DNA from: Terfezia claveryi
Taxonomy: Eukaryota > Ascomycota > Pezizomycetes > Pezizales > Pezizaceae
Direction of reading: 5' to 3'
DNA: 64,000 bases
Assembly (NCBI GenBank): GCA_015179025.1
Contig: WHUX01000017.1
Span: 248,001 to 312,000, forward strand
The first letter of the stretch is position 1; each line of letters opens with the position of its first letter. A program made the translations under genes and the position numbers. Of the stretch, positions 1-64,000 are shown in pieces. The notes beneath the pieces are model-generated. The model made no database searches. It was not told where the DNA came from and saw only the letters and a list, made by a program, of their open reading frames with translations.

Positions 1-684
1 TCTATCCCTCTATCACACATGGCCACTCACGCACTTATCCTACTTATTTATATGTAGACCTCGTCCTGTCTCGTCACAGAGAGATACTAGCAGATCTCCC
101 GATCGTTATCGATCTCGCACATAAACACAGTCTCCACCCTCCATCAATCGCCCAGATGGGCCACACACACCGACACACGCGCACACCTTTCACGCACACA
201 CATCGCACCACCTGGCCATTCTGCTCGGAAGCAGCTTTGACAAATTTGCTTGCAAAACGTTTCCTGACCCTCGAAGGCCACAACACACCCTACGTTGCTA
301 ACCTCACTCATGCTCACGCAACCTAAACCTCCTTCCCCTCCCTCCTCAACCAGCACATTTACATTGTACCAGCACCGGTAGAGCAACCCTACCTTCCCCC
401 CCCACCCACTAACCCCACGTTCCTATCATCAGATTAACTGAGTATCGGTTTGTAATGCGCGGCCTTACGATTTAGTTAGCATGGGGGTTGCGGTTTCCTA
501 GCCGAGTTGAGAAGTAGGTGTATGGGTAGGTCTTGATACAATGGATATTTCCCGACTGGACTACTTGCATTTACAGTGTGCATGAGGTACAATTGCCATA
601 CATTCACTCTTCCTTCAACTTCAACTTCAGATACCCCTACTTCTTGTCTGATATTCGAACAAGCTTAACGGTTTACCTTGGCCG

Positions 685-719
<35 letters not shown>
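685..719. repeat. Minisatellite, 5 copies of GACACCA
   Basis: Five perfect tandem copies of the 7-nt unit GACACCA, followed by a broken sixth (AACAC). No gene is nearby. Confidence 0.9.
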
Positions 720-724
<5 letters not shown>

Positions 725-1768
725 ATCCACTTCGACCCCGGGTTGAGACACTCGGAATCTACCCAAGCATTGGATTCTGAACGAATATGAGGATAAAACC
801 TAAGCTAGAAAAAATTTAAAACCCGGTGCCCTAGCCCCCACACCTTCGTGACGAAAAAGGGTACAATTGCTATCGATGTTGATATCTTCTGCCGATGCAA
901 ACGAATTTGAAGTGTCAGTCTTGTGGCCACTCTTTGTGGCAGCATAGTGTTAGTATTAGCCGCCTCATTTATTTGTTTATTTTAACTAGGGGTTTTCATA
1001 GAGGCTATGAGACGATGAAATAATTTGCTACTGTGAAGTTCCAACCAGGGGGGAGGCACTCTAATACGCATACAGTTACTCGATCGACTCTCGGGGATTT
1101 ACTCTTTGGCGATGCTGATACAGACCGGCACGTACATATAGGCTAGCAAGCAAGCTCCAACTGCTGATAGTGAAACATACACCTCACAGCAGCACTACTC
1201 AGCTTTCAATTAGCATTCAATTCACTAACCAAACTTATCAATATTCTTACTTGCCACATACTCTCTGCTTTAGCCTCATTTTGTCTCATATACCTATTCC
1301 CCTACCACGTTTCTTCAGCCCCTCTTTTGGCTCTCTCGATCCGGACCTATGGGGTTTCAGGCTCGGGCAAAAAGTTTCTGCCCAGTCTTCGATGATCGCC
1401 GCCCATATGCCCTCCCAGGACTACGGCTCGGATGAGGTGGTCACCGGAATGTTCTTAGCCTTTCCTTGTCCTGGTAGCATGCCACCCGTGATGTCCTCGT
1501 GAGCATCTTGCCTAGCTTTCTCCTAGAAATAATCCTTCGGCCGTGGCCCTGAGCTTAGCCAACCGGACCAGGACCCAGACACTCCCCCACAGTTTCCAAG
1601 CTTTTCCACATCCCTACCCAAGGTTTGTGGCTCAGCGGCTAGTGATATGGGCCTACTAATGTACTCCATATGATTTAATCTCTCTCTCTCTCTTTCAGAG
1701 CGAGTTTGTTTGTTTCGGGCCACTGCGCGGACAGCGGATGGAGTGGGTGAGTGAGGGGTGGAGCTAGC

Positions 1769-1788
1769 GGGGGGGGGGGGGGGGGGGG
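1769..1788. repeat. Poly-G tract of 20 bases
   Basis: Twenty consecutive G on the plus strand, preceded at about 1680-1694 by a CT dinucleotide run. The strand would be able to form a G-quadruplex. The exact length is likely to be unreliable in any assembly. Confidence 0.9.
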
Positions 1789-2562
1789 TAGGCAGAAATG
1801 GGGCCGGCAGTTGAGGCCGGGCGAGCTTAGCTGTTCACCAAGACTGTATATAAACACAATATATTAAATCCTTTCTGTAGCCACATTTTAGAGCAATATA
1901 ATTTGGTCTGATGGTACATTCCCTCGTATTTAGGGTATGTAGGGCTGCAAGTAATATAGGGATTTTGAAGTTTACTTTAATTGTTTTCCTGGCCTCTCTA
2001 TTACTATTGCGTCTGTAGAGTAGAATACATATTGACTCTTCAACCGCGGTAGTTGTAATTGAGATTCAATTGAATTTGTATCTTCGGCCCCCACCTGTAG
2101 TCAAATACACACCTTTATATGCTCAAAAATCAGCTGCAGTTAAGTAGTTCAGGGGTTAAAGTTAATTATATTGATGATAATGTACTTAATGGCAGACACC
2201 CACATCCCCTATCTCACACGTACGTTCAATTTCCATGACTCAACATTTCAAAAGGTCCAAATTTGAATAACCAGCTGCAGAAGCTTTATAAAGTTTTACC
2301 CTCAGAGAGAGAGAGTATGTAACATCTTAGTCACCAGTTCTGAAAAAAAAAAACCCGGCGGGGCCTAAATGGGTAATTGTGTATTCCGCATTTGGTAGTC
2401 ATACGATTGCAATAGGGAAGGTATTACCCTTTTTGGGATGGATTGGGGTTTGAATAGGAAGTATGGGATTTCTGATTGGTCCTTTGTGGGGAGTGGGTAA
2501 TGTTGTTAATACATCTCTCTATAGGTGGAATTGTTTGGAATTTGGGCGGATGGATTTGAAAA

Positions 2563-2617
2563 TGTATGAATGTATGTATGTATGTATGTATGTATGTATG
2601 TATGGATGGATGGATGT
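2563..2617. repeat. ATGT tetranucleotide microsatellite
   Basis: Consecutive TATG/GTAT units pass into GGAT units. A shorter related array is present at 2915-2946. Confidence 0.9.
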
Positions 2618-3344
2618 AGACTATGTAGGCATGTATATAGGCATGTAAGTACAGCGAGGTTGGAAAAAAAAAAAGAACCAAATATCTAAACATATTTGAT
2701 CAAACAAAGAAGGGAGAGAATTCTCCAAATATTACTATCGACCCCCAAACCCTTCCCCTAAAAAGGGAAGAGGCACACCATCTGCTGTCAATACCCTCCA
2801 CCCCCTGCCGGAACGAATGCTATATTGGAGAATCTTTGTTATAGGTTCAGGAGTATGAAATTCAATGCATCTTATGCAGCGTATCATTTTCTTGGGCCAC
2901 AGAAATTATATGTAATGTATGTATGTATGTATATGTATGTATGTACATATACAGAGTGGGTTTTTTTTATATGCATTGCATCGGTTCAGGGTAGCACCTA
3001 TAGCTACAATACGTGGGAGGGTGCGGGGGGAGGGGAGGTTGGTGGGGGGGAGGGCAAGGCAATCTTGAGCATATTTATAGTATGACCATATTATTATTTA
3101 CTACTTACTACAAGCAAAAAAAAAGACCCCATTTTGAGCCCTCATGGGGTAGGTAGATGGGTATGCAAGCAAAAAGTCGTAAGATTTTTAACTAGTAATA
3201 AAAAATAAATAAAAAAATATCAAATATCAAAATATCATTTTAGTATCACAACTAAATAAATAATTAAAATATATATATAAAAAAGCCACCACCAACCAAC
3301 CAACAACTAACCGACGATTGCCAATATAGGGGTAGGGTCCCAAG

Positions 3345-3370
3345 AAAAAAAAAAAAAAAAAAAAAAAAAA
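3345..3370. repeat. Poly-A tract of 26 bases
   Basis: Uninterrupted A run on the plus strand, followed by a short GC-rich segment. The apparent poly-Phe reading frames on the minus strand here are produced only by this run. Confidence 0.9.
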
Positions 3371-4689
3371 GCGCGGGGGGTGAAGGTTTTGGGGAATGGG
3401 TGGGGGGAGGTTCTGGAAGGTGAGGAGCGGAGGGCGGTACATAGAACCTCCAACAACCCAACCAAAGGAGCCTCTCCCTTGCTGTCCACATACATCCAAT
3501 AGAGCCCCCACAGACGATTGGTGATCCAAACATAAACCCGGCTGGTGATCTTCTTCCAGCCCTTGGAGTTTAAAGGGCACGAAACGCTTACGCCACACAC
3601 ACACAACCACCCGGGCCGCCCCGCCACTGCCCCGCTACTCCGATCTGCCCTGGCATAGATCCCAGATTCCCGTGGTAGACTTGTTTAACCGAAGTGCTGA
3701 TCCCCTTTGCGTACCGTAAGGCTGACTGATCCTTCGATCACGAACATCATCTCATCCCGCTAAAACCGACCAAATTTCAGGGAAAAAGTAGAAGGAATAG
3801 AATAATAAATAAATAAAAATAACCATCACGTGAACTAATAAAAAAATTTATTTTTTTTTTCAAAAAAAGCGATTGAGGCAAGGGAAATACATCTCGCCTA
3901 AAGAGAGCATTCCCCGACATATTACGGCGATAATGGGAAACAAAGAAACAAAGATTTAGTTAAAAGTTGTAATTATAAAGACTGGTGATAATGTTCCCAT
4001 CTCCCATCCCCTATCTCCCATCTCCCATCTCCTTCAACCCTCGCGTTCCCCCGAAAAAAAAGATACTCAATACCATAACAGTTCCCTCATGTATCCCAAT
4101 CCCCCCAATTACACAGACCAAAGCAAACACAGATACAAATGAATATATCGAAGCTTTTTACAAAAACTCCAAGGTACATGACAATGAAACTCGTTACACT
4201 GACAGTAAGCAAATTCGTGATTCTCGTTAGCAAGGTGATGGAAAGGTAAGTACGAGATGTTTTCTCTGCTCAAGCAATAAGAAACATCCCCCAAAAAACA
4301 AGAAACTCATTAGAAACAAAAAAAACTCGTCAAAACGGCAAAGATTAACGATCTTTGGTATAACCAGCCTAATTGCACACAGATGTACACGCGCAATTCC
4401 CGCAAGACAAACGAGAAGAATAAAAAGGATCAAAAACAACCTTCGCAATGCCCTTGTATACCCTGCCCAGAAATTCAAATGTTGAATGATATAGAAACGA
4501 GGGTCTGAATAGAGGCAAACCCTATTAGAAAGTGTTAGAAAGAGAAGCAACGGCTGGCGTGAGTAATGAGACTGGTGATGATGAGCAAAAAGCCGTTTAC
4601 TTCCGAATACCCTTGCACATGCATGAAAGCGTCGGAAAAATTAAAATAATGAAAACTTCTTCTCAGAAAGTGGTTTCCCACATGTCCAC

Positions 4690-7600
4690 TTAGTGTTGGA
4701 CTACCGCATTCCACAACTCCCATCTCTTCCTCCATGCAATGTCCTCCTTTTGCTGCGCCTGTATACCCGAAGCACTCCCTCCGACCCAGCCTTCTGTCCT
4801 TCTCCTCCACCTCTCTTCTTCTTCTCTTTGTCTCCTTACGAACTCTGGACCGACATCAAATTCCTCACCAACGATCCATTCACCACAGCTAGTTCCTAAG
4901 CCACTCACATTCGTCCCTTCTACAGAGACCACATCATCCAACAAATCGTCAACTCCCTCAAATGGATCGCCTTCGTCCTCCCCATCATCTCCAGCTACCT
5001 TGAGCCAACACATGCGCTGTGGGTCGAATAGCATATCGCCAACGATCTGGATGCCTTTGGAAATTCCCGAGGTGTTTGCATTGATGTTTGTGATGAGCGC
5101 AGGCCGTGGTGGAGTGATTGCTTGATGGCGGTCGAAGTCCTCAAGGGTATGCTCATTGCCCTCCCATCGGAAAAGCCGTGGATTGTAGGTCATGCCTTTG
5201 ACAGCTGTAATGCATCGTGAAAAGAATATGTTAGTCACACGAAATTGTAAATGTTTCATGCTGGATAGGAGGTCAAAACAAATGTGCATAAAGGGAAAAT
5301 GCATCTTCGCATGGTCGCTTCATCACATTGCGTGGGCTCAGCATGTTGGTATATATGAGGTGTGTGTGCAAATCAATCGAACGTGGCCTTAAGCTTCGAT
5401 CCCGATCATGCCTTGCTACTGGCCCTGTAACTGCGCACCACCACACCATTATGCCAACGGATACAATTGGGTGGCCAGTTTTCAATGGTCACAAGCAGAG
5501 ACCTGGGGAGATCCAAAACAATACGCATGCAGGGTATTGATGCGGGAACAACAATGAAATTGGTCATAGGTGTCACGTACCTTTTGGAATACTACTCTGA
5601 TTGCCCATTGGCTTGATAAGGTGAGGTCGCTGCTGGGGGCCCTTTTTTGTTGTGCTCCTGCTCTTGGGACTGCCTCTGGCTGCAATCATGTTCTTCCAAT
5701 GTGAAGCTGCTGAGGAACTAGCCAACGCGGCAATTCGTTGTTCCCGAGCGGTCCGTGAGGCTGTATCGCAAAGCGAACCGTCAGTAGAATGTAATATAAA
5801 ATAGGAGTTTTGGGTTTGAATTGGAAGTAATAAATCGGGCACGGTAACATGTCATACCATTAGTATCCTTCGCAAAGTTTGGAGTTTTGCTCGGGGTTGT
5901 CTCTCTTACAGCAACCGGTGGTGTACCAGGAGGCGGGGGGTTGCAATAGGAATTGATCGAGAACGTAACGCGCGCGGAGCACCTTTGCCAACAGGAGCTT
6001 TTACAAACTTCTCTTCCACTTTCTGACTTGTTGGCAAATCATCAAGGAGATCCAGTTCCGTCCCATCCCCAAAGTTGCGCTTCGTGGTAGGTTTAGTGAT
6101 CAGTCTCGAAGCAGCTGTGTCCTTGGCTTCCTTAACCTCCTTCCGACGAGATGACGGAGGTACAATTTTTGCAGTTGCTTTAGTTGAGGGCGGAGGTGGA
6201 GGAGTGTCACGGGCTGTACGGGAATTTGATAACCTGCTTGTTGGTCGTGTATCTTCAACTGCACCCCTGTAGCTGTGGCGATTTGAAGTTTTGACATTTA
6301 CATTGTAAGACGAATTCACTGAGGAGCCACCGGGAATAAACGGTCTGCGCACTGGTGGTGGTGTACTCTCCTTTCTATCACTCGGTGTCGTGGGGCGAAT
6401 ACTATTCAACACGGACAAGGCATTTGGCGTCTCCGATCTAGATGGAGGGCGCCCTGTACGATTAGGGGAATTCGTGCTCTGTCTCGGAATTGTTGGAATC
6501 GACCGTTTCAACCTCAGAAGCTGGGCCGATGTAGTTGTCGGCTGTTGGGATTGTTGCTTCTGCGGCAAGTTCTGGACAGATGGCCGTATCCGCGGCCTTG
6601 AGGTACCAGACTGAACAGACGGTGGAGGGGTGGGATGCGGATGAAAGAATGATCCCATCTGCCCAAATGCGTTATGGTCCATCACAGGTGAAGCTGAATA
6701 CCGTGCACGCTGTTCCGATTTCCTCTGTCGTGCCTCTACAGCAGCATCTATAGATGGGCTTTGCGGAGGATGTATGCCATGAAGTCGCGGTATCCTGGAA
6801 TGCCTAGTTGGAACAGTGCTGGTAGTCTTGACGGCATCAGTTGGGGGTTGGTTCGTGAATGTGAGCGCCACTGCTGCCCTCCGGGCGGGGCTAGCTTGCC
6901 GTGTGGTCTTGTGCTTGACGTTGCGATTTAATGTCAATTTTGACGGATCAAAAATGTCCCCATCGCCAATCTCAAGCCCGCTCAAAAAGTCTTCTTTGGT
7001 AGCCTTCCTATGTAATTCAAAATCTATTGATGGTTCCGGTGTGTCGTTTTGTTTTCGTTTCTCCAATATCTCCTCAAAATCGATGGGCCCTTCTGGGAGT
7101 TGCAGGCCATCAAGACCCTCGTCATCATCCAAGTCATCTTCACTGTCAAAGGTATTGGCACTGGACAACGTTGGGCTCATGAGAGATACAGACGAGCTTC
7201 TAGTCGACCGTGCCCGGTGCATGTTTCTCTGCGGTCTTTCTCCCTCAGCCCATTCCTCAAAGTCATCATCCGTAAGCACAGCCGGCGACGATCTGTTCTG
7301 ATCATGCTTCAGTTGCAGTTGTAGTCCACCCTCTGGTAAAACAAAATCTGCATCAAAGGCCTCTTCCTCGTTTGGCGATTCCTTCGAAGCGGAGAGAGGG
7401 GGGGATAAAAGACCCCCAAATGTTTTCCGTGCATTGGGTTTCAACTGAACTCGGAGGGTAGGAATATCTTCTCCGTCCCAATTATCATCATCTGTTTCTT
7501 GATATTTGCTGAGATGTGAACTTAGCTGTGTCGCTGCTGGCGTGATACTGGCAAGCATTCTGTCCATGCCCCTTGGCTCCTTGGTCGGAGGGCTGTGTCG

Positions 7601-8050
7601 CATCGGCATGTCGATCGGAAAGTCGTCAGTAAACTGCGCGGTCTTGACTGCTAATCCTCCTGAAGTTGGTAATTCCAAATCATCAGACCAATCGTCATAA
7701 CTAACAAGCTTCGGTTTTGTCGAGCCCAAACGCTTAATTGTACCCCCCATAAGAGCTGATGACGGAATATGTTGAGGAAGTGGAATACCGGCCCTTTTAG
7801 CCGACTCGATCGCTAATGTAGAAATCCCTTGAGCCAAAAGCACCTGCTCATGATCATCATCGAAATCAAAGTCACCGTCGCTCTTGAACGACATGCGACT
7901 GGACACCGATTCACGGTCGGCTCGGCTTCTTGTACCTGTGACGGATAGAGCAGATGACTTTAGTTCCAGCGTGCCTTGGAGGTCTTCGTCGTCGTCCCAG
8001 GATTCCACCACTTCAGCGCCAGTTCGTCGTTGTAGGTTTAAAAGATCCAT
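4690..8050 (-). CDS. byr4: Byr4/Bfa1-like septation-initiation network regulator
   Basis: Likely the Byr4/Bfa1 scaffold of the two-component GAP that restrains the Spg1/Tem1 GTPase at the spindle pole body, controlling septation. Three exons fit: 8050-5858, 5760-5581 and 5204-4690. The start gives MDLLNLQRRTG followed by the WDDDEDLQG motif. Near the end of exon 1 the conserved GDGTELDLLDDLPTS and APRALRSR blocks appear. The last exon carries the family signature MTYNPRLFRWEGNE and VGDMLFDPQRMCW. Splice joins restore conserved text (NASRTAREQR; PKAVKGM). Exon 1 has 2193 nt but the join to exon 2 needs 2194. The frame breaks at a six-base G/C run at 5935-5940, where one extra base would repair it. 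Intron 2 is unusually long (376 nt). Expected product about 960 residues. Family identity is recalled knowledge, not a search. Confidence 0.88.
5935..5940 (-). other. byr4: Single-base frame break in byr4 exon 1
   Basis: Six consecutive G on the plus strand (C in the sense strand). Upstream of it the conserved APRALRSR frame is open; downstream the frame needed for PPVAVRETTPSKTP and the splice into NASRTAREQR is offset by one. Adding one C restores both. A short intron starting GTTACG and ending GTAAG would also keep frame, but it has a poor donor and would delete the LRSR block. Confidence 0.75.
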
Positions 8051-9250
8051 ATCGTGGGTGCCGATGATTTGTCCCCCCAGATATTAAGTAATCGTCAGTA
8101 GTAGGTATCGATAAAAGATGCTTCCGTTAATTGGATTTACGTGTAGGCCGCAGGTTGTCCGGCCCCGGAGCTGCAGATATGTCTATGCTGAATGTGAGCT
8201 TGCTTATTTACTTCGCTTCGCTTTCCTTCTGGGGAGGAGGGGGGGCGCTTTCTGTTTTGGATGGCTGGGTAATCTAATCGTCAAAGGAAGCCGTTTATTT
8301 CAGAATAAAAAAAACCCGATGAAGAGCGATGAAAGAATAAACAAAAAAGGCCGATAGATGGATAAGAATGCTGCGCGTCTCGTTCACTTCGTTACGGTCG
8401 TTAAAATTATCGTAGAGCAGGAAACGAGGAAACGAGGAGGATCAGCAAGAGCCTAGACCAGGAAAAAAAAAAAATGTACAACGAAAATTCAGGAGAGTTG
8501 TGTGTGTGTTCGTTTGCTTTTGGTTGTGTCTTAGGTGTGTTGGGCCTGGGGGGGGGGGGGGCGGAAGGTGGGCAAGTGAGGTGAAACGAGAATTAACGGT
8601 GTGAGTGGAGCTGTAGATGCAAGATGGGAAATGGAAGCGCAAGTAACTTTCCAGCGAAGTTCTACCGCTCTTTCCTTCAGTCGGATTTCCTCCCTCCTCC
8701 CAATTCCACAATGCTTGCTATGAATCTATCTCTTTCTCCCTATCCCAGAAGCCAATCGCACATGGTCCAGCCCAGCACCAGAAAACCCGAAAGCACCAGA
8801 TGAAAGGGGGGGAGTTAGGTGAGTGATGTGGTGATGCACGGGGTACTGGTGGCGGGCATCCAAGGAGAAAGATGTATATATTCGTATGGCGTAAAGAACA
8901 ATACACCTATGAGCGACTAGTGCCACAGGGCGGCCGGTGGAGGGAGGGTGGAACCAGCAGCTGGCTGGGTTTCTCCTCCACTTTTTCCTGCGAACTGCGT
9001 CAGTTTCTGCTGGCCGAGTGATGAGGGGCCGACGAATGGCAATGACTGTTGGGAGTAGTGCCACTAGGCTTCTAGACGAGAGCTGGAAATGAGGCGGTGA
9101 GGCGGTGAGGACAGTGAGGACAGTAATGTAAGTAAAGATGGACAGTTCGTAGAGGCCGAGTTGCTGGCCGTCAACCCTCGGTCTTCGGGAGAAAGCAGGT
9201 GGTGATTGCAGAGTTTTTGTTGAATAGAGGAAGTTACTTCGACCTGCACT

Positions 9251-9289
9251 GCAACACCTTACCGCAACACCTTACTGCAACACCTTGCT
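9251..9289. repeat. Three 13-nt tandem units (GCAACACCTTAC-like)
   Basis: GCAACACCTT recurs at 9251, 9264 and 9277 with 13-nt periodicity; the third copy diverges after CTT. Confidence 0.85.
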
Positions 9290-9872
9290 TCCCCTTCCAA
9301 GCTTCCAAGGAAGATTCTCCGGTATGAGGACTACCCAGAGGAATACACGCAGGACTCACATCTAGGCACTGCTAACGTAAGTGCCCCACAAGTTACATAT
9401 TAATGGTTGCAGGGCCCCTCTCAGTGCACATGTACCTAGAGTACGGACATGGTGCTCATACATGAACAGGAGATATGATATGTGAGCTCATGGCTTTGAA
9501 CCTGCCACTGGTTGGAGCAAAGAGGACCATTGTGCGTCGTGGCCTGAAGGGTTTTTTTGCACGGCAATGGGCAAACACTACCAGCTGTCGGGAGGGCAAC
9601 GACGGATACATTGGCCGTGAATGTCTGGAGAATATGGAACACGTTCCACTTACAAATAAGCCGAATTACAGCCTGACAAGCTTATCATCTCATCTCCACC
9701 CAGGCCACTTTGTGACAGACTGCAAAGCCCAGCAATGTTGCCAAATGCTGCCACAACTGGCAGCTCTATGCCATAGAGTGCAATTTTGAGTACATTAAGT
9801 GGATATATACTCTGTATGTGCTAGGAACCGTACTATATGTGTGTGTTTGCAACTAGTGGCCGTATATCTCTA

Positions 9873-9922
9873 GGCGGACGTAGGTAGTCTGGTTCGGCGA
9901 ACGTAGTCTGGTTCGGCGGACG
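9873..9922 (+). repeat. Two TAGTCTGGTT inserts alternating with GGCGRACG repeats
   Basis: The order is GGCGGACG (9873-9880), TAGG, TAGTCTGGTT (9885-9894), C, GGCGAACG (9896-9903), TAGTCTGGTT (9904-9913), C, GGCGGACG (9915-9922). This looks like two serial insertions of the same short sequence into an 8-bp target that was duplicated each time, with one base difference. Confidence 0.8.
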
Positions 9923-10062
9923 AAGCAAATATGTACCGCTCCGGAATAGGCACCGTACCGGGTAGCCCTTATCCAACAATGGCAAATGAGACGACAGTCA
10001 TTCTATAGCTACAATACCTTAGTCTCAGAGGTGCAAGAGTCGAATTCAGCTATGGAGGGAGT

Positions 10063-10078
10063 TGTGCCAACCAGACTA
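10063..10078 (-). repeat. TAGTCTGGTTGGCACA copy, minus strand
   Basis: On the minus strand this reads TAGTCTGGTTGGCACA and matches the 46357 copy over 16 nt. No flanking duplication is seen here. Confidence 0.8.
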
Positions 10079-10246
10079 GAAATCAGGTACCACTTTGAAT
10101 TCTTTATATGGAAGGAGTGAGTCGCTTGTGCGAGGCCAGCCAGGTCATTTTACGCTATGGATCTGTCGAGCTGTCGAACTGTCGCGCTGTCCTGTCAACC
10201 TGCCGCCAAGGCCAGCCTTCACCGTTTTCGGACGTAGGAGCTGTAT

Positions 10247-10275
10247 GACGGACGCCAACCAGACTAAGACGGACG
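10247..10275 (-). repeat. TAGTCTGGTT insert flanked by GACGGACG repeats
   Basis: GACGGACG at 10247-10254 and 10268-10275 flanks a 13-nt segment (10255-10267) containing AACCAGACTA, which is TAGTCTGGTT on the minus strand. Confidence 0.85.
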
Positions 10276-10774
10276 GTTTCGGATTGTAGCTCAACCAGCT
10301 GGGACGCACCGCTGAGACTCGTTGACGCGGTGACACGACTACCAACGCTTGTCGGCCATTCGCATGGAGGCCACCCGCACGCCCAGTCATGTGCAGCGAG
10401 CATCCGCGAAGAGAGAAACAGGGCCTATGCAAGCCGGCAGACCGGCGAACCGGCGAACAGCGACAGTCTCCGTCCCGCTAATCTATCTCGAACTTGACAG
10501 ATTCGGCAAGCTACCGTGACCCCGGCAGCCTTGCTTCCTTGTACGGCATCTCATCGGAGTTCCGGATCAGAAGCTATTCCCGATCTGCTCACAAGAAGGA
10601 TTAGGTCTAGCCTCGTAGCTGTCTTTGAGTCATCTGGCATATACTTTTAGCCCCAGCAATAGCACAGCAACTGATAAACGAAACACATTCCTTCAGCATC
10701 AAGCAGATCAAAATCGTCGACATCATCACCGCTACTCCAGATCCCAGCCACATCATTGGCTCCAACACCCCATC

Positions 10775-12357
10775 ATGCCTGGACAACGCACTGGCCACCT
10801 TGTGCGCGTCCCCCGCACAGACATGGACAGTCCCAACGATTTTGTCCTTCTGCGTGTGAACCCATCATCCCAATCTTCGGCACCTCTAGATGCATATCTC
10901 CTCGCTACCGAAGGAGAGGCTGCCTATGGGCTCAAGAGTACGCCAGCATGTGGTTCTTCTGCTACCCTCAAGTCAACTAATGCTCGACTTGCGTAGTCAA
11001 TAATTCTGGTATTCATAAATTCCTGCACAAAGCTTTTACTGGCACGCATGAAGAGTTCAGGGCAATACTTTCCTCGCTGCTGCTTGGTACTCCAGTAAAG
11101 GGCGAAGATAAGCGACTACTAGAAGGGTTTGGCACTTCCGCAACAATCGAGGGTGGGACGATCACGGTATGCACGGACTATATGCACGATGATGGCGGGG
11201 TATGGTAGACCGTGCTTGGCTGATGATGATTGAAACTAGCTTGCGGTCAGAAAATCAGTGGGTGGTATCAAGGTATTAAATCCTCAACCATATTCAAGGT
11301 ACAGCATCAACTAATAAATTTGGAGGCATAGCAACGTATAGCAGCGATAAACATTCCACAGACAGAGGATGAGATCGAGTTGTATAACTGGGTGGGAGAG
11401 GCTTGTATGGCTAGGGATGAAAGCGAGGTATGCATCATATCCTCACAATCACAAATGTTCATTAAGGGTACTCATTTTTGTGTAGTCTAAGCTTCAAGCC
11501 CAGGAGAAAAGAGTCAATGAGCTGGAAAAGGATGTCGAAAAGTTGATTACTCAGCTCAAGGACCTAAGAAACCTGAAAAAGGAGCACGAAGATGCAATGC
11601 TTGTGAAGTTTCAAGAACTGTTAAACAGCAAGAAACAGCATATTCGAGAGCTGACAGGACTTGTAGACGCCAAAGGCAGGCAAAATAACCCGATAGGTTT
11701 GTCGTATATTGCCATCTCTACACCCTTATCCCCAATAGTGAACATAGATTTGACATTACCGCTGACTGAATTGCTTAACTAGTTCCAGACACAACTCCAG
11801 AAGCTGCACCTTCCAAAACTACGGCGAAGGGAAAAAATCCACGGAAACGTGCCGCTGCACCCGTAGAGGAAGAAGATGAAAGTGATGGGGACTTTGCTAT
11901 GGCTATCGATAAAGCTGACGATGACGAAGAAGATGAAGTGGACTCTGACCAACGGTCTGACCCACGGACGACAGAAGACGAGGCAGAAGTAGAGACTTCT
12001 GGGGATGAAGAGCCCCAACATTCTGCTGCAAAAATCAAGAAGAAACCAACTGCTTCAGCCAAAGGCAAAGGAAAGGCAGCTACCACCGCTGCCAGCCGCA
12101 GGAAAGCATCCAGTACATTTGCGCCTGCCAAAACCCCGGCGCGATATACAAGGGCTGGCTCGAAGAAACATACCACTGCTAAAGCCGCTACGGCAACCCG
12201 TGGCCGGGGCAGACCCAGAGGTAAACAAACTGTCAAAACACCAGAACCTGAAGAGTCCGCCGGTGAGAAGGCATCGTCCCCGGAGCCATCGCTGCCGCCT
12301 GCACCACATGAAGATAGTGATGCTACTGCAGGTGCAACGGATGATGATGAGCTGTAA
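10775..12357 (+). CDS. XRCC4: XRCC4/Lif1-like non-homologous end-joining factor
   Basis: Probable partner of DNA ligase IV in double-strand break repair, acting in the nucleus. Six exons fit in phase: 10775-10937, 10997-11166, 11240-11272 (33 nt), 11332-11427, 11486-11696 and 11783-12357, giving 415 residues. The N-terminal head contains HLVRVPRTD, FVLLRVNP and LLATEGEAAYGLK, then FTGTHEEFRAILSSLLLG and a VRKSVGGIK strand. A long charged coiled coil follows (KLQAQEKRVNELEKDVEKL to FQELLNSKKQHIRELTGLV), the usual ligase-binding stalk. The tail is acidic then lysine/alanine-rich and contains an RGRGRPRGK segment resembling an AT-hook. The ATG at 10775 was chosen because upstream in-frame sequence looks non-coding. 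The head-plus-stalk order argues for XRCC4 rather than XLF. No frame problem is seen. Confidence 0.85.
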
Positions 12358-15042
12358 AATAAAATACCAACATATCATAGGACCCTTCCAGATACGGGGC
12401 CTTGGCAGGGACAAGCGTTGCTTGGTCACTTGTTTGAGCAGGGTGCACTAGAACCATTTACTGAAACGCATTGCCCACCGTGGAGAAGGCGTTATTTTGT
12501 TTGGCTTCTGATGATGCAAGATACAACAACATGGAAATACAGTCCTAGTCCCAGAACAGTCTGTCCAACTCCACTCTCATGGCTTCTGGATTTCGTACAT
12601 TAGCCCCATAGAGTTCTCCCCATGATTATCAGCGGGCCTTAGGCAACCAAGCTATGATACCTGCGTCCGCTGTGGGCGTATTAGCCAATCCCTTTTGTTA
12701 CTAGTACCCACTGCCTTCGTTTTTGCAAGCCATGGCAAATAGAGAATCCCTTACAATTGCTGTGCTTTTAAAAGCGCATCCTGCCTTTCCTGAGGATTCC
12801 CTGACCCTAGCTCTTACCCAGGAGGCGCCTGTCCCTTGCAGCCCGCTTTGTTCGATTTTGACTTACTTTTGCTACCACTGGATTTTGTGAATATTGCCGA
12901 CTTTGGTACGATATTTTTGCCAGATAAATTGTTGGTGTTTACTATATTCTACTTGTAAGAATAGAACGGTACTTATCTCAATAGCAAGTCCGAGACCAGA
13001 GATTACTTAGTATATTTGTATCAATGGACAACATGTAAAAGTCCCATTCAGGCCGTCCCGATACTAATGATTATTTTATTTGCATACCCCAGAGTAATGA
13101 ATATTAATACGAGGACAAGGGGCAACCCGTGTGTCAATAAGGGTCGGAGCACCATGATTCTACATTGATCGTAAATCCACGTTTGTCTATTATTATGATC
13201 AAGAGCTCGAAATACGCATTGAGCCTTGTTGAAGCATTTTCATCGCGACCAGCCTCTTACATGGGTTACCTGTTCCCGGTCACCGTGACCCAAATGTCAA
13301 GCCTTTTCGACAGCATCTATAAGTATTGTTTTACCCGCTGCAGTTGGACGTCAATGTCACCATGTGTGCTGATGCCACTCCCTCCCCAGGGTCCTCAGGC
13401 TCTCATGACTCGGCTGCATATGTGGAATGTGGAAATCCCAATCAATACTAGGTAGTTACCTACCTACTGTCGGCTGTGATGCCAGTATTCGGAGTGTATT
13501 GAATCATGCATGGAATATTCGATAGGCAGTGCAGTACCTACATGGCTGAAGCAACATCTTGCTCCAGATACCAGACTAAGGTTTTTTGGGGACATTGGTA
13601 TGGCGACATCTAGAGAATGTAACTGGCCAGATTATCTATCATATTAGATTATGGCGAGAGAGCTGTTGTAATGCTTATAGACAGCACGGCAGTATCAGGC
13701 GTGCCTTTTCCCCTCTCAACCGCACAGCAATCGTATTCTAACCTTCAGTGTTCGAAATAACTCACAAAACTTCTCTGCAATTCAAGGCCTCCCATAGAAC
13801 CAAAAAAACAATACCTCACGGGCAGTGGTGTAACTCTTGTAGGCACCCTAGTGTTTTCGCGTGTGGACGTTTAATTGAATGATACTTATTGTTATGTTTG
13901 TCGTCCTGATCAGTTACCGATACGAACGATACGATACCTCTTCAAGATACCGAAGATACCGCTCTTCCCTCTCCTTGAGGGCATGCGATATCTTCAAAAC
14001 ATACGCCTCCTCCCATTCATTTAATCTTCACACTTCATCTCGCCTTCCTTTATCTGGATCTGCCCCCAGTGAAATAATATAAAGTATATCTTACGGAATA
14101 GGCGTCGCCAATTCATTCCCCACATCTGTGATCGAGTCCTCTAAGGCGCCAACAACCAGCCAACCACACCTCAGCCCCGGGCACCATCTGCCCTCTCACA
14201 AGCCTCCTGAGGCATCCTGCATCCTTAAGAGGAGCATTCTGAAACCATTTTTGGGGGATTTCAGTGAAAGCCCCACACATTCTTGTTTGCTGCACTTGCT
14301 TGCTATACCCCAGCTCTCCACTCTCCCTCCAACGATCGAAGCGAGAGTCCACTGGCTGCTGGAGTAAAGGCCGAAGAGCATCACACTTGGTAAGTCCCGT
14401 CCCGCCGCACGCTGCTGCTGAGCCCTGGCATCGTTCCCCCATCACCCTCGAAATTTGGGGATTACTCCCCAGCGGAGGACCGCGGTGGTTCTGTACTCTG
14501 GGCAGAGGAACAAGCAGCAAATCTCGAAGGATTCTAAGTAGTCTGGTTAGATTCTAAGCCCGGCTGACTGATGCCTGACATGGTCTCAAACAGGGCTCAC
14601 TAGGCTAAGCAACGCATCGCACCACGTCTGCTGGGTCAAAGAAAGGCCGGGATTTGCAACTGGCACCCCTCGTCACTCCTCACACCCTCACACCCACCTA
14701 ACGGTACTGCCACCAAACACCTGCAACCCAACAGGATTACCTCGTTTCGTTTCGTTTTCTTGTGACGATCCAGCAGCTTTTACGACCATTAGACACCGGC
14801 GCTGCAGACGCAGACGCCTCGAATAAAAATACCGGTCGGCAACCCGACCGACGAGCCCGGGCTAGGGGACACAAAAAGTGGAATCACGTTCCTGTCTCAA
14901 GAAACGCGACGCTCCACTCGGCATCCCACAAACCTCGATCTTATCCGGCGCAACATAAGCTTTACCGATCTCCAACCACAGTTATCATTTCACGATCGTT
15001 TTAAAGTCAGGCCGGGTCGGAGTCAGCGTCGCCGCGAGTCTA
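12358..15042. other. Intergenic region
   Basis: Between two plus-strand genes. No open frame shows recognisable protein features. One TAGTCTGGTT insert with a perfect 9-bp duplication lies at 14530-14558. The last few hundred bases are the likely promoter of the proline-rich gene. Confidence 0.6.
14530..14558 (+). repeat. TAGTCTGGTT insert with 9-bp duplication GATTCTAAG
   Basis: GATTCTAAG (14530-14538), insert TAGTCTGGTTA (14539-14549), GATTCTAAG (14550-14558). The flanks are perfect direct repeats. Confidence 0.9.
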
Positions 15043-17957
15043 ATGGCTCAAGTCTCAGCAACTTCTGTGGCAGCGGCGGCCGGAATCGACGACGAAGATA
15101 TCGGTGCGCGCATCGCCCGATTGGGACTTCCATCGAAGCCAAATGTTATCGGCAAGACTATGATGGCAGCGAACTGCCCCCATGTGGGTGTATGTTGCTA
15201 CTGTAATGTATATACAACAATGCTGGAGAGACCAGACATGGCAAACATACCAGACAGTCCAGAGCGGGTGGAATCCCAGCCCACTACCACTACCACCACG
15301 ATCATGAATGCCACCACAACGACCACCAGCAGCAACAACATCTGGAGAGATGAGAGAAGGGCAGCTACGGCAACACCAAGGGGGAATACAAGGGCTACTG
15401 TTGGATCTGGGACTTTGACCAATGGAGCTACAAAGTCAGCACCAGGAAAGAAGATTTCTTTGGGCCAGTACGCAAGCCAGAAGAAAGACAGGGCGAATGT
15501 ATTAGCCCAGCGAGAGTCAAAGTCGCCGACGCGGGGAGAAAAAAGGTGGGGCATGTTTTTGCGATTTTACATTTTGAATTGAGCTAATGAGCTTTGCAGA
15601 CCAATCGAGCGCATCACTCCCGATGTAGTGCCCGAAAGGAAACCGGACCGGCGAGAAGATGCACGCGATGCTCGGCAGGATAAGGCCGGGAATCTACCCA
15701 AACGCCAAAGGACTCCGACATCCCCCCACCCACCACCGCCACCACCTCAAGCAAAAAAAGAACACCCACCGCCACCTCCTCCAGTAAAAGATCCGCCACC
15801 CCCACCTCCAGTAAAAGAGCCACCCCCACCTCCTCCGACAGCGGAGAAACCACGGCCAGCCGCAGCACGCCCGCGCCCTCCATCGCCACCTCCACCACAA
15901 CTACCACCTCCACCTCCACCTCCACCTCCACCTCCACCTTCACCTTCACCTCCGCCTCCACCACCAAAGAAGCTACCTCCCATGATGAGTCCGACACTAC
16001 CAGCTGTTTTGGAGGAAGCATTGGCGAGGGAGAAGGAGACTAAGGAAGGAGCTGCAAAACCATTACCACCGCTGAGCCCTACTCTCCCACTGGTCCTGGA
16101 GGAAGCTCTCGCAACGCTGGGCGATAGTCCAAAAATCATGCGCTCTGGAATTACCGCTGCTAAAAGGGAAGCATCTGTTGACGATACAATAACGCTGAAA
16201 CCGTCCAAGGCAATGCTCCAAACAGCAGGGAAAGGTGCCAAAGGTACTGCGAGCGCGACAACTAAGAAAGGTGCTGTTTCGAAAGCAACAGCATCACCTA
16301 CCAAACCCACCTCTTCCCAGCACCTCAAGGTACCAGGTGAGCCCAAGAAGCAGCTATCATTGAAGAAGGTAGCGGCAGAAGTCCCGGTTGGAAGGATAAA
16401 GAAACGGGAAGTAAGTGAATCTCCTGCAAAGCATGCTTCAAGTCCGGCTATGACAGCCAAGAGTCGGTCTGGTGGTTGCGGTGAGCCATCAGAAGACGAT
16501 ACTTCAGATACCGAGCCCAAGTTGTCAAAAATTGTCAAGCTTAAGTTCAAGCACCTAAAGTGGCGCTATGAAAATTTTGTGAAGCTTACAAGAAATTCCA
16601 AGGACAAGGTAGCGGAGCCGGAGAAAAGACCTGGTTCGGGCGTTGCGGGGAAATCGACAGGGAAGAGGATACGCGAAGCTGAAGATAGGGAGCGGACACC
16701 TGTACCAAAGAAGCTGAAGATGGAGAAGCCGCAATTTGAGATCAAGAGTGAGAGGGTAGGAATGGTGTCGAAAGGCAATACTCCAGTGAAGTGTGTAGAT
16801 CTTCTTCCACCAGTGAAGAAAGAGAAAGCCACTGCGGAAAAGACTGCAGTATGGCGGGCAGAGAGTAGGAATGGGGATATGCCACTGGTCAAGGTGAATA
16901 CTGGAAGGACGGCAACTCCTGTACCGTCGAGAGATACTGGAAGGCTGGCCACGCCTGTGCCGGTGGTGAAGAAAGAAGGAAGGCCGGACGACGCTAGGAT
17001 TGAAGGGCGACCTAGGAAGGTTTCAACCTCCCAACCTCCTCCACAGTTGGATTCTGTGGCAATTGCAAAGGCAGAGGCATTCAACCAAGAACATCTCAGG
17101 TATCAAGATTTCGGCAAGAGGTTGAAGCACGAGGCGGAGGGTAAAATTCAGTCAGACCGAGTAGAGAATGATGAGAGATATGCTAAATTACTACTACTCG
17201 ATTCGATCTTGTATATTTCCCCATTTCCCGAGAATACAATCTACACTGTTTTTGGATGACTAATCATACGACAGGTGTTATATTGTTGCGTTCTTGTGCG
17301 AAGAGGAGGCAAATATGACTAGAGCTATGAAACTTAATATGGAATCTTGGAGGTCGATTATGCCCTATCTCCGAGTTGTACTGGGGCGGTGTAAGGACAT
17401 ACTCCCACTATATGGACTTGGGTAAGTTACATAATTCTTATCTCAATGATTACTATTTGACATCTATCAGGAAACTCCTCGAAGCCGTCATCCTTCAGCA
17501 TCTTCTTGCCCTTGACATTGATCGCTTCGAGAAAACGCCTTTTCCGGACGCTGCTCCCCTAACACCGGAAACTGGCATTGCCTTAACACCAAACCCTCAC
17601 GCCGCGACTGGAGCTGGAATACAAGCTCGCGAACATTTCTCCTATTTGAAGAACCAGATTATTCGGTCAATAAGAGATACCCATGCTGCATGGACAGAAG
17701 CGAATTCAGTCATGACGGTTGATGAGCTAAGGCGGTTCAAGAAGACTTGGGACAAGAGGGCAAGTAAGCTGGCATCGGATAGGCATAGGATTAGGCAAGC
17801 AGGATTCTATAAGAGCGAATTTAGCTTGCCACTCCATGTGAATAGTTCTCTGCTGGAGGCAGTGAATTTTGGCTGCAGCTTTTTGGCTGAGTGGAGTGCT
17901 GAGGTTGGGCTGGCGTCGTGGGAGAGTAAAGTGAAATTGAAGGAGCCATTGAAGTGA
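15043..17957 (+). CDS. Proline-rich nuclear-type protein with conserved fungal C-terminal helical domain
   Basis: Function unknown. Four exons fit in phase: 15043-15545, 15600-17210, 17275-17421 and 17471-17957, giving 915 residues. The N-terminus has a Cys-rich patch (NCPHVGVCCYC), followed by a polyproline stretch encoded at about 15725-15970 with repeated VKDPPPPPP and VKEPPPPPP blocks. A basic, serine/threonine-rich middle contains KLKFKHLKWRYENFVKLTR. The C-terminal third is ordered: YQDFGKRLKHEAE, LLLLDSILCYIVAFLCEEEA, then SWRSIMPYLRVVL, LLEAVILQHLL, FKKTWDKRASKLA and LEAVNFGCSFLAEWS. I recall similar C-termini in uncharacterised ascomycete proteins. A distant likeness to the AF4/FMR2 C-terminal homology domain is my inference only. 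Low complexity and basic stretches suggest a nuclear, possibly transcription-linked protein. Confidence 0.8.
15739..15966 (+). repeat. CCA/CCT-rich polyproline-coding repeat
   Basis: Imperfect CCA-CCT trinucleotide array inside the proline-rich gene. It codes for runs of proline interrupted by VKD, VKE and charged residues. The frame is kept across it, including a six-C run near 15721. Confidence 0.9.
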
Positions 17958-19948
17958 TGAGGTGAATAAAGTGGCTTGGGAATGGAAGGAGAAAAGTGGA
18001 GAAAGAGGTTTAGGTTAAGTGGTGGAAGAAAAAGAAATAGTGGGAGAGGCTAGGATAAGGGGTGGTAAAGAAGAAGCAGGTGGGGAACAAGGCTCTTGGG
18101 CACAAGGTTCTGGGGCTTGACTTCGGGTGGCTCGAGTACCTTTTCGCAGCCCAGTACTAGATCCTGTGGCTGTTGATAGTTTTCTTTTCCTACTGGTGTT
18201 TGGTTACTCATTGTCTCTGAATTTTGATTTAGTCTACGGAGGTGGCGTCATTTTTGAAATCTCGAGTTTGTTTTTTTCAGTTTGGGATTCCAGTTTCTAT
18301 TCTTTTGATTCAACGAATTATGCATGGAGCTATCTGGATTTTACTTTTTTACTTTTCCTCTGGGCTGTTCATTGCTATAACTTTTCATTTCATTACATAT
18401 ATCCTTACCTCATGTCTTGGTTGTGAAGATTTAGTTTGAGAATTTTTGAAAGCGGTGTTGGTTCGAGGAAGGTGGTCAAATTTAGGGGATGGAGTATACT
18501 AAGCTCCCCCTAGCTTAGTGTTCCCTTCTGTAGTTCTTGCTATTCCCCTTTCTCTCTTCCTCGGAAACGTCTCTTCGACACCAGCCAGCGAAGAATCCTC
18601 GAACGGGAAGGCGAGTTTGGAGGTACATGTGTGTGTTGGGGATGAAGTATGATTTCTAGGAGTCATAATCTTTGAATTTCGGCGTAGTTTTCTTTGATTT
18701 TATCTCAGATTTTATTCGTAATGTTCTATCTATTTCCTCTTACTATAACCTGGCTCTCGCTGCCGTAATTCGATAGTTTTTCCTTGATTCGAGGCTGTGT
18801 GCTTGAGGGTTTGGGCCAATGGACTGTGTTGCGGTGAAGTGAAAGAAAATAATTTTTTTAAGGCGTTGTGCTTTTGCTTTGGGGTTGCGTTTTGCGTTTG
18901 CTTTGATATATTGCTATGGTTTCCATGATGAATGGGGTTTCTTTGAATTGTGCTACATATTACCCTGATTGGAGCGGGCTCGCGCCTTGGTTCTCTTTTT
19001 GTGTGAATAGGTGTGTAAGGGATGGGTGTTGTTGATATATTTGTGGGGATTTGGATTTGCGGTGTGTGAGAAGGGCCGTGTGGGGTATAGATCTAGTAGT
19101 TGGGGTGCTTCAAGTAACTATCAGGATACGGAATTGTCTAGGAAAGAGATGTGCTTTGCTGCACTTTGCATCTTGAATTCATGCTCATGTTTATTAGAGT
19201 GGCGGGGATCTCTTTTGTTCACCTGGAATTCTGCTTCACACGGTTTGGGACATGGTGTTCGGGGATTGCTGTATATAGAATATTACCGGTATCATGAATG
19301 TTCTGACTGCCCCTACTACGTGGTTAGAGAACAACTTGTACTGCCGCCGACAGTGATTTATATATAGTTCCGGCCGCTAGATTGTAGATGTAGCAACTGC
19401 TCCATAGCTTACAGGTTCTATAGAACTTAACTCATGGTTTTCATCATATTTTTTTCTAGGAGTACTCGAACAAAGCTTGGAGTAAATCTTTTACTCTGAG
19501 GGCAGCCTATTGTTCAAATTTGTATGGGGCTTGGCACGTTTTGAATTTGGCACCGAGCTGTATACCTCCAGATAGTTACTGTGTGATCTTCCACTATATC
19601 CGGTGTCGGGGATAACCAAAGTCGGGATATATATTTTAGCAATTGGCACGAATGTTTTCACAGATGGGCCATACTTACGAATTGTATATGTTTGTAGCGC
19701 TTACAAGTCCTGGCGTACCGGGTAACTACTTATGTACTTCAACCTCAATTGATCCTGCAGGGTCCATAGAGGGTTTCAGGATCCAAAAGTATATATTTAT
19801 TTCTATACCTCGACATCAGCTTCAATCAGTCTAATTTCCATTTCTCTTGTTTCTCTAATACCCTTCCTTTCCTTTCGTTTGATTTATACCCCGTCCACGT
19901 ACTACACACTGCCTGCATATATATCCACTTGGATCTTTATACCCTCCA
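17958..19948. other. Intergenic region, T-rich
   Basis: Downstream of the proline-rich gene the sequence is T-rich, with no protein-like frame. It probably holds that gene's 3' UTR and, near its end, the promoter of the Nudix gene. Confidence 0.6.
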
Positions 19949-21307
19949 ATGTTGACCAGACCCGAAAAAGATTCCGGTACCCCTAGGGACCTCACTACCC
20001 CCCTCCTCCCTCTCCTCCTCGAAATTCGAGACAATCCACTTCCATCAAAATACCCACATAAGCCTACCTCTACCACTAGCAAGCCCCTCCGGCGTGCGTC
20101 GGTCGCAGTAATCATCCGTATCCAACCTCACTCCAACAACTCCCCCTTATCGCACTCCCCCATCCCTCGATCTTTGGAAGAATTCTATTCACAGGAGTGG
20201 GTTAGGGACGGAAGTGGGGAGCCGGAAGTGTTATTAATCAAAAGGGCGGCAAGGAGAGGAGATCGATGGACTAGTCATGTTGCGCTGCCGGGAGGGAAGA
20301 GGGATGAGGGGGATAGGGGAGATGAGGAGGCAGCGGTGAGGGAGGTGCGGGAAGAGGTGGGGTTGAGGATGGGTTTTCCGGAGGATGTTGGGGGGACGAG
20401 GGATGGAATTGTTTGAGGGTAGGTGGGTTACCGGAGCGGTTGTATGTATACCCATGCTTTTTCTATTTTGTTATTATAATTATTGTATGTATATCATGGG
20501 TATTATGCTCAGATTGAGACTGATTCTGCGTCAATTAAATCAGGGTAGTCACCGCCTGGGGCCGCACCCCGCTAATGGTTCTCTGTCCATTTAGTACGTA
20601 CATATATCCCTCTGGAAATAAAAGCTAATATATTACAAGTATTCATCTACCTACTTCCCAATCCACCCACCCTCACTCTCCAACCAACCGAAGTCTCTTC
20701 CGCGCACTGGATCCCCTCGCTCATCTCCTATCCCCCACATCCTCAGCAGTCACTACCTGCGCCGTCAGCGAGCGTCTTTCAAAGGCAGATATTAGGTGGG
20801 GTCTCTGGTTGTCGTTTATTATGACTCACACACTTGGGAAGATGGAGTTTTGTGGGATTGATCTAGCCGCTGGAGGCGGTTGGGGTTATTATACCACTGG
20901 TGCCAAGGATGAGGGGGGAAGGAGGAGGAGGAGAAGGTGAGGACGTTGGGGAAGAATAGAAAGGGATTGGTCCTCTGGGGGTTGACTCATGCGGTGATGT
21001 TTGATTTACTAGATTGTTTACCGCCAAGGGGGGGATGGTGGAAAGGTGGAGGTGGCCGACGTTTACGGCGATGGACGTTAGGGCGTTTGTGTGGATGTTT
21101 GGGTGGAAAGTGAGGAGACACGGGGTTTCTGGGGTGCAGGGGAGACGTAAGGAAAACACACCAACGCATTTACCCCTGAGACCGATGTTGGGGGAAGAAA
21201 GCGCAGTGCATGTGCTCATGGATGGGTATTATCCTAGTATGAGGAGGGCGGTGTGGGTTGGGTTGGTGGTGAGGGCACTGGTGTTGTGTTGGGGCTGTGG
21301 TGGGTAA
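19949..21307 (+). CDS. Nudix hydrolase, CoA-diphosphatase type, with four frame breaks
   Basis: Resembles fungal Nudix enzymes related to peroxisomal CoA diphosphatase (Pcd1/NUDT7). VLLIKRAARRGDRWTSHVALPGG upstream of REVREEVGL gives the NuCoA-like and Nudix signatures. Three exons fit: 19949-20441, 20544-20593 and 20640 to about 21307. The joins recreate LPERLVVTAWGRTPLMVLCPF and NPPTLTLQPTEVSSAHWIP. The C-terminal part carries GKMEFCGIDL, LVLWGLTHAVMFDLLDCL and WPTFTAMDVRAFVW, as in the fungal family. The reading frame must gain one base four times: G6 at 20390-20395, C4 at 20713-20716, G6 at 20913-20918 and G7 at 21028-21034. With those, the whole family-length protein reads through. Either the assembly lost bases in homopolymers or the gene is a recent pseudogene. 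The 3' end is provisional because GGGTAAGT at 21301-21308 could be a donor. Confidence 0.8.
20390..20395 (+). other. Frame break 1 in Nudix gene (G6)
   Basis: Upstream frame covers REVREEVGLRMGFPEDVG. Downstream RVGGLPERL, needed for the splice to VVTAWGRTP, is offset by one. Exon 1 measures 493 nt but must be 494 for the phase of exon 2. Confidence 0.75.
20713..20716 (+). other. Frame break 2 in Nudix gene (C4)
   Basis: HWIP is in one frame. The expected continuation LAHLLSP and AVSERLSKADIRWGLW is in the frame offset by one. One more C in the CCCC run joins them. Confidence 0.65.
20913..20918 (+). other. Frame break 3 in Nudix gene (G6)
   Basis: GKMEFCGIDL and GAKDEGG run into a stop after an arginine string. 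The frame offset by one gives KEEEEKVRTLGKNRKGLV and the conserved LWGLTHAV block. Confidence 0.65.
21028..21034 (+). other. Frame break 4 in Nudix gene (G7)
   Basis: LLDCLPPR lies in one frame and MVERWRWPTFTAMDV in the frame offset by one. One extra G in the seven-base run links them. Confidence 0.7.
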
Positions 21308-21785
21308 GTTGCTGGCTGTGGGGTGGGGAGGGGGCGGGAGCGGTGGCGGTGTGTGAGTTGTAAAGGAAGGGTGGGATTAGGTTTGTGGGGAAAGGGTAAT
21401 CTGGAGGTGTAAGAGGGAGGGGGGTCCGGTTGAATGTATACTTGGCTCGATTATCCAGCCCCTTTTCCTTCTTTTCTTTTCCTTTTCCTTTTTTACGCTA
21501 GATTGATACTCCGTACCTACATAGATAGATATAGAGACGCCAGCGACATAGTAATCACTTCGCTATACTTTTGGTTTAGTTAATTTCTTTTTCTTTTACC
21601 CTGAACTGGGCTTCCCGTGAGATGACTAAGCCCGTCACCCTCCTCTTGCTAAACGTTAGAATCTCAGGTGCCTTTGTCGACATCACGCACCTGCATTGAA
21701 CGCTCTGCAGATAGAACCACCACAACCACGAACCGATCACGTCGACCAAACCCGCGTTCTTGTCTACTCGCACAGCCGCGCAGAA
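21308..21785. other. Short intergenic region between Nudix gene and SF3B2
   Basis: Purine-rich then pyrimidine-rich DNA, presumably the Nudix 3' UTR and the SF3B2 promoter. An in-frame ATG at 21696 could extend SF3B2 by 30 residues, but the added residues are not family-like. Confidence 0.5.
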
Positions 21786-23964
21786 ATGCCCATAGCTGTC
21801 GCTGTCAACGGCGACGGGCCGACGCCCGTGGCGACCCCGGGACCTGGGGCGAAAAAGCAGAAGTTGTCAAAGAACCAAATGAAGCGTGAGAGGAAGAAGC
21901 AGAAGAAGGCGGCGGTGAAGGGGCAGGAGGATAAGGAGGGCAGTGTTCCGGTGGAGGAGGAGAAGGAGGTAAGTTTGGTACTTTTTGAGAGGGGGAAAAG
22001 GGCTGCGAAAAGGGGGGGGGGGAGGGAGGGAAATTGACGGGGTAGAAGGGGGAGAGTTGGTGGTTTGAAATTGGAATGGGATGGATTGAGTTGGATTGGA
22101 TTGAATGAAATGGGGGCTAATATCAGTTTTAGGAATCTATTAGGCAGGAAAAGGAAACGAATGAATCCTCAAAAGTGAAGGACGAACTTGATTCAGTCAC
22201 AGAGGGCGCGCTTCATGACCTAAGTATTAGCGAGATTGATTTCGATGAGGCGTTTGCGGAGTATAGGATTATACTGGATAGGTTTGATGTTAGGGTACAA
22301 GTTCGTCCCCCAGCTGCCACCGTTCTCAGGTCATGGGGATGGGGATGAGGCTGACCGAAATTAATAGGAAGAGGATAAACATAAAGGGGAAGTTCTACAT
22401 AATGACGATGATATGCCCGATGAAGAAGACGAGGAGCGGGAAGAGCCGAAATTGAGTAAGAAGGAGAGGAAATCGAGGAATAAGCTTAGTGTTGCGGAAT
22501 TAAAGGTTTATTCCACATTCCTCACTCGCTGGGAAGTGAAAGCTAACATAACCCCTCCCCCTTGCTTTCCCAAACTTCTAGGCCTTAGTAAAACGCCCCG
22601 AATGTGTCGAATGGACCGACACGTCCGCTCATGACCCACGCCTCCTCGTGCACCTCAAATCATACCGTAACTGCGTTCCCGTCCCCTCCCACTGGTCACT
22701 CAAACGCGAATACCTCTCTTCCAAGCGCGGTGTCGAAAAACCTCCCTTCGAGCTCCCCAAGTTCATCAAAGACACGGGTATTATGGAGATGCGGGACTCG
22801 GCGCGCGAGCGTGAAGAAGCCCAATCCCTCAAATCAAAAATGCGCGAACGAGTTCAACCAAAAATGGGGAAACTCGATATCGACTACCAGAAACTCCATG
22901 ATGCGTTTTTCAGGTTTCAAACAAAGCCGCAGTTGACAATGTATGGGGAGGTATATTACGAGGGGAAGGAGTATGAGACGAATTTGAAGGATAGGAGGCC
23001 GGGGGAGTTGAGCGAGGATTTGAAGGAGGCGTTGAATATACCCCCTGGGGCACCGCCGCCGTGGCTGATTAACATGCAAAGGTTTGGGCCTCCGCCGAGT
23101 TATCCGAGCTTGAAGATTCCCGGGTTGAATGCCCCTATACCCCCGGGGGCGCAGTGGGGGTTTCATCCTGGCGGCTATGGAAAACCACCAACCGATGAGT
23201 TCAACCGTCCGCTCTATGGCGATGTATTTGGCGTTCTCCAAGCCCAACCACCAACACAGTCGGGGGAGCCAGTGGAAAAGTCAATCTGGGGCGAGCTACA
23301 AGAACCCGAGGAAAGCGAGGAAGAAGATGAAGAATCCGAGGAAGAAGAGGAGGAGGAGGAGGATGTAGCCGAGGGAGTAGCAACCCCCGCTGGCCTGGAA
23401 ACCCCAAGCGGGATGGTTAGCAGTGTCCCAAGCGAGTTTGAAGCTCCAGAGTTTATTGAAATCCGAAAACATAAAAATGCTGCTGCTCCTCTTCACGATG
23501 ACGACGAGGAGCCTAAATCGCTCTACACTATCCTCCCAGAACAGCACATTAAGGCCAAAGGCTTCTTTGGCGGGCAACACGCTTACGACGTCTCAAAAGG
23601 TGGTGGTGTACATACAAACCTACCTGTACTAGGGCAGGAAGATCAGCAACGGAAGGTCCGTATCCCCCGTGCCTTCTTTTTCTCAAGTTTGGTTTTTTTT
23701 CTCTTATACTAACTTGAGGTTTAAAATATGCAGAGAAAGAAACCGGGTGACGTAGACGTCGCCATCGACCCCTCAGCCCTAGAAGAGGACGGGTTGAGCT
23801 CAGAAGTAGTCAAGCAGAAGTATGAGCAGGCGCAGGATCAGGCAAAGAGGGACAGACAGGGTTTTCAGGAGGATTTGAGCGATATGATTGCGGCGGAGAG
23901 TAGGAAAAGGCAGAGGCGGGAGGAGGAGAATGCAAAGAAGAAGAAGGATAAGTATAGGTTTTAG
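21786..23964 (+). CDS. CUS1: Splicing factor 3B subunit 2 (SF3B2/Cus1/SAP145)
   Basis: Core U2 snRNP protein that binds SF3B4 and positions U2 on the branch site. Five exons fit in phase: 21786-21968, 22133-22294, 22368-22505, 22582-23655 and 23734-23964, giving 595 residues. The lysine-rich N-terminus (KLSKNQMKRERKKQKK) leads to KLSVAELKALVKRPECVEW, HWSLKREYLSSKRG, PPFELPKFI and GIMEMRD. The PSP/proline-rich block contains YQKLHDAFFRFQTKPQLT, PPPWLINMQRFGPPPSYP and WGFHPGGYGKPP. An acidic serine/glutamate run and a YTILPEQH motif come next. The tail is RKKPGDVDVAIDPS followed by a coiled, lysine-rich end. Introns 3 and 4 have unusual donors (GTTTAT, GTCCGT). It converges with the POL5 gene, with stops 678 bp apart. 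Confidence 0.95.
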
Positions 23965-24641
23965 TGGGTTGGGGTTGGCTTGGAAGAGGATGTGGTGTGA
24001 GTTTTTTTTTTGTTGTGGAAAACATATCTGTCTCTCTCTTTCTTCCTTTTTTTTTCTTCTTTTTTTTCCCCCCCATGCTTAGGGCTGTGAGATTGTTAGA
24101 CACTTGCTTCATGGAATCCAGAGAGTAACTATTGCAATTAGCTTTTTTTTTTTTTTTTTTCTTTTTTCTTTTTTATTCTAACTCTTTATTGTGTGGGTTT
24201 GGGGGGGCTGGCTGTCACGAGAAAATAATAGTGAGGCTAAAACAACTCAGGGTAAATAAATATGAAAGGGGAATACCTCGAGACCCCTACGAGAACGGCA
24301 TACTTAAGGAAATATTTATTCCCATAGATCTACGGTATGGCTAGTTTCACAGAAAGCATACCACCGTTACCCCATTTGGCAGTAGCTACCCGAAAAGGTA
24401 CTTTAGTTGCGCCAGCCAGAGGTGCGCAGGACCAGTAAGCTACAAAAATTCCTCGAGACTACTGAATCCCCAAACCAAAGAAATGCATATAATATTCACG
24501 CTAATGCCATTACTTCTAACCCATCCCCAGTTATATCCTTAGGAACACAAGTAGGCCAAAGCACTCCCTATCCCAAAAACCAAAAAAATGAAAGAATCAA
24601 CATTTCCTGACGTACTCTACACTATACACTACTCCACTCCC
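23965..24641. other. Convergent intergenic region, SF3B2 / POL5
   Basis: 3' UTR space of two convergent genes. It contains T-rich tracts, including T18 at 24143-24160. No gene signal. Confidence 0.6.
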
Positions 24642-27600
24642 TCATCTCACTAGCCCCTTCTTCGCCTTCTTACTCTGCTCCGCTGCGACAATAAGATCCA
24701 TCTTCCCTTCTTTCCTCTCGTACATCTCTTTCTTCTTTTCTTTTTCCTTTTCCTTATCCTTCCTCTCTTTTACCTTATCTTTCTTTGCTTTTTCCTTGTC
24801 CTTCTCCTTTTCCTTATCTTTCTTCTCTTTTTCCTTAACCTTCTTCTGTTTTTCCTTACCCTTCTTCTCTTTCCCCTCTGGTTTCACCTCTTCTACTCTT
24901 TGTTCCTTATCCTTCTTCTGGGGTATAACCCCCTCGGTCTTCTTCTGTTTCTTCTCTTTGTCGATCTTATCTTTCTTCTCCAGCTTAACAGCCTCCGCCT
25001 TCTCATTATCGTTCTTGGCTTTCTTATCTGTCCTGTCTTCCTTTTGTTTCGGCAAAGCCTTTGCCTTCTCCGTTTCTTTCTTCTCCTTTTTCTTCTTATC
25101 TTCCTTCTGCTTATCCTTCTCTACAGCAACATCTTCTTTCACTCCCTTATCCTGATTCCCCTTTCCAGCCTCGTCCCCCCAACCTTCATCGTCTGCTCCG
25201 AGCTCCCCCAATTCTCCTTCTTCGCCAATGCCGCCGCCTTCCTCATACTTCCCCCCCACCCCACAAAATCGGTGAAGAAGCTCTGAATCTGTAGGGTATT
25301 CCCCGCCTGAGCCCCCACACCAACCCCTCCGCTCAACAACCACTTAGTCATCGTCCCGGCATACACCATCGTAATCCTCTCCACCACTACCATGCTTTGC
25401 TGTGCCTTGATTAAGGCCTTCACAACAGCAATACTCCCCATCGAGCATGCAGCCGTATGCCCCGCGCCTCCTCCCTCTCTCAACACCTCCTCATGAATCC
25501 TCATCAAAGTCTTCCATAGCTCTTCAACACCAACAGCTTCTGTCCCACCAGCAGTACTCCCCTTCCCAGCCTCCCTCACGAACAACCTCAAAACACCAGC
25601 AACCTTCTCCCTCAACTGCGGCTTCCCTGTAATCCTCATCACGGCCAACAGCCTCGGGACCACACACGCCAAAAACAACCCCCCATCACCCAGAGCTCCC
25701 TTTCCTCCACCAAACCGGACCTTGACATACCACTCCAACAACTCCACTACCTTCCCCTTAAACACAATCACATTCTCCCGAGCATCAGCCCTCTCTTTCT
25801 TCTTACTTTGCGGCGCGCGGAGCTTCTTTATCCGCTCGCGGAATATGATGGAAAGATGTTTATCTAAACCTATCATCTCGCTATCTGTCATATCCGCATC
25901 CGAGTCTGATTCCGGCTCACCTGTTTGCCCAGAAAGGACTTTCTTTGTTTTCAATGCTTTCCCGAGAGCTTCTTCGAATCTTGAAGTCTCGTCATCGGTA
26001 GGGAGGTCTGTTTCCTCGTCGGATTCGCCAGAGGTTGGGGTTGCCATGTCGCCGTCACTATCTTCATCTTCCTCTACATCAACAGAGACAGGTTGTTTCA
26101 CACCCTTATACTCCTCATCAATGTCCATCGTACCCCCAGCTTCGTCCCCGTCGTCCTCAGGTATAATCTCATTGACGTCACTATCCATCTCTACATCATC
26201 ATCGTCATCATCTTCCCCAACGCCCTCGTCCTCTTTATCAAATAGCGCTTGTTGGCCCATAAAACTTTCCTTGGTCTCCAATACCTCCATGAGTACATCG
26301 AGCGCGGACTTGCCTACGGCCGAGGTACCCACAAAGCTTGACCATACCGTTCCAGCAATTTTCCGGAGCAGCATACTAGGTTTTGCGAGGAATGAAAGGA
26401 TGAGGTCGACGAGGATGGCACTTGCATCAACGCTTTCTTCAGCAGCAGCAGCCGAGGGTGCTATCTCTTTCGCCGGAGCCTTCTCCTTCATAATCTTCCC
26501 ATAGCACACTTCCAACTCCTCCAGCAACTCTACAGCATCAGAGTCCCCATTATATGCCTGCAATAGCACAAGGGAGTATAAAAGCTCAAATGCCTGTAAG
26601 TGCGAGATACCACTCGCCCTCTGTTTCTGTCCCTTTTCATGTGCCACCATATCAGAAGTCATCTTTGCCCTTTTCGCCCTGATACTTTCCAGCTTCCTCC
26701 ACCCACTTCCCACCGCCTCCTCAATCTGCTCATCAAATTCCATCGCCAACACTCCCCCAGCAGCCATCACCTCCCTCACTACCCTCACTGCTCTATATGG
26801 CCATGTATCCCTATCCAGCCCAGTGCCTTCATCAACCATCTCCTCCACTTTCAGACTAAGAGAGTGACCTAAGACACTTGACAGCCTAGCACGGAACATA
26901 CTCCTACTCGCCTCCGAGACTTTGGGGGCTGGTACAGTACCCCCAAGTACCAGAGTTGCAACAGACTTTGTATTACCTGTGAGCTTGGTGACGTCGAAAT
27001 GACCCAGGACAGCAAACAGTTCCACAACAAGTGCTGTCCAGGAATCATGTTTCTTTCCTTTTCCAGAGCGAGCAAAAGAGAGAATTTGATCCGCTGCCCA
27101 TTGGCGCTTAGATTCTTCCTCACGTTTGCCGGCTTTGATATTTTCCTTCTCGTCATCGTACCCACCAGCGGACTCATCTGCGCTAGCATCGTCCTCATCT
27201 TCAGCAGTCTTCCCAGTCCTGGTGAGAGGGGGGGTGACAATGATGTCTCTAAACATCTCTACTACTTCCCGGAGCGCATCTTCGCTGTCGCCAGCAAGTG
27301 GTAATAGCTTCTCCACGGTCTTGGTTTTTGTTAATTGATCGAATCCCGTAGTGCCGTTCCCTAGAACGAGTCCCTTGACGATATATGGGATGGCACTAGG
27401 TTGCGCAGTAGCAAGTTTCTGTATAGTGGAGATAGCTTTTGCCGCGGATTTATGCAGGTATCGTGATGGGTCCGAGAGGTGGTTGATGATACATCGGAGG
27501 AGATTCCTGGTGAATAGATGAGGAAGAAGCACTGAAACGTACTGTGGCGTAGAAGTGAGAAGGTTGAATAATTTGATAAGCAGGAGGAAACCGTGGAATT

Positions 27601-28759
27601 TCCGCTCTTCGGAAGAGGACGCAGAAAAGAGAGATTCGTCGACCACAATGAGCCAAAATTGAGAGAATGGGGCGATAGTATCAGTAACAGCTGTACTAAT
27701 TTTTTCCTCCTTCCCAACCATTTTCTTCTCCCCAGTCGTCTTGGGAGTTGCAGAGTCAAGGTAAATCCGTATTATCTCATCCCACACCCAATGCAACTTT
27801 GGATTCCACACACCCTTCCCGCCAACCCCTGAACCTTTCCCGCCCTTGTTCCCCTTCCCCTGATTTCCACCACCAGAATCTCTCTCCCCCCCTCCCGCAG
27901 CACCACTCTCCTTCAACACCCTCGCTACGAATGGTAAATTCCCGCCCACCAGCGGGCCCCACCTTCCCTCCCCCCAAATTCTGCCATCCTCAACCTGCCC
28001 CGGGCACAATTCATCAAAACACAACCATACCCCTACCCCCTCACTCGTCTTTGCCAGACCCCTCTCCACAACCATCTTCCACACCATCCCCAAATAATTC
28101 TTCCCCCACCCAAACTTCCTCGCCGCAGCAATAACCGTCCACATCCCTGGCTCTCTCAACCAACTCTTCTCCCTTCCAAGATCTAAAATCTCACCCATCA
28201 CTGTCCGGAGCTCCCGTTCTTGCGAGACCCCCCCCTCTCCCACCTGGAAAAGACAGCCACTCATTATGATGGCTTTCAACCCAAATAACCGACCTAGCCA
28301 CCGATCGCGCTCTTCCAGCCGAGAAAGGTGCTCCGTAATCTCCATGTGTTTATGTACCAACCCCAAGACTAACTCAACGGAGACAGTCCATTTCAATTGG
28401 TTTCGTGCGAGGAGGAGACTAGAGAGATATTCAGTTAGGACGACTGCGAAGCCGAACCGGGCAGATTCGAGACCCGAGGCGAGGCCCCGGATGAGTCGGG
28501 TTAGGGCGTAGTGGAGTTCTTCTTTGGGGTGTTTTGGGGACCTAGAGGGGGTAGGAAAGGTTGGTGTTGGTGCTGGCTTTGGTCCTGTTGGTGGGGTGGT
28601 GTCGTCTTTGGCTTCATTTGGAGTGAATTCTACTGCTACAGCTGCTGGAGAGATGGCATCGGCGTCGACTAGGGCGAGAAGCTGAGAAGTGAGCTCGCTG
28701 GCGGCTTTTAGGCGGATGGAGGGGTCGTTTGAAGTGAGGGGTTTGTAGAGGTGTAACAT
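24642..28759 (-). CDS. POL5: Pol5/MYBBP1A-like nucleolar protein (DNA polymerase phi family)
   Basis: Nucleolar HEAT-repeat protein needed for rRNA synthesis and ribosome assembly; called DNA polymerase V by homology only. The N-terminus reads MLHLYKPLTSNDPSIRLKAA, then LHYALTRLIRGLASGLESAR, ARFGFAVVLTEYL and RLFGLKAI, typical of the family. An acidic block (DDDDDDVEMDSDVNE, DEEDSDGDMA-like) sits at about residues 850-960. The last helical block ends in IQSFFTDFVGW. The frame then stops at 25139. A lysine/glutamate-rich tail of about 165 residues continues in the adjacent frame to 24642. One extra base in the C6 run at 25175-25180 joins the two, giving about 1372 residues. The start at 28759 is compact as in yeast; an ATG at 28836 lies in a different frame. 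Confidence 0.88.
25175..25180 (-). other. POL5: Single-base frame break before POL5 basic tail
   Basis: Sense strand reads GTTGGGGGGACGAGG. Without an added G the protein ends RLERGIRIRE; with it the frame passes into the long KEKEK-type tail. The same 15-nt word occurs at frame break 1 of the Nudix gene (20387-20401). Confidence 0.65.
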
Positions 28760-28987
28760 TTTGAATACCTTGTGCCCCTTTAGTGAGCTTTGAATGAGGG
28801 GTGGACTGCGAAGAGGAACTGGATACGATGCTCATTGTATATAATTTATGTAATTGCCAAGATTTCAGAAAATGTACGTACCTCCTAGCTTGGCAGGCAA
28901 GTGCATATAGATCTACTAGATGCAATTATATGCAATTTCATGCAATATGTACCTCAACCATCCCCACCAGACTACAACCTCCCCTTC

Positions 28988-30047
28988 TCATCCCCGGCTC
29001 CTCTCAAAGCCTCCGCTACTCGCACCCATCAAGTATCTATTCCTCAATGCCTCAATCCGAATTCCCAGCCTCTCCATATCCCCTCTACACTCCATCACCG
29101 TCACACTCGGCGTCTTCCCCCCCAGCTCCTCCCCCCCTTGGCCAACCCCAATTCCACCCCAATCTAACCTCGGAAAAAGGACCTCCTCCACCACACCCCT
29201 CTCCACCAACTTCACCAACTTCACCTCTGCAGCCTTCACTCCATCCTCCACCCTCCTCAGCCTCCCTCCCACCCACTCAAATCCGGCCATAACACTATCC
29301 AAAAACACCTGCTTCTCCCACTGCACCCTCTCCTCCCACGCACTATCTCCTCCCCCACCGTCTCCACCAGCATTATCATCCCCTTCCCCCTCTTCCCCTT
29401 CGGGCACTTCCCGATCTAAATCTCTCAACCACTCCCTAACCACCGCATCTTCCAATTCCGAATCCGCAATCAACCCCCTCTGTACCAAGACCAACCGCGC
29501 ACGAATCTCTGCCCTCCCCATCCCCCCTAGCACCGCTAATCCACTACTCACCTTCCCTATATGCTGCTCCAGTCTCTCCACAGCAGTATTCAGTACAGAA
29601 ATTTGCGCCTTCAGCTGCCCTAAGTACATGAAAAAAGCCGCCCTCTCCACCTCGGGACTAGCAAGCCATGGGTGGCTCGAACTCGGAGTTCCTGGAGTCG
29701 CCGGATTGCTAGACTTATCCAAAATCGTGGGTAGTGGGGTGACAGGACTCGGCGGGGTAGACGTGGGAGAGGTAATAATCGACCGTCGAGACCGCGTGGA
29801 GAACGTCCGCCCAATACGCTTCGTGCCTCGCGAAAAAGACCCTAGCAGTCGGTCGAGTTTGACGATTGCAGAGATACGCACAGAGAGCGAGTGAGTGCTG
29901 ATTCTGCCATCACTGGAGCTGACACTCAGTACCATTAATTGCTCACCATGAGATTTTATTTACAGGAACTTACCTCTTGAGACCCTCCTTAACCAGCGGC
30001 TCCTCTGATAACTGCGTATCGATAACCAGTCCCCCCGTTGTGCTCAT
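28988..30047 (-). CDS. Coiled-coil protein of unknown function
   Basis: Not recognised. Two exons fit: 30047-29974 (MSTTGGLVIDTQLSEEPLVK, donor GTAAGT) and 29903-28988, giving 329 residues; an acceptor at 29898 is equally possible and removes two residues. The N-terminal third is basic and serine/threonine-rich (SFSRGTKRIGRTFSTRSRRS), then a P/T-rich linker. From SPEVERAAFFMYLGQLKAQ onward the protein is helical and heptad-like (VLNTAVERLEQHIGKV, EIRARLVLVQRGLI), broken by an acidic glycine insert (GEEGEGDDNAGGDGGGG). There is no signal peptide and no membrane span. It lies 228 bp upstream of POL5 in the same orientation. A cytoplasmic adaptor or trafficking role is conceivable, but nothing in the sequence proves it. 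Confidence 0.65.
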
Positions 30048-30288
30048 GGTGGTTTCCTTCTCGTAGGTGATGGAAGTAGAGTATACGGAAACTTGAACAT
30101 GACTCTCAATCTTGAGACGTTTGTTTGTACGTACAGAAAACCAGAATTAAACAAAGAACGAAGAATGAAAAAGGTATTTGTTTCACTAGTAATGGAATTC
30201 GGTGGTTGTATCACGTGATGGCTTGAAAAAAAAGATGGATGATTTCGATTTAACTGTACCCAATAAAGCTACTCTTAGGGTTTTTATC

Positions 30289-30318
30289 CTTTTGTCCCAA
30301 CCAGACTACTTTTGTCCC
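30289..30318 (-). repeat. TAGTCTGGTT insert with 10-bp duplication CTTTTGTCCC
   Basis: CTTTTGTCCC (30289-30298), AACCAGACTA (30299-30308), CTTTTGTCCC (30309-30318). The insert is exactly 10 nt and the flanks are perfect 10-bp direct repeats. Confidence 0.92.
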
Positions 30319-30343
30319 TAAGTTCATAGCAGAGACTCAGACC

Positions 30344-30353
30344 TAGTCTGGTT
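30344..30353 (+). repeat. TAGTCTGGTT copy without visible duplication
   Basis: Exact 10-mer lying 35 bp from the preceding copy, in the opposite orientation. No flanking direct repeat found. Confidence 0.8.
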
Positions 30354-31221
30354 GCACTACCCCTCGCAGCTAAGCCTCCCAAAGATGCATAACCAAACTT
30401 TTTTGACTACAGTTACCCTGAACCGGAGTGATATGGATAATCAACTCCCAAAATCGCATATCTCTAGATCTACTTCCATCCCAGCTCCTCAAGCAACGCC
30501 CCTGGAAGACTGCCCCCTACTATACATCTTATTATCGGGTCACGGGCCTAATGTATACCATAGGTTTCCACTACTATGAACGGGTAAATGGCTTCAAATA
30601 GCTTCAGCCTAGCTGCCTTGTTGCGTTCTTTGAGGATTATCCATAGAAAATCTAGTGTTACAGCAACCTCAAGCTCATAGTTTTGAGCCTACCAACTTCA
30701 GATTAGCAGAAAGCTCCATAGTTACCCTGATCCGACAAACCCCTGGGTAGCATTTCCTCAATTAGGCGCTCGAAGAGTTAGGAGCACTTCAGAATGCAGG
30801 CCAGCCCTCTCATACACACAAGTAATGCATTATATTATTATCAAGTCAATGGGTGAGATGAAGTGCTTCAAGTTCAGATTTATTTCTTAATCTCGAATAT
30901 ATAAGAGAAAAAGCTGATTGAGAGGAGTAGAGTGGAGTTTTAACCAGCTAAATGTGAGAAAACCCGAGACATGGAAAATAGAACATTTAGACACAAAAGG
31001 AATCATCGCCGCCCAGAATACTTTATACAAGTAAAAAACAAGATCGTGGTAAGTAGCACTCCACAAGGGGAAGGTACATTATAATATTTCGTATGCAAAT
31101 CCCAAGCCTTCTATAATTCCCCATACGAAGAACGAATTGTTCCAAAACATCGACGTAACAAGATAGTTCAACCGCTCAACAGCCTACATAAGAACCTAAA
31201 ACGCCTTACGAAAGAGGACGC

Positions 31222-32927
31222 TTAAAGAGTGGCGCCGACAAGCTTGGCATAGTGCTTAGTGTCGAAGGACTTTGGCCTGTATATATGGAGTCAGTGTCTA
31301 CCCTCAGACAATAAAATTAGAAAACACGAACCTCTCAATTGGCATTCCGAGAGCGCGGTCAATGATAAGTTGTGGGAGGACACCCAAAGCTCGGGAGACA
31401 CCAAAGAGAACGGTGTAGTAGCTAGACTCAGTCAACCCATAGTATTGCAACAAGACACCAGAGTGTGCGTCAACGTTGGGGTATGGGTTCTTGGTCTTTC
31501 CGTGCTCAGTCAAGACACCAGGGGCAATGTTGTAGACCTGACTGACAAGCTTGAACATAGGGTCCTCAGGGAGGTGCTCAAGAGCGAATTCACGCTGCGA
31601 CACATATCTTGGGTCAGTCTTGCGGAGCACAGCGTGACCGTATCCTGGAACGACCTTGCCGGCCTTGAGGGTGGACCAGAGGTAGTTCTTGATACTCTCG
31701 TCAGAGATGTCATCTCCAACCTCCTTCTTCATGGCAACGAGCCAGTTCAGGACTTCTTGGTTGGCCAAACCGTGGAGAGGGCCAGCAAGACCGTTCAAGC
31801 CAGCGGCAAGGGACAACATGGGCGAGCTGAGAGCGGATCCAACCAAGTGAGTGGTATGGGCAGAGACGTTTCCCCCCTCGTGATCAGAGTGGATAACGAG
31901 GTACAGTCTCATCAACTCGACGAAGTCCTTGTTGTCACCAAAGCCCAATTGGTTCGCTAAGTTGAAACCGTAATCCTTGTCCTTCTGGACATCAGCAACC
32001 TTGCCATCCTTGAAGACGTTTCGGTAGATCTTCGCAGCAATGGTGGGGAGCTTGGCAATGACGTCCATGGAGTCCTCGTATGTGTACAGCCAGTAGTCCT
32101 TCTTGTTCAAGCCCTTAGCATAGGCCTTTGCAAAGGAGGACTCGTGCTCAAGGGCGGTGATGGCAACGGATAGCTGAGCCATTGGGTGGAGGTCAGGGGG
32201 GCAGCGGTCAATAAGCTCCTCAATAAATTTTGGGATGGTAGATCTGGCAGCCCATTCTGCGGACAAGTCGCGGACCTGCTGCTCGGATGGAACCTCACCA
32301 GTCAAGAGCAACCAGAACAAAGCTATATCCAGTTAATTCGATGACCTCATAAAGTTATTTCAAACGTCAGGATATACCTTCTGGGAGGGGCTGCTTTCCA
32401 CCAGGGGCCTTTGGCAAAAGCTGTTGGCACTCAGGAATGGTCTTTCCACGAAATCTGATACCCTCTTCAGGGTCGAGAACGGAGCCCTATGGAGGTACAA
32501 TTAGAAATATGATAGGCCCGGAGATAACTTTGTTTGTATTTACCTCCCACACTAACGACTTGATGCCACGAGCCCCACCATACACCTGATCGAGAGTAAC
32601 TTCGCCGATGACCTTGTTTCCGTGCTCCCTTTCAATTTGTAACTGGGTTAGATGTCGGCCAGTCTGAAAGCTCCAATGGTAATATACTTACTTCCTCAAC
32701 TTCTTGACCTTTTCTTGCTCCCCCGGGATGAGCTCAGCGAACCTCTCCTTCAGAGTCTAATCTGGGGTTAGCCATTATCCTCAATTGGTCCAGGAAACAT
32801 GGCTCACCTGAGTTTTGGCAGTTGAGTAGGCCCTGAAGCCATTAAAAGAGGTATTTCGGACGGTGTATGCTCGGAGAGGAGCAGTAGTTCGAATAGCCGA
32901 AGTGACCAAGCGTAAAGCAGAATTCAT
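31222..32927 (-). CDS. CIT1: Citrate synthase, mitochondrial
   Basis: Condenses acetyl-CoA and oxaloacetate to citrate in the matrix, the first TCA step. Six exons fit in phase: 32927-32808, 32756-32692, 32628-32544, 32486-32378, 32322-31332 and 31276-31222, giving 474 residues. The first 35 or so residues are a mitochondrial presequence rich in R, S and T without acids ([15 protein letters not shown], then FRAYSTAK, a likely processing region). Family motifs include [40 protein letters not shown], the active-site histidine regions [14 protein letters not shown] and [16 protein letters not shown], and the catalytic aspartate in [10 protein letters not shown]. Peroxisomal and methylcitrate forms are less likely because of the presequence and the absence of a PTS1 (C-terminus KLVGATL). 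Head-to-head with NRD1. Confidence 0.96.
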
Positions 32928-34137
32928 TATGGAAACTTTTGTACTTGTGAACGAGAAATGGGGAATAAGGAGAAGTGTATGTAAGGAAGGGATGGAAAGT
33001 TAAGTGTAGACAAGGGATTATATGGAAATTTGATTCCTGGTCTGTTTCCTGGTCACAAAATTTTTTTATCCCATATGCTGCCCCAGTCGGGAATCCAATG
33101 TCGCTTACTGTAGTCCGGTTGGTGGTGCCCCATATGCATGCCAACACCCAACAAAAATCGTGAAGTACCAGTTGATACTGGGCCGTACCTAGGAATGACC
33201 TCGTATACCTATTAAAATCTGCCTTGAACCACGTACTGTGTAACTAACAAGGCAGTCTGCCAGTATTTCCTCATGCTGTACGGAGTAGATACATACTTAA
33301 CTGAGCAATGTTTTTCCGGCCAGGTGATGGGAATACATAGGACGTGGTGCCAAGCCCAAGACTCAAAAATGATTAATAATACTTGCCTATGCGTTCATAT
33401 TCCTTGCTTCGCAGTCCTAACCATAACCCTCACACAACGAACCCGGCTCCCTTAGCCCAACCTTTTTCTTCCCTTCTTTACGCACCCGCATCCCCTCCCA
33501 GTCAATCCTTTTCCCTCGAACAACCCTCTCGGTCAACCACTTTACAACAAACTTCTTCGTACTTATACTCAGCCATCGACCCCTTTCCCCCTCCCTCTAT
33601 CTGGGAGATATAAGAGAAGCAAGCAGCCATCTGACTCCGTTCCCCCGTATTTCTTCGATCTGGAACAAGCAAAGGTACAGATCGTACAAACGAGAACATC
33701 ACTGTGGACACAGGTTTTCCGAGGCATTGTTATCATTGCCCTAAAATACGCGACAGTAGTATCCTTCTGTCACGTCTGTTAAACACGTTTCGAGTCACAG
33801 TAATCACTTGAAGAAGGTCTACACGAGGGTTCCACAGCAAAGTGACATTAGAAGATCCCTTTCTGTACACCTTACTCTTTAGAAGCTTTTACTTAAACAA
33901 AAAAAGAGACCGAAGAATCTCAATCTCCGGACAATTCGACCTGGTAATAAGTTCTTACGAGTGTCTCGTCTCCGATATACCTCGAGTAGTGGGCAAGAGG
34001 AAGTTGAAAGCGCTCGGGATTTTAAGGAAACAAGCAAAACCACGTCCTCTGATACTTAAAATTGCTTCCAACGAAGAGGGAATATTATTATCTCTCTCCA
34101 TTTGATATCATAGGCCCTCTGGCTGGAAATTAGCAAC
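32928..34137. other. Shared upstream region of CIT1 (-) and NRD1 (+)
   Basis: Divergent promoter region of about 1.2 kb. It contains pyrimidine-rich stretches (33416-33605) and no convincing open frame. Confidence 0.6.
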
Positions 34138-35315
34138 ATGGCCATGATGGCAGAGTTCGACAATTATCTCCAAAGTTTACTTAGTTTGAAGCCTCCGGGT
34201 ATCTCGACCTCCAAGGTCAAAGAAGCAACCGCCATATGTTCTCAGAATGTTCAGGTACTTCAAGCCCTCAATTGTCACTCCTGTTGCTGAGAGCCCTGCT
34301 CCATGCTGGTAAACACCCCAATTCTCGACACTGATGCTGACATTTCGCTTGTGGGTAATAGTCGGAGTCGCTCTTAATCCAGAAGCTTTATATGCACTTC
34401 AAGAAATCGCCTGCATCACATAAACTTGGAATCCTCTACATCGTAGACTCCGTTGCTCGCGACTACATGAATCAGGCAAAGAAGGCTGGCGAAGAGTATT
34501 CGCCAACAGCCCCCGATGGAACGTACTATGCTGGTCTGAATAGAATTAAGGATATTCTTCCCAATTTGATTAATGATATGGCTCAATACGCACCCGAACA
34601 TAAGGTACGCATTGCTTTTTGGTGATTAGGGAAAGAAAGGCACTGTATACGAGTAGGGGCGAGTGCGCGAGGTGAAGAGAGAGAGACATAGAGTGAGAAG
34701 ACGGTGTGGGTGTACCTGCATGCTGTGCATACCGAGTGGTATAGTACATATGGAGCCTTCCCGCCCACTACACAGCTTTCTTTCTCTGTGTCTCCCTTTT
34801 CAACTCACCGCCAGATCCCCAGCCCCTCTCTCAGTTTTCCCCAGGTGCCCCGAATCTCATGAACCCCACCCATTCTGTCATTCTGGCTGCGGCTGCTGCC
34901 GAGGCGACTGCTGCGACTGCTATTCGTACAATCCCGCTGTAGGAGCACATAGACTTACACATAGACGGGCTTTATTATAGGACAAAATAAACAAGCTCTT
35001 TGAAATCTGGCACCGGGGCGCAACATTCCCGCCAGAGGCTATTGCTCAGTGGAGAGCCAAACTACATACCCCCCCAACATCACCAAGTAAGATTCCTTGA
35101 TCACCCCTGTCTTTGTAGTGCAGCTGCAGTGCATCATGTTCTAGATTTTGCTTGCATTTGTTCTTGCGGTAATGAAGTGGTTTGTGTTAATCTGTTGCTT
35201 ATGGTTGTTATATATAGACGACGGAATGCAGTCGACAACACCACCCGGAGAGCCTCCCCAACCTCATCATGTGTCGACATCACAAGCTTACCATGATCAA
35301 TACCTTGCCCAGCAG

Positions 35316-35362
<47 letters not shown>

Positions 35363-37176
35363 GGCACAAGCTCAGCAGCAGCAGTTGGCTGCTCAGCAAG
35401 CCCATCAGCAAGCAAATGCTGCTTCTACTGCATCGCTACTGCAAGCTCTGGCTAACATGTCCAAAACCTCCAAACCTTCACAGACGCCTGTCATAACCCC
35501 ACCACAGCCTCAACACAATCCACCCGCATCAATTGTATCGCCCCCGCAGGCTCCTGCAATTCCAGTCCTCCCTGCGCAGACTCAGCAATCAAACGGATTG
35601 CCCGCTAACCTCGCAGCCCTGCTTCCTCCCAATCTCGGTGGAATGCAACAATCACCGCAGCAGCCTCAGGCTCCCCAACAGCAACATCCAGGTCAACAGC
35701 AGGCCTCGCAATTCTCAGCTATGATGCAGCAACCCAATGTTGGCGTCGACCCAACTCAAATGGCATTGCTCCAATTGCTCCTTCAGCAACCGGGTTTTTC
35801 AGGCCTCGCGAATCTTCCTGTCGCCCAATTAGCCCCTGCCTTGGGGCCGTTGCTTGGGGGTTTGGCCCAAGGTCAAGCAGGTTTACCGGCATGGCAACAG
35901 CAGATGAGCCAACAGCAACAACAACCTCCTCAATCTGAAATCCGCTTTGATGACCGGAATCCCCGAGAAAGGGTTCGCTACTCACCTGGGCCAAGGTCAC
36001 CCTATCGGCGAAGATCTCGGTCAAGGTCTCCGGGATATAGTCGGCGCGAATCACCCCCAGCCTTCAGAAGAAGAAGCCCGACATATGATGACTACGGAAA
36101 CGAAAATCCACCGCGAGCAGGGAGCCGCGATCCTGAGTTCGCTCACGGCGGTAGAGGTGGTCGAGGTCGAGGTGGACATGGGAGGCGCGGGAGCCCTGAT
36201 CGTCGAAGAAGAGATCGCAGTGGTAGCCCTCCGGGCAGGAATCTGAGAAATGGTGGTCGTAGCGGAGACACAAGGTTTGATGCGCCGGATATCCCTGCTG
36301 GCCCTAAGCTTGTCGAGCATGATCCATCTCTTCCCAAAGATCACATCAAAGTTTATAGTAGAACTCTGTTTGTCGGTGGTGTTGCGTAAGTTATCTTCTC
36401 CTCATCCGTATAATTCATTACTTTGGCTGACGAGTTAGTGGAAATAGCGCAAATAGGCGTAACACTGAAGAGGACCTGCGAGAATTGTTCGAGCAGTACG
36501 GACGAGTTCAAACCTGCATCGTGAACTTTGATAAACGACACGCCTTCATCAAAATGTTCACCAGGAAAGATGCATTAGCTGCGAAGGAGGGAATGGAACA
36601 GTACCGAAGTCCAGATATGACTCTCAGAGTATGTACTCGAAGTCTTCCCCCCTCCCCGATATGTAATAGCGATGCTGACATATGGGATTATAGACTCGAT
36701 GGGGTGTCGGTTTCGGTCCTCGGGACTGCAGTGACTACACAACCGGTGTAAGTATCATACCAATCGACAGGCTTACCGATGCCGACAGGCGATGGATGCT
36801 CACGGCCACCCATGGCGGAACTGGCGGCCAACCATTGTCAGGCGGGCTTGTTGTAGAGGAGCCAGATATTGAAATCGGGCAGGGGGTCTCATCAAAAGGT
36901 ACTTCTTCATTCCTTTCCTTGATCAAGACCCCCACTCACCAAAACTTTCCTTCAGCCATGAGCAAGAGGCGTCCCACGGATTCTGGTGGACCAACAAGAG
37001 GACCACAATCATCCTACGAGAACTCTCCCCGAAGGAACAATAGACAACCATCGCCACCTCCTTTCGGAGGGGTTGCACCCCCAACTCCAAACTTTGGGAG
37101 TGCTCAGCCCTTTGCCACATTCCCTTACCAGTTTCCACCACCTGCCTGGATGTTTCCAGGTGGTCAGCAACAGTAG
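34138..37176 (+). CDS. NRD1: CID- and RRM-containing termination factor (Nrd1/Seb1-like)
   Basis: Binds the RNA polymerase II CTD and nascent RNA to direct termination and 3' processing. Seven exons fit in phase: 34138-34254, 34362-34604, 34981-35086, 35218-36385, 36448-36628, 36694-36898 and 36956-37176, giving 746 residues; the acceptor at 36456 is an alternative for exon 5. The N-terminal CID reads FDNYLQSLLSLKPPG, LLIQKLYMHFKKSP, LGILYIVDSVARDYM and DKINKLFEIWHRGATFP. A polyglutamine tract is encoded at about 35311-35382. RS/RGG-like basic text precedes the RRM (RTLFVGGV, DLRELFEQYGRVQTCIVNFD, HAFIKMFTRKDALAAKEGME). Then WGVGFGPRDCSDYTTGVSII and a proline-rich end. Intron 3 is long (376 nt) against 50-130 nt for the others. 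Confidence 0.93.
35311..35382 (+). repeat. NRD1: CAG/CAA polyglutamine-coding repeat
   Basis: Run of CAG and CAA codons giving about 18 consecutive glutamines, followed by further Q-rich sequence. Length polymorphism between strains is expected. Confidence 0.9.
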
Positions 37177-38672
37177 TCTAGGCTCCATGGGCTGATCATG
37201 CATGATTAGGCAATAGTATGATTATCGGAAATATCCCCACAGTTGAATTTTGTATATTCATGACAGTTTCAGTCTCCTCTTCTTTTCTCCCTGAGAAATT
37301 GTTTTACTATATGCCTTTTTGCTCCTTTTGATTGATTTCTTCTCATGGCAATGGAGGCCCTGTATTGCATTTCCTTTCAATGTTCAATTGATGTCTTTCG
37401 AGGTGGAGTTACCTGCACGGTATACAAGGTTCCCATCCGTTCCTTACCTGCATTTTGATAATTCGTGGCTCCTCTTTTCTTTTGATCTTTTAATCTTTTT
37501 TCGAAATTTTTCTGTCTCGTGCTTTGCTTAGGGCTCTATGTGTTGCATGGATAGTTATGGATTCGGAATGGATGATTAGGAAAGGGTAGTCAACTTTGTT
37601 AAAACAGGATTATTGCTTTTAGGACACATATGCTATAAAAGTTGCGGCATGGTGTTAAGCTCAAAATATCTCTCTTCCCGCCAATAATTTATAGCAAATT
37701 TGATATCGATCCTCGAGTGTATGCCAATGTCACGGTATCACTAGCAGTCAATTTGTGCTCGCCGTTGGCTGTAACTCGATGCGAGTCCCAGTCTCGCACC
37801 AGCGTTGGAATTCTTTGCTAGGTACAGCCAGCATGACTTTTGTGACTTGCTCTCACAAGAAACCTCATCTAGCGAACTATTTCCCAACACCATACGGCAC
37901 ATACTTGCCACTTCAAGATTTCACCCTAGCTTCATTCAAACACAAGAGGATTCAATTATACTAGATTATTTGAGACGTCTGATTCGGTTTCACAACAATT
38001 AGGGACCCACGCGGATTTTTGCTAACCCAGGTAACTCCTACTACATCTTCATAGGTAACCCTCCCTTTGGCATCATGATCCCCGTTGCTACGGATGTCTG
38101 GTAAGCTGCATAGTCTTAATGTCTCGGCCAGAGGCTGATATACATACCTCATCTCCTACTACAGTCGCCCACTGTCCTCAAAATCATACGAATAAAAATT
38201 AGTCCAACTTTTGTACAAGGCTGACCTCAGCAACCTAAGAAAGGGTTCAATACAGTAACAAGATCCAATTGGGCAGCAGGACAGAGATAACAACTAGTGC
38301 ATGTCATCTTATGTCCTAACCAGAGACTTCCCCGCCACCCGAGCCCTCCCTGGGGTAGGTAGCGAACAGCCGTCCGAACCGAAGCAAGCGCACCAATGAG
38401 AAACGCGAATTGGGTGTTTCATGCTTGCATTGCCTGTACTATGACATAACAATAATAAGGGCCCCAAAGTTACCACTTCCAGCTTCAAGTGTGCAGTGTT
38501 TCGGCATAAATGTCATGTCAATGTCATGAACCAGACTGTAATAGAATTGTCGATGTAGAAGCACAGTGGCAATTTTTAGATGTGAGTGAGGTTGCGAAAG
38601 CGTAATGTTACATGCATGCATGTTGAAACAGTGCCAGGCAGGACGACTACTTATTATGCAGCTGAAGCTCCA

Positions 38673-38711
38673 ATTGAATGCTACAGAGGGTCTCATCGAG
38701 ACATTCGAATG
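38673..38711 (-). repeat. Diverged copy of the 26-nt TAGTCT element
   Basis: On the minus strand it reads GTCTCGATGAGACCCTCTG, close to the 61318 insert. It is bordered by ATTGAATG (38673-38680) and TTCGAATG (38704-38711), an imperfect 8-bp direct repeat (6 of 8). Confidence 0.55.
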
Positions 38712-40111
38712 CAGGCAGTTATCAGCCCAACCTACGCGGCTTAAGTTATTCCATACAACCCTATGTCAGCGATCCGTCCCTTACAGAATTCTCAGAAATA
38801 CATTTCAGTGGAAAGAATTGGCAACCTTTACAAGGTACGTGATTAATATTATGTAATCGAGGGCTGAGGAACGCATAGGAAATGGTATGGACACATAGAA
38901 GGTACAGCCATTACATGCACTTGAGGTGGGCTCCGCGGTTTACTATGGAGATTTAGTAGTAGCCACAAAATCCTAGGTATGTTCACGGAAGGATACCTAT
39001 ATGAATCTTGACTAAATTTGACATTGCAGTTGGCTATTGGAAGTGGGAGGAACACGATCACGTCTCTATTATTAGTGTGATGAGAGATGACAGTGGATGA
39101 GATTCGAGTCTAATTTGCCCCCCAAATGAATACCATAGAGTACCCCAGAACTAGGAGTATTCTCACTCTCAAACCCTGCATAATATGCAGTTGATGAGCA
39201 ATGCAGCGGTAATGATACATGTCGGTCATTAGAGAGTGTTCTTCAGCAAGATCACAACGGTGGAGCTGATGATATCTTTACTTGTAGCACGTACTCTAAC
39301 ACAAAGTTTTTCACAATTCACAGCCGGTACCAGTCCATCTACCCCCCGGGGAAATACTACCATGAAATAGGTACAGAGAACATGTTCCGGTATACAGTGC
39401 GTGAGGGAAAAAACCTCCGCACACACAAGAGCCACGCAGTGTATATCTATATGGATTGTCAACACCATCAGTGACCCATTGCAACCTAGTTACTTGAGCA
39501 TACCTCGACAGTCCGGTAGCTTTCTTTGTCCATATCCTAGGTCCTATTTTAAGCACAATATTGATCATGAATGAGATCTAGACTCCTGGTATTGCAATCT
39601 ATACAAGGAGACCAAGTGTGTAACCTATACATCGAAACAAGTCTTTGAATTTATGTCTTACTCTAATCTTAGACTTACATAAAATGGAATTATCCGTACT
39701 TCTGCCTACAATCGCAATGCTACTGTACTGTATGTCCTTGAACACTGCAGCTAACAGCGGTATATGCACTCTACTTTGCTGCAAGGGGTTCATTTACCTC
39801 AATTAAATCTACTTCTTGCTCCGTAAAGTGGTACTTTACTTCACCCATACCAACTCACGCGATCTAGGTCGGGATTTTCTTCAATTGCAAATAGCCTACT
39901 CTATTGGCACCAAAATACGGTCGAGAGCCGGGGAATTTCATCTTCGGCTGAATTGGATCATGAAAGAATCTACATTTCGGTCTTGGAAAGCCGGAAACAA
40001 TCGGCGTCAGTAATACCCGGACTGGCTTGCCTTGCGCTAATGTATTTTCCCACTTTTGGTAAAAGGGCACAAGTGCTGCCCTAGTTCAATCACGCAAGCC
40101 GGAGCAATTTC

Positions 40112-40139
40112 GGTAGTCTCGATCAGACCCTCGTAGAGG
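40112..40139 (+). repeat. 28-nt repeat identical to 61316-61343
   Basis: Perfect 28-nt identity with a site 21 kb away. It starts GGTAGTCTCGATCAGACC. The sequence to its left (ATTTCGG) resembles that to its right (TTTTGGT), so a decayed duplication is possible. Confidence 0.85.
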
Positions 40140-40164
40140 TTTTGGTTAGTCTGGTTGTTTTGGT
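40139..40164 (+). repeat. TAGTCTGGTT insert with 8-bp duplication GTTTTGGT
   Basis: GTTTTGGT (40139-40146), TAGTCTGGTT (40147-40156), GTTTTGGT (40157-40164). The left repeat abuts the 28-nt repeat, so two events may be nested. Confidence 0.9.
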
Positions 40165-41876
40165 AGCGCCTTCAAGTGTCTAAAGTAGGCATAGCCGGTC
40201 GGGAAAGTCTATTTAACTTGCACTGAGTTATGAATGACCAATAGCTGTCACGATATTATCGATCTGCCAGGTACCTGCGTCATATAGAGATGTCCCATCA
40301 AGATTGGGATTGGCAGATATAATCTCCGGGTGGCCAGGGAGATACAAGTACGTGGCCCAAAGCTCACAGTAGATACAGCAATTGACTGCTCTACGAGATG
40401 ACGAGATGCGAGCGACTAGAGTATCTTAGGATTAAGTGTGCTAAATACCGGCCCCTCAGGTGCAGGTCGCAGAGTCCGTAGGCACATGAGACAGAACACA
40501 TCGTCTACCAGCCCACCTGCAGCTAACCAACTCTCATGGGCTAGGTAGGCTACCGTATCTCGTTGAGCAGTCCATCTCGTTGAGCAGTCAAATGCTGTAG
40601 ACCATAATATTATCGAATAATGATATCAAGAATTTGACCTATAGCTAGTTTGCACTGTGGTGGAAAGCCATGGTTGCGTCAATACTCCGTTACACGAATA
40701 ATAACGATACTTTGCCTGAGAAGTATAGGGCTTCAGATACCAACACGAAACCAGCATGTGCAGAGTTTCAGATTCTCTATCAAGGGAAGTTCCGAGCCGT
40801 CAGAGTCAAGCTGACTGTGCAACATATGGGTGGTATACGTACTCTATATATATACGGTATTACGGTGAGGTGGGTGACACGACTCCTACCCCACATTTAA
40901 TCCAGGAAAGTTTACCAGGCAATCATTATTAAGAAAAAGGAAGCTTAAGTGAACCGTCTTCCAGGCATTGCATAAGTGGAACAAGCTTATGCAGTGGTCA
41001 GCTTTGGCATCATGATCCCAGTGCTCTGATGAGAGCGAAAAGCAGTTTGAAGTCGGTTTGAACTGAGGATTGTTCCGCAATCTACCCTAGGCCCGAAGCG
41101 CTCCTAGGACGGGCACTTGTGCTTGAACGCTTAGGTTAGAAGTGCTCGTTGAGGTGGTTAACGAGGTCCCATTATTATGCGCTGGCAGCAGTTATTGATG
41201 TTTTGGGTTCGAGACTAAACCAGTTGCTACTTTAGGCTACCTAGTTCTGGTGTGGGATGTTACCCTATTGGGAAGTTCGAACGCTTTGACGCTCACCGAC
41301 GTGGTATTTCGACCTTGGGGAGAATTGAAACGAACTGGAAGTACTTAATCTGGGGTGCTTCAAATTAACTTCCGAAGAAGAGGCATAAAGGGTAGTAATT
41401 GGACTTGTGTACTTCAACCCCAAGATCGAAGATGCAGGGACTGCTTTGCAAGAGCCTGAAACGCGCTGCATTTGACTGCAGAATGGACAGGCAAACTGAC
41501 ACACGTGATAAATACAAGGGCACAAATCAAAAATTGGTTTAAGAAATCATTTGACATGAAGCAGTATCCAATTGGAAGGGAATTGTTTTGTCAGGTTGGT
41601 GTTGTCGATCCTCAGGATGATGATGATGAGTTATACAACAATGCATGATCGACTTACATAATCTAGATGATATTGTAAAGAAGATCTGGCCTTAATATAT
41701 GCAAAAAAAATCAAAATAGTTACCTATTTGAATTCTCGTAATAATTGGGCACACAGTTCCATAATCGCCGATCACCACATCCATTACGCTTAGGGAGCCT
41801 TAACGTGGAATGGTTAGTCCTTTTTTTGAGTTTGCAGCTGGGCCCCCTGGTAATAAAAAGAAAAGAAAGGTGCATA

Positions 41877-41893
41877 CATGCATGCATGCATGC
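41877..41893. repeat. CATG tetranucleotide repeat
   Basis: Four consecutive CATG/ATGC units, self-complementary. Confidence 0.85.
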
Positions 41894-44800
41894 TCATGTA
41901 TGTCGTGCCCCACCAGTGATTCGGGACCTTGCCACCCTAAATCGTGAAACCGTTACCTCCAGACTTACCATCTCCAATTGCAAGATCCCCATGGTGCAGA
42001 GCAGGACCATCGCCATTATCCGAGCTCGCATAAGGCTGTAGCGAGCGGGACTTCAGGTTTGGGGGACACAATGGAAGCTGGTAGCGAGGGTGAGCTCGAA
42101 CCAGTGAGCTCCCTTTCGCGAACACGACGTCCCCCCGTCATCTGCAGACATTCTAATAATTAAGCTTCCCCAGCCAAGCCCCATTCCGACACCCTAGCAC
42201 TGGGGGTGGGCATGCATATGCACAATCACAACAGATCTGCGGCGAGGTCGTTGGACAGATTTACTTCGCTGATCACGAGACTAATTCGGCAGACTGTTTA
42301 CCCTAACGGGAGGCTGACCATCAGCACACAACAACATCGACAAGTAAGCACGAGTTGGCCTTTTGGATTAACTGGAGATACTTGCCCGTCTCTTCCGTCC
42401 CTCATGCTAGGGTGGTTGGCGGTGATTGACGTGGTACAAACATGTCACTCATGCCTTTGTGGAGAGTGGGGGTAAGAAGCAAATGTGGGGGGCCTCAAAG
42501 GAAAAGGCGATCAAATTGAGAATCTAATGGAGTAATATGGACAGTTTTACCTCTCGCTTTCGTTCTCTTTCGTGCTGCATACCCTAGAGCTGCAACTCGT
42601 ATTCGATTGGGAATACCAACGTCAGCATCTGGGGGGTAGGTATGAAAATCATGATCATGAGGGGAACCATGAGCATGCATGGTGAATTTCCCACCATTAA
42701 TAGTTCAATGGTTCGCTGACTTGATACCAAAATTTTTTTATTTTAATTCACATCAAACTGTTATTTATTTTTCAACTAGATGAAATGTTTCATTTGGTGG
42801 ACAGGGGGGTGGCAAGCTGCAGGGGACAGTACCTAAATGGTTACGGAATGAAAATCCCGCAGCTGGTACCTATCTCTGTGGAGCTGTTCGCCGTGTAGTT
42901 TTTCAAAATGCGTGCGGCCGCGGCTTGCCTAACACAGAGATACATAATGGCAAGAACGGAGGAATTAGATATTGCTTTGGAATCGGTGCAAATTATGGCT
43001 ATTTGCTAGTGACCTTTCAGTGACCTTTCAGTGCTCCATTGCATTATGGAAGCAGCAACTTCTCATCGGCAAATTCGATGGTACCCTATTCCTCCTGGTA
43101 CCGTGGATTTGATATGCATCACCATTTTCGTCTTGTGGGATCGGAAAGCCGGCGCCACTTTTAGTGACTTGTACCTCGAGCCCCTTTATTGTGTCATGCC
43201 GAGCTCGCCGAATCGCAAAAGCGTCATTCCAACTTTCAAGGTAAACAAATAACAAACCACCATAAACAGTGCTGATCACAAAAATGAACATATTGGATCC
43301 TGTATGGTAGACCTGAATCGTGCGCCTGTGGCTTTACTTATTTGAGTACTTGAGGTAGCCATCTCATCTCCTGTTTCTCATCTCCTCATCTGCTACCCTT
43401 GTGTTTGCATTGTTACCATGACTCCTGGCCCAACTTGGATGAGACGAATCTAGAGAAGGAAATGTTCAGGTACAGAAACAAAAAATTGCCAACGCATGTG
43501 GAACTTTGGCTCGTAACCCTGGAGCACCTAGGTAAAAGCGTCTTAGTGCGCGGACAACTGCTTGCCTGTTCATGGAATGTCGACGCCCCGCGTGCCCAAA
43601 TGTTACTAGGAGAAAGGTTCCATTTCTTCTCGAGTGGTAGGATCGGTTGAGACAGCCTCTCTTTGAAAAGTCGAGAAACACACTAGCCATAATGGTCGAG
43701 ATTTTTGAGCAAATTAATTTCATTTGTTGAGTGCAGCGATTTTTTTTTTTAAGCTGGTGTGGGTAGGAGTATCATATCTCAATTCAATTTGCAACAGTGC
43801 TGACTGTTCGTTGCGCACACGGCCGGGAATACGGCAAGGCTTATCACCAATGTCTCTGCCATCCAAAACCTCCGGTGGCCGCGGATGGATAGGAAGAGAA
43901 ACCGGTGAATATTAGGAGGCAGGGCCTTCAGGTTACTCGGGTCGTTTGGTAGAAGGGTAGTAAGCATATTAGTCGAGACTCAGAGTGCACGCCTTATGGT
44001 CGATTCACCGAGGCCCTTTGCCATTTGGTATTCTGGGTTCGTTCCACCGGCTTCGAGCTAGACTAGGTATCGTGCAGGCTGGCTTTTCCCACGCTTGGCA
44101 GCTCATGCCGAACGATCCTAGTAGTCGTGCCGACCGTTCGTGGGCACCGATAATAATAGTTGCATTTCCGGGAATTCTTCTAGAAGTTTGCCAGCCAGTC
44201 AAACGAACTGGTGTATTGTTGAGGCTCGATCCCTGGATGTACCGTCAATCTCGGACCGCAACCACAGAGTCTGCATGTTCGCATTTGTACATATGATGGG
44301 TATTCCTGAAGGAGCATCATGTAGAGTGAGAGATAACTGAATGCCGAAGCAGCTCAAAATACATACCTACTACAATGGACAGGCATTGCCATCGGAGCGA
44401 AGTGGGGTGCAAATGGAGGGGCCTATCTGCGAGATATCGACGTTAATTCCTCGCAGTTCTAGGAGGCTCGTGACCGGAGACTGAGCACCGTCCTTTGCAG
44501 TGAAAGCAAAGCATGCGCCATTTTGTGTCTCGCTTCACTCGAGAGACTTCAACTGCAACAGAGGGTCTCGGAACTTCCCTAGACACTAACGAGGGAGGTA
44601 CTGTGATAAAGCATTCAATTGCTTGGTGTCAATTGCCTTTGTACTAAGGCAATAGAGATAACATTATTACCACAGTTAATCTGACCCGTTGAAGTAAAAA
44701 AGCTAGCGAAAACTGTATTTTGGCGTAAGTTAAGCTGGTTCAACCGGAATTTGTGTCAAAAGTCTAGATTCTACGATATCGCAATCTCGCACTCCAACGG

Positions 44801-46347
44801 CTCGTCCAGAAGTCAGCTTGGCTACTGGAGGGCCAATTGATCAATTGTTCGGTAAGGGTGCAGCTACCAAACATTCCGCGCAGGCCAATCCGGTGATATT
44901 CGTCATACTACTTCCTTATGCACATTATTGGCCCTTGTCTGTAGACACTGGGGTATGCACACGTAAGTTGTGGGGGATCTGGGACGAGGCAAGGATCTAG
45001 CTGAGAGTGGATAATTCGCCATCTACGGCAACAAGCAAGAGGATAAAAGAAAAGGGTGAGCTGAGAACGTTGTGGCCTTCATGTTTGTGGAACAACTTTG
45101 GCTGGTAAAACAAGACAAGCCGTATAAGTGAGACATCTGGGGCGCGTTTTGATACTCTCGCCGTTTTCTCTTGGTATCAGGGAGCTACACTGTACATATG
45201 TTGGTAGGGCAATTTCTTTGCATTTACTGGTTTACGAAGGGGGATTTTCGGAGGATATATTGAGCTCATGTCAAATATGCATGGCTTGGATATACACAAA
45301 GCTATAAGGCTCTCCGAATCGCTGTATAAGATGCGAAACCCGTCTGGGCACTGCACATCACGGTCATCTGTCTTCGGTGGCATGAAACATTTTCTCCGGT
45401 GTTTAAAGCGCGGGCAGGGGCATTCATGTGAGGGAGCACGGAGGACTCTCCGGCAGATGCTTACCCCCACAGGGCCGTTTAGACAGGGCCCGCAAACTAT
45501 ATATCCGAATATACCACTGAGAACATTTTCATTAATATCAGAGTAGTAAGTATCCTATCTGCTTGTTCGGCGTTCTGGCTGGGCACGAGGACAGTTAAAT
45601 GGGGCAGAAGTCATCTGGGCATATCGAAAACCACAAGATCACGGTTTGGTTTTATTAGCAGATCCAACGGTTTCGTCGCCGTGATTGAATCTGCTCTCTT
45701 GACCACCGTGCGCACTGCATATCTGTGTTGGCATATGCCGTATTCTCAGGCATGCATCCTCGGCTGGGTACTGTTTCCTCAATCCACCAATTCATGGCGA
45801 ACTTCGGATTTGTAGACCTTAGGCACAAAGCCGAATCACCGAGATGCTTTAAGGATTAAGGATGATGATATTGGCCTTGAAGCGAGGCCTAATTGCACAG
45901 GGAGAGGCCCATCATCTGGCTGGCACGAAAGAGAGGTACTATATCTCGGAAAGCGAGTCCCGGGCTTTAGTTCCAGCGCCTGAAGGACTAGAAAATTCAG
46001 CTGGGGAGGAATCTCCTCTGATAGGGATATGTATCCATCTTCTCGCGTGTTGTGACTATCCAGGTAGCCATCCACTAATTGTTTGCTGGCGGTCAAGCGG
46101 TCAAGTACCGAGACCAGTCCACTAGTTGTCAATTGGTGTTTTCAATTGCCTAGGCTCACGCGTTGGATTGGAGATTTTTTTCGTTCCTGCATTTGAATAA
46201 TTGCCTCTGGGCGGGTTTATTAGAGCCATCTTTAAATTTCTTTTCGGTATTGGGGAATGGGCAAGAACCAGAATAGTGCGAAGGGACTGCTATCGTGAAA
46301 CCCTGTTGTCCTACTAAAGACACCACAACACCTTCAAAGCGAAACGA

Positions 46348-46380
46348 AGGCGATCATAGTCTGGTTGGCACAGGCGATCA
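46348..46380 (+). repeat. TAGTCTGGTTGGCAC insert with 9-bp duplication AGGCGATCA
   Basis: AGGCGATCA (46348-46356), a 15-nt insert TAGTCTGGTTGGCAC (46357-46371), AGGCGATCA (46372-46380). This is the longest insert of the TAGTCTGGTT type here. Confidence 0.92.
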
Positions 46381-46391
46381 TAGGTACTGCC

Positions 46392-46419
46392 AGTTGTCAC
46401 TAGTCTGGTTAGTTGTCAC
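46392..46419 (+). repeat. TAGTCTGGTT insert with 9-bp duplication AGTTGTCAC
   Basis: AGTTGTCAC (46392-46400), TAGTCTGGTT (46401-46410), AGTTGTCAC (46411-46419). Perfect, and only 11 bp from the preceding duplicated insert. Confidence 0.93.
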
Positions 46420-46628
46420 CATTGTTTTCTTTGGCAAGCAACCCCGGGGCTACCGATGGGCGACCCGCCACAGCAGCTGGGGAGAGGACGTCTCATGTTT
46501 AGGTTGAGGCAGAGGCAGTCGCAGAGTAGGCAGGACTCCACATCATGATACAATACTGCGACGGTTACATAGGGGGCAGCTAGTATCTATCTACAACTTC
46601 GCACAGCTATGGGCTGGCTACATTACTG

Positions 46629-46698
46629 TACATACATACATACTTCAAACATACATACATACATACATACATACATACATACATACATACATACATAC
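46629..46698. repeat. ACAT microsatellite
   Basis: Two blocks of ACAT units (46629-46643 and 46648-46698) separated by a few bases, 1.3 kb upstream of PMA1. Confidence 0.92.
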
Positions 46699-47039
46699 TT
46701 AGTACATTCTGCTCTTTGTGCAACCAGGATCATTGTCGCCAGACTAGATCATTGTAAAGTTCTACAATTAAAGACAAATTACATATGTGCTGCAACGGGG
46801 CACGCTTAGCGTCACCGGCTTCCTGCGCGCATGCATCCCACCCGACCCAACGCAGCGTAACGCGAAACCCGTTACAGTAGACCCCAGGCCGCGAGACACG
46901 CAGAGGGGAGAGCATTGCCCGTTGATTTGCACAGCTACCAAAACGAAGCAGTGCGGTCATTCGCCTGTAAAATCGTTGCAATCGCCCGCCGTGAGTCGTG
47001 CAGAATAGAATTGAGGGCAGGAGTGCAGAAGGAACGGGC

Positions 47040-47098
47040 AAAAGGGAAAAAAGCGAGAAAAAAGCGAGAAAAAGGGAAAAAGGGAAAAAGGAAAGAAA
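47040..47098. repeat. Purine-only AAAAAGGG/AAAAAGCGAG tract
   Basis: Fifty-nine bases of imperfect G/A repeats in the PMA1 upstream region. Confidence 0.8.
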
Positions 47099-47580
47099 TT
47101 GAAGATACTCTAGCTGCGTTTGCGCTTGGGAGAGGATCTTGGGAAAAAGGCCGTACCGCGAAGCAGCTCCCTCTGCCCGGGGCCAGCGGTGGTAATGTTG
47201 GTGGTGATCTGCCCTCCCCTCTCCTCTCCCCCCTTCCCTCCCCTCCTACAGTAGGTACGTACCTCCCCTCACCTCTCCCCCACTACTGAAGCCCAGACGG
47301 GGCGGGGCCACAGGGACGCTGGCCCACACCGCGGCGAGCTCGCAGCCAATGAGCCGTGGGCAGCGAAATATGCATCTGCAGCACCACACCCCATATCCCC
47401 TCCCCCATCGCCGCCCCCATGAGGGTGAGCCCCCGAGGAAAGGTAAAGAGCGAAACTAAAAGAAATGACCTCTCGCCGAGCTAGGCCCGTTTGCCGCTGG
47501 CGTGGATGGAGCTGGGCTTTTCCCATCTTGCTCGAGCTAAACTACGCATATCATCACTGCGATTCATTCCACACAAATGA

Positions 47581-47720
47581 GTATATAGCCAGCCGTCCTC
47601 GCCCGTCACCTTTTCTCGATTTTTTTTTTTTCCCACTCACACTCTTCCTCTTGCCATCTCCACTCCTCTCCTCCTTCCTACCCCCCCCTTCCCTATCCCC
47701 CCACCAAAAACCCCTCTTTG
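47581..47720 (+). promoter_or_regulatory. PMA1: Probable PMA1 core promoter
   Basis: A TATA-like GTATATAG at 47581 is followed at about 47617-47720 by a long pyrimidine tract. CT-rich leaders after a TATA box are common at highly expressed fungal genes. The start of transcription is inferred to lie in or after the tract; about 260 bp separate it from the ATG. Confidence 0.5.
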
Positions 47721-47979
47721 TCAGATCACACATTTACATTGGAACCTTAAACGGTTCTCAATTGGCTTCTGGCCGCGTGTGAGGGCGCTCTCTACAAGCT
47801 CGCTTGTTTCTCGGTCATAGGCTTTAGCACTAGTGCGAAAAGCCCCGTGAACAGAAACGAGCTGGGGCCAACGGTGCGGTTTCTTCTTATTCACCCGGCT
47901 TCCCATCTTATCCCACAATCTATAAGGATTCACCGCCTGCAACATCAAACAACCCACGTTCAGACATCGACCAACAAAC

Positions 47980-50936
47980 ATGTCTAGCCATATCAGTCCA
48001 GCGGGTAACGACGCCCCGATCGTCAACACCTCAATCCCTTCCGGTACTTTAGAAGAAAAGGAGAAGATGCAGGAGAAGCCCATGGAGGGTCAGCCCCTCG
48101 ATGAGGATGAGCAGGATGAGGACATCGATGCTCTGATCGATGAGCTTGAGTCCGTTGCTGGTGATGACCCAGAGGAGGAAGAAGCTGCTGGCCACAGTGC
48201 ACGCCCAATTCCAGAGGAGGTTCTCAATACCGATACGCGCATTGGTCTTACTTCTGCCGTCGTTGAACAACGACGAAAGAAGTATGGTCTCAATCAGATG
48301 AAGGAGGAGAAGGAAAACCTTATTCTCAAGTTCTTGATGTACTTCGTTGGTCCTATTCAGTTCGTCATGGAGGTGAGTCTATTTTTACCCCGCCCGTGGC
48401 GCGTTCACATGTGCAATTGGATGCTAATGACGTGTTTTTCTACAGGCTGCTGCCATTCTCGCTGCCGGTCTTGAGGATTGGGTTGATTTCGGTGTTATCT
48501 GTGCTCTATTGTTGCTCAACGCCTGTGTTGGTTTCATCCAGGAATTTCAGGCCGGTTCTATCGTGGAGGAATTGAAAAAGACTCTTGCCCTTAAGGCTGT
48601 TGTTCTCCGTGATGGACGTCTTTACGAGATTGAAGCCCCTATGGTTGTTCCTGGTGACATTCTCCAAATCGAAGAGGTTTGTGCATTACTTTTACATAAT
48701 TTCGGCTATGGCGACACTAACGGAATTAATTACAGGGTACCATTATTCCAGCTGACGGTCGCATTGTTACTGATGATGCTTTCCTCCAAGTCGATCAATC
48801 CGCTATTACCGGTGAATCTCTTGCTGTTGACAAGCACAAGGGTGATCAATGTTACGCGTCTTCTGCCATCAAGCGTGGTGAGGCCTTCATGGTCGTCACT
48901 GCTACTGGTGACAGGACTTTCGTCGGTCGTGCCGCTGCTCTCGTCTCTGCCGCTTCCGCTGGAACTGGTCACTTCACTGAGGTCTTGAACGGTATCGGTA
49001 CTACTCTCTTGATCTTGGTTGTTATGACTCTTCTCATTGTCTGGGTTGCCTCTTTCTATCGAAACAACGGAATTGTTAAAATCCTGGAATTCACTCTCGC
49101 CATCACTATCATTGGTGTCCCAGTCGGTCTTCCAGCTGTCGTCACTACCACCATGGCCGTCGGTGCTGCCTACCTCGCCAAGAAGCAGGCTATCGTCCAG
49201 AAGCTCTCTGCCATTGAGTCCCTTGCCGGTGTCGAAATCCTCTGCTCTGACAAGACTGGTACTCTTACCAAGAACAAGCTCTCCCTCGCTGAGCCATACA
49301 CCGTCGATGGTGTTGAGGCTGATGATCTCATGTTGACTGCTTGTTTGGCTGCCTCCCGCAAGAAGAAGGGTCTCGATGCTATTGATAAGGCTTTCTTGAA
49401 GTCTCTCCGATACTACCCACGTGCAAAGAACGTCCTTGCCCGATACAAGGTCCTTGAGTTCCACCCCTTCGACCCCGTCTCCAAGAAGGTTACTGCCGTT
49501 GTCGAGTCTCCCCAAGGCGAGCGCATCATCTGTGTTAAGGGTGCCCCTCTCTTCGTTCTCCGCACTGTCGAGGAAGACCACGCAATCGATGAACAGATCC
49601 TTAATAACTACAAGAACAAGGTTGCTGAATTCGCTACTCGTGGTTTCCGTTCCCTCGGTGTTGCCCGCAAGCGTGGTGAAGGCCATTGGGAAATCCTCGG
49701 TATCATGCCTTGCTCTGACCCCCCACGACACGATACTGCAAAGACTATCAACGAAGCTAAGACTCTTGGGCTCTCCATCAAGATGTTGACTGGTGACGCT
49801 GTCGGTATCGCTCGTGAGACTTCCCGCCAACTTGGTCTTGGAACCAACATATACAACGCTGAGCGACTTGGTCTTGGTGGTGGTGGTGACATGCCTGGTT
49901 CTGAGGTTTATGATTTCGTTGAGGCTGCTGATGGTTTTGCTGAGGTCTTCCCCCAACACAAGTACAATGTCGTCGAGATCTTGCAACAACGTGGTTACTT
50001 GGTTGCCATGACTGGGGATGGTGTCAACGACGCTCCATCTCTAAAGAAGGCTGATACTGGTATTGCCGTCGAGGGCGCATCTGATGCCGCCCGCTCTGCC
50101 GCTGATATCGTCTTCTTGGCTCCTGGTCTCTCTGCTATCATTGATGCTCTCAAGACCTCCCGTCAAATCTTCCACCGCATGTACGCCTACGTTGTCTACC
50201 GTATTGCCTTGTCACTTCACTTGGAGATCTTCTTGGGTCTTTGGATTGCGATCATGAACGAGTCCCTCGACTTGAACCTCGTCGTCTTCATTGCCATTTT
50301 CGCCGATATTGCTACCCTTGCCATTGCCTATGACAACGCTCCCTACTCCAAGACTCCCGTCAAGTGGAACCTTCCCAAGCTCTGGGGTATGTCTGTCCTT
50401 CTTGGATGTGTCCTTGCCGTCGGTACCTGGATCACTCTCACTACCATGATGGTTCACGGCCAAGACGGAGGTATCGTCCAGAACTTCGGTGTTCGTGACC
50501 AAGTCTTGTTTTTGGAGATCTCCCTCACTGAGAACTGGCTTATCTTCATCACTCGTGCCAACGGCCCATTCTGGTCTAGCATCCCATCTTGGCAACTTAC
50601 TGGCGCTATTTTGGTTGTTGATATCATTGCCACTTTCTTCTGTATCTTCGGTTGGTTCGTGACTGGGGATACTTCTATTGTCGCTGTTGTCCGTATTTGG
50701 ATCTTCTCCTTTGGTGTCTTCTGCTGCCTCGGTGGAGTGTAAGTTTACCCTTTCTAATCCATCTGCCCAACAAAATTACTAATACTCGTCACAGGTACTA
50801 TCTCCTCCAAGACTCCGTCGGATTCGACAACCTCATGCACGGAAAGAGCCCCAAGAAGAGCCAGAAGCAACGCAACTTGGAGGACTTTGTTGTCTCTCTC
50901 CAACGGGTGTCTACTCAACACGAAAAGACCTCATAG
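47980..50936 (+). CDS. PMA1: Plasma membrane H+-ATPase (P3A-type)
   Basis: Pumps protons out of the cell using ATP and sets the membrane potential for nutrient uptake. Four exons fit in phase: 47980-48372, 48446-48676, 48736-50738 and 50795-50936, giving 922 residues, the usual length. Landmarks are the acidic N-terminus, [15 protein letters not shown] (actuator TGES), the phosphorylation motif [12 protein letters not shown], the [15 protein letters not shown] nucleotide-binding segment, [13 protein letters not shown] and [20 protein letters not shown]. About ten membrane segments are visible. The C-terminal regulatory tail ends in QRVSTQHEK, where the Ser-Thr pair corresponds to the glucose-regulated sites of yeast Pma1. 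Codon use is strongly biased to C-ending codons, unlike the neighbours, as expected for very high expression. The long open frame on the opposite strand is a by-product of that bias. Confidence 0.98.
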
Positions 50937-51813
50937 GCGTATGGGTTTAAATAGTGTGGTGTTGGGTTTGTTTTAATCGCAATTGAAGAATCGGGATCTT
51001 GTAATTTCTATAGAGCAAGCATTCTCTGGTTTGTTTATGTACTTATTACTACGGTACATTGTTTTATATAAATAAAGTGTGTCTTTCCTTCTGTACTAAT
51101 TTTCTCCTGGCATTTTTTACTCCCCGAATGTTTTATGGTTCCTGGCTCTGGATTCATCATGTGAATGACGGTTTTATTATGTATGTGATTTAAAACAAGA
51201 ATTGATGAAGGATGAAGGTTGAGGGGTGGCGGCGGGAGGTAGTTATGTCTTTCTCTCTTTCGTGTTATTATTACAAGTGATGGGGAAAGAAGGGGGCAGA
51301 AACTGGAAGAATGAGAACGCGATTGGCTCTTGCCTTTTCCTTCTGGTTAAATTGCGCCGTGCGAACGTTTTGCTTATAAATCAGAATCAGCCTTCGGATA
51401 TCGGACAAATATTTCATAAACCACAAAGTCCACAAGTTTCTTATAAAGTCGCTTGTAACGACCGTTATGCGTCCTCCTCACTAGTGACCAGGATAATACA
51501 GCAGGGCAAGTAAGTGATCTCTAGCATCGTCTTGAAGTATAATCTAAAAAGCTGCTCCAGACCACAGGGCCATACACGTACTCCATCTAGGGCTGTCTGG
51601 TCTTCATAATCACACGGCCATCAATCGTCACTGGGGAACTTTAACTATACGTTCTTGCGCCGAGTCCGCATACTGAGATACCAGCATCAGTATACTTCCG
51701 TGAGATAGCTCAAGGTTATTAGTTCACTGCAACTACGATAAGGCGATATACACGAGGCCGTACGGTCACTGCCAAACGTTCAGCTACATCATCGTCTGCA
51801 AACTTCACCTGAA
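50937..51813. other. Intergenic region between PMA1 and the WLM gene
   Basis: AT-rich 3' UTR of PMA1 followed by the promoter of the WLM gene. No gene signal is seen. Confidence 0.6.
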
Positions 51814-52909
51814 ATGGAATACACATCCTCAATCCCTATCACAATGGCGGAGCCCCCGCCACCAGGGAACCTCTCATCATCGGTACCCTCAAACCCAAGA
51901 AACGACGATGACATCCCCATCCTCATCTCGCACCGTTCAGCAACCCACACGCTCCATCTGCCCCCCACCTCTACCATCTCCGACCTCACTATCCTCATCG
52001 AATCCACCTTCTCTATCCCCCCAGCCTACCAAAAACTCCTCGCTCCAAAGCTCGGCATCCTCAAAGACCTATGCTTACCAATCACTTCCCTTCCAGCTGG
52101 GAAGAAACTAACACTCATGGGTTCCTCTCCTACGGAGGTAGCCTCCGTACAAAATGCCTCAAAGAGTGCAAAATCCAACATCCGCCGTTTCGGTGGGAAG
52201 GGTAGTCCTATACCTGCGGCCCGCCCCGCGCCTAGGGCATCTATCGATCCAAAACGGGCTCATGACGACGCAGTTTACACTTTTCTCGAACTGCGACCCC
52301 TTAGATACCTTCCAAACCCAGAGAAGAGTCTAAAATACCTAGAGCGAGTCCGCGACGACACTGGTATCCGCGCCGTCATGCGAAGGTATAAATGGACCGT
52401 CCCCTTATTACTCGAAATGAACCCCGCGGAACACACTACCCACGAATCCAAAATCCTCGGGCTCAACCGGAATAAAGGGGAGGTCATCGAGCTACGTATC
52501 CGGACAGACGATTATGGGGGCTATAGGGATTATAAGACTGTGAGGAGGACAGTGGTCCATGAGTTGTGCCATAATGTTTACTCGGGGCATGATCGAAATT
52601 TTTGGGACTTGTATAGGCAGCTGGAGGGCGAGATGGGCAGAGCAGATTGGAGTCACGGGGGAAATAGTTTGGGCGGGGAGTTTTATGAGCCACCTGGGGG
52701 AGGGTATTTGGGGTTGGTGGGGGAAGGGGAGGTGGATGAGGGTGGGTGGCGGGGGGCAAATGGGTGCTTGGGGGGAGGGCACGAGGGAGGGAGAGGGGTT
52801 GAGTATGAGGGAGGTGTTGTTGAGGGCGGTAGAGGAGAGGATGAAGGGCCAGAGGGGTGGTGGTGGGGGAGCAGGGACGGGAGAGGGGAGCTCGTCGGGC
52901 TTGTCATGA
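51814..52909 (+). CDS. Ubiquitin-like plus WLM-domain metalloprotease (Wss1-related)
   Basis: Related to fungal ubiquitin/WLM proteins that clear DNA-protein crosslinks and SUMO-modified proteins. Residues about 30-110 form a ubiquitin-like region (ISHRSATHTLHLPPTSTISD to GKKLTLMG). The WLM domain follows, with FLELRPLRYLPNPEKSLKYL, LLLEMNPAEH, LGLNRNKGEVIELRIRTDD and the zinc site VVHELCHNVYSGHDRNFW. After DEGGWRG the frame drifts into glycine-rich text. Two single-base additions, in G6 at 52751-52756 and G6 at 52770-52775, give GGKWVLGG and then LSMREVLLRAVEERMKG, the usual family continuation, ending at 52909. Total about 365 residues. Without them the unshifted frame ends at 52998. The ATG at 51844 is an alternative start. 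Single exon. Confidence 0.85.
52751..52775 (+). other. Two single-base frame breaks in the WLM gene
   Basis: G6 at 52751-52756 and G6 at 52770-52775. The short span between them reads KWVLGG in the middle frame. LSMREVLLRAVEERMKG follows in the third frame. Confidence 0.7.
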
Positions 52910-53444
52910 AGTTGGGTTATAGAGGGTCGAAGAGGGGTAGTAGATTGCAGAAGGTTGAAGAGGAAGTAGACTTTGAACATATTCTATATTTAGATTGAGC
53001 AGGTATCTTTAGGCTTTTTCTAAGGAGGGCATTCAGCAATTCAGCATTTGAGGTTTAGATTTTCCCTGAGGGTAGATAATTAGCATGGCTAATCTGTAAT
53101 ATCTGGTTTTATATACTACTATATTTAATACAACGCAGTGGATATGGTTCTTGAAATGCATATACATTTACTGAACAAGCCATGAGGACAAGCGAAGGAG
53201 GGTTGAAGTCGGGTGCTGATCTTCAAGGGGGTGTTTATGCATATGGTGGTATGTACATATGAGATAGTTATCCTAGCCTAGGACTATATCACAGATAGGT
53301 CCCCAGGTTCAACATTGAATATAACATAAGCCCTGCATTCAGACGGCTATGATTATAGTTGAGGAATGAGAACAAATGCACATGGAGTACATAGATAACA
53401 CAACGCGAACACAATTCACTAACCCTAACAGAGAGTACTAACAG

Positions 53445-53482
<38 letters not shown>
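53445..53482. repeat. ATT trinucleotide microsatellite
   Basis: About twelve ATT units in a row. Confidence 0.92.
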
Positions 53483-53555
53483 CTTTTTTTGCATTCCGTG
53501 AAAACATTACGGGGATATATCTCAGCATAACGTTATGTATGGATGTACTCTGTAC

Positions 53556-53556
<1 letters not shown>

Positions 53557-53606
<50 letters not shown>
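53557..53606. repeat. ATGT tetranucleotide microsatellite
   Basis: About twelve TATG units, similar to the arrays at 2563 and 46629. Confidence 0.92.
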
Positions 53607-53608
<2 letters not shown>

Positions 53609-54521
53609 GTAGGTATACAAAACCCCTAAATCTTCTGCAGAGTGTGGCTTTTTAACGGTTATAGGTTACTTTGTATATGTAGAGAGAAAAAGACCTAAAA
53701 AAAAACCTGAAGACTCGCAGACGGGGCGGTTCTTTCTCCCCATTCCTCCCTCTCCACCCCCACCCCCCTCCCCCCTTCCTTCCACGGCCGGGGGAGGTGG
53801 CGGGGGGAATGGGGGGTGGTGGCTTGTATTTGGTTCTATCTAGAACCTATAATATCGATATTGAGGGTCACGTAGCAATTTGATTGGGTGGATGAGAAGA
53901 GAGGAGGGGGGAAGGTGGCCTTATTTACCCTGAAACAGCCTTCCCCCGCCTCCCCCCCCTCCCCCACCCCGCACTTCGATAATTTGTTATAATTCACATA
54001 ACTCTTCAGTAAAAGTAAAAAAAAAAAAAAAGGAAACTTTAGTGAAAATTGAATTAGATGTGATTTGATATACTGCAATTGACATCGTTTTCAGTTTAAG
54101 TCAATGGGGGAGAGAGAGAGGGTGGGGGGAGGAAATTGGTTGGCCCATAATAGTGCCCCCCCCGTACATGTAGATCAGCGAAGCTGTGTCTCGTAACACA
54201 ATTTCCATTTGGGGGACACGGTGGGTCTTTCCACAAAGTTTTAATTGGCATGTATACTTTCAAATTATTGTTATTTACTATTATCTACTTATGATACAAA
54301 TACCAGATAATTAGGCTGTAGACTATTAAAAAATGGGTACAGATTGGAAACCCCACAAAATCTTTTTCTAGTCTGCTAAAAGAGACAACCCAGTAAAATC
54401 TAATCTATACATTCCTTTACAGAGTATAACCCTCAATACTTGAAATTCCTCCTTTCCCAAACAACCTACCACTATTCCAGCACCGTCTCCTAATTCCACT
54501 CCCCCAACTCCTGCTCCTCCT

Positions 54522-57092
54522 TCAACTCGAACAACTACACTGCAGTCCCCTCTCTGGCTTCGGCGGATCTCCACACCACCGCCTCTCCAACTCCTCATTC
54601 CAACCCCAACTCTCCCTAAACGGATCAAGTACCATCTTCATCAACCCCGGGAGTACCTCCCTATCCTTCTTCTTCTCCACCAAATCAATCACCTCCTGCA
54701 GCACCCAATTCCTCGCCACAAAATTCGGATTAACATGTAGCATCTTCTCCCTCCTCTCCTCATCCCCGAAGCCGACGTTATCCCGTTCCTCAAGTTGGAG
54801 CCGAGTTCGGTATACACCACCTAGCCATTCAGCGACCATTTCTTGTGCACCCTTCCACCCCTTCCCGGCGTATCGTTCGCCTTCTTGGAGGAATACTTCT
54901 GAGGCGGCGAACCACTTCTCCTTCGTATCCAGACTCAATACAGGGATGTGGCTGAGCTTTCTAAAAAATCCGTTGAAATCTAGCTCTAAAACTTGGAGCA
55001 ATTCCAGCGTGGGGGAGATAATCTGATCTAGATCCTCCTCGCGGGGAGCTTGTAATCCCAGCCTAGCACAGAATGTCGAGATGTATTCCGCCTTAAAAAC
55101 GGCCTTATATTCCTCTCCCGCAAGCTCGATCTGCGCTTCAGCCCGCGGGACGAGCTTCTCCATCTCAGGCCGGGAGAGAGATTTCTCGATGAATTCCTGG
55201 GTGTCGCAAAGACCACCGGAGCCAAAGAGTTCGGCGAGATCTTCGGCCAGGCGTACGAGGTTCCACCAGATTACGGTGGGCTGGTTGTGGTAGCTATAGC
55301 GTTTCATGAAGTCGTCGTGGTTGGGGGTGAACTGTGGGTCGAAGTTCTATCAACTCAGTCAGCTTTCGCCTCCCCTTCTGCCTCTGGGTTAAATATTAGC
55401 CACTCACATCCATAAAACTAAACGGCCCAAAATCCAAGCTCAACCCCATAATATGCGTGTTATCCGTATTCAACACCCCATTCATAAACCCAAAACACTG
55501 CCACTTGGCCACCGTCCTCGCATTCCTCCTCACAATCTCCCTATACAATCTATGATATCTATTGATATAATCCACACCAGTCAAATTCACCTCCTCTGGT
55601 CGGGGTGGGACGAGATTCTTCTCTCCACCGAAACATTCGTCGATTACGTAGTCTGCTAGACGGCGGAGATTTTGCCGATCTCCGCGCCACCGGAAGATGT
55701 CGAACGAGCCGATGCGGATCCAGGTGGGTGCGAAGCGCGTTACGATTGCGCAGGGCTCGGCACGCTCGCGAACTGCCTTTTTGGATGGGAGGAGAGTTAG
55801 GGCGAGGGCACGGGTGGTGGGGATGCCGAGAGCATGGAGAGCTATATGGAAGAGCCTAGGTTAGCTTTTTGGATAAAGGTGGGGAGGAGGGAGGTAAGAA
55901 GAGGAGGAGAACCTTCTGAGACGACGAACTCTCGGATACTGGATCTTAGGACGGCTTTGCCATCTCTGTGGTGTATTAGATTATGGCGATGATGGGGGAT
56001 ATGGAGGGGGGTGGGATAACAGACGCAAATCGTGAGTAGGGAGTTATTCCTGCCCCTTTGAGTTGTACTTCATACCGCTGCCCGGTTTTTGGGTTGGTAC
56101 ACTCGAATAAGCTGATGGCTCGCTGTGGATTGTTATGAGTTAATTTCTCCGAGGATATATTACACACAGGGCTGGTCTGCACATACTCCATCTCCGAGCT
56201 GCCCGGCCCATTGACCGCTGTAGTTCATCCCAGTCTATTAGCTTTCTTTTCAATCATGCGGTTGACATTGCCCACTACCAAATGGTATTCAAGGACTAGT
56301 GCTGAGGGTGACGAGGTTGATTCCGAGAAACTGAAGTTCTCCACGGTAGGCTCATGCTGGGGATTGAAAATATAAGGAGATCTCAATGGCTTACAATTGC
56401 CATCCTACAAACCCCCCCCCATAGTCCCATATTAGCCCGCTACACTATTTCATATACTCCAATATCTCAGGATTGTAATATCAATTCCTTCATCCAACCT
56501 TCCGAGGGCCATACCTCCATAAACTGTCGCCCATGGCATGATCCCGCCCACAAGCAAGTTCCCCGCCATCAAATGCTTGAAATTCTCTCTCTTCTCCTCC
56601 CCTGGCTTCAGCCCCAGCGTCCTCATCGCATCCTCACTAACAGCCAGCAACTCGGGATGTGGCTCTCTCCCCTCCGGCATCACCCACGTAAACATCGCCC
56701 CTCTGACCTGTCGAGGGCCAAAAGCTTCCCTCGGTGCATGCTGTGACTCCTCTGGGGTCGGGAATTCCGGGTCCGCTAGAAAGCCATAATCAGCAACTCT
56801 CTTTCCTGACAGCTCGACGATGGGTATATTGCATACGAATATGCGACGCCGTAAAAACACTGCTCTTTGGCAACTCCTCAATCGAGTACCCCTCCTCATG
56901 ATTATCTAACAGTGGCGCAGCCGCCCCAATATCATCCGTTTTCATGACCACAGCCGTACTCATAACTCGAATACCGTATCGAATACCGTAACTCGCTGGT
57001 ATACTTGTAGGTGTAAACGGTCGGTAGCTACTGCCTATTAACCGAGGAAATATCGATGTCGTCAACGTACGAAATTTCCAGCAAATTAACAT
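54522..57092 (-). CDS. FMP40: SelO/Fmp40-like mitochondrial protein AMPylase (UPF0061)
   Basis: Pseudokinase-fold enzyme that transfers AMP to proteins; the family is linked to redox and mitochondrial stress. Eight exons fit in phase: 57092-56837, 56775-56515, 56404-56395 (10 nt), 56217-56187 (31 nt), 56122-56025, 55965-55913, 55841-55408 and 55346-54522, giving 655 residues. Motifs include LPKSSVFTASHIPDPEFPTP, VYGGWQFGQWAGQLGDG, FECTNPKTGQRYEVQLKGAG, PYSRFADGKAVLRSSIREF, the metal/nucleotide region GVLNTDNTHIMGLSLDFG and the C-terminal CSCSS. No selenocysteine codon is indicated. The first 43 residues from 57092 look like a mitochondrial presequence (basic, no acids). A downstream ATG at 56963 would give a shorter form without it. 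Confidence 0.93.
56395..56404 (-). other. FMP40: 10-nt microexon of the SelO gene
   Basis: Sense-strand GATGGCAATT sits between acceptor TTTGTAG and donor GTAAGC. Joined to the flanking exons it completes GGWQFG inside the conserved YGGWQFGQWAGQLG motif. No other choice of splice sites restores both frame and motif. Confidence 0.85.
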
Positions 57093-57439
57093 CCGGAGGT
57101 CTTGAATTCCCACTCGCCCAGATAAATAATTTCTCGCGAGCTTCTACGGTATGTCGTCAGACTTCCAACAGTGCAAGTGAATGGATATATAACCATGACA
57201 AATCTAGCATCTACATTAGAGGTCAACCCTATGACATCAACTTGGCGTATTCCCATTCTATGATCGCTGCTAGATAGGCGAAAACTCATATGATATATTG
57301 CGACAAAATATATGTAGATGAACTCCACCCCAACATAGGCCATTTAATGTTCAAATAAAAGGGAATGTGAGGGAATGAGCGTAGAAAAATAAAATAAAAT
57401 AAAATATGATATCTAACTCCATAATCTATCGTGCAGATT
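57093..57439. other. Short intergenic region, SelO / sugar transporter
   Basis: SelO promoter and transporter 3' UTR. AT-rich, nothing else seen. An ATG at 57113 could extend SelO by seven residues. Confidence 0.5.
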
Positions 57440-59429
57440 CTAATCATCAGCCCCCGCCTCCAACCGTCTATAGTCACCACCGGATCCATTGTTCTTCTTA
57501 ACAAACACTCGAGAAAAGAAACCCACGGTGCCTGTTAGGCTGTTTCTGGGCTCGTCCATTACGGGTGGCTCTAAATGGTGATCTTCAATAGGTGACCGGT
57601 GGCGGCTCTGAGGTAGTAGCGCTTCCCTACCAGTTGACTCCCCTTCCTGAGTATAGTGATCTCCGAAAATCGCATCCATGTCCTCGAGCTGTACACCTTT
57701 GGTCTCGGGATAAATAAAGTACACTTTAAGGATATTAATGTTAGAATAAATCTCAGACGGTTGCCGAGGCTTTGATCTCACCTAGAACAAAACTACATGC
57801 GCAGAAAAAGGCATGTATAAGATAGAGACGCCATGTGATCAATTCCTGTAGTATGGGCGTCATTTCGCCTACTACCCAGTTGAATGCCCAGTTTGTCGCC
57901 GTGGAAAGCGAAGCACCCTTTGCTCGGATACTAAGAGGAAGGATCTCTGGTGGGTAAAGCCTAGAGAAATATTAGCAGTGATGATAATGCAAACAGGATG
58001 GGAAACTAACCATGGTACAGGCCCCCATGAATAGCCAAAGAAGGCATTATATATGACTACTGAGACTACAACAAGTCCTGGTGTCTGTGGAATGTTAATG
58101 TACATCAATCCTGAAATTGCGGACAATGCAAGAACCATGACCACTGCACCAGAGAGCAGAATAGGCCTTCGACCCCATTTGTCGACAAGATACCACCTAA
58201 AAGAGATGTTAGTATACTCGCCTAGGTAAAAAATTGTTGTGGGCCTTACGGTGGAATGGTACTAGCCACATATACTATCCCATTGATACCAGTCATCAAA
58301 ATGGCATCTCGGCCAATCCATCCAGCTTGCTCGAACACCAATGGTGCCTTCAATTTGTCAACTCATAATCCGGGATCAAGAGCCAGGGAAACATACATAA
58401 TAAGAGATGACGTTGATTCCGTTGAGCTGTGCAAAAGCCTGAGAAGACATGGCAATAATCAATCGTCTCTTATATCTTCTCCACATTTCAGAATAACTCC
58501 GTTCCCCCTCTTGCCTTGTCAATAGCACGTTGAGTTTGATTTCCCGGAACTCCTGCCTGGCCTTCTCGTTGCTGGTATCCCCACCTCCGTGAAGGTTAGC
58601 AATTACGCGAATACCCTCCTCATCATGGTCGTTGTCAAGCAGCCATCTATCTATACATGTAAGAATGTGAATCCGATAGCAAACAAACTGTGCACTCTCT
58701 TACCTTGGTGATTCTGATATGACCGTCGAGCCAACTGCTAGCAAAAATCCCATGACACACTGCATGAATAGAGGTATCCTCCAAGAATAGTCACTCTCAA
58801 TCCAAGTGCAAGCATAATCAACCCATACACTGGATGCATATCCAACAATGTTGCCTGTGAATTCGATACACGCAAGCTTCCCCCGATTGTGTGGTGGGGA
58901 AATCTCAGATTGGTACACAGGCACGATCGTGGATAGAGCACCAACACCCAGGCCAGCAATAACACGACCCAATATCATTGTCGCTAGACCTGTGCTGGAT
59001 GTCTGGAGGGCCCCTCCAACAACAAATATCATTGATCCATATAAAATAGTCCTCCGCCTTCCAATAATATCACCGACTCGACCAACGATCAGCGATGAGA
59101 TGAATGCGCCAACTTCCAAAATAGCTACCATAGTGCCAATCTCAGCCCTTGTGGGATTATCAAAATATGCCTTGAAGTAAGGCCCTCTTCAGCAAGGTTA
59201 GCGGTGAATTACGGCACAAGGTGGGAAATGAATGACCCACGTTATGATTCCTGACATGACACCCTGATCATAACCAAAAAGAAACACACCTAAACTAACA
59301 AACACACTCGTGAAATACCTGTACATTTTGTGAGCCTAGATAAGTTTACGTGCTAAAAGAGAATCTAGCATACAATAAGGGCTTCCCAGTTAGCCCAAGG
59401 GCCGTTTGGTCACCATTACCACCGATCAT
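57440..59429 (-). CDS. MFS sugar transporter (fungal hexose-transporter type)
   Basis: Twelve-span sugar:proton symporter-family protein of the plasma membrane. Exons fit in phase: 59374 upward, 59318-59241, 59186-58704, 58646-58397, 58347-58250, 58196-58011, 57960-57782 and 57723-57440. Motifs: GVFLFGYDQGVMSGIIT, RVGDIIGRRRTILYG, GLGVGALSTIVPVYQSE, the ESPRWLL loop, QLNGINVISYY, WYLVDKWGRRPILL and FIYPETKGVQLEDMD, all sugar-porter signatures. The 5' end is uncertain. The ATG at 59429 is the only in-frame one nearby and gives 537 residues, close to family size. The frame stays open for more than 90 further codons upstream, with protein-like acidic and serine-rich text and no ATG. So a longer N-terminus from an unseen first exon is possible. 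Substrate cannot be told; glucose or related hexoses are likely. Confidence 0.9.
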
Positions 59430-61070
59430 AATTCTTGCAAGAAGTCTTGTTGCCTTTGATGGTTGTTTATGCCGTGGATTCGGGACTACTATATCGTCTA
59501 GAGTAATCTTCTCAGACAATCCCGGGCCATCAACAGATGAATTCGAATTTCTTCGGCGGCCGACCCCTCTGCTACTCGCTAGACTCGTATCTAGATCCGG
59601 CTCCTCCTCAGGACTTACCCCACCTGTCACACTCCAAGGCGAGAATTCCGAATCGGATAAGTTCCGAAAGCTATCGTTTTGGAAGCTCTCCTCAAACTTG
59701 GAATGACGTCGATTCAGTTCGGTAGCAGCTGATGATGCTTCTCTCAGGTTACTAAGGGGTATGTCGAGAGTACGTTTTCCAGTTGAGGGCGGAATCGTGA
59801 AGGGTTTGTCGGCTGAAGCACAGCCGGTGCTTGGTTTTATGGCTGAGTCCAGGAGTTCTAAACAATGTTTTCTCTAGACGACAATCTGTCCGCACAACAG
59901 GTAAGCAGCAAAGCACCAAGGGAGTGGATATGGCAGGTGGTGCGTTGGAGAGAGTCAAGTGACCCTGAAAAATGACTGTTTTGTGCAGGAGGAAGGGAGG
60001 AGAGCCGTGTTGTTCTATGTGCTAATAAAGGAGGGCCAAGAGATGTGGTGAGACCAGGTTTGATCTGCGTCTTTTCACTTGAGCGGCAATACTACATCCG
60101 GCAGAATATAGCAGGAAATGCTGGAAGCCGTTGTGAAGCTGTTGGTGATGCTGGCTGGACCTTGAACAGTACATAGAGAGCTAAGATCTATAGATGGCGT
60201 GAAGGTTGCTCGACCTCAAAGCTGCAGACACAAATACAAGGGCTTAAGCTTATTACCACGCAGCATACGCAGATGTTGCCGTTCAGTGGACCACGTCTTA
60301 TATTGCTCACGGGCGTATGAAACTAAAAAGAAGGTTAAGATAAGCTTCGATAAAATCTGGAGAAACGCGTGCGGGAAATACGTCAGGTCAGCCCGGATCG
60401 TGAGATGCGGCAGCCACCCTGCATCAAGTTTTGACTTGAAGATCGTGAGGTAAACTTCCCTTGATGGCGGAAGTTCAGTGTTATACCCATACCATTCATT
60501 CTCCACGCTAAGTGTGCAACTATAAGGGAATAAAAGGTTTAACCCATCTTTCTGCTCCAGCACGAGGTACTAAGTACTTTGCAGGGCATAATGGGGGCAA
60601 TCAAGTGTTGGCCCAGAACGCTGGGGTTTGAAAAGGAGAGGTGGGCATGGGGACATCATCTGATGAACCGTCCACGAGATACAACGGAGGCTGAGATTCT
60701 ATGATGAGGCATCATCTAGGTATGATCTTCTGGTAGGTTGGGATACTACCAGACTAGGACCGTACAAACTCTCTCAATCTCCTGCAGATGGCTCGGCTTT
60801 ATGAGTGCTAGCACTTACTCGATTCAATCATATACAAGACTGGTACCTAGAAGGCAGATTTGACTTCCGGCTACCGGGCCCTTATGCCATATATAAAGAC
60901 TTGGATACCTTCATGGAGCCGATCAGATTCTCGACGCGGCTTAGAAGTTTATCTATTTAAGAAGGGCACCAGATTGTCGAGCGCCGCGAGTTCAATTTAC
61001 TCCCAAGGCGAGAGCAAATTCAGTCTCTCAGAATGATGTTAGCTTGTTCCACCAAGGCTAATATATACAT

Positions 61071-61080
61071 AACCAGACTA
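61071..61080 (-). repeat. TAGTCTGGTT copy, minus strand
   Basis: Exact AACCAGACTA on the plus strand. Only a weak ATGT echo on both sides, so no clear duplication. Confidence 0.75.
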
Positions 61081-61309
61081 CAACATACTTCTTACAGTGT
61101 GTATGTATGCACTGGATTTACTGGTACCTTCCTCTATGTCAGAATATCCGGGGCCGATATTGCTGAAGTCTTAGGGGTAGTCAGGATTGGTCCTGGGGAG
61201 TACGTCTAAACAAATAGCAACCAAACACTATTTTTCGCGAACGAGACTAGACGTTTGGTTGCTGCCAGATTTGGTCTGGCGAATCCAGCTGGGCCCTAGG
61301 AACGAGTGC

Positions 61310-61351
61310 GCCAAAGGTAGTCTCGATCAGACCCTCGTAGAGGGCCAAAGG
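61310..61351 (+). repeat. 26-nt TAGTCT element with 8-bp duplication GCCAAAGG
   Basis: GCCAAAGG (61310-61317), a 26-nt insert beginning TAGTCTCGATCAGACC (61318-61343), GCCAAAGG (61344-61351). The insert is identical to 40114-40139. Confidence 0.9.
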
Positions 61352-62635
61352 GGCGAATGGCGATATATTATTAGGGCAGTTGTGTTTTCGGCTGACATTT
61401 TTTCAAAGTTCCTCTCATCTCATCACTCCTGCTTACCAACTATTGTATAGTTTGGCACACAGAATACAAACGCCCCAGCGATTATCGATTATCGCAGATG
61501 TTCGTTGCTTCCAGTTGATGGCACCCACGACCTCTGTAACACACCACACAACATCGTCATTGGACGCGGGGCAGCCGCAACCAGGTCTTGAAACGCACAG
61601 GAAAGCAGGACTAACGAGCCGTGCGTCTGCGTGGCCAGCTGCGCATCTCGCATGAAGTGTCAATTTCTCAAGGCCAGAAGGAGCCGAAGCTCTCTCTGCT
61701 CGACGCTTCTACTGTTGTCCCATAGAGCAGCTTTTTTTCACACGGGGAATCTTCGAGCTAACAGTCTGGAGAAAATTGGAGTATGTAAATACCCCTGCAT
61801 CACGTCGAGCAGGCAGAGCAGAGCAGGAGCAGGGCTGGGAAATCAGCAGTACGTTATGATACATAACTACATACATACCCGAGTATCGTGCAATACCATT
61901 ACTGCGGACTTTATTATTATTATTTGTATCTGCCTTACATGTTGTGCCTCGCAGCAGCCGGCCGGGCCACGTTGTGCGACCATATTTGCGTGTGCCTGGC
62001 TATCACGGTTGTTTACCGCTCCCTGCGACGCCCAGCTCACCCGCACTGAATACTTAGGTATTGGCAAATCTCCCGTCGGCACCCCTGCCCCCCAGACACG
62101 AGCAGCTCGCGAAGGGTCTCCCTTCGAGCCCTCGCTCTGGTACTTACAACACCTGTAAAGAAACCCACCTCTCCTGTGCTTCTCCCTCTCCCTTGCCCTG
62201 TTCGAATTATTGCATTCACCTCCCCATCCTCAAACAAGCCCCAGCCCAAGGCAGACCCCACTCCTTCACGTCAGCACTGCTTCTGAAGCACCGGACGCCT
62301 CTCGCTACTTCTATTCCATACACAACCCGAGTTTCTTACCCAACAGTTTACGGTCACTCCCCACGGTCACTCCCTGTCCGGCATTTTTCTTTGCTCGCAT
62401 TGCATTTCATTTTGACGCTGTACCTCCTTGTTGTCGCCCCCAATCATTCCTCCCCTCCCAGGTCAACGATCACCTGAAGTCAACCTATTGAATTCCGTAC
62501 TGGTCGGGTTCCCTCTTTCGCATACAAATAACAAACACACACCGCATACAGCTGGGCAGCTTTTTTATCCAACATTGATTCTAACCAACTGAGGCGGGTT
62601 TCTTTCTTCGATAATAGGCGGAGGAGGTCATAGCG

Positions 62636-63917
62636 ATGTCCCAGTTCGGTGAATTCTCTGTGAGTCTGGCTTTGGTTTTACAGGGGCGCTTTTCTGGAAA
62701 ACGCGCAGCCACCGGGGCCAAATGGACCTACGACTAATTTTTGCCTTGCGTGCGATGATAGAATTTTTGCAGAGATTCGACAATACCTGTATGCAACGTA
62801 TGCATCTACCTTTCGCAAACTTGAACGTGGCCGGATTCATACTCATCAATTGAATAGTTATTTCTATACGGCATCAATGTACCGGCGAAATCATGCGGAT
62901 TAGTTGGATTTACAGCAGGCGGAAACCAAGTCGGGAATTTGGGTTCGTCAGGAAAAATGCATTCATGCTGGGTGGGCTATGGCTAAGAAGAATACAGGTT
63001 CTGTGGTATTGGCGGGAATCGCAATAATCGTGTCGGGAGTGTTACTATGGATGGCTGAGAGGAAGGCAGCTGCCGTGGGCCGAAGGTTCGTTTTTTTGGC
63101 ACTGGATGCATCGTGGGGTTTGGATATGTGCTAATTCGGCCTGGGGATAGGGAGATGCAAATATTACTGTTAGGGTACATTCTGGTATCATTTGCGGAAA
63201 TTTTCACAGTTGGTGAATTCTTGACAAGCCAATCTGCGCTGAAGGTGTGTACCTCTTGTCTTCACCGTATTTTATACAAATTGACTTATTATGATGGTAT
63301 AGTGGTTCACTGGTATTCATATTGGTGCGATTACGGCAACATTCTGGGTATTACTTCTCAATGCCATTGTTGGATACCAGCTCCTCGATGATGGTACCAT
63401 TCTCTCAATTCTGCTGGTGGGTGGATCGATGGTGGTAGTTTTCATTGGTACAGGATACATCGCCATGGATACCGCACTTGGATGGACGGACACATTCGTG
63501 ACATTGAAATCCGAGGGATACCGAAATTACGCACTATATGTCCTATACCTGCTGTTCCCCATTATCTCCGTTGCAGCATATTTCATCCTTGAGTCCGTCC
63601 TAGTGCTCAAGGTGCTTGGGAGAAGCGTCCAATGAGTAAGCGTTGCCCTGTATGGCCCCGCATTCAGTCACTGACTTGGTATTATAGTACTACTATGTGG
63701 TGCCGTACTCCTCTTCGTGATAGGTCAGGTTTTTGACTTCGTCATCAGTGTTCACCTCTGCAATGCTACATCGGGGAAAATCGACGGATCCCTATTCCAG
63801 ACCCTGTTCACCCTACTATCAGTGGTCACACTATGGTACTTCTGGTCTAGCATCACCGAGGACGTATGGATTGACGAGCCACTGAACCCGATGGAGGAGA
63901 CAACATATGGGCCTTAA
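62636..63917 (+). CDS. CHS7: Chs7-like chitin synthase export chaperone
   Basis: Multi-span ER membrane protein that lets chitin synthases leave the ER. Seven exons fit: 62636-62659, 62762-62797, 62858-62942, 62998-63085, 63151-63244, 63303-63635 and 63688-63917. The product starts MSQFGEFSNFCRDSTIPVCN. It then shows ERKAAAVGRREMQILLLGYI, SFAEIFTVGEFLTSQSALKW, HIGAITATFWVLLLNAIVGY, QLLDDGT and GQVFDFVISVHLCNATSGKI. It ends SSITEDVWIDEPLNPMEE. About seven membrane segments are visible, and length is about 296 residues. Exon 6 is one base short: 333 nt are present but the phase of exon 7 needs 334. Adding a G to GGG at 63618-63620 turns LGRSVQ-stop into LGEKRPM, the family text. First exons are very short (24 and 36 nt). 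Confidence 0.88.
63618..63620 (+). other. CHS7: Single-base frame break in CHS7 exon 6
   Basis: CTTGGGAGAAGCG meets a stop four codons later, just before a good donor (GTAAGC at 63636). One additional G gives LGEKRPM and the correct phase into exon 7 (ILLCGAVLLFVIGQVF). Confidence 0.8.
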
Positions 63918-64000
63918 GCGCGGCCGAGGCAGTTTTGCATTGTAACATCATAAACAAATTTGAGAAGGGGCACATAGGGGTCTGTGGTGGGGGGAGAGGG

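Follow-up and report, generated by a model that had tools for sequence, protein, structure and literature searches.

Short inserts between 9-nt duplications in the genome of Terfezia claveryi: proposed solo-terminus scars from a DNA transposon group resembling AcademH

The word TAGTCTGGTT is a transposon terminus. Long elements with inverted termini, 9-bp duplications and genes are present in the same genome, for which reason the many short inserts built from this word are best interpreted as solo-terminus scars left by a group of AcademH-like transposons. We favour an excision in which the cut is staggered within the terminus over an abortive copy-in of one end at a new target site, and we give about an even chance (roughly 0.5) to the full explanation, in which a group of 9–12 kb DUF6589 transposons makes 9-bp duplications and leaves the short inserts behind as excision scars.

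In the window (the whole 64-kb stretch of DNA analysed) TAGTCTGGTT occurs 11 times, against a mean of 0.13 expected and a maximum of 2 in 100 shuffles, and all 11 copies lie where a preliminary description of this DNA had placed them. That description put at least seven copies between direct repeats, and we find flanking duplications at eight of the 11; those of copies 9904 and 10257 are 9-mers with one mismatch, and that of copy 10069 (an 8-mer, also with one mismatch) appears if the insert is taken as 29 nt. Clean duplications were not found at copies 9885, 30344 and 61071. The earlier statement that no copy lies in an exon was checked against 14 listed ORFs (250 amino acids or longer), and none of the 11 falls inside one. 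The copies are:

9885–9894, + strand: TAGTCTGGTT terminus copy without a clean 9-nt duplication; an 8-mer GGCGGACG lies at 9873–9880, displaced by 4 nt
9895–9922, + strand: 10-nt insert (9904–9913), flanks CGGCGAACG and CGGCGGACG, one mismatch
10042–10086, − strand: 29-nt insert TAGTCTGGTTGGCACAACTCCCTCCATAG (10050–10078), flanks CTGATTTC and CTGAATTC, 8-mers with one mismatch, spotted by eye and then checked
10246–10275, − strand: 12-nt insert TAGTCTGGTTGG (10255–10266), flanks CGTCCGTCT and CGTCCGTCA, one mismatch
14530–14558, + strand: 11-nt insert (14539–14549), flanks exact 9-mers GATTCTAAG
30289–30318, − strand: 10-nt insert (30299–30308), flanks exact 10-mers CTTTTGTCCC
30344–30369, + strand: 26-nt GCAC-subfamily terminus TAGTCTGGTTGCACTACCCCTCGCAG, duplication not found; this 26-mer is present at 76 places in the genome
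40139–40164, + strand: 10-nt insert (40147–40156), flanks exact 8-mers GTTTTGGT
46348–46380, + strand: 15-nt insert TAGTCTGGTTGGCAC (copy 46357), flanks exact 9-mers AGGCGATCA
46392–46419, + strand: 10-nt insert (copy 46401), flanks exact 9-mers AGTTGTCAC
61071–61080, − strand: TAGTCTGGTT copy with no recognisable duplication

A genome-wide search for the word and a scoring of its flanking repeats against controls had been proposed earlier, and both gave an excess. There are 7,569 copies of TAGTCTGGTT in 72.6 Mb as against 161 of the reversed word, and direct 9-nt repeats with at most one mismatch flank 60 of 130 sampled copies (2.2 expected, at most 7), 40 of them as exact 9-mers. The other 70 copies, which lack a 9-mer at this threshold, may include decayed sites, sites that lost a flank and chance copies. 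Fourteen of the 20 sampled stretches, plus loci L041–L091, were picked around listed TAGTCTGGTT matches, and because sampling was centred on known matches, word densities and word rates are inflated for TAGTCTGGTT; the choice was blind to insert length and duplication, and the near-palindrome loci (L092–L100) and transposase loci (L029–L040) were kept out of the 130-copy set. When the 40 exact duplications are extended leftward, 31 measure 9 nt, seven 10 nt, one 11 nt and one 12 nt, a spread expected from chance extension; thus the direct duplications first reported as 8–10 bp are real, but their length is best given as 9 nt. The inserts of the 60 duplicated copies fall into two classes, 28 of 9–15 nt and 28 of 25–37 nt, with none at 16–24 nt, so that the 10–15 nt originally given describes the short class and misses the long one. 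Identical inserts recur among the 60 (a 10-nt form six times and a 15-nt form ten times), and in 52 of these 60 rows the 10-nt right terminus is absent. When all 1,024 pentamers were scored for how often exact 9-mers flank them, in a sample enriched for TAGTCTGGTT, TAGTC ranked first (27 of 480 sites; the median word had 1 of 527). No clear target consensus emerged from the 60 duplications, the lowest single-base counts being 7 of 60 at several positions.

If the two ends were trimmed at random and independently of each other, many inserts should be shorter than 10 nt. TAGTC-start inserts of that size with exact 9-mers number two (one of 7 nt, one of 9 nt), and the bare tandem duplications of 9 nt that would remain if both tails were trimmed do not distinctly exceed their 8- and 10-nt neighbours (10, 7 and 3 tandems of 8, 9 and 10 nt, against 1.7, 0.9 and 0.2 in shuffled sequence); random trimming is rejected on these two grounds. 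One candidate empty site among repeats (L030 compared with L097 and L036) was set aside as ambiguous, since two GTTACAAGC copies belong to the repeat to begin with.

Besides these single-ended inserts, TAGTCTGGTT faces its own complement within 20–81 nt in 304 pairs (178 + 126, against 0 + 0 in controls). Duplicated 9-mers with at most one mismatch flank 11 of the 16 two-ended forms of 20–50 nt examined, and the smallest with exact duplications measure 23–25 nt (loci L098 and L074). Two-ended forms resemble MITEs and palindromic mini-elements in being gene-free, with inverted ends and target duplications; unlike MITEs they shrink to 23–25 nt, and most inserts here are single-ended. A literature search on Terfezia and MITEs returned only a mycovirus review.

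A scan of about 299 kb for 9-nt duplications around long elements of the form TAGTC..GACTA found only one element, of 34 nt, and parents were therefore sought with rarer, longer patterns. A sister family, TAGTCTCATGCCAAGAC, delimits two long elements with exact 9-bp duplications, one of 8.8 kb (C242:28659–37473, duplication ACACTGATA, with 69-nt arms that are 93% complementary) and one of 12.0 kb (C268:175482–187477, duplication CATATATTG). For TAGTCTGGTT itself, the candidate parent is a 9.1-kb stretch (C135:449886–459000) that has the 32-nt terminus TAGTCTGGTTGGCACAAGCCCCTCGTAGAGGG at both ends in inverted orientation; this is the kind of element, with the word at one end and its complement at the other, that the preliminary description had suggested looking for. 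DUF6589 matches, which are confined to 22 contigs of the genome, lie within all three. The C242 element also contains a RecQ-like helicase fragment (TIGR01389 recQ, E = 7e-11, falling well short of the cut-off set for the full-length model; PDB RecQ, E = 4e-5; Pfam DEAD, E = 5e-5, under the Pfam cut-off), of which C268 has a homologue. In C135 no helicase was found with one C242 fragment as query or by PF00270 scoring of 37 of 93 candidates. Two structure predictions for DUF6589 (mean pLDDT 37 and 34) were too poor for structure search, and no credible PDB relative was found.

AcademH is said to have been introduced by Kojima (Mob DNA 11, 2020) for Academ DNA transposons with an SF2 helicase. 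In our parents an SF2 (RecQ-like) helicase is represented by the C242 fragment and its C268 homologue, and terminal inverted repeats by the C242 arms. The helicase and the repeats agree with AcademH as characterised in the passages of PMC10799480 that treat it, namely fungal DNA transposons that combine terminal inverted repeats with an SF2/RecQ-like helicase and are low-copy in fungi; those passages do not mention solo-terminus scars such as those proposed here. The other gene of our parents, the DUF6589 match, is a candidate for the Academ-type transposase. Among the literature matches listed, none for TAGTCTGGTT concerned transposons by title and no solo-terminus scars were noticed; no mention of DUF6589 was found.

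Under the excision reading, TAGTCTGGTT would form the outer 10-nt tip of the terminal inverted repeat in a group of DNA transposons of about 9–12 kb that carry a DUF6589 gene, putatively for the transposase, and, in both sister-family elements examined, apparently a RecQ-like SF2 helicase as well. The element would exit by a staggered cut, one strand being cut flush with the element end and the second either 10–15 nt or about 25–37 nt within the element. Repair would then retain one terminal tail and cut the other back flush with the duplication, so that a single terminus is left between two 9-mers, and occasional retention of both tails would give the two-ended forms of 23–50 nt. Scars would thus accumulate with each jump while the number of elements remains low. 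Two cut zones are required by this model for the two length classes. The 70 copies that lack a 9-mer, the bare 9-nt tandems that do not stand out, and the failure to find a helicase in C135 by the limited searches made also count against it. P elements have an 8-bp duplication and a THAP transposase, as against 9 bp and DUF6589 plus helicase here, where mainly one end is kept. A precedent for staggered excision is given by P elements, whose two ends are each cleaved with a stagger of 17 nt (PMC7776569). In rice, in the data taken from PMC4423477, only 8 of 94 excisions left exactly two duplications, so scars as tidy as these would be unusual.

The most serious rival, although we think it unlikely, is abortive copy-in, in which the transposon would be attached by its two ends to a target opened by a 9-nt staggered cut. 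Copying of the terminus would start from a target 3' end as primer, possibly with help from the encoded helicase, and hairpins in the terminus would stall it; the donor would then be cut off and the gap sealed. The inserts would then be failed insertions, a DNA-transposon counterpart of the 5'-truncated LINE. This accounts for one fixed and one variable end, for two stop zones with an empty interval between them, for the exact duplications of 40 of the 130 copies, and for inserts in thousands beside DUF6589 on 22 contigs, and it gives a role to the helicase matches of two parents; predicted pairing begins at nt 11 of the C268 terminus and nt 12 of the C242 terminus. In the 32-nt TAGTCTGGTT terminus, however, pairing is predicted to start weakly at nt 7, followed by a 5-bp hairpin at 20–32, which leaves a stop at nt 10 unexplained; two-ended forms would demand copying at both sides, and we know of no DNA transposon demonstrated to work in this way. 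The stronger form, that the usual outcome of this transposon is an abortive target-primed copy of 10–37 nt of one end, with stalling in the structured terminus setting both lengths and failed insertions outnumbering full elements by hundreds to one, we hold to be slightly more doubtful still. It is improbable, long parents being present, that the inserts are ultra-short elements of 10–50 nt moved in trans by the transposase of a long element, a kind of alternative that the preliminary description had also named: the 23–25 nt two-ended forms do resemble minimal elements, and identical forms recur, but the right terminus is missing from most rows and inserts of 10–15 nt are too small for two terminal sites. 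A LINE- or SINE-like mechanism, in which target-primed reverse transcription copies a small RNA with AACCAGACUA at its end and stops short of the 5' end, would give a constant and a variable end; a duplication length fixed at 9 nt, the inverted two-ended forms, and the long sister-family elements, which have 9-bp duplications and an inverted terminus at either end, make it the least credible reading of all.

The preliminary description had already seen a DNA transposon that leaves one terminus between duplications, which fits well, but its assignment to hAT or Mutator-like elements is not supported, and we consider an origin from either highly improbable. MULEs usually make target duplications of about 9 bp and hAT elements of 8 bp, so the 9 bp found here agrees with the former and disagrees with the latter. 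The genome has at least 150 Dimer_Tnp_hAT matches and 21 MULE matches, yet the C135, C242 and C268 elements contain none of the 150 listed hAT or the 21 MULE matches, and the nine ORFs scanned in the C242 parent have no hAT or MULE domain at E ≤ 1, within the limits that broken frames set on such a test. Inspection of 12 of the 171 matches (six hAT and six MULE, 3.2–3.3 kb each, with a terminal-arm search at five of the six MULE loci) gave nothing in support of such a parent. TAGTCTGGTT is present in three of the 12: L030 (one copy) and L033 (two) carry short inserts with 9-mers, two exact and one with one mismatch, and L040 has two copies within inverted arms, not at the arm end of the repeat found.

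Past jumps of DNA transposons usually escape counting, since the sites they have left are seldom easy to recognise; here the sequence alone may allow such jumps to be counted. If the 130 copies are typical, extrapolation suggests that 2,000–3,500 of the 7,569 marks would keep a readable 9-bp duplication. Readable scars would open the chemistry of cutting, the choice of targets and the history of jumps in a little-studied transposon group to testing, and DUF6589, a domain of unknown function, is tied to a mobile element. Ordinary repeat annotation is unlikely, we presume, to report inserts so short.

The sister words TAGTCTCATG, TAGTCTCGATC and TAGTCTGGCG build inserts of the same type as TAGTCTGGTT; inserts of these words are absent from the preliminary description. 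In the window they are:

40114–40139, + strand: sister-family terminus TAGTCTCGATCAGACCCTCGTAGAGG, without a clean duplication
46728–46755, − strand: sister-family 10-nt insert TAGTCTGGCG (46737–46746), flanks exact GATCATTGT
61309–61351, + strand: sister-family insert TAGTCTCGATCAGACCCTCGTAGAG (61318–61342), flanks CGCCAAAGG and GGCCAAAGG, one mismatch

All 11 copies of the 10-nt word TAGTCTGGTT, proposed as the outermost end of a DNA transposon's terminal inverted repeat, lie in the window, C79:248001-312000, where the preliminary description placed them (chance mean 0.13, maximum 2 in 100 shuffles), and the genome-wide excess that it proposed as a check is present: the T. claveryi assembly of 72,558,070 bases contains 7,569 copies (3,752 + 3,817), compared with 161 (87 + 74) of the reversed word. 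Statistics on the inserts, the short pieces that start with TAGTCTGGTT between direct repeats, come from 130 different copies drawn from the window, 20 stretches and 51 short loci. For 60 of these the 9 nt preceding the word are repeated past the insert with no more than one mismatch (exactly in 40), where re-pairing the left and right flanks of the 130 copies gives a mean of 2.2 and a maximum of 7. The duplication is 9 nt long in 31 of the 40 exact cases and longer in the other 9, as chance extension permits. Insert lengths fall into two main classes, 9–15 nt and 25–37 nt (28 each), with none at 16–24 nt and two each at 6–7 and 40 nt; four two-ended forms contribute both of their ends and thereby account for eight of the 60 rows. 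Under a looser criterion (at least 7 of 9 matches, insert 9–15 or 24–37 nt), 71 of the 130 copies qualify (4.1 expected). A 7-mer recurs within 15 nt in 13 of the 70 copies that fail the one-mismatch test (4.1 expected, maximum 11); the rest are decayed or unexplained.

A DNA transposon is recognised by the inverted termini that bound it on either side. The word faces its complement in 178 pairs at 20–50 nt and 126 pairs at 51–81 nt (controls, 0), counts in which some pairs share an end, some of the 51–81-nt pairs may be two neighbouring inserts, and positions were listed for about the first 50 pairs per distance class. Sixteen two-ended forms of 20–50 nt were read; 11 are flanked by 9-mers with at most one mismatch and five are not. 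Examples, by locus, are:

L098: two-ended form, 23 nt
L074: two-ended form, 25 nt
L063: 30-nt perfect palindrome
L055: two-ended form, 40 nt
L092 and L093: 50 nt each

A pair of 32-nt TAGTCTGGTT termini in facing orientation, 3.2 kb apart at C712:117185-120420, is possibly a mid-sized non-autonomous element.

The insert-forming termini are a group of words, not TAGTCTGGTT alone. TAGTC ranks first of the 1,024 pentamers for exact 9-nt flanking repeats at 5–40 nt, with 27 of 480 sites (median pentamer, 1 of 527); the sample over-represents TAGTCTGGTT, which inflates this rate. Inserts with other continuations are:

window 46737-46746: TAGTCTGGCG
other inserts: TAGTCTCATG, TAGTCTCGATCA, TAGTCTCGATCAGACCCTCGTAGAGGG

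Other top-ranked pentamers probably come from a diverged tandem array (locus L009, 4650-5400) whose units resemble CTCATTTGCTCG. At C176:43500-43980 two adjoining repeat copies carry a near-identical cluster of TAGTCTGGTT and TAGTCTCATGCC termini; since both copies have it, the insertions probably came first and the duplication later.

Long parent elements were sought through TAGTCTCATRCCRAGACYCT, the sister-family terminus, which occurs at 121 places; from 100 of these, three widely spaced inward-facing pairs were checked, and the one on C186 lacks equal bounding 9-mers. The other two, and an inverted pair of the long TAGTCTGGTT terminus TAGTCTGGTTGGCACAANNCYCTCGTAGAGRG (63 places genome-wide), are:

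C242:28659-37473: 8,815 bp, equal flanking 9-mers ACACTGATA
C268:175482-187477: 11,996 bp, equal flanking 9-mers CATATATTG
C135:449886(+) and C135:458969-459000(-): TAGTCTGGTTGGCACAANNCYCTCGTAGAGRG pair, 9,115 bp

The C242 element, read whole, has 69-nt arms (93% complementary), a DUF6589 frame interrupted by stops in its left part and, to the right on the opposite strand, helicase pieces, a fragment of which matches RecQ models (E 7e-11) and, among solved structures, RecQ (E 4e-5). The 43 genome matches to DUF6589 are spread over 22 contigs; some fall inside the C242 and C268 elements, and one (C135:456693-457832) lies between the C135 termini, which bound the likely full-length TAGTCTGGTT element. 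Because it occurs in all three parents, we take DUF6589 as the putative transposase. The helicase fragment finds 16 genome matches, two of them within C268 and, from their positions, convergent with its DUF6589. Convergent pairs within about 4–12 kb also occur on C117, C127 and C95 (identity only 27–28% on the latter two); C92 and C62 have both matches, not in a convergent close arrangement. The combination of large size, inverted repeats and a RecQ-like helicase in a fungal transposon points to AcademH, which is described as low-copy in fungi (PMC10799480); we name the group AcademH-like, not AcademH.

The long elements are few and their termini number in the thousands. Excision and abortive copying would each explain inserts that have a constant end, a variable end and an intact 9-bp duplication, and both fit the data from this one strain. 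We put first the reading that the inserts are scars of excision by a long staggered cut, because such chemistry has a precedent in the 17-nt staggered cut described for P elements (PMC7776569); it would require an earlier insertion at each scar. Abortive copying of a transposon end at a new target, which we rank after excision, would give the same three features with no former insertion at each site. The termini of C268 and C242 are predicted to form hairpins from nt 11–12, and the 32-nt TAGTCTGGTT terminus to pair weakly from nt 7, so structure alone fails to account for the 10-nt class. Independent trimming of both ends is disfavoured, since very few TAGTC inserts are shorter than 9 nt and, among bare tandem duplications, those of 9 nt are not set apart from those of 8 or 10 nt.

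Among the literature matches listed (open-licence papers) we noticed no description of solo-terminus marks of two sizes across a genome. For T. claveryi, the MAT locus is reported (PMC13152902) to be without transposable elements according to a repeat database, a search that might overlook marks this short. The genome holds a large hAT population, with at least 150 matches to the hAT dimerisation domain, many in open frames of more than 250 aa. A MULE on C773 (locus L040, 609 and 3018) has 333-nt inverted arms, 99% complementary, and both contain TAGTCTGGTTGG with its TA end toward the element interior, either by chance or as an old insertion.
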